DNA from: an uncultured Geobacteraceae bacterium
GTDB taxonomy: Bacteria > Desulfobacterota > Desulfuromonadia > Geobacterales > Pseudopelobacteraceae
Assembly: GCA_903876875.1 (NCBI GenBank)
Contig: CAIRBT010000172.1
Location: 1 to 50,226 of the forward strand
DNA length: 50,226 nt
Reading direction: 5' to 3'
The number at the start of each line of letters is the position of its first letter. The first letter of the stretch is position 1. Under the pieces are notes generated by a model. The model made no database searches and had not been told where the DNA came from. It worked only from the letters and a program-made list of their open reading frames with translations. The translations under genes were made by a program, and so were the position numbers. Of the stretch, positions 1-50,226 are shown piece after piece.

Positions 1-221
1 AGGAGTGTTATAATTGTCGGCAATTAATGCCGTGCAGGTTTATTAAGGTCGGCCACCTGCCCCGACCCGGTGCTCCCCAGATTTTCAATTCCCCGTCGAA
101 ACCTTTACACCCCCTAGTGTATTTCTACTGTAATTTTCTATCATACTCCCAAACTACCTACTGTGCAATACCATAAAACGTATACGATATACATTTGAAG
201 GCATTATTTTACAAAAAGTAA

Positions 222-251
222 TTGTTCTTATGGCTCAAAGTAGTATATAAG
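222..251 (+). promoter_or_regulatory. Candidate promoter for the 170-aa gene
   Basis: TTGTTC (222-227), an 18-nt spacer and TATAAG (246-251) resemble a sigma-70 promoter 34 nt ahead of the first gene's start. The -10 matches 5 of 6 positions and the -35 is weak. I see nothing else assignable in bases 1-221. Confidence 0.35.
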
Positions 252-284
252 ATTAGTCCTCTGTAACGAAAGGTGGTCAACTGA

Positions 285-797
285 ATGAATGTCTACTTCT
301 ATGATTTTGATAAAGTATCCGGATTGAAAATGTCACAGGCTGCGGTGAATTATGTCGCTGAAACTGATAGTCACTGTATAACTATTTCGGTTGGTAGCAG
401 CACCGTTTCGGTGGATATCTATCCAGAAGAACTTGAGGGAGTTCATGAGGGGCACCTTGGTGAATACCTTATTCACCGTATTCGGCGAGCAGTTATTACC
501 GAACAGGCTGAACATAATCAGCTCTTTTTAGCCACCGAACTTAGCCCGATGATTCGTGTGTATGTTTCACAGATTGCCGAGCAGTTGGCTATCGAGATTA
601 TAGGTGTTGTTATTGTCGGGGGACCGAGCGTTGCGTGTGTCGATTACCGGTTGGAGATATCTTCAAAAAACTCCCGTGTTCACATAATGATTAACAAGTC
701 AGAGCTTGAAATTATCGAAAAAGGGCTCAACAGCGGGTTTCTTGAGCTAAAAATCAGGACAGCACTCGAAAAACTTAAGTTGCAAACGAAGCGTTAA
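285..797 (+). CDS. Hypothetical protein, 170 aa
   Basis: I do not recognise this protein. The ATG at 285 follows a purine-rich ribosome site (AAAGGTGG, 269-276), and the ORF ends in TAA at 795-797. There is no signal peptide and no clear membrane span, although residues around 100-117 are strongly hydrophobic (a run of I/V/G). The protein is mixed alpha/beta with a charged helical C-terminus (roughly residues 138-170, K/E/L-rich). It stands alone between the window edge and smpB, which is on the opposite strand and ends 51 nt downstream, so context does not suggest a role. Coding potential is supported by the ribosome site, the uninterrupted length and the upstream promoter-like sequence. Confidence 0.7.
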   Translation: MNVYFYDFDKVSGLKMSQAAVNYVAETDSHCITISVGSSTVSVDIYPEELEGVHEGHLGEYLIHRIRRAVITEQAEHNQLFLATELSPMIRVYVSQIAEQLAIEIIGVVIVGGPSVACVDYRLEISSKNSRVHIMINKSELEIIEKGLNSGFLELKIRTALEKLKLQTKR

Positions 798-848
798 GAG
801 GGGAGTGTGTGGTGCTTTGGTAAGTTACGGGAGAGTTATTGATAAAAA

Positions 849-1307
849 CTACTCCCTGTTGCGTGCTTTTAATGCCTGTGACATTTCCCGTTTACTGTCC
901 TTCTCTTTCATATCTTCCCGCTTGTCGTAGAGTTTTTTTCCTTTAGCCAACCCGATTTCGACCTTTACCAAGCCATTTTTAAAATAAAGTCTGAGCGGAA
1001 TGACCGAAAGTCCTTTTTCACGAATCCTGCCGTAGAGACGGTCAATCTCACGACGGTGTAGCAACAGCTTGCGGTTACGATCCGGTTGGTGATTCTGGCG
1101 GTTACCAAATTCATAGTGTGATATGTTCAGGTTATGAAGATAGGCCTCACCGTCACGCACCAGCATAAACGAGTCGTTAAGGTTTGCCTTTCCCGCCCGG
1201 AGTGACTTGACCTCTGTCCCCTGTAGTACCAGACCGGCTTCAAATTTCTCTTCGATGAAGTAATCGTGGTAGGCTTTTTTGTTATTACAGATAAGTTTTT
1301 CAGACAT
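849..1307 (-). CDS. smpB: SsrA-binding protein SmpB
   Basis: Small basic protein that binds tmRNA and delivers it to stalled ribosomes for trans-translation. The 152-aa product starts [17 protein letters not shown] and carries the family's core motifs: [22 protein letters not shown] near residues 18-40, a central [40 protein letters not shown], and a lysine/arginine-rich C-terminal tail that inserts into the mRNA channel. The frame is open further upstream to 1502, but family length and the conserved N-terminus favour the ATG at 1307; the longer version would overlap glgP. No strong Shine-Dalgarno precedes it. It is divergent from glgP across 128 nt. No tmRNA gene was recognised in this window. 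Confidence 0.95.
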
Positions 1308-1435
1308 TTTTATAATATAGCAGAGTTTATTCGAAATTGAAATGCTCATCCTTGCATTAACCTTGGGATAATTATATAGTTCCACTGCCAAGCCGTTTCC
1401 ATTCGGAAACCCTCTGTTCCAAAGGATGTGATACC

Positions 1436-3928
1436 ATGAAATCAACAGAACCGCTCGCAGCCGTAAATGAAAAGCCGACTCCTGTTGAATTGCAACGCTC
1501 ATTTCTCCGCCATCTTCAGTATACCCTTGTCAAAGATAAATTTACCGCCACCAAGGGTGATTTATATCAGGCACTGGCCTATGCCGTGCGTGATGTGCTG
1601 GTGGATCGCTGGCTTGATACCCAGCAGTCCTATTACGTGAATGACGCCAAACGGGTCTATTATATATCCATGGAATTTCTCATGGGGCGTACTCTTGGTA
1701 ATAGTCTCATGAACCTGGGCATTATGGAGGAGTGGCAGACCGCATTAAAAGAAATGGGTATCGATGTCGTTGAATTGCTGGAGCAGGAGTGGGATGCGGG
1801 TTTGGGTAATGGGGGGTTGGGACGTTTAGCCGCCTGTTTTCTCGATTCCATGGCAACCATGGGGCTACCGGCCTATGGGTATGGTATCCGCTACGAGTTT
1901 GGCATGTTTTACCAGAAAATCATCGATGGTAATCAGTATGAGGCACCGGACAACTGGCTTCGCTATGGCAATCCCTGGGAGTTTGGACGCCAGGAACATC
2001 TTCATAAAATTAAGTTTAATGGCCGTGTTTCGGACTATCGTGATGAGGAGGGACACACGCGTTTTGCCTGGGTAGATACTACCGATGTCATGGCACTGGC
2101 CAATGATGTGCCGATTCCCGGCTATGGTAATAGTACGGTCAATACACTACGCCTCTGGAGTGCCAAGTCCACCCGCAGTTTTGAACTTGGTTCCTTTAAT
2201 CAGGGCAACTATGTGGGGGCGGTAGAATCAAAAATGCGTACGGAGAATATCTCCAAGGTTCTTTATCCGGCTGATCATGTGGCAGAGGGGAAAGAACTCC
2301 GTTTACGTCAGGAATATTTCCTCTCCTCTGCTACGGTTCAGGATATTTTCTACCGTTTTAACAAGTCACATAAGAATCTGATGCTGCTGCCGGAGAAAGT
2401 TGCAATTCAGCTTAATGATACCCATCCAACCCTGGCGATTCCGGAGCTACTGAGGATTCTTCTGGATGATAAGTTTATGGGATGGGATGATGCCTGGCAC
2501 ATTGCGACCAATACCTTTGCCTATACAAATCATACCGTACTTCCGGAGGCTTTGGAAAAATGGTCGGTGAGAATGTTAGAGACACTGTTACCCCGTCACC
2601 TTCAGATTATTTACCGGATTAATGATGTGCTCATCGAAGCGGTCACGGCTCGATTCCCCGGTGATGCCGCTCGGTTACGGCGCATGTCTCTTATTTGTGA
2701 GGATGGAGAAAGAAGTGTCCGTATGGCGTATTTGGCCATTGTTGGCAGTCATTCAGTCAATGGGGTTTCCGCATTACATTCTGAAATTCTAAAAAATGAA
2801 CTGTTTCATGATTTTTATGATTTGTGGCCCGAGCGTTTTAATAATAAAACTAACGGTATTACCCAGCGACGCTGGTTAAAACATGCAAACCCCTGGTTGG
2901 CCGATCTCATTTCTTCAAAAATTGGTGATGAATGGGTAACAGACCTTAACCAATTAAAAAAGTTACTACCACTGGCCGATGACAAGGACTTTCAGCAGCA
3001 GTGGCTTGAAGTAAAACGTGCCAATAAACGGGTTCTTGCCGATTACGTGTTCAAGAAAATGGGGATACAGATATCTCCCGATTCGATGTTTGATTGTCAT
3101 ACCAAACGCATCCACGAGTATAAACGACAGCTTCTGAATGTGCTCCATGTGATAACCCGCTATATGCGCCTGAAGGATGACCCCGATGGTGATTTTGTAC
3201 CCCGTACGGTTATTTTTAGCGGCAAGGCGGCACCTTCCTATTTCATGGCCAAGTTGATTATAAAGTTGATCAATTCTGTTGCGGACGTTATCAACAATGA
3301 TCCGGAAGTGAATGATCGTTTGAAAGTACTTTTTCTTGCCAATTACAATGTGTGGTTGGCCGAGATGATTTTCCCCGCTGCAGATCTTTCCGAACAGATT
3401 TCTACGGCAGGCACCGAAGCATCGGGCACCGGCAATATGAAATATTCTTTAAATGGTGCCTTAACCATAGGTACCCTTGACGGGGCAAATATTGAAATCA
3501 TGGAAGAGGTGGGCTATGAAAATATTTTTATTTTTGGCCTCACTGCGGATCAGGTTACCGGCTTAAAGTCTGCCGGCTATCATCCCTACGACTATTACTG
3601 TCACAATGGTGAATTGAAACGGGTGATTGATATGATCGGGAACGGCAGTTTTTCACCCGATGAACCAGAACTTTTTAAACCGATTATTGATGAACTACTC
3701 GGTATCGACCAGTATCTCCTGCTTGCTGACTATGCATCATATATGGTATCTCAAGAGAATGTTGATGTTTTGTACCGTCATCAACTGGCGTGGGCTCGCA
3801 AATCCATTATCAATGCCGCCTCTATGGGGAAATTTTCCAGTGATAGAACCATTGCAGAGTATGCTCGGGAAATTTGGGATATTAAACCGGAGAGTGTCAG
3901 TCGTCATAGCAGACGTGACTTGCGTTGA
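1436..3928 (+). CDS. glgP: Glycogen/starch phosphorylase
   Basis: Releases glucose-1-phosphate from alpha-1,4-glucan ends using phosphate and pyridoxal phosphate. The 830-aa length is that of bacterial GT35 phosphorylases. Landmarks seen: [20 protein letters not shown] (about residues 72-91), [52 protein letters not shown], and the PLP-binding segment EASGTGNMK with the Schiff-base lysine at residue 669, followed by [16 protein letters not shown]. The ATG at 1436 has AAAGGA about 9 nt upstream. It lies 26 nt before rarA, so the two could share a transcript, though they have no functional link. A phosphorylase here implies glycogen storage in the host. Confidence 0.96.
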
Positions 3929-3954
3929 TTTTTTTCTAAGGAGTTTCTTCTGTT

Positions 3955-5292
3955 ATGAATACGCCTGATCTTTGGGATAGCTGTCCGGGTGAAACCCCTC
4001 CATCCGGTTGTTCTCCCCATGCACCACTTGCCGAACGGATGCGCCCCCGCTCCATAAGCGAATTTACCGGGCAAGAACATTTGATAGGTGCCGGTCGGAT
4101 TCTCCGTCACATGATTGAGTCAGATACCTTAGCCTCCCTGATTCTCTGGGGACCTCCCGGGTGCGGAAAAACCACCCTTGCCCATATCATTGCTGCGGAA
4201 ACAAAGGCTCACTTCATTTTCTTTTCCGCAATTCTTGCCGGCGTAAAGGAGATCCGGGAGACCTTTCGTGAAGCGGAACGGCAGGGGGCACGTGGTGTGC
4301 GAACGATCCTGTTTATCGATGAAATTCACCGTTTTAACAAGTCCCAGCAAGATGCCTTTCTTCCGTATATTGAAAAAGGTATTGTCACGATTATAGGTGC
4401 CACCACAGAAAATCCTTCCTTTGAAGTCATTGCCCCCCTACTGTCCCGCTGCCGCGTGTTAACTCTTGAACGATTATCACCGACCGATGTGACCGGTTTG
4501 CTCTCCTTCGCCCTTGCCGATTGTGAACGGGGTTTGGGGCAGTTGTCGGTGACAGCCACGGCAGAGGCTCTTACTTTTCTGGCCACCCAGGCCGATGGTG
4601 ATGCCCGTACCGCACTGAATACCCTGGAAATATGTGCCGGTCTAGCCAAGGATCAGGAGATTACTGTTGCTACGGCCCAGGAGGCACTACAGAGAAAAGC
4701 TCTTCTGTACGACAAGGGGGGGGAGGAACATTACAATGTTATCTCTGCTTTTATTAAGTCGATGCGGGCCAGTGCCCCCGATGCCGCCCTGTACTGGTTG
4801 GCACGGATGCTGGAGGCGGGAGAGGATCCGCTGTTTATTCTCCGCCGAATGATTATTCTGGCCTCGGAGGATATCGGCAATGCCGATCCACGGGCACTCC
4901 AGATTGCCGTTTCGGCATTACAGGCATTTCAAGTGATCGGCATGCCCGAGGGACGTATTGTGATGGGGCAGGCGGTGACCTATCTTGCTACTGCACCAAA
5001 GTCAAACGCTTCCTACAGTGCCATTGATGCCGCCCTTGGTGAGGTCAGAAAGAGCGGTGCACTGCCGGTGCCGCTCTCGCTTCGTAATGCACCAACCAAA
5101 CTCATGAAAGAGCTTGGCTACCATAAGGGGTATCAATACGCCCATGATTATAGCGACGGCTATTCGGGGCAGGAATGTTTGCCGGACAGGCTGGCCGGTC
5201 GAAAGTTTTATCAACCAGCGGGTCATGGCTATGAAAAACATATTGTCGAACGGATGGAGTGGTTGCAAAATCGAAAGGATCTACCCCAATGA
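3955..5292 (+). CDS. rarA: Replication-associated recombination protein A (RarA/MgsA), AAA+ ATPase
   Basis: RarA proteins are clamp-loader-like AAA+ ATPases that act at stalled replication forks. The 445-aa product shows Walker A GPPGCGKTT (residues 66-74), Walker B FIDEIHRF (120-127), a sensor-1 region GATTENPSFE, the SRCRVLTL arginine-finger region, and the C-terminal oligomerisation part with ASEDIGNADP and the YHKGYQYAHDY signature. The ATG at 3955 is preceded by AAGGAG. The stop overlaps the start of the next gene (ATGA at 5289-5292), so the two are translationally coupled. A run of eight G lies at 4716-4723. Confidence 0.95.
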   Translation: MNTPDLWDSCPGETPPSGCSPHAPLAERMRPRSISEFTGQEHLIGAGRILRHMIESDTLASLILWGPPGCGKTTLAHIIAAETKAHFIFFSAILAGVKEIRETFREAERQGARGVRTILFIDEIHRFNKSQQDAFLPYIEKGIVTIIGATTENPSFEVIAPLLSRCRVLTLERLSPTDVTGLLSFALADCERGLGQLSVTATAEALTFLATQADGDARTALNTLEICAGLAKDQEITVATAQEALQRKALLYDKGGEEHYNVISAFIKSMRASAPDAALYWLARMLEAGEDPLFILRRMIILASEDIGNADPRALQIAVSALQAFQVIGMPEGRIVMGQAVTYLATAPKSNASYSAIDAALGEVRKSGALPVPLSLRNAPTKLMKELGYHKGYQYAHDYSDGYSGQECLPDRLAGRKFYQPAGHGYEKHIVERMEWLQNRKDLPQ

Positions 5293-5747
5293 TACCCTTT
5301 TCCTTTGAACGTAGTCAGGTTCTCCCCATTACTCTCGAACAGGCGTGGGATTTTTTTTCCAACCCACTCAATCTGGCAAAGATTACGCCGCCGGAGATGA
5401 AATTCCGGGTGACCTCCTTACCAGTGGAGACAACCTATGCCGGTCAGATTATCACCTATACGGTGCGGCCGCTCATGGGGGTCACCGTAAACTGGACCAC
5501 GGAGATTACCCATGTGGATGCCCCCCGGTTCTTTGTTGATGAGCAACGCTTTGGTCCCTATCGGTTTTGGCACCATCAGCACCGCTTTCGCGAAGTGGCG
5601 GGAGGGGTCGAGGTTGGTGATCAGGTACATTATCTGTTTCACCAGGATTATTTTGCCCGGCTTATCAATAGGGTTCTGGTTGCCCCCCGGTTGAAAAAGA
5701 TTTTTGATTATCGCAGTAACGTGTTAAAAGAGCTGTTTGAAAAATAA
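5289..5747 (+). CDS. SRPBCC-fold (START-like) ligand-binding protein
   Basis: A 152-aa protein starting MIPFSFERSQVLPI, of the SRPBCC type annotated as polyketide-cyclase-like or CDC-like ligand-binding proteins. Recognisable features are the N-terminal FERSQVLPITLEQAWDFFSNPLNLAKITPP, a central LMGVTVNWTTEITHVD and the C-terminal helix with RLKKIFDYRSNVLKELF. This fold makes a deep hydrophobic cavity, but the ligand is unknown. The start is set by the ATGA overlap with rarA and by AAAGGAT 8 nt upstream; the frame is open a further 30 nt inside rarA. Members of this family often sit beside NAD-dependent epimerases, but here the neighbours are rarA and pfkA. Confidence 0.85.
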   Translation: MIPFSFERSQVLPITLEQAWDFFSNPLNLAKITPPEMKFRVTSLPVETTYAGQIITYTVRPLMGVTVNWTTEITHVDAPRFFVDEQRFGPYRFWHHQHRFREVAGGVEVGDQVHYLFHQDYFARLINRVLVAPRLKKIFDYRSNVLKELFEK

Positions 5748-5764
5748 TTATTGGAGATGACCAT

Positions 5765-6727
5765 ATGAAACGACTTGCGATCCTGACCAGTGGTGGTGAC
5801 TGCTCGGGTATGAATGCCACCATTCGGGCAGCAGCGCGTACTGCAATAGCCCATGATATTGAGATGATTGGTTATCGAAAAGGGTATGCCGGGCTCCTGA
5901 AAAATGATTTTATCGTTTTGACCACCCAGGCTGTTTCAGGAACCATGCAGCGGGGGGGGACGTTCCTGCAATCAGCACGTTCGGCAGAGTTTCGTACTGA
6001 AGAGGGACGTAAAAAAGCTCTTGATAATCTTCTTAAAGAAAAGGTTGAAGGACTTATTGTAATCGGTGGAGATGGCTCTTTAAATGGTGCGCGCGCTCTC
6101 GACAAAATGGGCTTTCCGGTGATCGGAATTCCGGCCAGTATTGATAATGATATCGCCTATACCGATATGGCACTGGGGGTTGATACCGCTCTCAACAACA
6201 TTATGTACGCCGTTGACTGTATTAAAGATACCGCCAGCTCCCATGACCGTGCCTTTATTGTTGAGGTAATGGGACGTAATTCTGGCTATCTGGCTTCCAC
6301 CTCGGCCATTGCCTCCGGTGCTGAGTTTGCTATTGTCCCGGAAGTAGAGCTTGACCTTGGTGAAATGTGCCACCAACTGCGACAACGCTACGATGAAGGG
6401 CGAACCAATGCCCTGATAATCATGGCTGAGGGTGCCGGTCGTGCCCAGGAAGTTGCCGACGGTATCAGGAACGCTATTGGCTTTGAAACTCGCGTCACCG
6501 TACTGGGGCACTATCAGCGGGGAGGCGCACCCTCGGTGTTTGACCGTCTGCTCGGTAGCCGTTTTGGCATGAGATCCGTTGAACTGCTTTTGTCCGGCAC
6601 CAAAGGGGTAATGATCGGCCTGGCTGCCAATTCATTAACAACAACGCTCCTGGAAATGGTGGTTAACGGCGGTCAGAAAAAACTTAATCAAGAGCTGCTC
6701 CATATGGCCGAAACACTTGGAATATAA
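5765..6727 (+). CDS. pfkA: ATP-dependent 6-phosphofructokinase
   Basis: Phosphorylates fructose-6-phosphate at the committed step of glycolysis. The 320-aa length equals that of bacterial PfkA. Motifs seen: nucleotide loop TSGGDCSGMN near residues 8-17, IGGDGS near residue 100 (Gly after GGD fits ATP rather than pyrophosphate use), the catalytic segment PASIDNDI (usually GTIDND, so Thr is Ser here), EVMGRNSGYLA, and the fructose-phosphate site GHYQRGG. A ribosome site (GGAGATGA) precedes the ATG at 5765, 18 nt after the SRPBCC gene. A G8 run at 5952-5959 encodes a Gly pair. Together with glgP it suggests glycogen-derived sugar is burned through glycolysis. Confidence 0.95.
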   Translation: MKRLAILTSGGDCSGMNATIRAAARTAIAHDIEMIGYRKGYAGLLKNDFIVLTTQAVSGTMQRGGTFLQSARSAEFRTEEGRKKALDNLLKEKVEGLIVIGGDGSLNGARALDKMGFPVIGIPASIDNDIAYTDMALGVDTALNNIMYAVDCIKDTASSHDRAFIVEVMGRNSGYLASTSAIASGAEFAIVPEVELDLGEMCHQLRQRYDEGRTNALIIMAEGAGRAQEVADGIRNAIGFETRVTVLGHYQRGGAPSVFDRLLGSRFGMRSVELLLSGTKGVMIGLAANSLTTTLLEMVVNGGQKKLNQELLHMAETLGI

Positions 6728-6738
6728 AAGGTATTTTC

Positions 6739-7833
6739 ATGGCACAGAAACCTCTGACAAACCATCTCCAGCGACGTATTGTTCAAAAGCGTTCCGTCAA
6801 AAACGGTTTGCCCCCGGGCACCCTGATTCATACCGGTGAAATCAGTGACCGCAAGGTGAGTATTTCCGTTATGGGATATTCTCCCGGCGGGGTGGTGGAG
6901 CGGCAATTTGCTACGGTTGAAGAATATCTGGATAACCCCTGTGAAAGTTCAGTTGTCTGGGTAAATGTTGAAGGTGTACATGACATTGAATTAATTCGCA
7001 CGCTGGGTGATCGGTATGCTTTTCATCCGCTGGTTCTGGAAGATATCGTCAATACGGTGCAACGTCCCAAAATTGAGGATTATGGTGATTACCTCTTTAT
7101 CGTCTTACGCATGCTCAAATCGACAGAAACCGATGATTTCAGTTCGGAACAGCTGAGTATGCTACTTGGCAACGGCTATGTGTTTACCTTTCAAGAAGGT
7201 ATTGCCGGAGATGCTCTGGATCCGGTGCGCAACCGCATTCGGAGTGGTAAGGGTAAAATTCGGGGGATGGCGGCGGATTATCTCGCCTATGCCCTGATTG
7301 ATGCTGTGGTGGATGGCTATTTTTCCGTGCTTGAGGAGGTTGGGGAGCGGATCATTGATGTGGAGGAAGAGCTGACCCTGCTGCCCGATCAAAAGGCACT
7401 CCACCGGATTATTTCGTTAAAGAAAGAGGTGATCTATCTGAGAAAGAGTGTGTGGCCCCTCCGAGAATCGGTGTCCTTTCTGGAACGGGGTGACAGTAAT
7501 CTGCTCACCGAGTCAACTCGCCTCTATTTCCGTGACGTGTACGATCATACCGTCCAGGTGATTGATACCGTTGAGACCTATCGTGACCTGCTCTCCGGGA
7601 TGCTTGATCTCTATCTCTCCAGTATCAGTAACCGCACCAACGAGGTTATGAAATTTCTCACGGTTATCGGTACGATCTTTATGCCACTGACTTTTCTCGT
7701 TGGGGTTTATGGGATGAACTTTAAGTATTTTCCTGAACTTGAGTGGCACAACGGCTATTTCATCCTCTGGGTGGTCATGGCTGCCATTACGGTGACCATG
7801 GTTATTTATTTCAGAAAGAAGAGGTGGTTATGA
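6739..7833 (+). CDS. corA: Magnesium/cobalt transporter CorA
   Basis: CorA forms a pentameric Mg2+/Co2+ channel in the inner membrane. The 364-aa protein has the large cytoplasmic N-terminal domain (YAFHPLVLEDIVNTVQRPKIEDY near residues 95-115), a long stalk helix, and two C-terminal membrane helices. The signature YGMNF at about residue 325 closes the first helix, and the product ends in the basic KKRWL. The ATG at 6739 lies 11 nt after pfkA. The stop overlaps the next start (ATGA, 7830-7833). Confidence 0.95.
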   Translation: MAQKPLTNHLQRRIVQKRSVKNGLPPGTLIHTGEISDRKVSISVMGYSPGGVVERQFATVEEYLDNPCESSVVWVNVEGVHDIELIRTLGDRYAFHPLVLEDIVNTVQRPKIEDYGDYLFIVLRMLKSTETDDFSSEQLSMLLGNGYVFTFQEGIAGDALDPVRNRIRSGKGKIRGMAADYLAYALIDAVVDGYFSVLEEVGERIIDVEEELTLLPDQKALHRIISLKKEVIYLRKSVWPLRESVSFLERGDSNLLTESTRLYFRDVYDHTVQVIDTVETYRDLLSGMLDLYLSSISNRTNEVMKFLTVIGTIFMPLTFLVGVYGMNFKYFPELEWHNGYFILWVVMAAITVTMVIYFRKKRWL

Positions 7834-8174
7834 CAGGTTTACTGCTCAAATGGGCTCTGAACTGCTGTGCCCTGTTTTTAGTGATGAAATTAGTTCCCGG
7901 TATACAGATCAACCATCTTCAGAATCTTCTTATGGCCACTGCTGTTTTGGCATTGCTCAATCTATTTGTGCGTCCGGTCATTGTGCTGTTAACGCTGCCG
8001 GTAACCCTGCTGACCCTGGGACTTTTTGCGCTGGTCATTAATGGTCTGATCTTTTATTTTGCGGCATTTTTGGTTCCCGGGTTCCATGTTGCCGGCTTCG
8101 GTGCGGCATTTCTGGCCGCACTGCTCTATAGTCTGTTCAGTAGCGTGCTGAATCTGCTATTTGGCTCAAAATAA
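7830..8174 (+). CDS. Phage-holin-4-like (YvlD-type) membrane protein
   Basis: A 114-aa, very hydrophobic protein with about four predicted membrane helices, matching the PF04020 'phage holin family' of chromosomal proteins. The family pattern NLFVRPVIVLLTLPVTLLTLG is visible mid-protein (about residues 46-66), followed by NGLIFYFAAFLVPGF. The true start is the ATG at 7830, which overlaps the corA stop and follows GAGGTGG; the upstream extension lies inside corA. Despite the family name there is no phage context, and the function is unknown. Confidence 0.85.
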   Translation: MTGLLLKWALNCCALFLVMKLVPGIQINHLQNLLMATAVLALLNLFVRPVIVLLTLPVTLLTLGLFALVINGLIFYFAAFLVPGFHVAGFGAAFLAALLYSLFSSVLNLLFGSK

Positions 8175-8230
8175 GTGGTTTCCTCTGCCACACCATACGC
8201 TCCGGTTTGGAACACCACATCCCTGTGCGG

Positions 8231-9622
8231 ATGATTTCCTCGCACGCATCATTACTATCCCGTATTCAGGACACGATCCAGCGTCACGCACTTTTTGTAC
8301 CCGGTGATACGGTAGTTCTTGCTCTTTCCGGTGGTGCAGATTCATCAGCTCTGCTAGATATCCTCTTGAAACTACCAGATTATTGCCTTACAATCACGGT
8401 CGTCCATCTCAATCATTGCCTGCGTGGTACCGAATCCGATGGTGATGAGGAATTTTGCCGCACTCAAGCAGCACGCTATGGTCTCCCTTTTGTCTGTCGC
8501 AGTTGTGATGTAACGTCTCTGGCAGCCGAGCGTAAGCTGACTCTTGAGGATGCCGGTCGTCAGGCTCGCATAGCTTTTTTTGATGAAGTGAGTGCTAAAC
8601 AGGCCGGGGCAACGGTGGTACTGGCACACCATGCCGATGATCAGGCCGAAACGTTTCTTATGAGAATGCTCCGGGGGGCCGGAATGACCGGTTTATCCGG
8701 CATGGAATACCGTAATGGACGTGGCTATGTAAGGCCACTACTAGATATTACCCGCTGTGAAATAGAACAGTATCTGCGGCATAATGGTCTTGCGTGGCGG
8801 GAAGATGCAAGTAACAGTGATACCGCATTTCTGCGGAATCGAATTCGTCATGAATTGCTCCCCTGCCTGAGAACGTATAACCCGGCTATCAGTTCCACGC
8901 TTGCCGACACTGCTGCCATCTTACGAGGTGATGAACAGTTACTGGAAGATATGACGGCACAGCTTTGTGCTGAAATCAGTCACAAAGGGGAGGGGGGGGA
9001 GATTATCTGTTCCGTAGAGCAGCTTCGTTCCTTTGACTCTGCCAGAAGATCGAGAGTTTTCCGTTATCAGTTTAAACAGCTGACCGGTTCCTTGCAAGGG
9101 TTGTCCCGCGCCCATTTGTTTTGTTTAGAGCACATTATTGATACTGTTATTCCCAATACCCGGTTGAAGCTTCCCGCAGGTGTTCTGTGCGTTCGGGAGT
9201 ATGACCGGCTTATTTTAACCCATGGCAGCGATGAAGTGCCGCCTGAAAATCATGAGGTGGTGATAAGGGAAAAGGGGTGCCACCTACTGCCCGACGGCAC
9301 CGTACTGGAGGTAGGTGGAGAGGCCACGGCAACCTCGGTATCTACCGGATATTCGGTGGTGGTCAGTGCCACACAGGTTCCGTTTCCCTGGGTACTGCGG
9401 TTGTTCCGTCCGGGTGATCGTATGCAGCCACTTGGTATGAGTGGGACAAAAAAAATAAAGAATATTTTCATTGATAAAAAAGTTCCTGCTGCGGTCAGGG
9501 CAAAAACCCCACTACTCCTGTGTGGCAATGAAATTTTCTGGGCGGTCGGTATCTGTCTCTCCGAACGTTGCAGATCAACTGAACACGAGGGAGAAGTCAT
9601 TTCTGTACGATGGGTTGTGTAA
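8231..9622 (+). CDS. tilS: tRNA(Ile)-lysidine synthase
   Basis: Adds lysine to the wobble C34 of the CAU-anticodon isoleucine tRNA so that it reads AUA. It is an essential N-type ATP pyrophosphatase. The 463-aa product carries the PP-loop SGGADSSALL near residue 33, the HLNHCLRG and HHADDQAETFLMRMLRGAGMTGLSGM motifs of the family, LLDITRCEIEQYL, and the C-terminal TilS domain with FRPGDRMQPLG near its end. The ATG at 8231 (MISSHASLL) is my preferred start; a TTG at 8207 would add eight residues. Neither has a clear ribosome site. A G8 run lies at 8992-8999. The gene begins shortly after the holin-like gene. Confidence 0.93.
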   Translation: MISSHASLLSRIQDTIQRHALFVPGDTVVLALSGGADSSALLDILLKLPDYCLTITVVHLNHCLRGTESDGDEEFCRTQAARYGLPFVCRSCDVTSLAAERKLTLEDAGRQARIAFFDEVSAKQAGATVVLAHHADDQAETFLMRMLRGAGMTGLSGMEYRNGRGYVRPLLDITRCEIEQYLRHNGLAWREDASNSDTAFLRNRIRHELLPCLRTYNPAISSTLADTAAILRGDEQLLEDMTAQLCAEISHKGEGGEIICSVEQLRSFDSARRSRVFRYQFKQLTGSLQGLSRAHLFCLEHIIDTVIPNTRLKLPAGVLCVREYDRLILTHGSDEVPPENHEVVIREKGCHLLPDGTVLEVGGEATATSVSTGYSVVVSATQVPFPWVLRLFRPGDRMQPLGMSGTKKIKNIFIDKKVPAAVRAKTPLLLCGNEIFWAVGICLSERCRSTEHEGEVISVRWVV

Positions 9623-9663
9623 CGAAGGAACCGGTCACATATTGTAGGAGGAAAAGAGTACCC

Positions 9664-12585
9664 ATGAAAATATTCTTACTAACTCTGATTGCGTGCTGTC
9701 TGCTGGCATCTGCCGCCCCGGCGGCACAGTTTGACACTTCATTTTCCTTTTCTACCATCGAAACAAAACATTTTTCAATTCATTATCACCAGGGTCTTGA
9801 GGAGGTAGCTCGAAAAACCTCACGCATTGCCGAAGAGGCCCATGTAAAACTATTGAAAAGTTTTTCATGGGATCCACAAGAAAAGACCGACATCGTGCTG
9901 AAGGATGACAGTGACTTTTTGAACGGCTATGCTTCTGCTCTCCCTTCTAATCTTATCATTATCAACGTTGTCCCACCGACTTTTTCCTCGACCCTCGGTG
10001 AGTTTGATGATTGGTTGAAATCAGTGATAACCCACGAATACAGCCATATTGTCATCCTGGATCAATCCCGTGGCTTTTGGAGCGTTACGAGGTCACTGTT
10101 TGGTAAACCACTGCCCGGTGCGGATATTTTTTCCGAGCTGCTTTTTTTGATGACCGCCCCCCCTAATGCATTCCTGCCCCGCTGGTGGCATGAGGGAATT
10201 GCCACCTGGTCGGAAACCGAACATACCGGCATGGGGCGGGGTAAAAGCAGTTACTATGACATGGTCTATCGTATGGCGGTTGCAGAAAACAACATACCAA
10301 CCATCGCCCACATTAACGGCGATAACCCTGACTGGCCCGGGGGAAATACGCGCTACCTCTTTGGCTATAAACTGTTTCAGTATCTTGCCGACACTTATGG
10401 TTCTGATTCTCTGGATAAACTGAGCAGTACACATGCTGGTCGCGTCCCCTATGCACTCCATGCTCCACCAGCCGCACTGTTTAACGGCAAGGGATACCCG
10501 GAGCTCTATGGCGACATGGTCACAGAATTATATCGTCAGCAGTCCCAACGTATTGCGACACTATCAGCGGTTCCTTTTACGCCCCTGCGAACCGTAGCAA
10601 AAGAGGGGGAACTGCTCATAAATCCGAGATATTCACCCACCGGTTCCCTGATTGCGTATGTGAGAAATGATCCACACGACCATGCTACCTGCGTTATTAC
10701 TGACCGTGACGGTAATAAGAAGTATGAATTCAGGCGGGGTTTCTCCGATGGTAGTATGGCATGGTCCCCCTCCGGTGACAGGCTATATTTCAGTCAACCA
10801 CGGGTAACAAATCGTTTTGACAGGTATCAGGATTTATTTAGTTACGAACTTACAGCACAAAAAACAACCCGTCTCACCCATGGAAAGCGCATCGGTGATC
10901 TGGATCTTTCCCCAGATGGAAAACGTTTTGCCGCTGTAGTGAGTGGTAAGGGGAGTCAAAACCTGGCGTTACTGGATATTAACGATGCCACGGTAGGGGC
11001 ACCGGACATGATAACCAGCTTTTCAATGCAACGACTATTTTCACCTCGCTGGTCTCCCGATGGCGCCACTATTTCCTATGGGGTTACCGATAACAGCGGC
11101 ATAACATCAATCCACCTCTACGATGTTTCCGGTAACAACGATCGGATCCTCTTCAGTACTCCTCACATGGCAGCCTTTCCTGTCTGGTCACGGGATGGTT
11201 CCGTTCTCTATTATATCTCCGATGAAAATGGTGTTCTTAACCTGTTTTCCTACCACTGTGCAACCGGTACGCGTAGCCAGTTAAGTCATCTGCTCGGTGG
11301 AGCCATACAGCCGGAACCGTCGCCCGACGGCACGTCCCTGCTTTTTGCCAGTTATGGTTCCCACGGTTTTTCTATTGCCGAGATGTCCCTCGATCCGGGT
11401 AAGCTGCTGACTGTTGCTGCTCCCTCCGTGCTGCAGGGGGGACGCATAATGCCTCCACCCCAACCGGTAACCAAGCATGGTGAAGCGTCTCTCAAGGGGG
11501 GGATTTCCACCCCCTATAGTCCGTATAAATCACTGCTTCCCCATTTTTGGCTCCCCACATTATCCAGTGATGGTTCCAACGGTGCTGTGGTTGGCTTATA
11601 CACCGCCGGTGCCGATGTTCTTGGCTACAATAGATATCTGCTTGAAACTGATTACAGCACCGGCAGGAACCGTGGCTATTTCAACCTGGATTATCGTAAT
11701 GACAGCTTTTATCCAACGCTGTTACTCAAGGCCCATTCAGTGCCCCTTATGTATAGCAATCTCCTGCAAAATGGTACTTATTATGAATTGAATCAGGGGG
11801 TAACCGTTGGTGCTGTCTGGCCGGTTCACTTTTTTGAATCGGGGTACCGTGTCTCAACCGGTTATCAGCTGCGTAACGCGACAGCTCTCGATGACGCCGA
11901 GAGAAGTACTGGTCGGTTTTCCGGGTATTCGGTTTTTCAAGGGCGAGAGGACAATCTGTATGCCGGCATCGCATACAAGAGTGTTCTCCGCTACCCCTCT
12001 TCCATAAGTCCCGAGGAGGGGCGCCAGGTATCGCTGCTGTATCGGCGATATTCCCGCGCCTTAGGTGGTGATTTGGATTTTTCCACCTATGCTGCCGATT
12101 ACGATGAATACTTCCGTATTCCTACCGAATCGCCCCGTCATAACGTGGTCTACCTACATCTTGCCGGTGCTTTTACCGATAAAAATTCAACCTATGCCCA
12201 GCAGTGGTTTCAATTGGGTGGCATCCCATCGGAACTTAATCCCTATTCTCTGCGAGGTGTTCCTTCCCGTTCATATACCGGTACCTCTATAACGACCGGA
12301 ACCTTGGAATTCAGGGCACCACTTTCCTATCCAATGCTTGGATCAGGTACGTCACCCGCATTTCTGGAAAAAATCCATCTTGCACTTTTTCTGGACGCCG
12401 GAGAAGTGTGGAATGACCAGTCTCCCTTTTCCCTGAATAGTATCATGGTGGGGGGTGGAGGGGAGCTGCGTATGGATGTCACAATGGGTTACTGGCTGAA
12501 GCTCACTCCGGCACTTGGTGTGGCACATGGCTTCAGTAAGGGGGGTGAAAATCAACTCTATTTTACCGTCTATATGTCGATGTAG
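9664..12585 (+). CDS. Exported HExxH peptidase-like / TolB-propeller / surface-antigen barrel protein
   Basis: A 973-aa protein with three parts. A signal peptide (residues 1-21, MKIFLLTLIACCLLASAAPA) exports it. Residues about 25-300 resemble a gluzincin metallopeptidase: ITHEYSHIV gives HExxH at 124-128, and WWHEGIATWSE (174-184) offers the downstream Glu. Residues about 320-620 contain repeated PD40/TolB strands such as RYSPTGSLIAYV, DLSPDGKRFAAV, RWSPDGATISYG and EPSPDGTSLLFA. From about 650 to the end the sequence resembles a bacterial surface antigen (BamA-type) beta-barrel, ending in an aromatic-poor strand YFTVYMSM. The start at 9664 is supported by AGGAGG (9646-9651); an upstream in-frame start at 9610 would overlap tilS and spoil the signal peptide. 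Likely an outer-membrane protein; substrate unknown. Confidence 0.88.
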   Translation: MKIFLLTLIACCLLASAAPAAQFDTSFSFSTIETKHFSIHYHQGLEEVARKTSRIAEEAHVKLLKSFSWDPQEKTDIVLKDDSDFLNGYASALPSNLIIINVVPPTFSSTLGEFDDWLKSVITHEYSHIVILDQSRGFWSVTRSLFGKPLPGADIFSELLFLMTAPPNAFLPRWWHEGIATWSETEHTGMGRGKSSYYDMVYRMAVAENNIPTIAHINGDNPDWPGGNTRYLFGYKLFQYLADTYGSDSLDKLSSTHAGRVPYALHAPPAALFNGKGYPELYGDMVTELYRQQSQRIATLSAVPFTPLRTVAKEGELLINPRYSPTGSLIAYVRNDPHDHATCVITDRDGNKKYEFRRGFSDGSMAWSPSGDRLYFSQPRVTNRFDRYQDLFSYELTAQKTTRLTHGKRIGDLDLSPDGKRFAAVVSGKGSQNLALLDINDATVGAPDMITSFSMQRLFSPRWSPDGATISYGVTDNSGITSIHLYDVSGNNDRILFSTPHMAAFPVWSRDGSVLYYISDENGVLNLFSYHCATGTRSQLSHLLGGAIQPEPSPDGTSLLFASYGSHGFSIAEMSLDPGKLLTVAAPSVLQGGRIMPPPQPVTKHGEASLKGGISTPYSPYKSLLPHFWLPTLSSDGSNGAVVGLYTAGADVLGYNRYLLETDYSTGRNRGYFNLDYRNDSFYPTLLLKAHSVPLMYSNLLQNGTYYELNQGVTVGAVWPVHFFESGYRVSTGYQLRNATALDDAERSTGRFSGYSVFQGREDNLYAGIAYKSVLRYPSSISPEEGRQVSLLYRRYSRALGGDLDFSTYAADYDEYFRIPTESPRHNVVYLHLAGAFTDKNSTYAQQWFQLGGIPSELNPYSLRGVPSRSYTGTSITTGTLEFRAPLSYPMLGSGTSPAFLEKIHLALFLDAGEVWNDQSPFSLNSIMVGGGGELRMDVTMGYWLKLTPALGVAHGFSKGGENQLYFTVYMSM

Positions 12586-12597
12586 TTGAATATCCGG

Positions 12598-15384
12598 TTA
12601 CCGATCCAGTGATCTGACGCACTCCTTCAGTGCTTCGTTGAGTTGATCTACCGTAACTGGCTTAACCTCATACTTTAAAATGCCTAGTTCATGAAACTGT
12701 TTGCAATCATGAGGTTTTTCAAAAGCTGAAAGGACGATTGCCGGAATATATTTATCGGTGGTACGCACATTCCTCAGCATTGTATAACCATCCATCACCG
12801 GCATAGAGATGTCAGTGATGACAATATCAGGATGGTGTTCATAATAGGTGGCCAAGCCTTCCGCTCCATCCTTGGCGGTGATTAACCTGCCCACCATATG
12901 TGTCAAGTACCGACTGTATTGCTCCCTTGTTTCATCATCATCTTCAATATAGAGAACAACCAGCTTTTTTAGTCGGTTAACCTCCTCTTCACCAATATCA
13001 ATACTCTTTTTACGAAGTACGTGGGCATTCTGGAGCCATTTTTCCAGAGTTGCTGCAAGAACCTCTTTTTTGACCGGCTTCGCCAGGTAATCATCCATGC
13101 CAGCCTTTAGACAGCTATCCCGATCTTCGGCTAATGCATTGGCTGTCATGGCGATTATTGGTACATTGTGATTCAAAACAGCAGTATTGGGATCACGAAT
13201 GAGAGCCGTTGCCTCATAGCCATCTACGTCCGGCATCATGCAATCCATCAGCACCAGATCATAATTAAACTTTGTAAGTGCTTCCACCGCATCTCTACCG
13301 TTTAATGCTACGTCAACCGTGTAGCCAAGAGAATGTAACATCCGGAGAGCAACTTTCTGGTTAATCGGATTGTCCTCTGCCAAAAGAATATGTACGCTCA
13401 AATCTGCTATACACTCAACGGGACGGTTACTTTTTTCGGTCAGTTCTTTCGTCGGTTCATGAACTTGTGTTTCGAAACACCCGGTAAACCAAAATGTTGA
13501 ACCACTCCCTTCAATACTGACGACACCAATCTCCCCCCCCATCAATTCTGCCAGTTGTTTACAGATAGCCAGGCCGAGTCCCGTACCACCATACTTTCGT
13601 GAGGTGGAGCCATCAACCTGGGTGAACGGCTCAAAAATAGCCCCTAACCGTGATTGCGGAATACCAATGCCGCTGTCGTGGACGGAAAATTTTACTGTTG
13701 CCACGTCATCAATTTCCGAAACCAGGGAAACCGTAACATCAACGGCACCCTGGTGGGTAAACTTCAGGGCGTTATTGATTAAATTAATGAGAATTTGACG
13801 AATTCTTCCGGGATCACCTTTCAAGTGTATTGGCACATTGGTTTCAATTCGACTGGAAAGGTCAAGGCCGGTCTCAACAGCACGATATTCAAGCATCCTG
13901 ATGGTGTCATGCAACGTGATTGCCAGATTAAAATCGAGTTCTTCCATTGTGAGTTGGGCGGATTCATTCTTTGAAAAATCCAGAATATCATTAATCAAGC
14001 CCAGGAGAGATTCTCCGCTTCGACAGATTATTTCAGCATAATCACGTTGCTCAGCCGATAGAGTGGTTTCCAGCAATATGCCGGACATACCGATTACACC
14101 GTTCATGGGAGTTCTGATTTCATGGCTCATGGTTGCCAGAAAATTACTCTTGGCTCTGGCGGATGTTTCTGCATGATCCTTGGCTGAGCGAAGTTCATCT
14201 ATGAGTTGCTTGTTTTCAGTTATGTCTTCAAAGGTAGCAATAAAACCAACCGAAGGATCGTGGATATCAATTTGTTTAACTGAGAGCTTAGCATTGAAGA
14301 GGGAACCATCTTTTCTCCGGCAGATGGTTTCACAGGACGTGATTACCTCACTTCCATGTTCTGAACGATAGACAGCGTGATAAATATTTTCATACTCTTC
14401 CCATGATTCGTAGAAAAGGCTGGTATTCTGTCCGGTAACCTCTTCAGGAGTATAGCCGGTCATCTCGCAAAAACCCGCATTGGCCATTATCACGGTTCGA
14501 TTAACCAGCTTCAGAATGCCAATCGGTGCCGTATGGACTATAGTTGCCAATTCCTGTAAAAGTTGTTTGGCTCGTTTATTACTGACAATCAGGCCGGATG
14601 AGGTATCCTCCAGAACGGCTTCTCTCTCACGGAGTGTTTCTACCAGGTTATTCTGAAAGGTAAGACAATCACCCAGACTCCGTCGATAGGATATCATGGC
14701 AAGAATGCCCAATAACCAGACACAGCCATGGCCGGTTAATTCCATGATGATGTTCTCTTTTATTCGTACTTTGTGGGGTGCCCAGGGAACCGAAATACTT
14801 AACCCCCCTCGAATGTCACCTACCCTGTATCCCTGGTGTGCGTGACATTCAAGACAGGTCTTTTCGGTTTTAAGTGGACGCATAAAGCGGAGGTATGACA
14901 CACCATCCATCGTTTCAAGTGATGAATATTCCGAGAGCCCTTTTTCAAAATAGAGGAGCGCCCGCTGTTCCCAAAGATCGGGTGTATTCTGGGTACGCAG
15001 CGGCTTAAGACTTGTTAAATGACCTTTTACCCCATGTGAGGCAGTACCCATTTCCTGAATCTGACGGGTCATGTATGAGGCCGTGAGCCGGGTAAGATGC
15101 TGTTGTGGTGAGGCAACTCTGCTTCGAGCGGCAGGGCGACCTGTTTTCTTATCTTCATTAAGATCGGGTGTTACCATATAGAGATCGCCAATGGTTGTCA
15201 CCCAGTGTCGATACAGGATATCCTTTTCGTAATTATTGAGTGCGATGGAAACCGCACTGCCATATTCGCTATTATAGTCCTTATTAATATTCCAGCCACA
15301 AAAGACGAAAATGAGTATCGTCCAACTGGCAAGCAGCAGGGGGAGCGGCAGATGAACCAGATCAAAACGATGTCCGAATGTCAT
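12598..15384 (-). CDS. Hybrid sensor histidine kinase with periplasmic heme-type (DUF3365/Tll0287-like) domain
   Basis: A 928-aa membrane-bound kinase. Order seen: membrane helix (about 12-31); periplasmic domain (about 34-210) containing CLECH at 177-181, a c-type heme attachment motif, followed by RVGDIRGGLSISVP as in DUF3365 proteins; second membrane helix (about 213-234); PAS domain (about 275-390); HisKA with SHEIRTPMNG and His421; HATPase with NLINNALKF, SGIGIP and GTGLGLAI; receiver 1 (about 664-780, Asp714); receiver 2 (about 807-920, Asp858). No HPt domain is present, so phosphate is presumably passed to a separate protein. Heme in the sensor suggests redox or gas sensing. ATG at 15384 with AAGGGG upstream. 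It is convergent with the barrel gene (12-nt gap) and divergent from the pyr operon. Confidence 0.93.
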   Translation of the reverse strand: MTFGHRFDLVHLPLPLLLASWTILIFVFCGWNINKDYNSEYGSAVSIALNNYEKDILYRHWVTTIGDLYMVTPDLNEDKKTGRPAARSRVASPQQHLTRLTASYMTRQIQEMGTASHGVKGHLTSLKPLRTQNTPDLWEQRALLYFEKGLSEYSSLETMDGVSYLRFMRPLKTEKTCLECHAHQGYRVGDIRGGLSISVPWAPHKVRIKENIIMELTGHGCVWLLGILAMISYRRSLGDCLTFQNNLVETLREREAVLEDTSSGLIVSNKRAKQLLQELATIVHTAPIGILKLVNRTVIMANAGFCEMTGYTPEEVTGQNTSLFYESWEEYENIYHAVYRSEHGSEVITSCETICRRKDGSLFNAKLSVKQIDIHDPSVGFIATFEDITENKQLIDELRSAKDHAETSARAKSNFLATMSHEIRTPMNGVIGMSGILLETTLSAEQRDYAEIICRSGESLLGLINDILDFSKNESAQLTMEELDFNLAITLHDTIRMLEYRAVETGLDLSSRIETNVPIHLKGDPGRIRQILINLINNALKFTHQGAVDVTVSLVSEIDDVATVKFSVHDSGIGIPQSRLGAIFEPFTQVDGSTSRKYGGTGLGLAICKQLAELMGGEIGVVSIEGSGSTFWFTGCFETQVHEPTKELTEKSNRPVECIADLSVHILLAEDNPINQKVALRMLHSLGYTVDVALNGRDAVEALTKFNYDLVLMDCMMPDVDGYEATALIRDPNTAVLNHNVPIIAMTANALAEDRDSCLKAGMDDYLAKPVKKEVLAATLEKWLQNAHVLRKKSIDIGEEEVNRLKKLVVLYIEDDDETREQYSRYLTHMVGRLITAKDGAEGLATYYEHHPDIVITDISMPVMDGYTMLRNVRTTDKYIPAIVLSAFEKPHDCKQFHELGILKYEVKPVTVDQLNEALKECVRSLDR

Positions 15385-15514
15385 ACAATCACCCCTTGTT
15401 AATGTGCTATCACTTTTTATTATCGCACAAAGAGTATTTTTAATGAATACAAAAAAAGTATGACAGATAACTCTGTCAGCGTGTCACTATTTTATTTACA
15501 ATTAAAAATCCTGC

Positions 15515-15543
15515 TTGCCAGTTGAGACAGAGAATGGTAGAGT
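15515..15543 (+). promoter_or_regulatory. Promoter of the pyr operon
   Basis: TTGCCA (15515-15520), a 17-nt spacer and TAGAGT (15538-15543) form a good sigma-70 promoter. It would start transcription about 15 nt upstream of the PyrR-binding hairpin, giving a leader of about 130 nt before pyrR. Confidence 0.6.
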
Positions 15544-15595
15544 ATGTTCACTTTAATCCTTTTAATCTAGTCCGAGAGACTAGCAAGGGTGCATC

Positions 15596-15622
15596 ATGAC
15601 GTTCAACAGACAAACATACTGA
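15596..15622 (+). CDS. Possible 8-codon leader peptide in the pyr attenuator
   Basis: ATG at 15596 to TGA at 15620-15622 encodes MTFNRQTY. It has an AAGGGTG ribosome-site-like sequence 6 nt upstream that is the 3' flank of the PyrR-binding hairpin. It ends 4 nt before the terminator stem. It may be chance; if translated, ribosomes and PyrR would compete for the same RNA. Confidence 0.3.
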   Translation: MTFNRQTY

Positions 15623-16216
<594 letters not shown>

Positions 16217-16231
16217 GGGGGATAAACGGTC

Positions 16232-17176
16232 ATGGCCGAGTTCAAGCACAAACACATTATTGCGTTGCGGGACTTGTCGAAAGAGGATATCGAACTGCTG
16301 CTCTCCACCGCTGAAAGTATGCGGGAGATCAACAGCAGAGAGATTAAAAAGGTGCCGACCTTACGGGGCAAAACGATCATTAATTTGTTTTATGAATCGT
16401 CAACCCGTACCCGCACCTCCTTTGAAATTGCCGGTAAGCGGCTTTCCGCCGATACCGTTAATATTGCTTCGTCCAGCAGTTCTGCCACCAAGGGGGAGAC
16501 CCTATCCGACACCGCTCTGAATCTGCTGGCGATGAAACCGGACATTATCGTCATGCGCCACGCGGTGTCCGGTGCCCATTATTTTCTGGCCGGTAAAGTC
16601 AACTGTTCGATCATTAATGCCGGAGACGGTGCCCACGAACACCCCTCCCAGGGGCTGCTGGATATGTTGACCATGAAGGATCGCTATGGTCGTCTCGATG
16701 GTCTCAAGGTCGCCATTGTAGGAGATATTACCCATAGCCGGGTTGCTCGCTCCAATATTCAGGGGCTGACCAAGCTTGGTTCATCGGTGTTTCTGGCCGG
16801 TCCACCAACCATGATTCCCCCTGAAGCGGAGAAACTTGGTAACGTCACGGTCTGCTCATCCATGAACGAGGCGTTAGAGGATGCCGACGTGGTGATGATG
16901 CTCCGCATTCAGCAGGAGCGGCAGGGGAAAACCCTCATGCCCAACGCCCGTGAATATTCACGTTATTTCGGTCTTAATCCAAACAATATCAAGCTGGCAA
17001 AACCGAATGCCATGGTCATGCATCCCGGCCCAATCAACCGTGGTGTGGAGATGTCTTCCAGTATGGTTGACGGCAATCAATCCTGGGTCTTGAAACAGGT
17101 GGAAAACGGTGTTGCGGTGAGAATGGCCATGATCTATCACGTCTGCGGCGACGAGTTGGCGCCGGGAACCATCTAA
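16232..17176 (+). CDS. pyrB: Aspartate carbamoyltransferase catalytic subunit
   Basis: Condenses carbamoyl phosphate with aspartate, the first committed step of pyrimidine synthesis. The 314-aa protein has the carbamoyl phosphate signature [13 protein letters not shown] (about residues 54-66), [12 protein letters not shown], the [12 protein letters not shown] segment and the C-terminal [12 protein letters not shown]. It lies 15 nt after pyrR with a purine-rich site (GGGGGGATAAA) before the ATG. No pyrI regulatory subunit is present; the next gene is pyrC, as in other PyrR-controlled operons. Confidence 0.96.
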
Positions 17177-17204
17177 AATTACACTACACACATGGGGTGA
17201 ATGT

Positions 17205-18479
17205 ATGAGTCTTTTGATTAAAAACGGGCGGGTTATTGACCCATCCCAGAAACTTGACGGTCTGTATGATGTTCTGGTTGAAAACGGTCTGGTGAAGGAG
17301 ATTGCCGCCAATCTGATTGCTGCTGCCGACTGCACCGTCATTGACGCTACCGGTAACTATGTGGTGCCGGGGCTGATTGATATGCACGTCCATCTCCGTG
17401 ACCCGGGACTGGAGTATAAGGAAGATATCGTCAGCGGCACCAAAGCAGCGGTTGCCGGTGGTTTTACCTCCCTCTGCTGCATGCCCAACACCAAGCCGGT
17501 CATTGACAATAAGACCGTTGCCAGTTACATCATCAACAAGGCAAAAACCGAGGGTTTCTGCAACGTGTTTCCGGTTGGTTGCATCACCTACGGGCTGTCC
17601 GGTGAGCGGATGTCTGAAATGGGTGAATTGAAGGAAGCGGGGTGTGTGGCCGTCTCCGACGATGGTAAACCGGTTCATAACAGTGAAATGATGATGCGTG
17701 CCATGCAGTATGCGGCCGGAATCGGCATCATGGTTATTTCCCACGCTGAAGAGCTTGAGCTGGTCGGCGAAGGGGTTATGAATGAGGGGTATACCTCCAC
17801 CGAACTCGGCTTGAAAGGTATCCCCCGCATTGCCGAAGATATTGCCACGGCCCGTGAAACCATGCTGGCTGAGTACACCGGCTCCTCAATCCATATCGCC
17901 CACGTTTCGACTAAAGGGGCGGTACGCATTATTCGTGAAGCCAAGGCAAGGGGCGTTAAGGTAACCTGTGAAACCGCACCTCACTACTTTACCATCACCG
18001 ATGACGCGGTGCGCGGCTACAATACCAATGCCAAAATGAATCCGCCACTTCGTGAGGCTGCCGACGTGGCCGCCATTAAAGAAGGCTTACGTGACGGAAC
18101 CATTGATGCCATTGCCACCGATCATGCGCCCCATCATATTGATGAGAAAGATATTGAATTTAATTGTGCCATGAACGGCATTATCGGTCTGGAAACATCA
18201 CTTCCCCTATCGCTGCAACTGGTGCGGGACGGCATTATTAATCTTAATGAACTAGTTGAAAAGATGTCATGTAACCCTTCGAAATTACTTGATCTTGGTC
18301 GAGGTACCTTGCAGGTTGGTGCCATCGCTGATATCACCGTTATTGATCCCGATCTGGCGTGGCGGGTTGAGGCAGAAAAACTGGCTAGTAAATCAAAGAA
18401 TTCCCCCTGGCTCGGTCAGCAGATGATCGGCGGGGCGACCGCCACCGTTGTAAACGGTATTCCGGTATTTACCCGATAA
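17205..18479 (+). CDS. pyrC: Dihydroorotase
   Basis: Cyclises carbamoyl aspartate to dihydroorotate. At 424 aa it is the long type I, amidohydrolase-family form. The zinc-binding HxH is at His61 and His63 in [10 protein letters not shown]. Other landmarks are the SHAEE segment, the HIAHVS motif, [12 protein letters not shown], and the metal-ligand Asp in ATDHAPHH. The product ends in [11 protein letters not shown]. Unlike catalytically dead PyrC-like partners of some ATCases, the metal ligands are intact. It lies 28 nt after pyrB and 25 nt before carA. Confidence 0.96.
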
Positions 18480-18504
18480 TTCAGAACTTGAGGAGTCCCA
18501 TGTT

Positions 18505-19632
18505 ATGAAAGCAATTCTTGCGCTCGCAGACGGGCGCATCTTTGAAGGAAAATCATTTGGAGCGCCGGGAGAGGCGACCGGTGAAGTAGTTTTTAATACG
18601 GCGATGTCCGGTTATCAGGAGGTACTCACCGACCCGTCCTACCGGGGACAGATGGTAACCATGACCTATCCCCAGATCGGCAACACCGGTATTAATCCGG
18701 AGGATATAGAGAGTCGCGGCCTGTTCCTCTCCGGCTTTATTGTGAAAGAATATCTTGATTGCCACTCAAACTGGCGAGCCACCATGAGTCTCGCCTCCTA
18801 TCTGCAGGAAAATGGGGTAGTTGGCATTCAGGGCATTGATACCCGTGCCCTGACCCGCCATTTGCGGGATAAGGGTGCCCAGAACGGCATTATTTCCACC
18901 ACCGATCTGGATCCGGTCAGTCTGGTGGCAAAGGCGGCGGCTGTTCCTTCTATGGCCGGTCTTGATCTCGCCTCCGGTGTCAGTTGCGAGAAACCGTACC
19001 ACTGGTCTGAAGGCACTTGGGATCTGGCTGACGGCTATCCCCAGATTGATCCAACCACCCTGAAATATAAGGTGGTGGCCTACGATTTCGGTATCAAATA
19101 TAATATTCTCCGCTGCCTGGTGCAGTCCGGGTGTGATGTAACCGTTGTACCGTCCAATTTCCCTGCAGACCAGGTACTTGCCATGAATCCTGACGGTATT
19201 TTCCTCAGTAACGGCCCCGGCGATCCGGAACCGTTGGTGGCGGTACAGGCTGAAATTCGTAAATTTATCGGTAAAAAACCGATCTTCGGTATCTGCCTGG
19301 GGCATCAGTTGCTTGGCCTTGCCCTCGGGGGCTCCACCGTCAAACTCCCATTTGGCAACCATGGCTCAAATCTGCCGGTTATGGATATGCAGACGCGTAA
19401 AGTTGAGATTACCTCGCAAAACCATGGCTTTGCCGTAGACCTTGACTCCCTTGGCTCATCCGCCTGTTTAGGGCATAAAAATCTCAACGATCTGACGGTA
19501 GAGGGGATTCGTCACAGTACACTGCCGATTTTCTCGGTACAGCACCACCCGGAAGCATCTCCCGGACCCCACGATTCCAACTATCTGTTCGAGCGGTTCG
19601 TGGCCCTGATGGAGCAGCAGAAGGGGCTGTAA
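18505..19632 (+). CDS. carA: Carbamoyl-phosphate synthase small (glutaminase) subunit
   Basis: Hydrolyses glutamine and channels ammonia to CarB. The 375-aa protein has the N-terminal CarA domain (LADGRIFEGKSFGAPGEATGEVVFNTAMSGYQEVLTDPSY) and a class I glutamine amidotransferase domain with nucleophile Cys264 in FGICLGHQ and the His/Glu pair in QHHPEASPGPHDS near 348-352. ATG at 18505 follows GAGGAG-like sequence. Its partner carB is not adjacent: a radical SAM gene and a DUF486 gene lie between them. Confidence 0.96.
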   Translation: MKAILALADGRIFEGKSFGAPGEATGEVVFNTAMSGYQEVLTDPSYRGQMVTMTYPQIGNTGINPEDIESRGLFLSGFIVKEYLDCHSNWRATMSLASYLQENGVVGIQGIDTRALTRHLRDKGAQNGIISTTDLDPVSLVAKAAAVPSMAGLDLASGVSCEKPYHWSEGTWDLADGYPQIDPTTLKYKVVAYDFGIKYNILRCLVQSGCDVTVVPSNFPADQVLAMNPDGIFLSNGPGDPEPLVAVQAEIRKFIGKKPIFGICLGHQLLGLALGGSTVKLPFGNHGSNLPVMDMQTRKVEITSQNHGFAVDLDSLGSSACLGHKNLNDLTVEGIRHSTLPIFSVQHHPEASPGPHDSNYLFERFVALMEQQKGL

Positions 19633-19650
19633 GAGGTTGACGGTACGCGT

Positions 19651-20577
19651 ATGAATTACACAGATCTTTATCAATCAGGTGAACTGCGAAAGCGGGTACA
19701 GGAAGCGTATCGGCGGCTCACTTCCTGCGATCTCTGTCCCCACGACTGCCATGTCAATCGGCTGAAGGGGGAACGGGGTTTCTGTGGTGCCGGTTATCGG
19801 CCAAAAATCGCTTCGGCTAACCTTCACAAGGGGGAGGAACCTCCCATTTCAGGAGTTCATGGCTCGGGAACCATCTTTCTGACCGGCTGTTCTTTGCAAT
19901 GTTCTTTCTGTCAAAATTTCCCCATTAGTCAATTGGGAAATGGTGAAGAGATAACCACCAGGGAACTGGCTGCCCGCATGCTTAAGCTTCAGAAACGACG
20001 CGCTCACAATATTAATTTTGTGACGCCGACCCATTTTCTGCCGCAACTTCTGGCGGCTCTTTGGGTGGCCATTCCACTCGGCTTTTCACTGCCCATAGTC
20101 TGGAACAGCAGTGGCTATGAAAAAACCGACGCACTCATGCTTTTAGAGGGTATTGTAGCTCTCTATCTGCCGGATATGAAGTATGCCGATGATGCTCAGG
20201 CGTTGGCGGTTTCTGGTGTGACCGGTTATAGAGCCATTAACAGAGCGGCAGTCTGTGAGATGTATCGACAGGTGGGGCATCTGCAGACAGATGAAGAGGG
20301 CATCGCTGTCAAAGGGGTGATCGTCCGTCATCTGGTACTGCCGGAAGGTAAGGGGGGGGCGGCTGCCACACTTGCCTGGATAGCCGATAACCTGGGTGAA
20401 GAGACGCACATCGCCCTGATGAGCCAGTATTTTCCTGCCCATCGGGCGGTCGGGATTCCCGATCTGAATCGTTCCCTTACCCATGAAGAGTACGATGAAG
20501 CGGTGGCGGCACTGGAGCATGCAGGGTTGGAAAATGGCTGGGTTCAGGAACTTGATGAAGAGCGTGGTGCCGTATGA
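19651..20577 (+). CDS. Radical SAM protein, PflA-like (COG1313 type)
   Basis: The 308-aa protein has the radical SAM cluster motif CSLQCSFC (CxxxCxxC; Cys80, Cys84, Cys87) and an N-terminal cysteine set CDLCPHDC...C (Cys26, 29, 33, 45). The latter is typical of the 'putative pyruvate formate-lyase activating enzyme' group and may hold a second Fe-S cluster or zinc. The family is annotated as activase-like, but its substrate is unknown and no glycyl-radical enzyme gene is visible in this window. The gene begins 18 nt after carA and its stop overlaps the next start (ATGA, 20574-20577), so it is co-translated within the pyr operon. A G8 run is at 20352-20359. Confidence 0.85.
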   Translation: MNYTDLYQSGELRKRVQEAYRRLTSCDLCPHDCHVNRLKGERGFCGAGYRPKIASANLHKGEEPPISGVHGSGTIFLTGCSLQCSFCQNFPISQLGNGEEITTRELAARMLKLQKRRAHNINFVTPTHFLPQLLAALWVAIPLGFSLPIVWNSSGYEKTDALMLLEGIVALYLPDMKYADDAQALAVSGVTGYRAINRAAVCEMYRQVGHLQTDEEGIAVKGVIVRHLVLPEGKGGAAATLAWIADNLGEETHIALMSQYFPAHRAVGIPDLNRSLTHEEYDEAVAALEHAGLENGWVQELDEERGAV

Positions 20578-20900
20578 AAACCGTTTTTCTGCTGGTGCTT
20601 TCCAATATTTTTATGACTTTTGCCTGGTACGCCCATCTGAAAAACCTCCGGACCCGCCACTGGTTGATTGCGGTGGCACTTTCCTGGGGGATTGCTTTTT
20701 TTGAATATCTCATTCAGGTACCGGCAAACCGTATCGGCTACGGCAGGTTTAATCTTGCCCAGCTAAAAATCATGCAGGAAGTTATTACCCTGTCGGTGTT
20801 TGTGCCCTTTGCCGTGTTTTACATGGGGTCAACACTCAGTTGGAATTATCTTTGGGCCGGATTCTGTCTGGCCGGAGCGGTGTTTTTTATATTTCGCTAA
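20574..20900 (+). CDS. DUF486 / DMT-family small membrane protein
   Basis: A 108-aa protein with four hydrophobic segments (about residues 3-18, 29-45, 66-82, 88-107) matching the DUF486 family, small multidrug-resistance-like proteins of unknown transport role. Family landmarks are [10 protein letters not shown] near residue 15, the central [26 protein letters not shown], and a C-terminal FIFR. It overlaps the radical SAM gene by 4 nt and ends 23 nt before carB, so it sits inside the pyrimidine operon without an obvious metabolic link. Confidence 0.85.
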
Positions 20901-20923
20901 CATATACAAGGAGTATTACGTAC

Positions 20924-23900
20924 ATGCCGAAAAGAACTGATATCAAAAAGATCCTTATCATCGGTGCCGGTCCCATCGTTATTGGCCAGGCGTGCGAATT
21001 TGACTATTCGGGAACTCAAGCCTGTAAGTCGTTGAAAGAAGAAGGGTACGAGGTTGTGCTGCTCAACAGTAATCCGGCAACCATCATGACCGATCCGGAT
21101 TTTGCCGACCGCACCTACATCGAGCCGGTTACTCCGGAAATTCTCGCAAAGATAATCGAAAAAGAGCGCCCCGACGCCCTGTTGCCGACCCTGGGGGGGC
21201 AGACGGCTCTCAATACAGCTGTTGCGGTAGCCGAAATGGGCATTCTGGAAAAGTTTGGTGTTGAATTAATTGGTGCCAAGCTTCCGGCCATCAAAAAAGC
21301 TGAAGACCGTACCCTGTTCAAGGCGGCCATGGAAAAAATCGGTCTGGCGGTTCCCCGCTCCGGTCTTGCCCATAACCATCAGGAAGCGATGGAGGTTGTG
21401 AAAAGTATCGGCTTCCCCGCCATCATCCGTCCCTCATTCACCCTGGGGGGGAGCGGTGGCGGTATCGCCTATAACCTCGAAGAGTATGAGCGGATGGCCA
21501 TGGGGGGGATTGATGCCTCACCGACCGATGAGATACTTGTGGAAGAGTCGGTTATCGGCTGGAAAGAGTACGAGCTTGAGGTCATGCGGGATACGGCGGA
21601 TAATGTTGTCATTATCTGCTCCATCGAAAACTTTGATCCCATGGGGGTTCATACCGGTGATTCCATCACCATCGCACCGGCACAGACGCTGACTGACAAG
21701 GAATATCAGATTTTGCGGGATGCCTCTCTGAAGATTATTCGAGAAATAGGCGTCGATACGGGGGGCTCCAACATTCAGTTCGGTATTAATCCCCGTGATG
21801 GCCGTCTAGTGGTCATTGAGATGAACCCCCGCGTTTCCCGATCGTCGGCACTGGCTTCCAAGGCAACCGGCTTCCCGATTGCTAAAATCGCCGCCAAGCT
21901 GGCAGTCGGCTATACCCTGGACGAGGTTACCAACGATATTACCCGCGAAACCCCGGCCTGCTTTGAGCCGAGTATCGACTATGTGGTGACGAAGATCCCC
22001 CGCTTTACCTTTGAAAAGTTCCCCGCTGCGGACGCAACCTTAACCACCCAGATGAAGTCGGTCGGTGAGGTTATGTCGATTGGTCGTACCTTCAAGGAGT
22101 CGTTCCAGAAGGCTCTCCGCTCGCTGGAAATCGGCGTCAGCGGCTTTGATTCCAAACTCTTTGAGCTGGGGAGCGAGACACGCCGAGCTCTGACCGGTAA
22201 GGAACAGCAGCTTTTATTGGAAAAGTTACGGGTGCCCAATGCCGACCGGCTCTGGTATGTGGGTGACGCTATGCGCAGTGGTATGACCGTTGATGAAATT
22301 CACCGGCATACGGCAATCGATCCATGGTTCCTCCATAACATCCGTCAGATTATCGAAAAAGAGGATGACCTGAAGTCACTCCCTTTTGCCGATGTTACCG
22401 CTGACATTCTGCGCGATGCCAAACAGTACGGCTTTTCTGACAAGTTTCTCTCCAAACTGTGGAGCATCTCAGAAGATGCTCTGCGGGAACTTCGCTGGTC
22501 CCTGAAGGTACGACCGGTCTACAAACGGGTTGACACCTGTGCTGCCGAATTTGTCGCCTATACCCCCTACATGTACTCGACCTATGAGGAAGAGTGCGAA
22601 GCAGCTCCGACGGATTGTCAGAAAATCATGATTCTCGGCGGGGGACCGAATCGCATCGGGCAGGGGATTGAATTCGACTACTGCTGCGTCCATGGTGCCT
22701 TTGCACTTGCAGAAGATGGCTTTGAGACTATCATGGTCAACTGTAACCCGGAAACCGTTTCCACCGACTATGACACCTCTGATCGCCTCTATTTTGAACC
22801 GCTCACCCTGGAAGATGTACTGGAAATTGTCGCGGTGGAAAAACCGGTGGGCGTTATCGTACAATTTGGCGGTCAGACCCCCCTCAAGCTTGCAGTGGCA
22901 CTGGAAAAGGCCGGAGTGCCCATTATCGGCACCTCGCCTGATGCCATTGACCGTGCCGAAGACCGGGAGCGTTTCCAGGAGATGCTCCATAAGCTCAAAC
23001 TGCTGCAACCGGAAAACGGCACTGCCCGCACCTTTGAAGAAGCAGAAAAAGTTGTGGAGCGGATCGGTTATCCGGTGGTGGTACGACCTTCCTATGTACT
23101 GGGAGGACGTGCCATGGAAATCGTCTATGATCGGGAAAACCTCCAGCGGTATATGACAACCGCCGTGCTGGTATCACCGGAGCACCCCATACTTCTGGAC
23201 AGTTTCCTCGATGAAGCCATTGAAATTGATGTTGATGCCCTCTGTGATGGCACTGAGGTCATCATTGGTGGTATCATGGAGCACATCGAAGAGGCCGGCA
23301 TCCATTCGGGAGACTCGGCATGCAGCCTTCCTCCCTATTCGATAGGACCTGAAATCATTGCTGAAATACGCCGTCAAACGGTGGCAATGGCTCTTGAGCT
23401 GGGAGTTAAGGGTCTCATGAATGTTCAGTATGCGGTGAAGGGGAGTGTGGTCTATATTCTTGAGGTTAACCCCCGTGCCTCCCGCACGTCTCCCTTTGTC
23501 TCCAAGGCCACCGGCCGCCCCCTTGCCAAGATTGCCGCCCGTGTCATGGCGGGCAAGACCCTCAAGGAGCTGGGGGTAACGTTCGACATCATACCGGTAC
23601 ACATTTCTGTCAAGGAAGCGGTCTTTCCCTTTGTGAAGTTCCCCGGTGTGGATACCCTGCTGGGACCTGAGATGAAATCTACCGGAGAGGTCATGGGGAT
23701 TGGGAAAACTTTTGCAGAAGCGTTTGCCAAGTCCCAACTTGGTGCCAACGTCAAGCTGCCACTTGCCGGCAATGTTTTTATCAGTGTTCGTGACGCCGAC
23801 AAGAAACATGTTGTCAGCGCAGCGGAAAAACTGTATAAAGCTGGGTTTGGTATCGTTGCTACCGGTGGTACCGCACAATTCCTCGAAGACAAGGGAATTC

Positions 23901-24157
23901 CGGTACGTCGGGTAAACAAGGTGCTTGAGGGGCGTCCTCACATCGTGGATGCGATCAAAAACGGCGAGATTCAGCTGGTAATGAACACAACCCACGGCCC
24001 CCAGGCTGTGGCCGATTCCTTCTCAATCCGTCGTGAAGCCTTGATGCATGGCCTTGCCTATTACACAACCGTAGCCGGTGCAAAGGCGGTCGCCGACAGC
24101 ATCGTGCTACTGATAAATCAGGAACTGGGTGTCACACCTATTCAGGACTATTTATAA
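20924..24157 (+). CDS. carB: Carbamoyl-phosphate synthase large subunit
   Basis: Makes carbamoyl phosphate from bicarbonate, ammonia and two ATP, for pyrimidine and arginine synthesis. The 1077-aa protein has the usual duplicated architecture: ATP-grasp half 1 ([22 protein letters not shown] at the start, then [16 protein letters not shown]), an oligomerisation region, ATP-grasp half 2 ([22 protein letters not shown] near residue 567, then [16 protein letters not shown]), and a C-terminal MGS-type allosteric domain with [17 protein letters not shown]. The start at 20924 ([10 protein letters not shown]) has AAGGAG upstream; an upstream start at 20840 would overlap the DUF486 gene. Confidence 0.97.
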
Positions 24158-24183
24158 TAACCAATACAGGAGTTGATACCTCG

Positions 24184-24660
24184 ATGTCCCATTCAATACC
24201 GTTGACAAAAGAGAGTTATGAGTCGTTACAGGAAGAATTGAAGCGCCTGATTCGTGAGGAGCGTCCCAAGGTTATCCAGGATATCGCCGAAGCCCGTGAC
24301 CATGGTGATCTTTCCGAAAATGCCGAGTATGATGCAGCCAAGAATCGTCAGGGATTCATTGAAGGTCGCATCCAGGAGATCAATGGCAAACTGGCTCGCG
24401 CCCATGTCGTTGATCTTTCCGGACTGAAGCCGGATAAAGTCGTATTCGGCTGCACCGTGACGGTGTATGACATCGCGTCCGAAGAAGAGGTTACCTATAA
24501 GATTGTTGGTGAGGATGAGGCTGATATCAAGCTGAGCAAGATTTCCTGCACCTCGCCGGTCGGTAAGGCTCTCATTGGTCACAAGCTTGATGATTCGGTG
24601 CGGGTAATCGTCCCTTCCGGTACCAAGGAATATGAGATTATTGATATTAAATACGAGTAG
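24184..24660 (+). CDS. greA: Transcription elongation factor GreA
   Basis: GreA rescues backtracked RNA polymerase by stimulating cleavage of the nascent transcript. The 158-aa length is standard. The N-terminal coiled coil carries EARDHGDLSENAEYDAAKN (about residues 37-55) with the acidic tip residues, and the C-terminal FKBP-like domain ends in SPVGKALIGHKLDDSVRVIVP. ATG at 24184 lies 26 nt after carB, preceded by AGGAG. The linkage carB-greA is common in bacteria. Confidence 0.97.
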   Translation: MSHSIPLTKESYESLQEELKRLIREERPKVIQDIAEARDHGDLSENAEYDAAKNRQGFIEGRIQEINGKLARAHVVDLSGLKPDKVVFGCTVTVYDIASEEEVTYKIVGEDEADIKLSKISCTSPVGKALIGHKLDDSVRVIVPSGTKEYEIIDIKYE

Positions 24661-24693
24661 AATTGTCAGACATTTTACGATAAGGGGTTTGCT

Positions 24694-24891
24694 ATGGCTG
24701 AAATAACAAAAGATATGACGTTCTTTGAATTGATGCGCACCTTTCCCGAATCGGTCAAGGTGCTTCAGAAGCATAACCTGGGTTGCATCGGTTGCATGGG
24801 TGCTCAAAACGAAAGTCTGGAGCAGGGGGCACGTGCCCATGGTCTCAGCATTGATAGCCTCTTGCAGGATCTGAAGGCAGCGTTGCTCTAG
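24694..24891 (+). CDS. DUF1858 domain protein
   Basis: A 65-aa protein that matches the DUF1858 family: ITKDMTFFELMRTFPESVKVLQKHNLGCIGC, with a CxxC pair (about residues 31-34) and a conserved C-terminal helix GLSIDSLLQDLKAAL. The family is often fused to or found near hybrid-cluster and disulfide-reductase proteins; a redox or metal role is plausible but unproven. ATG at 24694 with AAGGGG upstream, 33 nt after greA. Confidence 0.85.
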   Translation: MAEITKDMTFFELMRTFPESVKVLQKHNLGCIGCMGAQNESLEQGARAHGLSIDSLLQDLKAALL

Positions 24892-24927
24892 AACAACGGT
24901 AAATTGCTGGTGTTGTATTGAAATTTG

Positions 24928-24956
24928 TTGACTTAATCCGGAAATCGGGTTATAAG
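24928..24956 (+). promoter_or_regulatory. Promoter of the tRNA-His gene
   Basis: TTGACT (24928-24933), a 17-nt spacer and TATAAG (24951-24956) form a near-consensus sigma-70 promoter 13 nt before the tRNA. The tRNA is therefore transcribed independently of the pyr-greA operon. Confidence 0.8.
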
Positions 24957-24969
24957 AACGGTTCAATAT

Positions 24970-25046
24970 GGTGGCTATGGTGAAGCGGTTAACACATACG
25001 ACTGTGACTCGTACATACGAGGGTTCAAATCCCTCTAGCCACCCCA
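24970..25046 (+). tRNA. tRNA-His (GTG)
   Basis: The sequence folds as a cloverleaf: G-1 at 24970, acceptor GTGGCTA paired with TAGCCAC (25036-25042), discriminator C at 25043 and encoded CCA at 25044-25046. The anticodon stem TACGA/TCGTA encloses the loop CTGTGAC with anticodon GTG at 25004-25006. The T arm contains GGTTCAAAT. The extra G-1 opposite C73 is the hallmark of histidine tRNA. It has its own promoter and terminator. Confidence 0.96.
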
Positions 25047-25055
25047 AATAAAAAC

Positions 25056-25087
25056 AAAAGGCCATCTTCTCTGAGGATGGCCTTTTT
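25056..25087 (+). terminator. Terminator of the tRNA-His gene
   Basis: Perfect 11-bp stem AAAAGGCCATC (25056-25066) / GATGGCCTTTT (25076-25086) with a 9-nt loop and a T5 tract. It begins 10 nt after the tRNA CCA. Confidence 0.9.
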
Positions 25088-25193
25088 CTACATCATTATC
25101 CGGCTGACTTTGCAGGCAGCATTCTCTTTGATGAATGCCTTCCGTCTTATCTCTGACAACGAATGCCTCCTTCGATTGCATACTATATTTACA

Positions 25194-25230
25194 AAAAAGC
25201 CGACAAGGATAAAATCCCTGTCGGCTTTTT
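25194..25230 (-). terminator. Bidirectional terminator after the multiheme cytochrome gene
   Basis: Stem GCCGACAAGGAT (25199-25210) / ATCCCTGTCGGC (25214-25225) with one mismatch and an AAA loop. It is flanked by A-rich sequence on the left and T5 on the right, so it can work in both directions. It lies 45 nt past the cytochrome stop on the minus strand. Confidence 0.75.
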
Positions 25231-25232
25231 GC

Positions 25233-25263
25233 TTTCATCCACCTCCGCAAGAGGTGGATGAAA
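25233..25263. repeat. 13-bp perfect inverted repeat
   Basis: TTTCATCCACCTC (25233-25245) and GAGGTGGATGAAA (25251-25263) are exact reverse complements around a CGCAA loop. It sits between the cytochrome stop (25275) and the bidirectional terminator and may stabilise the mRNA 3' end or be a REP-like element. Confidence 0.7.
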
Positions 25264-25274
25264 TGCTTTGTTAT

Positions 25275-27359
25275 CTACGGACGCTCAGAAGAATACCAAG
25301 CGTTGGAGGTGCGATTATACGCTTTCAGATACTGCAAACTTGTTGTGGCAGTTGCAGCAGTGGCAGCTGAGGTGTTGTACAGAGTTGAATTGTACGCACC
25401 GGCACTGGCAGTAACAGACATATTAATTTTCCCATCATCAAGGAAGTCAATGGAGTCATACAGAAGTCTGCGCACGTAGGTACGGGCATGTACGAATGCA
25501 GCCGGCTCACGACTTACCAGGTTGATGTTAAAGCAGGCACCGGCAAGTTTCTTAGCCTGAGCAGTAGTCAGCGTGCCACCCTTTGTCCAGTCTTTAAACT
25601 GACTGGAGGAAAGAGTGTGGTCTGAGTTGGCCACATAGAAGTAGGGGTAGAGAGATGCATCATATTCAATACCATAGTTTGTTTTCAGCAAAGAGAGTGC
25701 AAAAGCTACGGCATTTTTAAACGGTTCAGACTGTTCTTCAACAAAACCTGTTTTAATAGTTGTTGCTGTTGCCTCTGCAGAGTGGCAGTTGATGCAGGCT
25801 TTATTGTAGGAATCGGCATTGATTTCCCAGGTGTGGTTGGCGTTGCCCATGTGGCAGCTGAGGCATGGTCCACGGGTGGTCATGGTCAGTGAAGCTGTTT
25901 TAGCACCTGCAGCATCGGTGTGGGTGTCAAATTTGATGGCATCCGTTCCAAGGATACGGTGGGTACTGGAAACGGCACCACCATCGGAAGTAGAAGTCAG
26001 CGAGTTGCCATAGGTGTACTGGTAACCTTTAGGAATAGATGTGTACTTACGGAATACGCCACCGGCAGCGAAAAGTGGATTGGTGCTGGCACCGGCTGAA
26101 GTAGTAACGGCTACATCGTTAATCTTGACCGGTGCTGAAGCACTGGTAAAGGCGGTGAAGCCGTTTTTCGCATACATGAGGCCGGCAACGGCCATGTAAT
26201 GGGAGTTGAAGGTGCCGAAGGTTGTTGTAGTCATGTTACCGGCATAGTTTTCGACAATTTTGCCACCGTTCAGACCGGAGTGGCAAGGGATGCATACCTG
26301 TGAATTGCCAATGAAGCCGCCATTGGGAATTTCGCTTGCAGTTGCAGTTGAAGCATTTGTGGTATAGGGAACCACGTAACCGGTTGAAAGCGGACGGACG
26401 CTGTTTTTGAAATCGTTGCTGCTGTGGCAGGCGTCACAGGTAAGAACCTGTTTGCCCTGAGTTACTGTGGTTGAGATGGCAGTCTTGTTCGTGAAATTGT
26501 TATTGACTGCCTTTGCAAAACCAGCTGCGGTATGGCAGGAGTTGCAGGTATCACGGATGGTAAAATCGTAATGTGACCACGCCATACCATTCAGTTTGGC
26601 ATGACCAGATTCTTCCCACTGCTCACGCTGGAGCTTACCGGTACCATTAATCGGGTTGTGTGGTTCATGGCAGGCGGAGCAGTTAGTGCCGTTCAAGTTA
26701 AGATACCGGGCTGCATTTGCTTCACCGGCAATCAGAGCGGAGTTACTGGCACCGACAACGTTACCTTTGTGCTTGAGGCTCAGGTTTTCGCTGTGACACT
26801 CAAAACATCTGCCACTGGCAGATGGTGCAGTGTCGTTATGCTGTGTACCGTGGCACCCGGCACAACCAGGCAGGATGCTGCCATTTTTAGGATTGAAAGT
26901 CCAGGAAAGATCTCTGTAGTGACCGGACTGCTTATAACTGGCAAGCAGATTCTGTCCGGTGATGTCACGGGTACTTTCGTGACAGGCCTGGCATTTGACA
27001 TTTTCCTGTTTTACAACAGGGGCGACAGTGGAGATGTTAATAAAAGGATTGGCACCAGCTATAACAGTTATGTTGCTTTTGTACCCTTCATAGGCAATTG
27101 TACCGTCAGATTTCAGTGCCTGGGCGGTAACGATCAGATTGTTACCTGGATAGACTTCAGTTGTTCCTCCGGTACCGCCAATAAAATCCTGTCTGGCCGT
27201 AGGAATCTGAGGTCCGGTAATAATAAGGCGTGTTGTTGTTACGTCAGCTGATGATTGAACAACTTTAACTGTTACTTTACCCGGATTTCCGTCACCTACT
27301 GTTGCAACATTACTCGCACCGCAACCATTGAGTGCAAGTAGTGCCAGACCATACAACAC
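25275..27359 (-). CDS. Nine-heme c-type cytochrome, lipoprotein (leader interrupted by an in-frame stop)
   Basis: The 694-aa product holds nine CxxCH motifs (CQACH, CAGCH, CFECH, CSACH, CNSCH, CDACH, CIPCH, CLSCH, CINCH), so it should bind nine c-type hemes. A lipobox (ALNGC) near the N-terminus predicts lipid anchoring, probably in the outer membrane. The C-terminal region AAFVHARTYVRRLLYDSIDFLDDG resembles extracellular-respiration cytochromes of Geobacter. The start is odd. A good ATG at 27389 with AAGGAG (27398-27403) opens MRNNVGKAR and then meets TAA at 27360-27362; the given frame begins at the very next codon, GTG (27359-27357), and lacks the positive signal-peptide N-region. So this is either a nonsense-damaged gene, a reinitiation case or a sequence error. 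Confidence 0.85.
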   Translation of the reverse strand: MLYGLALLALNGCGASNVATVGDGNPGKVTVKVVQSSADVTTTRLIITGPQIPTARQDFIGGTGGTTEVYPGNNLIVTAQALKSDGTIAYEGYKSNITVIAGANPFINISTVAPVVKQENVKCQACHESTRDITGQNLLASYKQSGHYRDLSWTFNPKNGSILPGCAGCHGTQHNDTAPSASGRCFECHSENLSLKHKGNVVGASNSALIAGEANAARYLNLNGTNCSACHEPHNPINGTGKLQREQWEESGHAKLNGMAWSHYDFTIRDTCNSCHTAAGFAKAVNNNFTNKTAISTTVTQGKQVLTCDACHSSNDFKNSVRPLSTGYVVPYTTNASTATASEIPNGGFIGNSQVCIPCHSGLNGGKIVENYAGNMTTTTFGTFNSHYMAVAGLMYAKNGFTAFTSASAPVKINDVAVTTSAGASTNPLFAAGGVFRKYTSIPKGYQYTYGNSLTSTSDGGAVSSTHRILGTDAIKFDTHTDAAGAKTASLTMTTRGPCLSCHMGNANHTWEINADSYNKACINCHSAEATATTIKTGFVEEQSEPFKNAVAFALSLLKTNYGIEYDASLYPYFYVANSDHTLSSSQFKDWTKGGTLTTAQAKKLAGACFNINLVSREPAAFVHARTYVRRLLYDSIDFLDDGKINMSVTASAGAYNSTLYNTSAATAATATTSLQYLKAYNRTSNAWYSSERP

Positions 27360-27437
27360 TTAGCGAGCTTTACCAACGTTGTTTCGCATACTGTCTTCTC
27401 CTTTTTCAAGTTTTATCCACAATTTTACCATTCTCTA

Positions 27438-27465
27438 ATCTTATCAAAACCACACAACTTGTCAA
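27438..27465 (-). promoter_or_regulatory. Promoter of the cytochrome gene
   Basis: On the minus strand, TTGACA (27465-27460), a 16-nt spacer and TAAGAT (27443-27438). It lies about 49 nt upstream of the ATG at 27389 and just past the end of the next gene upstream. Confidence 0.6.
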
Positions 27466-27473
27466 GTATTAAC

Positions 27474-27887
27474 TTACCTTTTCTCATCTCTGCACCGCGA
27501 CGCATACCCAGGCAATAACTCGTTCAGAGCCGTGGTGGTTGCTGATAATTCCGATACAAGCTCTTTTGAATATTTTCGGGCATAGGAGCTGATTATGTCA
27601 CTCTTGGAAGCTTCTTTGAAAATGGGCAGCATTTCTTTGATGAAGCTCTGGGTGCTTTTCATGGTGTGATACTTATCACAGCTTTTTTTATCATGTAAAT
27701 AGCTGTGGTTGATAATTTTAGCGATCCGCTCCACCTGTTCCTTGTCAAGTTTGGTGACAAAATAAAGCGTATCCTCTTCGGTAACTCTTCGTTTATCAGG
27801 TGGTTCGAGGGCTAACAGGGTGGTAGCCGGGATTAAAATAAAAGCCACTACCGCCAGGGCTCGTCTACTGCGTGTGGTAACTATCAC
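27474..27887 (-). CDS. Small exported protein of unknown function
   Basis: I do not recognise this 137-aa protein. It starts at GTG 27887, with AGGAG 8 nt upstream, and opens with a signal peptide (MIVTTRSRRALAVVAFILIPATTLLA), so the mature form is likely periplasmic. The mature part is helical and charged, rich in Lys and Glu, with two cysteines (one in KKSCDKYH and one near the C-terminus in SRCRDEKR). It begins 32 nt after the phosphopantetheinyl transferase stop with no terminator in between, so it may be the last gene of the pfa-ole transcript; the cytochrome promoter begins right after it. Confidence 0.7.
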   Translation of the reverse strand: MIVTTRSRRALAVVAFILIPATTLLALEPPDKRRVTEEDTLYFVTKLDKEQVERIAKIINHSYLHDKKSCDKYHTMKSTQSFIKEMLPIFKEASKSDIISSYARKYSKELVSELSATTTALNELLPGYASRCRDEKR

Positions 27888-27919
27888 GTACTATACTCCT
27901 TTTTGACCTCTGAAATCGG

Positions 27920-28630
27920 TTATATATCTGTCAACCAGAGCGGTTTCGGTTGCAGGGGATGGTGGCCTGTGATGGCAACGGCAGCAGCATAGTGCTCCGG
28001 TGCGGCAATATCTATAACGTGGAACCGGAAACCGTTCTGATTAATGGTGACACCGTGGGGTGAGTCATAGCTGCCACAGATATCGAAATCCGTACTCCGG
28101 GGGAGAGAAAAGCCCCCTCCTGCCGCTTTTAAACAGGCCTCCCGCCGCACCCAGTACCGATAGAACAGTGCCGCTTGGGCCGCTGTCTCAGTAGCTTGCA
28201 GGTCGGCTAATTCCCGTGGCGAAAACACTAACTGTGCCATTCGGGTCACTGGACATTGCGTATCCATGTATTCCATATCAATACCTACCCCATGGGAGCG
28301 GGTGAAAGCACAGAGCAGCTTGCTACCGGAATGGGCAAGATTAAAGCAGAGCGGAGAGGGTGAATTGGCAAAAGATGGCTTGCCATTCACACCAATGCAA
28401 AGGGCAACCGCCTCCGGCGTGCAGTCAAGATAGCGAGCAAGCAGGGTACGCAGCTTCCAGCGGCTCATTAGAAACTGTTGTCTCGGTTCAGTACCTTTGA
28501 AACAGTCTGCCCGTCGCAACTCTTCAGTGGAAAGGTAGTTTTCATACCAGGATACGTCAGTGGTGAAGTCGGCCAGGTCAAAAGAATACAGATGTATTTC
28601 ATCATGCCGTGGCATGGGAAAGCCCATCAT
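27920..28630 (-). CDS. 4'-phosphopantetheinyl transferase, Sfp type (PfaE role)
   Basis: Transfers phosphopantetheine from CoA to the serine of acyl carrier proteins. The 236-aa protein has the Sfp-type motifs: VNGKPSF (81-87), FNLAHSG (96-102), GVGIDME (114-120, Mg2+ ligands Asp118 and Glu120) and WVRREACLK (160-168, Glu164 and Lys168). It overlaps oleD by 4 nt (ATGA at 28627-28630), so it belongs to the pfa-ole unit, and its likely clients are the three ACP domains of PfaA. This fills the role of PfaE in known PUFA synthases. Some Sfp-type enzymes act broadly, so service to other carriers is possible. Confidence 0.92.
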   Translation of the reverse strand: MMGFPMPRHDEIHLYSFDLADFTTDVSWYENYLSTEELRRADCFKGTEPRQQFLMSRWKLRTLLARYLDCTPEAVALCIGVNGKPSFANSPSPLCFNLAHSGSKLLCAFTRSHGVGIDMEYMDTQCPVTRMAQLVFSPRELADLQATETAAQAALFYRYWVRREACLKAAGGGFSLPRSTDFDICGSYDSPHGVTINQNGFRFHVIDIAAPEHYAAAVAITGHHPLQPKPLWLTDI

Positions 28631-29622
28631 TTGCCGCCGGAGTGCAACCAGGTTTGCAAGCGGAGCAGTCCCTCTGCGATGGAAATGGTCGGCTCATAGC
28701 CAAAATCGGTGCGGGCAGCAGTGGTGTCAAACCAGTGGGCCGTTGACAGCTCATGGGCCACAAAGCGAGTCATGGGGGGCTCCCCCCCCCGCATGAACAG
28801 CTTCCATATTCCCTCGCAGACAATGCCAATTCCGTAGGCAAGTGACGGAGAGATGGTGCCGGTAACCGGGGGGATGTCAGCCGTGGCGAGAATACGGTTA
28901 ACCATCTCCCAGAGGGGAAGCGGTTCGTTGTTACTGATGAAATAACAGTTACCGGCGACGGCACTGCCGGGAAACAGCCTGTCTGCGGCCTGAATATGGG
29001 CCTGGGCAGCATTATCAACGTAGACCGTATCCACCAGGTTGGGACGGTTGCCGATCCTGCGCAGCTTCCCCTTGCTCCCTTTGGCAAGGATGCGTGGTAC
29101 GAGATGATTATCGCCCGGCCCCCAGATGAGATGGGGACGCAGTGAGGTGACCGCCAGTGTGGGGGAATTTGCTCCACATACCATCTGCTCGGCAATCGCC
29201 TTGGTGTGGGGATAATGGGCTTCATAGCGAGACGGATAGGGAAGTGCTTCAGTACCCCCTTCAATGTCAGCGCCGTCAAACACTACGCTGGGGGAACTGG
29301 TGTAGACAAGCCGTGAAATACTATGGTGGTGACAGGCCGCAATGACATTGGCCGTGCCGGTCACATTGGCACGGTAAAACTCCTGGTAACTCCCCCAAAT
29401 CCCCGCCTTAGCAGCAACATGGAAGATAAGGTCACAGCCGGTGGCGGCACGGACAACCGCATCTCGATCCTCAAGATGACCCCGAAACTGCTCAACCCCT
29501 AAGGCAGACAGCTCACCATAGTCACCACGGGAAAAGCTGCACACCTGATCGCCCCGCTGTCGGAGCATACGCACGATGGCACCGCCGAGAAAGCCGCCAC
29601 CTCCGGTGACCAAAACCTTCAT
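28627..29622 (-). CDS. oleD: OleD-like 2-alkyl-3-ketoacyl reductase
   Basis: OleD reduces the 2-alkyl-3-keto acid made by OleA to the 2-alkyl-3-hydroxy acid with NADPH. The 331-aa product is an extended short-chain dehydrogenase (3-beta-HSD type) with GGGGFLG (7-13), HVAAKAGIWG, Ser109/Ser110 in YTSS, and the catalytic YPHTK (Tyr137, Lys141). Start chosen at ATG 29622, which overlaps the oleC stop (ATGA); the TTG at 29643 would add seven residues. A run of nine C on the + strand (28782-28790), read as G9 in the gene at about codon 278, is the longest homopolymer I noted and a possible slippage site. The stop overlaps the transferase start. Confidence 0.92.
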   Translation of the reverse strand: MKVLVTGGGGFLGGAIVRMLRQRGDQVCSFSRGDYGELSALGVEQFRGHLEDRDAVVRAATGCDLIFHVAAKAGIWGSYQEFYRANVTGTANVIAACHHHSISRLVYTSSPSVVFDGADIEGGTEALPYPSRYEAHYPHTKAIAEQMVCGANSPTLAVTSLRPHLIWGPGDNHLVPRILAKGSKGKLRRIGNRPNLVDTVYVDNAAQAHIQAADRLFPGSAVAGNCYFISNNEPLPLWEMVNRILATADIPPVTGTISPSLAYGIGIVCEGIWKLFMRGGEPPMTRFVAHELSTAHWFDTTAARTDFGYEPTISIAEGLLRLQTWLHSGGK

Positions 29623-31256
29623 CGGAGGTGTTCTCCGGCCCAAATGGCAAGTTTTTCACGGAATATTTTAGCGTTATGACGGATATCCACCGGAAAGGAG
29701 GGGTGAAACAAAATGGTACGGATATTCTTTGTGTGGGGGTAGCGGCTTGCCAATTCAATAAGTTCGTTACGCACAATATTATGTGACGCAGTAACCTTGT
29801 CGGCTTCAAGTTCCACGCAGAGCACGGGATGTTGGCTCCCTTTGACACCCACACCTACCAGTGCCGTGCGGAATACGCTGGGGTGACCGTTGAATATTCC
29901 CTCAACCGGAATGGTGAAAAGCGTCTCTTCTGCCGCCTCAACCCGATGGCTTTTACGACCACAAAACCAGACCCTTCCCTGGTTGTCAACGTAGCCAAGA
30001 TCCCCCATACGATGCCAGATTTCTCCGGTGGCGTCGGTGATCTTGGCAAGTTTGGTCGCCTCGGGACGATTCAGATATTCACGGCTGACCTGGGGTCCCC
30101 GCACCACAATTTCACCAACTTCATAGGGGGAAAGTTGTAGCTGGTCGTACCAGAGGGGCACCGGTTCATCGGTGATATGGATGATGGCAAGGGTGATGGT
30201 TGATACCGGCGAACCGACACAGACGCCATGACCTTCAGCGGTTAACGCGGCAGTTTCACCGAGAATTTCCCGACTGCCGATTGAGCAGACCGGTAACGCT
30301 TCAGTGGCACCATAGGGGGTGAAAATTTCTGCGTGAGGCGGTAACAGAGTGGTAAAACGTTGCAGAACGGTTGCGGGAACCGGTGCACCGGCTGATATAA
30401 CCCGTGTTATGGTGGAAAACTTCTCCCCATTAGTTACACCGTAACGGCTCACCCGATTCAAGAGTGCCGGTGAGCCAAACATGGTGGTTGCCGAGTATTT
30501 CGCCGCCGGACCAAATATCTGTTGCGGGTCAACGGTACCGGGGCGGGTAAAATCCATTTCTGGAATCAGTGCGGTCATGCCGAGTGCCGGGGCAAACAGG
30601 GCAAAGAGCGGAAAGGTTGGCAGATCTATTTCACCAGGACGGATATCATAGAGCTCCCGCAGGGTTTCGATCTGGGCGGCAAAGGTACCGTGACTGTATA
30701 CCGCTCCCTTGGGAGATCCCGTACTGCCGCTGGTAAAGAGGATGGCTGCGGTGTCGTGGCGTCCGGTCACCGCCATAGCGGCAGTCGTGCCGACAGCTGA
30801 ACTTCGTATGGAGGTCAGTGGTATTCCTCCCCAGAGGGAGCCACCGCTGACAACGACGGAGATACGGATACTTTTCTTTCCCCAACCGAGGAGCCTGCGA
30901 GCCACATGAGCCTTTGGAGTGCCGATAAATGCTTCCGGTTCCGCCTCGTTCAGGCACCCCTTCAACTGTGGAGCCCCGATGCCCGGGTCGATGAACACCG
31001 GCACCGCTCCCGCTTTGAAGAGGCCAAAGGTAACCATAAACAGCTCCGGTGAGGGGGGAACCAGCAGGGCAACCCGCATACCGGGATGGATGCCGGTTTT
31101 TCTGAAACCGGTGGCCAACAGGGAACTTTCATGATCCAGTTCACGGAAGGTGATAGTCCGGCCATCCCGAGGGAAAATAATGGCTGGGGTATCAGGTTGC
31201 AGATTGGCCATCCGGGCGAGGGGGAGGGCGATATTGACGTTTTCAGCGTCGCTCAT
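29619..31256 (-). CDS. oleC: OleC-like beta-lactone synthetase
   Basis: OleC is an acyl-adenylate-forming enzyme that converts the 2-alkyl-3-hydroxy acid to a cis-beta-lactone using ATP. The 545-aa protein has the AMP-binding P-loop TSGSTGSPKG (175-184), the TPYGATEALPV motif typical of OleC, and the C-terminal hinge region HRMGDLGYVDNQGRVWFCGRKSHRVE. The usual C-terminal catalytic-lysine position appears as RHNAKIFREKLA. ATG at 31256 overlaps the oleB stop by 4 nt and its own stop overlaps oleD. The oleB-oleC-oleD context and the hydroxy-acid-specific family features argue against a generic fatty acyl-CoA ligase. Confidence 0.93.
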   Translation of the reverse strand: MSDAENVNIALPLARMANLQPDTPAIIFPRDGRTITFRELDHESSLLATGFRKTGIHPGMRVALLVPPSPELFMVTFGLFKAGAVPVFIDPGIGAPQLKGCLNEAEPEAFIGTPKAHVARRLLGWGKKSIRISVVVSGGSLWGGIPLTSIRSSAVGTTAAMAVTGRHDTAAILFTSGSTGSPKGAVYSHGTFAAQIETLRELYDIRPGEIDLPTFPLFALFAPALGMTALIPEMDFTRPGTVDPQQIFGPAAKYSATTMFGSPALLNRVSRYGVTNGEKFSTITRVISAGAPVPATVLQRFTTLLPPHAEIFTPYGATEALPVCSIGSREILGETAALTAEGHGVCVGSPVSTITLAIIHITDEPVPLWYDQLQLSPYEVGEIVVRGPQVSREYLNRPEATKLAKITDATGEIWHRMGDLGYVDNQGRVWFCGRKSHRVEAAEETLFTIPVEGIFNGHPSVFRTALVGVGVKGSQHPVLCVELEADKVTASHNIVRNELIELASRYPHTKNIRTILFHPSFPVDIRHNAKIFREKLAIWAGEHLR

Positions 31257-32152
31257 GGGGTCAGATGGCTCCGCTCAAGAAAGGAGGTTATCAGTGGAAT
31301 GACCTCTTCCGGGGCATCCTCCAGAATATAATGACCACAGTCGGCAAATTGATGTAGTTCTGCTTCGGGAAACTGCTTTTGCCATTCGGCACGGAAATGG
31401 TGGTCAAAAACGAAATCCAATTCACCCCAGAGAATCAGGATGGGAAGATGGCGAAATTGTGGCAGAGACGCCGCCACCGAACTGACCAGCTCATACCCTT
31501 TATCCCCCGGTGACAACGGAATGTCCTGTACAAAGCGGAGGGTGGCAATGCGGTTTTTCCAGGAATCATAGGGGAGTTGATAGAGTGCCCGCAGGGGAGC
31601 GGTCATGGGGTGCCGTTTGCATCCCACATAGGAGGCCCCCACACTGAAGGCGTTAGCTCCCCGCACCAACAGGGTGCCGAGCATGGTATCACGGCAGATG
31701 CGTAACCCCAAGGGGAGCGGCTTGCTGGCGGGAAGGTGAAAGGCACCGGTATTCAGGATAACCAGCCGAACGATCCGCTCCGGATGCCGTGCGGCATAGG
31801 CCATGCCGATCATCCCCCCCCAGTCATGCACCACCAGACTAAGGGAGTCGGTGAGACCAAGCTGTTCCAGTAGATATTCAAGGTCATCGACCCGCCGGGA
31901 CAGGGTATACTCGTACTGTTCATCACCCGGTTTGTCGGAAAATCCGCACCCCATATGATCCGGTACGATACAGCGATAGCTGTCACGGAGTGCCAGTACC
32001 AGTTTTCGGTAATAGAAAGACCAGGAGGGGTTGCCATGAACCATTACCACCGGTGGCCCGCTCCCCTCGTCAAGATAGTGGTAAGACAGGTTACCGATGG
32101 CACACCGTTTTCCGGTGAACGGGTATTCCGATTTCAGTGTGACACTCACCAT
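31253..32152 (-). CDS. oleB: OleB-like beta-lactone decarboxylase (alpha/beta hydrolase)
   Basis: OleB opens the beta-lactone and releases CO2 to leave a cis-alkene. It is related to haloalkane dehalogenases. The 299-aa protein has HGNPSWSF (39-46), the nucleophile Asp110 in VHDWGGMIG, WGELDFVFDH for the acid region, and the catalytic His in FADCGHYILEDAPE. The ATG at 32152 overlaps oleA by 7 nt; the GTG at 32149 would give a 4-nt overlap. A C8 run on the + strand lies at 31814-31821. Sequence alone cannot separate it from a haloalkane dehalogenase; the ole context does. Confidence 0.92.
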   Translation of the reverse strand: MVSVTLKSEYPFTGKRCAIGNLSYHYLDEGSGPPVVMVHGNPSWSFYYRKLVLALRDSYRCIVPDHMGCGFSDKPGDEQYEYTLSRRVDDLEYLLEQLGLTDSLSLVVHDWGGMIGMAYAARHPERIVRLVILNTGAFHLPASKPLPLGLRICRDTMLGTLLVRGANAFSVGASYVGCKRHPMTAPLRALYQLPYDSWKNRIATLRFVQDIPLSPGDKGYELVSSVAASLPQFRHLPILILWGELDFVFDHHFRAEWQKQFPEAELHQFADCGHYILEDAPEEVIPLITSFLERSHLTP

Positions 32153-33189
32153 TCCATCCCCAGCATGAGACAGTTAAGGCCGCTGCCGATTCCTAAAAAG
32201 GCCACCTTGTCCTTGGCTTCGATAATATCCCGTTCATCGGCTATGGCCGCCGTCAACGGCAGGGAGACGGTACCCATGTTCCCCAGATATTCAAAGGTGG
32301 TAAAGTCTTTTTCCGGTGGAATGTCGAGTGTCTTGAGAATGGCACTCTGGTGGGCCGAGCCAACCTGATGACAGACCACCCGATCAATATCTTCCGTTTT
32401 CCAGCCGACCTGGGGAAGGAAGGCATCCCAGGTACGGCGACCCAGTTCGATGCCGTAATTCATGACGTTGACACCGTCGGTGGACATGGACTGATCGTAG
32501 CCCCCCTTGCCATCGGGGGTAATACCCCAGAGGCAGAGGCGATGATGTTCGGGGGCGGCCTGAGTTATCCCCCCCAGCAGACGGCGACGGGCAGAGCCGG
32601 AGAAGGAGCCGTCGGTCAACAAGATAGCCACCGCACCGGAGCCGCCGGTCAGGGTAGCGAGGGAGGCGGCAAAATGCTGCATGGTTCGTTCTTCAAGCAT
32701 CTTGGCAATCATGATTTCATTAATTTCACGGGCACTTTCACAGGAGACCACCAAACCGGCTCTGATCTGTCCCAACTCAATGCGATTCGCCACATCAAGA
32801 ATGCCATTCAGCACGCCAAGACAGGCATTAGAAATATCAAAAACGGCGGTTTTGCCACCAATGCCAAGTTTTGAGGCCACCCGGCAGGCGGTGGCCGGCT
32901 CGAACTGTTCACGGCAGACACCGGCATAAATCAACGCCCCTATTTCAGCCGGAGCAATGCCGGTAGCAGAAAGCACTTTTCTGGCCGCAGCAATGGCACC
33001 CGATGACAGCGGATAGCCCGGCTCCCACCACCGCCGCTCACGGATGCCGGTTAACGCCTGTAACTGACCGGGGGCAATCCGAAGGTACCGGTACAACGGT
33101 TCAAGGCGTGTCTCCAGTTCGGCGGTGGTGACGACAACCGGTGCCAGTTCATAACCGAGAGCCTCAATGACTACCTTTTGATACTTCAT
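32146..33189 (-). CDS. oleA: OleA-like thiolase-fold acyl-CoA condensing enzyme
   Basis: OleA performs head-to-head Claisen condensation of two acyl thioesters to a 2-alkyl-3-keto acid. The 347-aa protein is FabH-like but carries OleA features: Cys123 in ISNACLGVLNG, Glu97 in REQFEPATAC (the OleA-specific glutamate), His274 in CHQVGSAH and Asn304 in YLGNMGTVSLP. These line up in order and near-constant offset with Cys143, Glu117, His285 and Asn315 of Xanthomonas OleA. The start overlaps the pfaC stop by 4 nt (ATGA), tying the condensing enzyme to the PUFA synthase that should feed it. Confidence 0.94.
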   Translation of the reverse strand: MKYQKVVIEALGYELAPVVVTTAELETRLEPLYRYLRIAPGQLQALTGIRERRWWEPGYPLSSGAIAAARKVLSATGIAPAEIGALIYAGVCREQFEPATACRVASKLGIGGKTAVFDISNACLGVLNGILDVANRIELGQIRAGLVVSCESAREINEIMIAKMLEERTMQHFAASLATLTGGSGAVAILLTDGSFSGSARRRLLGGITQAAPEHHRLCLWGITPDGKGGYDQSMSTDGVNVMNYGIELGRRTWDAFLPQVGWKTEDIDRVVCHQVGSAHQSAILKTLDIPPEKDFTTFEYLGNMGTVSLPLTAAIADERDIIEAKDKVAFLGIGSGLNCLMLGMEW

Positions 33190-36100
33190 GTATTCTCCAT
33201 AGATACAGTGAAATCATTCATCTGATAGATTAACTTTCCATCAACCTCCAGAAAACCATCGGCGGTGATGACGCGCTGCAAATCATCTACTGCGGTAATC
33301 CAGCAATGCACCGTTACCTGACTGTTGGACGGCACAACCTGTCCCCGATATAACCAGCGATGGCTGCGATTCAGGGCAACGGCTGTCAATGACGTGCCAT
33401 CCTGCCATCCCCAGCGGCGATATGCCACATATTTCATCAATTGAATAAAAGATTCCAGCCCCAGTGAACCGGGGGTAACCGGATCTTCATAAAAATGTGC
33501 CTGGAAAAACCACTCATCGGGATTAACATGTTTGATGCCGCGAATATACCCCAGACCGACGGGGCCTCCATCTGCCACAAACAGCTCCACCTCATCAATC
33601 ATGCGCAGCTGTGTCTCAGGGAAGGGTGCTTCAGTCGGGTAGGGGAGGCTTTCACCCCGGCCGATCTCGTCACTGGCAGGTTGATACGGCTTGCCGTCAC
33701 GAATACCGACCTGCTGTGACAATGCTTCCTTGGCAAAGAAACCGAACATGGTCTCACCTTCGTACAACACTCCACGACTGTCGGCAACGGTAAAATCATA
33801 TTCCTGAATAATCATACCACCGCTGGTGGCAACTTTCTTTAAAGTGGCACAACAGGTGAGCAGTCCGGTCAACGGGGTGACAGTGCGGTGCTGGATGGCC
33901 GTGCCCCCCAGATTACGGAAGGAAATGTCCGTTGCACTGGTGAGTGCAGAGCCGACATAGGCTGCCAGCCAGCCGCACGGCTGCAGGGCCGCTTCCAGAA
34001 GAACCGAAAACGGCATCCGCTGCTGACGTTCTACGGCAAAGAACCAGTCATCGACCGGTAGGTCGTACTGGGCTTCTACCCGGGCTCCGGCAACCATCTG
34101 CCAGGGGGCGCCGGTAACAGCAGTGACCCGATCCATAAACTGGAAGGGTGGTCCCGGAAGCCGGGCTATTTTTCGGTCGGCATCAAAGGGGAGATAGCGA
34201 TCACCAAAACCCTCGGACGGCTTGCCGTTACTGTAGGCAAGGATCTGTTCCTTGGTGTAGAGCGGTGGCTTAACGTTCGTTGCCGCGTCACGATGTGATG
34301 GTGACCGCCAGAGCTGTTCCAGGGTTTCACGGCTGGTGCCGGTCAAACGGGCAGACATACTGGTAATTTCGACAATGGCCTTGCCATCGGCATACATCAG
34401 TGCGTCAACGATGGCATAGGGCTCGGGGCCATAGCCCAGTTCCCGAATAGTAACCTCGTAGGTGACGGTTTTGGTGCTTTCAAGAACCTGGCCACGGCAG
34501 CAGAGTTTACTGGCGACCCCCGGTACCGGCTCCCACACTGCCTGGCTGCCATCGGCAATCCAGCCAAGACGAAGCAGATAGATGCGCAGGGTATGCATAC
34601 AGCATTCATACATCAGGGTACCCGGCATGACCCGGTCATCGACAAAGTGACAGGTAATGAACCAGTCATCGGGATAAATGTCGGCTTCGGCGCGGATAAA
34701 GCCGATCCCGCACCGGCCGCCAGTCGGATCAAGGTCGGTAACCCGGTGTACCAGACGCATCTTGCCGCCCGGTATGGTCAACGGAGTGGCAATGGCAAGC
34801 GACTCAAAGAGTACACCAAAGCAACCGGCCAGATCACCGGCACGCAGTCGATCCAACTGCTGTGCATCATACTGCTCCCGCTGCTGAGGCACCAGCTCCT
34901 GCCAATCGACCGGGCGGATACCGGTGGTCGGTCTCAGGTCGAGGGCGGGGCGTACTATCCCCTTTCCGGCATCAAGCTCCTGTTGGCTGAAAAAACCGGC
35001 ACAGCCGTCTCGCATGGAGAGGAGCGGCTGTCCATGTACCGTTGCTTCAAAAAAGAAACGGAACAGCCAAGTATCCCCCTGTCGAAAAAAACGTTCAATG
35101 CGAATGTCATACTGGATCGTTTCACCCGGTACGGGGAGTCCCCGATGAAAGGTCACCACCGCATCAAGCAGTCTATAGACCGCCAAACCTCGGGTTATAA
35201 AGTCGATGCCGAGGTAGCCGGAAAGGAATAAATCGGCCTGCCCCGCTTCAACGGCGATACAGGTTGGAATCCTGTCACCGTCAAGGTACCAGGCTCCCCG
35301 GGTAATATCGTGCTCCGTGATAACCCGTCCGGAGGTCATGGAGCGGGGTTCCCCCTCTACGGCCAGAATTCGGTCAACCAGCATGAGCGGTTCATCGGGA
35401 AGCCGGACGCGAGTTGGAAAGCTATCAACCGGTGCAAAATCAAGTCCAAGCATACGGCCAACGGAACCACGGGCAAATTCAAAGCAGGCGCTACGGTCAA
35501 AAGCGACCGGTACTGGAACAGGCTGCTCAATACAGAGCGGTGCCTCATCACCGATCAGCTGTCGGAGTGACATTTCCAGGGTAATTGCTTCGGCCATCGA
35601 TCGGGTAATGGTCTCACTAACCGCCAAAAATGTCGTGTGGGCGGCAATCCGTGATTCCTGAACACGCATCATCTCCTGAATCAGGGAATCGGTCCCACTG
35701 TGGGGTGCGACAGGAGCAGCTATCGTTGGAACAATTTGTTGTGTGGTCGCTGCCACCACCTGATGTACCACCGGTTGGCGACGGGGTGGCGGGGTGGGGT
35801 GATATGGCGCACCGCCAAGTGGTACCGACAGCAGACGGCTGCCCTTAACCGGAGCAGACTGCTCCCCGGTGGTAAACAGCGAAGAAAGATCTACCGGAAC
35901 CTGTTCGGCAATCAGGTTGGCAAGGAGTCGTAACAAACCGGAGACCGCTTCGACGCCGTTCTGACAGGCAGATCGTGCCAGATGGGGGCGCTCCCCCAGA
36001 ATGCGACCAATCATGCGGCTGCAAGAGGCTCCCGGACCCATTTCAAGGAATAACCGCACACCATTGTCATAGGCAGCGTTAATGACATCAGTGTAGTTTA

Positions 36101-39100
36101 AACCGTGGAGTGCCTGCCCGAGAATTGAAGCAGCAGCCGTTTCACGGCTCACGGAGTACTCTTTGCCCGTAACACCGCTGTAGTACGTGACCCCTTCAGG
36201 TGGGGTCGTAGGAAAGAGATGGAGATCATGGTAGGGTGTTGCCACTTCAGCGGCAACCTCACAATGAACCGTGGTAACCCCCTGCAACGGGAAAAAGTTT
36301 TTACCGAGGGTGGCAACCAGTGCCGAAAGCTCCGTTGCATCGCCCCCGATGACACATTCATCGGGAGTATTGACAATCAGCAGGTAGGTATGGGGATAGG
36401 CGTCAAGGGCAGTACGCACCTCCTGCTCCGGTGCAGCGATGACGCCAAGACTCCACCGCACCTTCGTAGCAGCGGGTAGCTGCCAGGCGGCATGGGCGGC
36501 CCGGCAGTCACCGGCGAGATCTTCGGTGAAGAGAGTTGATTCCTTCATGCGGGTGTACATGGCATCCCGGTCACACCAGGCACGAAGAGCAAAGAGGGCG
36601 GCTGATTCTCCGAGGCTGTAGCCGATGGCTGACGTTGGCTCCACGCCAAAGCTACGCACCAGATCGCTGACGGCGCAGCCGGTGGCCACCTGACCGAAGA
36701 TGACGGCACGGTGATCCTCATTAATGCGGGTAGCGGGGGTACCATTCCAGAACAGCTCAGGCTGGAACTGACTACGGAGCAGCAGGCTTTCACTCTGCTG
36801 CCGTCGAAGTATGTGGGGCCACCGGCTGAACAGCTCCATCCCCATGGCGGGGTAATGATTTCCCGAACCGGGAAAGACAAAGGCGATGTGACCGGTTGCA
36901 CCCAGGGGATTCGGCGTGTAGAACAGTCGATCTCGCAGTGATGGAGGGAGTTCGGGAGTCATACCGGTAGTAACGGCAGCTATTCCGGCCTGCAAAAGGC
37001 TTACCAGCTCATCCCGTCCCCGGGCCACCAGAGCAATGCGGCACTGCTTGTGGGGCAAGTCATGGAAGCGCTGGAAACAACGGTGGGCAACTGCGGAAAA
37101 ATCACTCTCTTCAGAAGACGCCACTTCTGTTACCAGCTGATCCAGTGCGGATTTCAGCGTGGCGACACTCTGAGCTGCCACAGGGAAAATACATTCACTG
37201 CCGATGCCACGGCAGGGGGAGGTGATACCTTTTTCAGCGTTTGCCGCACCATATTCCTCAAGCACCACATGGCAGCAGGAACCGTCGATACCCCGTACGC
37301 TAACCCCTCCCTGACGCGGGCCATCGGCACGATTATGCAGCCAATAGCGGGGAGAACGGGGAAAATGAAGTGCGGAGTTCTCGGGGAGTGACGGAGCAGT
37401 AACAAGTCCCCGACAACCGGGTATGACTTCATGGTACAGTGCCAGTGAACCACGCACCAGTGAGACAAGACCCGAAGCAGCACCGCTGTGACCGATATCC
37501 CCCTTGATACTGGACACGGCGCAGGAACGTTCCGGAGTACCATGGCCGGTAAAAAAACTGGAGAGGGCGTCGATTTCCTGTGAGTCACCGCACAGGCTGC
37601 CATCGGCAGTGGCCTCAACATAACCGGTAGAGGATGGCGAAACCGCAGCATCCCGATAAGCCTTTTCCAATGCACGGCCATAGGTTGCCGAAGTAGTCTC
37701 ACCGGCGAAACCACTGACACTTCCCATGCCCCGAATGACGGCATAGATTCGATCTCCATCACGTTCCGCATCGACAAGCCGTTTCAGCACCACAGCGGAA
37801 GCCCCTTCACCGATGATAACGCCGTCGCTCTCCGTGGCAAACGGGGTACCAGTACCGGTGGCGGAACAGGGGAGTAAGCCATGTTGCCCCAAAACCGCCC
37901 GCACATCACCGGCCAGATCGACCGCCCCAACCAGTGCCCGGTCAAGCTCATGGCTTTGCAATTGACGAATGGCAACCTCAAGGGCACGGATACCGGAACT
38001 GTCTTCGGATGAGAGCGTAAAGCTAGGCCCGCCGATCCGGAATTCACGGGCAATACGACTGGCAACCACGCTCCCTAAGGCACCCATGGTACGGTTGGCG
38101 GTCAGTGGAGCATGAACCGCATCCCGCAGTTCGGCATTCCAGCTATCACGTTCGGCAGAGGTGAGTTCGGTGCCCAGGTGCCGAGCCCACTGGGCTGTCT
38201 GCCCGGCCATTGCCCAACGGAGATTGAAGTTAGTACTGTTCAGATCAAGTGCAATACCGATAAACACACCGGTTGCCCCAGTAGTGTCGGCACGGCAACC
38301 GGCATCAGCAAGAGCCTCAGCAGCCGTCTGCAGCATAAGAAGCTGCTGGGGGAGCATCTCCTCCATTTCACGGGGGGGGATACGAAAGCGGGTGGCGGGG
38401 AGGGTAACCCGCTCACGGTAATAACCGGCGAAGGGGGTACCGTCCCCCTGCTCGTTACGGAACCAGTTGCTCTCCGGCACACCATGCCAGTTGGGTGGTG
38501 CCACCGGAGAGCACTCCGCATCACCGCCGAACACCCGCTCCTGAAAATCGGCCATGGTCTGCCAGGGACCAAAGGAGGCATTCATGCCGATGATGGCGAT
38601 GGCCTCGGGTTGAGTATGTGGCTGTGCAAAAGTCTCGGTAGTCAGATTTGTTGGAAACCATTCTTCAAGTAACAGATGAGCATTAATACCGCCGAAACCA
38701 AAGGCACTGACGGCGGCCCGTCGTGGCGTCACTTCCGTACGACGTTGCCACGGCAGGGGCTCTTGCAGCACCCGGAACGGACTGTCATCTAGTTTCATGC
38801 CGGTCTGGGCAGTAGTGAAATTGGCAGTGGGGGGGAGGGTGCCATGGCGGAAGGCGAGGAGTACCTTGGTAACGGCAGCACTGCCGGCCGCCGTCAGCAG
38901 ATGCCCTATATTAGATTTGACCGAACCGATAACACAGCGGTCACCGGTGGGGACATGGTCTCCCCATAATTGCCGGAGACTGGCAACTTCAACCCCATCA
39001 CCCACCGGTGTACCGGTGGCATGGCATTCAATAAGATCCACATCGGACGGCTGCCAACCGGCACTGTCATAGGCGCGTCCCATTGCCCGTAACTGCCCTT

Positions 39101-40001
39101 CAGACAGGGGAGCCAGCAAACTTCCCCCCACATCGTTGGCAACACCGACCCCCCTGATAATTCCGTAGATCCGATCACCCTGGGCAACGGCATCGGCAGT
39201 TCGTTTCAAGAGAAATATTCCGGCACCTTCCCCAACCACCAAACCATCACCGGCGGCATCAAAGGGGGAGCAGATGCCCCGTTTTGAGAGGGCACGCAGC
39301 TGGGAAAAACCCATCTGGGTAAACAGCGGATCGGGACGGGATACTCCGCCGGTCAGCATAGCGTCGGCACGGCCAGCCAGCAATTCATCCATGGCAAGTT
39401 TTATGGCATAGAGAGAGGAGGCACAGGCGGCATCCAGGGTACAGGCACCACCACCAAGTCCCAGTGCCTGAGCCAGAACTCCGGCTGGAAGGCCAGCTAC
39501 ATATCGGTTATAGGGAGAACAGGCAGCGGCTGGTGAGGCGGTGCCGACCAGGCGTTCTTCAAAGGTCCTGCCGAGTACATTTCTGGTTACGAGTGCCGCC
39601 GATTCCGTTGGCAGTGCCAGATTGCCAATTATTATACCAACCCGGTCACGATCTAGGGGGACGGTGACACCATCATCAAAGGCACGCTTTCCCGCATGTA
39701 TCAGCAGATGATATAAGGGATCAAGTCCTTCAAGCAGAGCTGAATCAACCTGCAGACCCGGCAGTGAAGCGGCAGACGGCAGATCGTTAATAAAACAACC
39801 GGTGCGGGAATAGACGGAATCACTGCTACCCGGTTCGGGATCATATACACTGTCCGGGGGAACTATCCAGCGATGCTCCGGTATCGTCCGAAAGGAGTTC
39901 TGCCCACTCTCGATATGCTTCCAGAATGATTCAAGGTCAGGTCCATCGGGAAAAATAGCACCGATGCCGACGATGGCAACCGTGGAGCGGTAATCCTTCA
40001 T
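33186..40001 (-). CDS. pfaC: PfaC-like PUFA synthase subunit: KS-CLF-AT-tandem FabA-like dehydratases
   Basis: A 2271-aa megasynthase. Ketosynthase (about 1-445) has Cys193 in DAACASSL, His327 and His367. A chain-length-factor-like KS (about 465-915) has Asp667 where the Cys should be, so it is inactive as a condensing enzyme. An acyltransferase (about 1035-1345) has FVFPGSGNHYPAMG and Ser1129 in GYSLGES. A Pro-rich linker (about 1400-1440) leads to four hot-dog segments: the second (His1785, CHFVDDRVMPG) and fourth (His2169, AHFYEDPVTPG) keep the FabA catalytic His, while the first and third keep only an acidic residue. So there are two double-hot-dog dehydratases. The AT replaces a separate PfaB. 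The ATG overlaps the pfaA stop (TAATG) and its stop overlaps oleA. Confidence 0.93.
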   Translation of the reverse strand: MKDYRSTVAIVGIGAIFPDGPDLESFWKHIESGQNSFRTIPEHRWIVPPDSVYDPEPGSSDSVYSRTGCFINDLPSAASLPGLQVDSALLEGLDPLYHLLIHAGKRAFDDGVTVPLDRDRVGIIIGNLALPTESAALVTRNVLGRTFEERLVGTASPAAACSPYNRYVAGLPAGVLAQALGLGGGACTLDAACASSLYAIKLAMDELLAGRADAMLTGGVSRPDPLFTQMGFSQLRALSKRGICSPFDAAGDGLVVGEGAGIFLLKRTADAVAQGDRIYGIIRGVGVANDVGGSLLAPLSEGQLRAMGRAYDSAGWQPSDVDLIECHATGTPVGDGVEVASLRQLWGDHVPTGDRCVIGSVKSNIGHLLTAAGSAAVTKVLLAFRHGTLPPTANFTTAQTGMKLDDSPFRVLQEPLPWQRRTEVTPRRAAVSAFGFGGINAHLLLEEWFPTNLTTETFAQPHTQPEAIAIIGMNASFGPWQTMADFQERVFGGDAECSPVAPPNWHGVPESNWFRNEQGDGTPFAGYYRERVTLPATRFRIPPREMEEMLPQQLLMLQTAAEALADAGCRADTTGATGVFIGIALDLNSTNFNLRWAMAGQTAQWARHLGTELTSAERDSWNAELRDAVHAPLTANRTMGALGSVVASRIAREFRIGGPSFTLSSEDSSGIRALEVAIRQLQSHELDRALVGAVDLAGDVRAVLGQHGLLPCSATGTGTPFATESDGVIIGEGASAVVLKRLVDAERDGDRIYAVIRGMGSVSGFAGETTSATYGRALEKAYRDAAVSPSSTGYVEATADGSLCGDSQEIDALSSFFTGHGTPERSCAVSSIKGDIGHSGAASGLVSLVRGSLALYHEVIPGCRGLVTAPSLPENSALHFPRSPRYWLHNRADGPRQGGVSVRGIDGSCCHVVLEEYGAANAEKGITSPCRGIGSECIFPVAAQSVATLKSALDQLVTEVASSEESDFSAVAHRCFQRFHDLPHKQCRIALVARGRDELVSLLQAGIAAVTTGMTPELPPSLRDRLFYTPNPLGATGHIAFVFPGSGNHYPAMGMELFSRWPHILRRQQSESLLLRSQFQPELFWNGTPATRINEDHRAVIFGQVATGCAVSDLVRSFGVEPTSAIGYSLGESAALFALRAWCDRDAMYTRMKESTLFTEDLAGDCRAAHAAWQLPAATKVRWSLGVIAAPEQEVRTALDAYPHTYLLIVNTPDECVIGGDATELSALVATLGKNFFPLQGVTTVHCEVAAEVATPYHDLHLFPTTPPEGVTYYSGVTGKEYSVSRETAAASILGQALHGLNYTDVINAAYDNGVRLFLEMGPGASCSRMIGRILGERPHLARSACQNGVEAVSGLLRLLANLIAEQVPVDLSSLFTTGEQSAPVKGSRLLSVPLGGAPYHPTPPPRRQPVVHQVVAATTQQIVPTIAAPVAPHSGTDSLIQEMMRVQESRIAAHTTFLAVSETITRSMAEAITLEMSLRQLIGDEAPLCIEQPVPVPVAFDRSACFEFARGSVGRMLGLDFAPVDSFPTRVRLPDEPLMLVDRILAVEGEPRSMTSGRVITEHDITRGAWYLDGDRIPTCIAVEAGQADLFLSGYLGIDFITRGLAVYRLLDAVVTFHRGLPVPGETIQYDIRIERFFRQGDTWLFRFFFEATVHGQPLLSMRDGCAGFFSQQELDAGKGIVRPALDLRPTTGIRPVDWQELVPQQREQYDAQQLDRLRAGDLAGCFGVLFESLAIATPLTIPGGKMRLVHRVTDLDPTGGRCGIGFIRAEADIYPDDWFITCHFVDDRVMPGTLMYECCMHTLRIYLLRLGWIADGSQAVWEPVPGVASKLCCRGQVLESTKTVTYEVTIRELGYGPEPYAIVDALMYADGKAIVEITSMSARLTGTSRETLEQLWRSPSHRDAATNVKPPLYTKEQILAYSNGKPSEGFGDRYLPFDADRKIARLPGPPFQFMDRVTAVTGAPWQMVAGARVEAQYDLPVDDWFFAVERQQRMPFSVLLEAALQPCGWLAAYVGSALTSATDISFRNLGGTAIQHRTVTPLTGLLTCCATLKKVATSGGMIIQEYDFTVADSRGVLYEGETMFGFFAKEALSQQVGIRDGKPYQPASDEIGRGESLPYPTEAPFPETQLRMIDEVELFVADGGPVGLGYIRGIKHVNPDEWFFQAHFYEDPVTPGSLGLESFIQLMKYVAYRRWGWQDGTSLTAVALNRSHRWLYRGQVVPSNSQVTVHCWITAVDDLQRVITADGFLEVDGKLIYQMNDFTVSMENT

Positions 40002-43000
40002 TAAGCTTCATCCCTGGTGAGTGCCACCTGATTACGCTGAAAAGCCTGTTGCAATGAGGGGTCAATAACGCACTCATAGGTTTCCATGCGGGCAATCAGC
40101 TTGCCGGAGGATCGGTCAAGAAATTCGATATCAGCTGTGGCACCATGGCTCCGTTCCGCAGTAACCTTAATGATAATTTTTGCTCCATCGCGGGGAAACT
40201 GTTCTTGATATTGACGGTAACTTCCGGCAAAAGTCGGCAGTGAGCCGCAGCCAAACCGTTCAAAACTCCAGAGTATCATCAACTGAAAGGCACAATCTAC
40301 AATCAGCGGGTCGGTGAGCCAGACGGTACGTAAGGGGAATTTAATCCATTCCGAAGGTTTACCCGCACTGTTGACCTGTGCGGCAATACCTGCTGCAGAA
40401 CAGCCACTCACACAGGTAATGCCCTGAAGAGTTGCTCCATGAAAGAGCCGTCGATTGTCATATACCGGACTGTTTTCAGCTTTGTACGGGTCTAATGACA
40501 GCTCTGTAAGAGAGGGGGTGCCTGACGGTAGCTTCGTGGCAAGCACGATCTCGGCGGTTGCATGGAGGACGCGGCTGCCGTTATCGGCGACACCAATCAG
40601 CTCCACCGGAACCACAAAGAGTGAAGCCAGCTTTACCGCCTTACCTGACATAATCTGGAGGCTGCACGAAGCGTGCTGTTCAAAAATGACCCCCTTACAG
40701 ATACGCACATTGTTGAAACCATGAAACCTGAAGCCTGGATTACCATGGAGGGCACCATGGGCAAGCCATTCAACAATAACTGCCATCGGCAGCACTGCTT
40801 TACCATCAATAATATGTGAGCAGATAAAGGGAAAATCATCACAATTCAGATTCAGACTGTAGGCCTCTTCCGTTGCTTTACCAACTGTAACTGTGCGGCC
40901 ATCCTGTTCCCCGGCGCCGGCAAGCACAACTATTTCAACCGGCTCACCCTGGGTGGTTATTTCATGGGCAAGCAGTTCACCACCGGCACCCAGATCGATA
41001 AGGCCGATCCCCTCGCCAGAGAAGAGTTTTTTCAGTGCAGGAGTTACCATGCCACCATCCCACGGCCCCCAGTTGATACTGACAACCCGGCAGTTGGGGC
41101 GGAGACGGGATTCTGCCTCTGCATACTTGTTAAGAATTTCGTTGGCCACGCCGTAATCAAGCTGACCGCTCCGGCCGAAACGACCGGTTGTTGAGGAAAA
41201 GAGTGCCATGAAGCGAAGGTCATCATCGGCCGTTGCCGTTAACAATGAACGGAGTCCGGCAACTTTGGTGCTGTATACCATAGCAAACTGTTCAAGAGTT
41301 TTATCACCAATAAGCCGGTCGGCAAGTACACCGGCACCATGTACCACCCCTCTTATGGGGCCGTATGTCCGGCGGATGTCTGCACAGAGCTCAGCAACCA
41401 TCTCCCCGTCACGGATATCGACGGAACGATAGACCCCATGGCCACCTGCCCGCTCAATGGCAACCAGGGTTGATTTTAATTCACGGCCGGCCATAATGGC
41501 ATGGTATCGTTCTTCAACCTCACGGGGATGGAGCTTGTCAGTGGCATGTTCCATAATGCCGCGTTTGATCTGACTTTCTTCGGAGAGTCCGGCCAACCAG
41601 GGGAGCTCGGGAAGTGGTTCGGGACTGCGTCCCACAAGTACCAGCAGTGGCTTATGAATTCGCGACAGGGCGATGGCAGCAGCTGCGGTGACTCCCCTGC
41701 CTCCGCCGGTAATGATGACCACTTCACCTGGAGTGAATGGCGATGCTGCAAGTGATGCCGTATTGGGGAGTTCACTGATGGTCAGCGTGCTACGTCCGGC
41801 GGGTGTCAAACCAATTTCAACCGAAGCAACTTTAAATAATTCTGCAGCAACTGCTGCTGCTTCTGCCAGCGGATCGCTAAAGAGACCGATATCAATGGCC
41901 TTACAGGTAACGTCGCTCCATTCATGGGCCGCCGTCTTAACCAGTCCGGCCAACCCTCCTGACAATGGATCACACAGAGTACTGTTGACTCCGCAGCCAA
42001 ATGAGCCGTCAAGCCGTGAAACGGTGGCAAACAATGCCCCACCGTTTTCGGCGGCACGCTGCAGAGCCGGAGCAAGGCTCTTCATGAGTAAAAAAGAATT
42101 TTCAAAAAATGTATCGGTGGCACCATCGGCAGGAGTACAAATGACCAGTCCGGAAAAATCAGCCGGAGCGATATTCATGAATGCTTCCTGAATTTCGAGC
42201 AGCAGGACGGAGTGTCCCCGTGCTTTCAGCAGGCTGCACAGCTCCAGGGAAAAAGACGAACCATCATTGGTAACCCACAAGGTACCGTTGCCGGCTATCC
42301 GTATCGACTCAGGTGAATCGGTGAGCGGTTCTGCACTAATGGTGCTTCTTCGTAAGGGTGCCACGGTATGTTCAGTATGGGGTTCCCGTACTGTTGAGAG
42401 CGGTTCCGGCAACGGGATGGTGCTGCTCACCGTGACACGTGTGCCGGGGGTTAAAAAACGGGCTATTTCTCCCAACGTATGGAGCGTGCCCAGATGCTCG
42501 GGGCCGATAACTGGAGAACCAGGAAGTCGCTCCTGCAGCGCGGAAAGGATCTCCACTCGTTTGATGGAATCAATGCCCAGATCAGATTCCAGCCCCATAT
42601 CCAGTTCCAGCATCTCCACCGGGTAGCCGGTCTTCTCACTGACCACTTCGAGTAGTGCCTTGGTACTGCTGTCGGCGTCGCCAGTCTCAGCAGAGGGTGT
42701 TGCAGCGGCAGAGCCTGCACCAAGAAAGGTGGCTATTTCCCCCAGGGTATGGAGGGTTCCAAGTTGTTCCGGGCCGATAACCGGGGCGGACGGGAGCCGT
42801 TCCTGCAGTGCGGAGAGAATTTCCACCCGTTTAATTGAATCTATGCCCAGATCCGAATCCAGTCCCATCTCCAGTTCCAGCATTTCCACCGGATAGCCGG
42901 TCTTCTCACTGACCACCAGCAACAATGTTTCGATTACAGGGGAAGCGGTGCCAATTCCGGCAGCAGCAGTGGTAGAGGCAGTGGCGGCAACGAGTGCTTC

Positions 43001-46000
43001 GCTGCCAACAGAGAGGAATGCTGCAATTTCACCAAGGGTGTGGAGAGAACCGAGCTGTTCCGGTCCAATGATCGGGGCGGTCGGCAACCGTTCCTGGAGT
43101 GCGGAGAGGATTTCCACCCGCTTGATGGAATCAATGCCGAGATCCGAATCCAGCCCCATCTCCATTTCCAGCATCTCTACCGGATAACCGGTTTTTTCAG
43201 CGATTACAGAGAGTAACGCTTCCGCTACCGTGCTACGCAGTAATGTAGTCAGAGGTGGGGAAACAGCAACGGTGGTGACAGGGGCAGGGGGGATGGCCTG
43301 TGCGACAACGGCAGAAACCGCTGGAACTGTTTGGGAGGGTGCGGCGGCTACCGGAGGTGCTACGTAACTCCCCCCCTGAAGGATCCGTTGCTGCTGTTCA
43401 AGCAGCAGTTGGATCGTTTTACCCGCTGCATCCTGACCTTCCAAAAATTTACGATGCAATTGCGCTGTTTCATCCTGCATCCGCATGAGGGCAGTCATCC
43501 CCTCACGGGTTACCCGGAGGGATTCCGTCGCAACATCGGGAGAAAGTGACGGTGAGGCTGAGTGAAGAGGGACAATTGACGGTGCCGATGCCGTTACCGG
43601 AGCTATCACGGTGGCACGGGGCGCAACCGGAGGCCGTTTCGCCTTTGGCTTTACGTAGTTAGCACCGTTCAAATTGATGGTAAGCAACGGTTTTTTACCG
43701 GTGATAGCCGATGGAACGGTGTAGGTATCATCCCACTTGGTGAGGTCAATTCCATAGCCGGTGACGGCCAATTGAGACAAACAGCGTGCCAGATCGACAA
43801 TGCCGGAACGTTTACCCGATGAGGAGTCAAGGGATACCACCGCATGAGGACGACCGGCAAGAATCGCTCCGACCAGACCGGCCAAACGTGATCCCGGGCC
43901 GATTTCCACAAAAGTTCTGATACCGGCATCGTACATGGCTTCAATTTCATCGACGAATTCAACCGGCAGTGCCAACTGCCCGGCAAGGAGTGCCTTCGCC
44001 TCCTGTTCATCCACCGGATAGCTGGAAGCGGTACTGTTTGCATAGACCGGCAACGCCCCGGCAGACAGGGGAATTGATGCCAGTGCCGCCTTGAACGGAA
44101 TGGCCGCGTCAGCAACTAAGGGACTATGGAAAGCGGCTGCCACCGTCAAGGGGGTGCAGGCAAGGGAACGGTTTTTAGCTGCTGCCGCCGCCCGGGCGAT
44201 TTCACTGCTGCTGCCCGACAGAACCGCCTGATTCGGAGAGTTGCGGTTGGCAATTACCAGATCCAGTTGCTCTTCGTCAACCAACTTCTGGACGAGTGGT
44301 AACGGTGCAGAAACCGCCAGCATGGTTCCCTTGTCGCCCGTTCCTGCGGCCATCAGTTGTCCACGCAGACGGGACAATGCGTGAAAAGATGCTTCATCCA
44401 GTCGTTCTGCTGCACAGAGGGCGGTCAATTCACCATAGCTGTGACCAGCAGCGGCATCGGGTGAAAACCCGAAGGAAGCGAGCAGTCGCATGGCTCCCAG
44501 ACTCACCGCACCAATGGCCGGTTGGGCTATCTGAGTGTCGCGTAAGGCGTTTTCATCGGCTTCTTTGGCATCGGTACCGAACGAAGAGGGGGGATAGATC
44601 AAATCGACAAGACTCTGGCCGGAGGCAGCAGAAAAGGCGTGATCAGCCGTTTCAACCGTTGTAAACATTGCGGGAAAGCTGCATACCAGGTCCCGGAGCA
44701 TACCGGTATACTGGGCACCCTGACCAGGAAATAGTGCGGCAACCGGCTCTGGAGTTGTTCCAACTACATAACAGATGCCATCGGGAGTATGCCACGATAG
44801 TTCCGGTTTGCTGCGTAGCATGGTGCGTGCAGTTGTACAGAGAGCGGTCAAATTTGATTTGTTACATTCGAGGGTTATGGCAAGCCTACAGTGTGCGGTC
44901 GCCTCAAAGATGCGACGGTTTGTCGCTGCCAGAATCCGAATATCGCTCCAGCTCTGTATGCCTTCAGCATCGGCAAGCATTTTGTCCAGGGAGGCCACAT
45001 CGGGTGCGGAAAAAGGGAGTATCTGCACCGTGCCATCCCAGTCGATTTCCGTGGCCTTCGGTTGATACTCTTCAAGCACCACATGAAAATTTGAACCGCC
45101 AAAACCGAGGGCACTGACACCGGCCCGTCGAGGTTGACCATTCTTTGCGATCCAGGGGCGTTTGGTTCCGGACAGATAGAACGGCGATCCTTCACCGGAA
45201 ACCTCCCGTAGCGGTTCCTGCACCTTGATCGTGGGGGGGAGTACCTTGTGATGAAGGGCAAGAGCAGCTTTAATGAGACCAGCCGCGCCGGCCGCAGCCT
45301 TGGTATGGCCGATCTGGGACTTGACTGAACCGAGGGCACACCACGGCTTATCAGCAGTACCAAAGACTTCCCGCAGTGCCGAAACCTCCACGGCATCTCC
45401 GACTTTTGTTCCGGTTCCGTGGGCTTCAATCAGCCCGATACTGTCCGGTGCAACGCCAGAGCGCTGGTAGGCATCTCGAAGTGCCTTTTTCTGACCGGTG
45501 GCACTGGGGGTGTAAATCGCTTCACCTTTACCGTCACTTGAAGAGCCGACGCCACGGATGACCGCATAGATTCTGTCGCCGTCCCGCTCCGCATCGGCAA
45601 GACGCTTGATAACCATGATGCCAAGACCTTCGCCGAGTATGGTGCCGTCCCCCGCTGCATCAAAGGGTTTGGCATCACCACTGGGGGAGAGGGCCGGCGT
45701 CTTGCTGAAACACATGAACATGAAGATATCATTAAAGGTATCTATGCCACCGGTAACCACCATGTCCGATTTGCCGGTTGCCAACTCCAGGGAAGCGAGA
45801 TGGAGGGCACTCAGTGAACTGGCACAGGCCGCATCCACCACACAGTTAGTCCCGCCAAGATCAAACTGCTTACTGATTCTGCCGGCCACCACATTGCCGA
45901 GTAGACCGGGGAAGGAGTTTTCTTGCCAGGAAACATAGGAGTCAGAGATCCGTTGCACCACATCGTCTGCCGTAGCGTCATCCACACCGGCATCCTTGAG

Positions 46001-46471
46001 GGCAGAACGCCAATGGGGATGACCAAGGCGAGCGGCCAGCGGCACAACCAGTTCGAGGGTACCGGTAACGCCGAGAATCACACTAACGCGATCACGATCA
46101 TAGACTCTGTCGGCCCCGTAACCGGCATCCTTTAACGCCTGACCGGTGGCCACAAGCCCCAGCAACTGGGAACTGTCGATGGCTTCAAGGGTGGAGGGTG
46201 GGATATTGTAATCCATCGGATTAAACGGTACATCGGAGATAAATCCACCACGACGTCCATAGGTCATGTCAGGAGTTTTCGGGTTCTTATCGTGGTAATC
46301 CTCTACCCGCCAGTGACTGGCCGGAATATCCGTAATGGCGTCAATCCCTTCACGTATGGTTGCCCAGTAGGTGGTGCTATCCTCTGCTTTGGGGAAAAGA
46401 CAGCCTATTCCTATAATTGCAAGCGGTGAAAAGCCGGGAACGGTTGGGCCGTTGGCATTATCATGTGTCAC
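40001..46471 (-). CDS. pfaA: PfaA-like PUFA synthase subunit: KS-AT-3xACP-KR-DH
   Basis: A 2156-aa megasynthase. Ketosynthase (about 12-470) has Cys216 in DAACASSL, His351 and His389. Malonyl-type acyltransferase (about 575-885) has FPGQGAQ and Ser678 in GHSYGE. Three tandem ACPs have the phosphopantetheine serine in LGIDSIKRVEIL at 1115, 1212 and 1302. The ketoreductase (about 1395-1815) has TGGGRGVT and the Tyr1773 region LDYGVANE. A C-terminal polyketide-synthase-type dehydratase (about 1870-2140) has His1886 in HIIDGKAVLP and Asp2059. The start is GTG at 46471, strongly supported by AAGGAG 8 nt upstream and a 4-nt overlap with pfaD. PUFA synthases usually carry more ACPs (five or more in marine bacteria), so three is a low count. 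Confidence 0.94.
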   Translation of the reverse strand: MTHDNANGPTVPGFSPLAIIGIGCLFPKAEDSTTYWATIREGIDAITDIPASHWRVEDYHDKNPKTPDMTYGRRGGFISDVPFNPMDYNIPPSTLEAIDSSQLLGLVATGQALKDAGYGADRVYDRDRVSVILGVTGTLELVVPLAARLGHPHWRSALKDAGVDDATADDVVQRISDSYVSWQENSFPGLLGNVVAGRISKQFDLGGTNCVVDAACASSLSALHLASLELATGKSDMVVTGGIDTFNDIFMFMCFSKTPALSPSGDAKPFDAAGDGTILGEGLGIMVIKRLADAERDGDRIYAVIRGVGSSSDGKGEAIYTPSATGQKKALRDAYQRSGVAPDSIGLIEAHGTGTKVGDAVEVSALREVFGTADKPWCALGSVKSQIGHTKAAAGAAGLIKAALALHHKVLPPTIKVQEPLREVSGEGSPFYLSGTKRPWIAKNGQPRRAGVSALGFGGSNFHVVLEEYQPKATEIDWDGTVQILPFSAPDVASLDKMLADAEGIQSWSDIRILAATNRRIFEATAHCRLAITLECNKSNLTALCTTARTMLRSKPELSWHTPDGICYVVGTTPEPVAALFPGQGAQYTGMLRDLVCSFPAMFTTVETADHAFSAASGQSLVDLIYPPSSFGTDAKEADENALRDTQIAQPAIGAVSLGAMRLLASFGFSPDAAAGHSYGELTALCAAERLDEASFHALSRLRGQLMAAGTGDKGTMLAVSAPLPLVQKLVDEEQLDLVIANRNSPNQAVLSGSSSEIARAAAAAKNRSLACTPLTVAAAFHSPLVADAAIPFKAALASIPLSAGALPVYANSTASSYPVDEQEAKALLAGQLALPVEFVDEIEAMYDAGIRTFVEIGPGSRLAGLVGAILAGRPHAVVSLDSSSGKRSGIVDLARCLSQLAVTGYGIDLTKWDDTYTVPSAITGKKPLLTINLNGANYVKPKAKRPPVAPRATVIAPVTASAPSIVPLHSASPSLSPDVATESLRVTREGMTALMRMQDETAQLHRKFLEGQDAAGKTIQLLLEQQQRILQGGSYVAPPVAAAPSQTVPAVSAVVAQAIPPAPVTTVAVSPPLTTLLRSTVAEALLSVIAEKTGYPVEMLEMEMGLDSDLGIDSIKRVEILSALQERLPTAPIIGPEQLGSLHTLGEIAAFLSVGSEALVAATASTTAAAGIGTASPVIETLLLVVSEKTGYPVEMLELEMGLDSDLGIDSIKRVEILSALQERLPSAPVIGPEQLGTLHTLGEIATFLGAGSAAATPSAETGDADSSTKALLEVVSEKTGYPVEMLELDMGLESDLGIDSIKRVEILSALQERLPGSPVIGPEHLGTLHTLGEIARFLTPGTRVTVSSTIPLPEPLSTVREPHTEHTVAPLRRSTISAEPLTDSPESIRIAGNGTLWVTNDGSSFSLELCSLLKARGHSVLLLEIQEAFMNIAPADFSGLVICTPADGATDTFFENSFLLMKSLAPALQRAAENGGALFATVSRLDGSFGCGVNSTLCDPLSGGLAGLVKTAAHEWSDVTCKAIDIGLFSDPLAEAAAVAAELFKVASVEIGLTPAGRSTLTISELPNTASLAASPFTPGEVVIITGGGRGVTAAAAIALSRIHKPLLVLVGRSPEPLPELPWLAGLSEESQIKRGIMEHATDKLHPREVEERYHAIMAGRELKSTLVAIERAGGHGVYRSVDIRDGEMVAELCADIRRTYGPIRGVVHGAGVLADRLIGDKTLEQFAMVYSTKVAGLRSLLTATADDDLRFMALFSSTTGRFGRSGQLDYGVANEILNKYAEAESRLRPNCRVVSINWGPWDGGMVTPALKKLFSGEGIGLIDLGAGGELLAHEITTQGEPVEIVVLAGAGEQDGRTVTVGKATEEAYSLNLNCDDFPFICSHIIDGKAVLPMAVIVEWLAHGALHGNPGFRFHGFNNVRICKGVIFEQHASCSLQIMSGKAVKLASLFVVPVELIGVADNGSRVLHATAEIVLATKLPSGTPSLTELSLDPYKAENSPVYDNRRLFHGATLQGITCVSGCSAAGIAAQVNSAGKPSEWIKFPLRTVWLTDPLIVDCAFQLMILWSFERFGCGSLPTFAGSYRQYQEQFPRDGAKIIIKVTAERSHGATADIEFLDRSSGKLIARMETYECVIDPSLQQAFQRNQVALTRDEA
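42449..43228 (-). repeat. Three tandem acyl carrier protein domains in pfaA
   Basis: ACP1 (about 43228-43010), ACP2 (42934-42722) and ACP3 (42658-42449) share the core LGIDSIKRVEILSALQERLP and the flanking EKTGYPVEMLE. They are joined by Ala/Ser/Thr-rich linkers. Protein identity is high but synonymous positions differ, so the duplication is not recent. Confidence 0.92.
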
Positions 46472-47991
46472 GGGAGATACTCCTTGATCAGTCGGTCTTC
46501 GAGCGGCTCTATGGTGAAAGCGGCAGGAAGCCGGATGTTTTGAAAACGGATGAAATTACCCCGGGTAACGAGGGCGGCACCGTAGAGCAGAGCGCGCGCC
46601 ACCGTGGCAACCCGGCGTTGTTCCGGTGCTTCGAGAAAACTTCCGGCTGTCCACTCGTTAAAAGTACCCATGGCAGGTCCACACCAGATTTGATAGTCCA
46701 TGGTACGATTGGCGGCACCATCTTTGGCCCAGTGGGCAGCCTGTCCCAGATACCACCGAAACAGGAGAGCCATCAGATGCTTTGGTTCCCGCTCTGCCCG
46801 CTCTACCTGACGGGGATCACGGGTGAGAAAAAACTGCCGTGTGTCACGCCAGATATCGGTAAAAGTAGCCTGAAAGACACTCTTCTCAAGCTTCTCACGC
46901 TCTGCCGGTGGAATCGACTCAATGCCGTCATAGGTTCGGTACAGTTCATAGAGACGGGCAGCTCGCATGGGAAACATGGTGCCCCGCTTCAAAACCTGAA
47001 CGTTAACACCCATTTCAAACATATCTGCCGCAGGAGCCATGGTCACATCGGCCTGCCGGGTTGCGGCAAGCATTTTTCTCACGGCATCGGAGGTGCCGGA
47101 TTCCACACATGCCTGGTTGACCGAACCGGTCATGATATAGGCGGCGCCCATGGCGAAGGCAGCAGCGGCGGCAGTCGGGGTGGCAATGCCACCGGCAAGA
47201 CCGACCCGCAGCTGCACCGGATACGCATATTTCTTCTGGAGACGATGTGCCAGCGAAGCGATGGTTGGAAAGAGAGCCATGGCCGGACGGTTATCGGTAT
47301 GTCCACCAGAATCGGCTTCGGCGGTAATTTCCTGAGCCATGGGGATAGTAGCTGCCAAGGATACCTGTTCCGCTGTTAGTGCCCCTTCTTTAAATAGTTG
47401 CTGTAAAAACTTGTCCGGTGGGGGGGAAAAAAATCGTTCTGCCAGCTCTTCGCGGGAAACTTTGGCAATGATCCGATTGGGAGTAACTACGGCACCGTCC
47501 TCACTACGATGAATTCCATGGGTACGATAGCGAACCAACGGCAGCGTGAGGGCGAGAAATGCTGACGCCTCAACCAGACGGACTTTTTTTTCAATATACA
47601 GGTTGGCAAGTGCCGCTTCAAGATCAGGTTCCTGGGGGGAATGAATCAGATTAAAACCGTAGGGAACACCGGCAGCGGCTAACTGTGCAACGGCAGCTTC
47701 TACCGTCTGATAGGGCAACCCCGCCGCCCCGAAAAAACCGAGCATACCGGCCTTCCCCAACTCTTCAGCCATGGCAACGGAGCTGATTCCTTTTGCCATT
47801 GAACCACCGATATAGGGATATCTGATGCCAATTTCTCGACAAAACTGTTGATCGCCCAACTGTTCCGGGGGAAGAGGGGGGATTTCCAGCGTTCTCGTAA
47901 CGGCATCAGAGCCGGTGACGGTTACCTGAAGAGGAACGGTAACATTGAGAAACTGTTCCAAAACTACGTTGTCTAACGTGGATGGTTTCAA
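46468..47991 (-). CDS. pfaD: PfaD-like trans-acting enoyl reductase
   Basis: PfaD is an FMN-binding, nitronate-monooxygenase-fold enoyl reductase that works in trans with PfaA/PfaC. The 507-aa protein shows the family's GIRYPYIGGSMAKGISS, LGFFGAAGLP, VPYGFNLIHSPQEP, EASAFL, the flavin-phosphate region GGIATPTAAAAAFAMGAAYIMTGSVNQA, and MFEMGVNVQVLKRGTMFPMRAARLYELY. The only reachable start is TTG at 47991; no in-frame ATG lies nearby and an in-frame TGA closes the frame just upstream. An ATG at 48005 with a five-residue ORF in another frame ends on this TTG. It is the first gene of the unit, whereas PfaD is last in Shewanella-type clusters. Confidence 0.93.
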   Translation of the reverse strand: MKPSTLDNVVLEQFLNVTVPLQVTVTGSDAVTRTLEIPPLPPEQLGDQQFCREIGIRYPYIGGSMAKGISSVAMAEELGKAGMLGFFGAAGLPYQTVEAAVAQLAAAGVPYGFNLIHSPQEPDLEAALANLYIEKKVRLVEASAFLALTLPLVRYRTHGIHRSEDGAVVTPNRIIAKVSREELAERFFSPPPDKFLQQLFKEGALTAEQVSLAATIPMAQEITAEADSGGHTDNRPAMALFPTIASLAHRLQKKYAYPVQLRVGLAGGIATPTAAAAAFAMGAAYIMTGSVNQACVESGTSDAVRKMLAATRQADVTMAPAADMFEMGVNVQVLKRGTMFPMRAARLYELYRTYDGIESIPPAEREKLEKSVFQATFTDIWRDTRQFFLTRDPRQVERAEREPKHLMALLFRWYLGQAAHWAKDGAANRTMDYQIWCGPAMGTFNEWTAGSFLEAPEQRRVATVARALLYGAALVTRGNFIRFQNIRLPAAFTIEPLEDRLIKEYLP

Positions 47992-48075
47992 ATGAATGTA
48001 CTCATTTCAAAGTTTTCTGTTTGATCCATCACGCGGTATGCTCGATGGAAAAAATATGCATAATGAAAGCTCTTC

Positions 48076-48104
48076 AGCATATATGAAATCGAGCTATCTT
48101 TCAA
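48076..48104 (-). promoter_or_regulatory. Promoter of the pfa-ole operon
   Basis: On the minus strand, TTGAAA (48104-48099), a 17-nt spacer and TATGCT (48081-48076). It is the best sigma-70 candidate in the 149 nt between purN and pfaD and leaves a leader of about 80 nt. Confidence 0.5.
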
Positions 48105-48115
48105 GTGATTGAAAG
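48084..48115. promoter_or_regulatory. Overlapping dyads over the pfa-ole promoter (candidate operator)
   Basis: An exact palindrome CTTTCAA-GTGA-TTGAAAG spans 48098-48115. It shares its left half with a second dyad (48084-48103) of outer TGAAA/TTTCA arms around a central AGCT. Together they give three alternating TGAAA half-sites over the -35 and spacer, the usual place for a repressor or dual regulator. The binding protein is unknown. Confidence 0.5.
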
Positions 48116-48140
48116 AAAATTTGAAAAGAGGGGGAGGGGG

Positions 48141-48761
48141 TCAGGACGAAATGAGAACCTTACGCCCCATAACAGAGATTTTACGATCAACATAGAGCTG
48201 TATCGCCCGAACAAATATCTGATGCTCTGCAGTGCGGATCCGGTCAGAAAGCGATTCTTCTGTATCATTCTGTTCAACAGGAACAACGGATTGCAGGATG
48301 ATTGGCCCGGTATCCGTACCATAGTCAACAAAATGCACCGTGCAACCGGTAAAACGAACACCGTAATCAAGGGCCTGCTGCTGGGAATGAAGTCCAGGGA
48401 AAGCGGGCAGCAGGGCAGGGTGAATATTCATAATAGCACGGGGAAAGGCATTAACCATGACCTCGGTGAGGATTCTCATGAACCCGGCAAGAATAACCAG
48501 TTCAACATTATGGCTTTTGAGAATCTCAACCGTGGCGGCATCGTAGGAACGGCGATCGGGAAAAGCACTGTTCTCATGAACCAGAGCCGGAATACCATGA
48601 CGTGTGGCCCGTTCCAGACCAAAGGCATCCGGTTGATTACTAAGCACACAGACGATTTCAGCGTTAAGTTCACCCGCCTCAATGCGATCAATTATAACCT
48701 GGAGATTAGTGCCGCTTCCCGAGATAAGTACGGCAAGGCGGCAAGGGGGATGGTGAGCCAT
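48141..48761 (-). CDS. purN: Phosphoribosylglycinamide formyltransferase
   Basis: Transfers a formyl group from 10-formyl-THF to GAR in purine synthesis. About 206 aa, with LISGSGTNLQ near the start, the catalytic segment NIHPALLPAFPG (Asn and His), and HFVDYGTDTGPIILQ (Asp). Several starts are possible: GTG 48770, ATG 48767 (sharing its A with the purM TGA) and ATG 48761. I chose 48761 because GGAGG lies 9 nt upstream; the difference is at most three residues. The gene overlaps or abuts purM. No terminator hairpin follows, so read-through into pfaD is possible. Confidence 0.94.
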   Translation of the reverse strand: MAHHPPCRLAVLISGSGTNLQVIIDRIEAGELNAEIVCVLSNQPDAFGLERATRHGIPALVHENSAFPDRRSYDAATVEILKSHNVELVILAGFMRILTEVMVNAFPRAIMNIHPALLPAFPGLHSQQQALDYGVRFTGCTVHFVDYGTDTGPIILQSVVPVEQNDTEESLSDRIRTAEHQIFVRAIQLYVDRKISVMGRKVLISS

Positions 48762-48766
48762 TGTCA

Positions 48767-49819
48767 TCACCCCTCCACCAGCTCAACATGTTCGGTGCCA
48801 CTCTCACAGGCCGCAATTTCACCAATGACCCACGCCTGTTCCTCAAGGCCCCGCAGGCGACAGATAATTTCTTCTGCCTGATGATCAGGAACCACCAGTA
48901 CCATGCCAATGCCCATATTGAAGGTACGGTACATCTCGTCACGTTCAACATTGCCCGCCTTCTGGAGTACGCAAAACAGATTCGGCATCTCCCAGGCGGA
49001 GGTATGGATGGTTGCCTGACACCGTTTCGGCAGCACACGGGGTACGTTTTCCAGCAAACCACCTCCGGTGATATGGGCAATACCATTAATGGTGAAATCT
49101 TTCAGCAGATTAAGTATGGAGCGGACATAAATACGGGTGGGGGTCAGGAGCACATCGGCAACCGAAGCACTGTCGCCGGGAAAGGTATCATCAATAGTCA
49201 GTCCCAAATGGTCAAAAATCAGGGTACGAGCCAGGGAATAGCCATTGCTGTGCAGGCCGCTTGAGGCGATGCCGATGATACGGTTGCCAACGGAGATGCA
49301 GGAACCGTCAATGATGTTATCGCGCTCAACGACACCGACGGTAAAACCGGCAACATCATATTCACCTTCCGCGTAAAAACCGGGCATTTCGGCTGTTTCT
49401 CCACCAATAAGTGCGCATCCAGCCTGCTTGCACCCCTCGGCAATGCCCTTGACTATTTCAGCCCCTTTTTCAGGAAGCAGTTTGCCGGTGGCAAGATAAT
49501 CGAGGAAAAAGAGTGGCTCGGCACCTTGAACAATAATGTCATTGACGCACATGGCGACAAGGTCAATGCCGATGGTATCATGGCGATCAGTCAAAAAAGC
49601 CACTTTCAGCTTTGTACCAACCCCATCGGTGCCGGAGACCAGTACCGGATTCTTGAATTTTGCCGTATTGAGTGAAAACAAACCACCAAAACCGCCAATA
49701 TCGGCAAGTACTTCCGGCCGTGAGGTTGCTTTGACTAACGGTTTAATCAGATTAACAAAATTGTTTCCAGCGGCAATATCAACGCCTGAATCTTTATAGG
49801 TTACAGATTTTTCATTCAT
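48767..49819 (-). CDS. purM: Phosphoribosylformylglycinamidine cyclo-ligase (AIR synthase)
   Basis: Closes the imidazole ring of purines using ATP. The 350-aa length is standard. Landmarks are [12 protein letters not shown], the Gly-rich [53 protein letters not shown], and [19 protein letters not shown] at 49819 is preceded by GGAGG. It pairs with purN as in many bacteria. Confidence 0.96.
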
Positions 49820-49844
49820 AGTGTGCCTCCTTGTTTGGAGCCCT

Positions 49845-49873
49845 TTTGTAGAACATGGCCCTTAAAAAGTCAA
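49845..49873 (-). promoter_or_regulatory. Promoter of purMN
   Basis: On the minus strand, TTGACT (49873-49868), a 17-nt spacer and TACAAA (49850-49845), 25 nt before the purM start. Confidence 0.5.
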
Positions 49874-49913
49874 TTTCAAACTGGCTTCATACCCGTAATA
49901 ACCAGAATAGCAC

Positions 49914-49941
49914 TTGACAAATTCACAGCTTTTGCGATTAT
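49914..49941 (+). promoter_or_regulatory. Promoter of the terminal DUF4124-like gene
   Basis: TTGACA (49914-49919), a 16-nt spacer and GATTAT (49936-49941). The -10 is so close to the ATG at 49947 that a transcript would be nearly leaderless, unless a later start (such as the ATG at 50013) is used. Confidence 0.4.
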
Positions 49942-49946
49942 GGGGG

Positions 49947-50226
49947 ATGGTACAAAAACATCTCTCATACGGTAATAGTATCAAGCACCTAGTCGGGAGT
50001 CTACTCTTCTGTATGACCTGTACGGTCTCTACGGCAGATGCTGATATTTATCGCTATGTTGATGAAGATGATATTGTGCATTTTACCGACGCACCAACCT
50101 CAGCCGGAGGCCCAAACACAGCCAGCCAACCTACAACTGGCGAAGCAAACCTCAGCCGGAGGCCCAAACACAGCCAGCCAACCTACAACTGGCGAAGCAA
50201 ACCTCAGCCGGAGGCCCAAACACAGC
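49947..50226 (+). CDS. DUF4124-like exported protein, 3' truncated by the window end
   Basis: The frame from ATG 49947 encodes a signal peptide (hydrophobic stretch SIKHLVGSLLFCMTCTVSTADA) followed by DIYRYVDEDDIVHFTDAP, the typical DUF4124 core. This small beta domain is found at the N-terminus of many proteobacterial envelope proteins and is often followed by low-complexity or other domains. Right after DAP the gene enters a 52-bp tandem repeat that continues to the edge, giving Pro/Gln/Thr-rich sequence (PTSAGGPNTASQPTTGEAN, then LSRRPKHSQPTYNWRSK, then PQPEAQTQ). A GGGGG tract just before the ATG is the only ribosome-site candidate. It is divergent from purM across 127 nt. The C-terminus is not visible. 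Confidence 0.7.
   Translation, partial: MVQKHLSYGNSIKHLVGSLLFCMTCTVSTADADIYRYVDEDDIVHFTDAPTSAGGPNTASQPTTGEANLSRRPKHSQPTYNWRSKPQPEAQTQ
50097..50226 (+). repeat. 52-bp direct tandem repeat, 2.5 identical copies to the window edge
   Basis: Copies at 50097-50148 and 50149-50200 are identical, and the first 26 nt of a third copy fill 50201-50226. No spacers separate them. The unit begins ACCTCAGCCGGAGGCCC and ends GGCGAAGCAA. Because 52 is not a multiple of three, successive copies are read in three different frames, all open. Confidence 0.97.

Follow-up and report, generated by a model that had tools for sequence, protein, structure and literature searches.

A tightly packed pfa-ole operon of the Geobacter-Pelobacter kind, probably making a long polyene hydrocarbon

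Described systems that join Pfa and Ole enzymes

Geobacter bemidjiensis offers the closest described parallel to the locus analysed here: pfaD, A, B, C, oleA, B, C, D and pfaE lie in tandem, and the organism makes the polyene hydrocarbon C31:9 (Yoshida et al. 2016, PMC4882568). A term search of the G. bemidjiensis genome paper (PMC2996986) returned no mention of olefin, polyketide or polyunsaturated in the text covered. The synthase that Shulse and Allen (2011, PMC3098273) named “Type I” occurs in Deltaproteobacteria (Desulfuromonas, Geobacter, Pelobacter propionicus) and in a planctomycete; ole genes are often linked to it, and a role in feeding olefin synthesis was proposed. According to the literature, Pfa-fed OleA also leads to C31:9 in Shewanella and Photobacterium, which have a separate pfaB and make EPA as well. 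The pfa and ole loci of Shewanella lie apart, as the earlier note on this DNA correctly stated, and the two operons are adjacent in Photobacterium profundum SS9. In Shewanella, OleA has been inferred to draw its chains from the Pfa ACPs, and E. coli without acyl-CoA synthetase activity gives a 31:8 ketone from OleA plus the pfa genes (Allemann et al. 2019, PMC6463001).

The window (the whole stretch of DNA analysed, 50,226 nt) holds the same gene order and enzyme set as pfaDABC-oleABCD-pfaE of G. bemidjiensis Bem (PMC4882568). That article names pfaB and pfaC separately, whereas the window has a single open reading frame, like Type I of Shulse and Allen. With Type I it shares the pfaBC fusion in one protein, the host group (Geobacter/Pelobacter/Desulfuromonas) and the ole linkage, and no difference was found in the parts of PMC3098273 at hand. 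Because the same order and product are published for G. bemidjiensis, the operon counts as an unremarkable example of a system already described. The novelty that the earlier note implied for the fused arrangement falls away (PMC4882568, PMC3098273), and the finding of the operon itself leaves the published picture unchanged. The myxobacterial Type L genes pfa1-3 (Aetherobacter; PMC4882568) likewise have an upstream pfaD homolog and an AT within the pfaC-like protein, but they end in an AGPAT and their PPTase lies at another locus; identity with Type L was rejected because the window locus has no AGPAT domain. Xanthomonas OleABCD comprises the same four enzymes with the same OleA catalytic residues, but it is FAS-fed.

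The eight genes and their junctions

Eight open reading frames were confirmed between positions 27920 and 47991 of the window. They are given below in gene order.

46468..47991, minus strand: pfaD, enoyl reductase, 507 aa (TIGR02814, 612 bits, cut-off 449; PDB PfaD 6lkc, E 1e-165)
40001..46471, minus strand: pfaA, KS-AT-3xACP-KR-PS_DH, 2156 aa (TIGR02813, 1607 bits, cut-off 1010; Pfam domains)
33186..40001, minus strand: pfaBC fusion, KS-CLF-AT and FabA-type DH repeats, 2271 aa (Pfam)
32146..33189, minus strand: oleA, head-to-head condensing thiolase, 347 aa (best PDB matches 3fk5/3row, E about 1e-55)
31253..32152, minus strand: oleB, haloalkane-dehalogenase-like beta-lactone decarboxylase, 299 aa (Abhydrolase_1; motifs VVHDWGG and CGH)
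29619..31256, minus strand: oleC, beta-lactone synthetase, 545 aa (AMP-binding; PRK09274, 724 bits, cut-off 478)
28627..29622, minus strand: oleD, 2-alkyl-3-oxoalkanoate reductase, 331 aa from the ATG at 29622 (motif YPHTK)
27920..28630, minus strand: Sfp-type PPTase in the pfaE position, 236 aa (ACPS Pfam above cut-off)

PfaA, with its tandem ACPs, and the PfaD enoyl reductase both exceed the curated cut-offs of their families. PfaA carries three GIDSI phosphopantetheine sites, matching the three ACPs. In PfaBC, the Cys of DAACASS is present in the first KS and missing from the second KS region; the AT motif reads GYSLG, and the AT region matches pfaB_fam at 113 bits, under the cut-off of 144. 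The earlier note labelled this gene pfaC(AT): the AT does lie in the third protein, although the proper name is the published pfaBC fusion.

The structures matched by OleA, 3fk5/3row, are presumably those of Xanthomonas OleA. Residues E97, C123, H274 and N304, which we take to be the catalytic Glu, Cys, His and Asn, are kept in all 55 rows of an alignment. Characteristic motifs of the KS, AT, KR, DH, OleB and PPTase were found by inspection of the protein sequences as well. OleB, OleC and OleD lie beside this OleA; the Cys123 of OleA is named in PMC6463001. The nearest relative keeps all four ole genes (oleA 98%, oleB 89%, oleC 87%, oleD 81%). Several NCBIfam scores fell under their cut-offs: OleB against dehalogenase models, OleC against two olefin beta-lactone synthetase models (642 and 632 bits), OleD against the OleD models (450 and 417 bits; cut-off 580) and the PPTase against a HetI-like model (136 bits). 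Divergent members may give such scores, which leave specificity unproven.

From pfaD to the PPTase, the co-directional genes overlap by 4 (pfaD/pfaA), 1 (pfaA/pfaBC), 4 (pfaBC/oleA), 7, 4, 4 and 4 nt, in agreement with the values first reported. The 4-nt oleC/oleD overlap requires the oleD ATG at 29622; the mechanical list of reading frames starts oleD at a TTG 21 nt earlier, giving a 25-nt overlap. Overlaps of 1-8 nt are found at 7/7 operon junctions (6/7 with mechanical starts) and at one of the 14 junctions between other co-directional genes of the window, scored on mechanical starts only (Fisher p 7e-5 and 9e-4, respectively); the comparison is rough, because four of the 14 overlap for longer (13 to 91 nt), perhaps owing to miscalled starts. 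Judged by its sequence, the set of eight genes is one tight operon, and the overlaps suggest coupled translation across the junctions. The 5' end of pfaD is uncertain because TTG is the sole start type in its first 60 codons and no Shine-Dalgarno sequence is clear by eye.

Probable product and co-occurrence in the Desulfuromonadia

We hold with considerable confidence that the locus belongs to the Type I pfa/ole operons known from Geobacter and Pelobacter and makes a long polyene hydrocarbon, most likely C31:9; that its product is a long, highly unsaturated hydrocarbon is very probable. The PPTase would arm the three ACPs of PfaA, and PfaA, PfaBC and PfaD would assemble a short, polyunsaturated acyl chain, for which 16:4n-3 is the likeliest candidate. 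Two of these chains would be joined head to head by OleA, which probably accepts them directly from the ACPs. OleD would reduce the OleA product, OleC would then close a beta-lactone, and OleB would decarboxylate it to the hydrocarbon. The present analysis contributes the gene content, order, overlaps, conservation of the OleA catalytic residues and class-wide co-occurrence; the Ole chemistry, the C31:9 of G. bemidjiensis and the ACP hand-off of Shewanella come from the literature. For this strain we infer an identical product and route, with hydrocarbon as the main output.

Among 277 genomes of the window's class, Desulfuromonadia, PfaC and OleA are both matched in 156, OleA only in 5 (G100, G103, G133, G203, G227), PfaC only in 5 and neither in 111 (Fisher p 5e-64, kinship ignored). 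The window's genus (39 genomes) has both in 23, PfaC only in 2, each stopping at a contig break, and neither in 14, one of which (G021) has pfaD and a partial pfaA at a contig end. This joint presence and absence, the conserved pfaC-oleA order and the ACP transfer described for Shewanella (PMC6463001) support the earlier proposal that the synthase feeds OleA. A seemingly decayed pfaC beside an intact oleA in G023 was rejected, since the contig ends inside pfaC.

The comparison of pfaC-oleA adjacency that had been suggested for the class shows a conserved order and a spacing that varies by family. In the window's own family oleA follows pfaC in 45 of 46 oleA places. The gap is 5 to 410 nt in family f4 (Geomonas- and Geobacter-like genomes, per the OleA tree) and 3-11 kb in f10, and in much of f22 and f23 the genes are on different contigs. 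The placement of oleA directly after the last synthase gene, stressed in the earlier note, is tight here, but some related families show only loose linkage or none, so that tight coupling is not required. Of the 76 genomes in the window's family, OleA is found in 44, PfaC in 46 and a PPTase relative in only 31 (E 1e-6), which marks the PPTase, on these matches, as a non-constant part of the cluster.

Could the synthase serve two purposes, making full-length PUFA (EPA/DHA-like) for phospholipid while OleA merely taps the 16:4 intermediate? Both outputs occur in Shewanella (PMC6463001), and the authors of PMC3098273 left a stand-alone product open. Against this, Pfam scans of the eight proteins reveal no AGPAT domain (E 0.001) and no thioesterase family. 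In addition, all but 5 of the 161 class genomes with PfaC also have an OleA match; of these 5, four (G036, G047, G131, G156) reach a contig end or come within about 350 bases of one, and in G126 oleA is absent from the 4.4 kb after pfaC. We regard a two-purpose synthase as rather unlikely, though the foremost competitor. The co-occurrence counts point to hydrocarbon as the chief purpose of PUFA synthases in this class, and this would bear on the role of polyene hydrocarbons in anaerobes. A synthase dedicated to hydrocarbon output is plausible for the window, given the missing AGPAT domain and the single PfaC and single PfaD match in the host genome; some esterified PUFA might also be formed.

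Less probable again is a polyene hydrocarbon differing from C31:9 in length or double-bond number. Chain-length control by KS/CLF is unreadable from sequence, and in five genomes taken as of the Shewanella/Photobacterium kind, with the synthase apart from oleA, PfaC is only about 32-35% identical (matched stretches) to that of the window and OleA 59-60%. C31:9 is, however, the compound reported from G. bemidjiensis with the same arrangement (PMC4882568). With its eight genes, the operon is a compact candidate source of C31:9-type polyene of anaerobic origin, and it lends itself to testing ACP-to-OleA transfer.

A separate branch of OleA

OleA proteins partnered with pfa genes form a separate branch of the tree (support 100/100). 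In the 55-row alignment they carry an insert of roughly ten residues behind Cys219 and depart from the Xanthomonas type at 35 columns; Xanthomonas-type OleA from the sampled genomes is 34-37% identical to the window's and lacks the insert. These features are a modest addition to the known picture. It is very improbable that the linkage is incidental, with OleA fed by ordinary FAS acyl-CoA: the olefins of Xanthomonas are FAS-derived (PMC6463001) and the catalytic residues are identical in both types, but PfaC and OleA come and go together in the class, and the window's OleA sits in the mostly pfa-partnered branch, far from that of Xanthomonas. An end point at the ketone or beta-lactone, through an inactive OleB or OleC, is just as improbable, since the low scores of OleB and the olefin-specific OleC models are countered by the motifs and by the retention of all four ole genes in the nearest relative.

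Pfa-type OleA adjoins pfaC in several other phyla too. In a sample from another phylum, PfaC accompanies pfa-type OleA in 8 of 10 genomes (G452 and G557 have no PfaC match) and Xanthomonas-type OleA in 0 of 7. It is tempting to hypothesize that the operon's OleA belongs to a subfamily of its own, taking polyunsaturated chains from synthase ACPs and kept to at least two very different PUFA synthase types across several phyla, and that Type I operons are hydrocarbon-only, with no membrane PUFA. We advance this tentatively, as somewhat more apt to fail than to hold; if true, the acyl source could be predicted from the OleA sequence alone. Nothing in the titles and abstract openings searched stood out as a prior description of coupled translation or such a subfamily, which is weak evidence of absence, and a term search of the available text of an OleA survey (PMC7064751) found no mention of PUFA, Shewanella or Geobacter.

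Searched by tblastn with OleA, a set of 72,556 plasmid records contained nothing that matched at E 1e-30. Among the loci compared, the flanking genes match only in the sister species G043, a weak observation as most loci stop at pfaD. By OleA, the nearest named isolates are Pelotalea chapellei (87%), Trichlorobacter thiogenes (82%) and Geomonas (80%); G. bemidjiensis is also related to the window's host.

The operon as a known system

The earlier note had read the pfa and ole genes of the window as a single translationally coupled unit running in one direction, and the gene content, order and direction are borne out:

47991 to 27920, minus strand: eight consecutive ORFs, namely pfaD, pfaA, a pfaBC fusion, oleA, oleB, oleC, oleD and an Sfp-type PPTase gene

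Counted between stop and start codons, the seven junctions overlap by 4, 1, 4, 7, 4, 4 and 4 nt, as had been claimed, provided that the ATG at 29622 is the start of oleD. Overlaps of 1–8 nt are found at 7/7 operon junctions (6/7 on the mechanical starts of the automatic ORF list) and, on mechanical starts, at only one of the 14 remaining co-directional junctions in the window. The 5′ end of pfaD is uncertain; TTG is the sole start codon type in its first 60 codons. Upstream on the same strand lie purM and a formyltransferase (purN-like) gene. A single promoter-like match, not above chance expectation, occurs in the 149 nt that separate this second gene from pfaD. The operon has a G+C content of 0.53–0.58 against 0.45–0.53 in the rest of the window (2-kb steps), with GC3 of about 0.61–0.63 in oleA, oleB and oleD.

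PfaD and PfaA pass the curated NCBIfam cut-offs. PfaA carries KS, AT, three ACP, KR and PS-DH domains; PfaBC carries a KS, a second KS region that lacks the active-site Cys (a chain-length factor), an AT and FabA-type repeats, and a domain scan of this protein found no AGPAT domain. Among solved structures, 3fk5 and 3row come closest to OleA (E about 1e-55); we take both to be Xanthomonas OleA. OleB, OleC, OleD and the PPTase contain the motifs expected of them. Their matches to the olefin-specific NCBIfam models (OleC and OleD), the dehalogenase models (OleB) and a HetI-like model (PPTase) score below cut-off.

The operon is a known system, correctly and carefully observed in the earlier note. 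According to PMC4882568, Geobacter bemidjiensis, which produces C31:9, has a tandem array of pfaD, A, B, C, oleA, B, C, D and pfaE. For Desulfuromonas, Geobacter and Pelobacter, PMC3098273 describes a Type I synthase in which pfaB and pfaC are fused; ole genes are often linked to it, and the paper proposes a role in supplying olefin precursors. PMC6463001 concludes that chains reach OleA from the Pfa ACPs, and reports that the pfa and ole operons of Photobacterium profundum SS9 are adjacent. The three main ideas of the earlier note, namely the linkage, the hydrocarbon role and the ACP hand-off, are therefore all already published.

Gene order and junction spacing among relatives

How widely is the pfaC–oleA adjacency kept? 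In our class survey, pfaC lies on the same contig and strand at 124/152 oleA places. In the window's family this holds at 45/46 places, and in 40 of those 45 the pfaC match ends no more than 20 nt from oleA. Gaps range from 5 to 410 nt in family f4 (30/31 places) and from 3 to 11 kb in f10 (6/10 places); among the rows listed, pfaC shares the oleA contig at 1/4 places in f22 and 0/3 in f23. From this range we conclude that the order is widely kept and the tight overlap is not. Five genomes of genus g49, family f12 (G125, G127, G128, G132, G134) have a gap of about 1.5 kb, and in the one that we read (G127, L047:11052-12515) it contains a pyridine nucleotide-disulphide oxidoreductase gene. In G109 (L045:1862-12914) about 11 kb with cytochrome c7-like and integrase-core genes separates pfaC from oleA and may have been inserted into an ancestral unit.

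A search against named records confirmed 554 loci; in the best 80 of these we tallied six junctions, leaving out pfaD/pfaA. Junction spacing varies among them, and the window belongs at the tight end.

Table. Overlapping junctions among the best 80 of 554 loci (restricted to rows whose N-terminus was matched; starts picked by rule)
Junction; loci with OleA identity of 74% or more; more distant loci
pfaA/pfaC; 15/30; 3/18
pfaC/oleA; 19/39; 4/30
oleA/oleB; 24/38; 13/32
oleB/oleC; 10/28; 23/30
oleC/oleD; 22/24; 28/29
oleD/PPTase; 14/16; 5/16

Beyond Desulfuromonadia, the same 80 loci comprise some in which pfaC directly precedes oleA in planctomycetes (Aquisphaera, Singulisphaera, two MAGs) and in MAGs titled Opitutus, Elusimicrobia, Hydrogenedentota, KSB3 and Betaproteobacteria, where taxon labels are record titles and misbinned MAG contigs are possible. 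The planctomycete MAG locus L125 reads pfaA-pfaC-oleA-oleB-oleC-oleD-PPTase, with overlaps of 4 nt (pfaA/pfaC), 4 nt (pfaC/oleA) and 7 nt (oleA/oleB); pfaD is detected in its genome.

Co-occurrence and the two OleA branches

Across the class (277 genomes), OleA and PfaC occur together in 156 genomes, OleA only in 5, PfaC only in 5 and neither in 111 (Fisher p 5e-64, related genomes being non-independent samples). The 76 genomes of the window's family include 44 with OleA, 46 with PfaC and 47 with PfaD, and only 31 with a PPTase related to the window's. Within its genus, 23/39 have both OleA and PfaC, 14/39 neither and 2/39 PfaC alone, both at contig ends. In G126, whose genome has no OleA match, two ORFs take the place of oleA after pfaC (L134:1-4450), one of 117 aa and a large one that is GGDEF/EAL-like by eye.

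We also sampled 398 genomes of the phylum holding the MAG titled Betaproteobacteria, presumed to be Pseudomonadota. OleA was found at E 1e-30 in 17, ten at 56–64% identity to the window's, seven at 35–37% and none between. PfaC is present in 8/10 of the former against 0/7 of the latter (Fisher p 0.002). In five of those eight, PfaC is only about 32–35% identical to the window's, and pfaC and oleA are either on different contigs or over 180 kb apart; we infer that these are Shewanella-like.

A tree of 55 of 118 OleA rows splits a pfa type from a Xanthomonas type with 100/100 support; the dividing branch is very long, with 5 changes per column to either side of the root. The program warned that long branches meet at the split, naming L164. 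Thirty-five columns, one of them a gap, distinguish the 47 pfa-branch rows (at least 95% uniform) from the 8 Xanthomonas-type rows (uniform and differing), and since 3/8 of the latter are near-copies, few independent sequences underlie these differences. The eight pfa-branch rows inspected have an insert after Cys219. E97, C123, H274 and N304 are identical in 55/55 rows. Two pfa-branch rows come from genomes without a PfaC match; L119 and L124, loci on this branch, were left out of the PfaC search.

Divergence from the nearest relative and flanking genes

Compared with its sister species G043 (L142, L143), the window shows very uneven divergence inside a single operon: OleA (32146-33189) is 98% identical, PfaD 87%, PfaA 78%, PfaC 80–87% and the PPTase (27920-28630) only 52%. 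Directly after the PPTase gene, a 137-aa ORF (27474-27887) without a Pfam match has a counterpart, among the loci compared, in G043 only (70%). Further downstream, 25275-27359 encodes a multihaem cytochrome with an MtrC/MtrF-like match.
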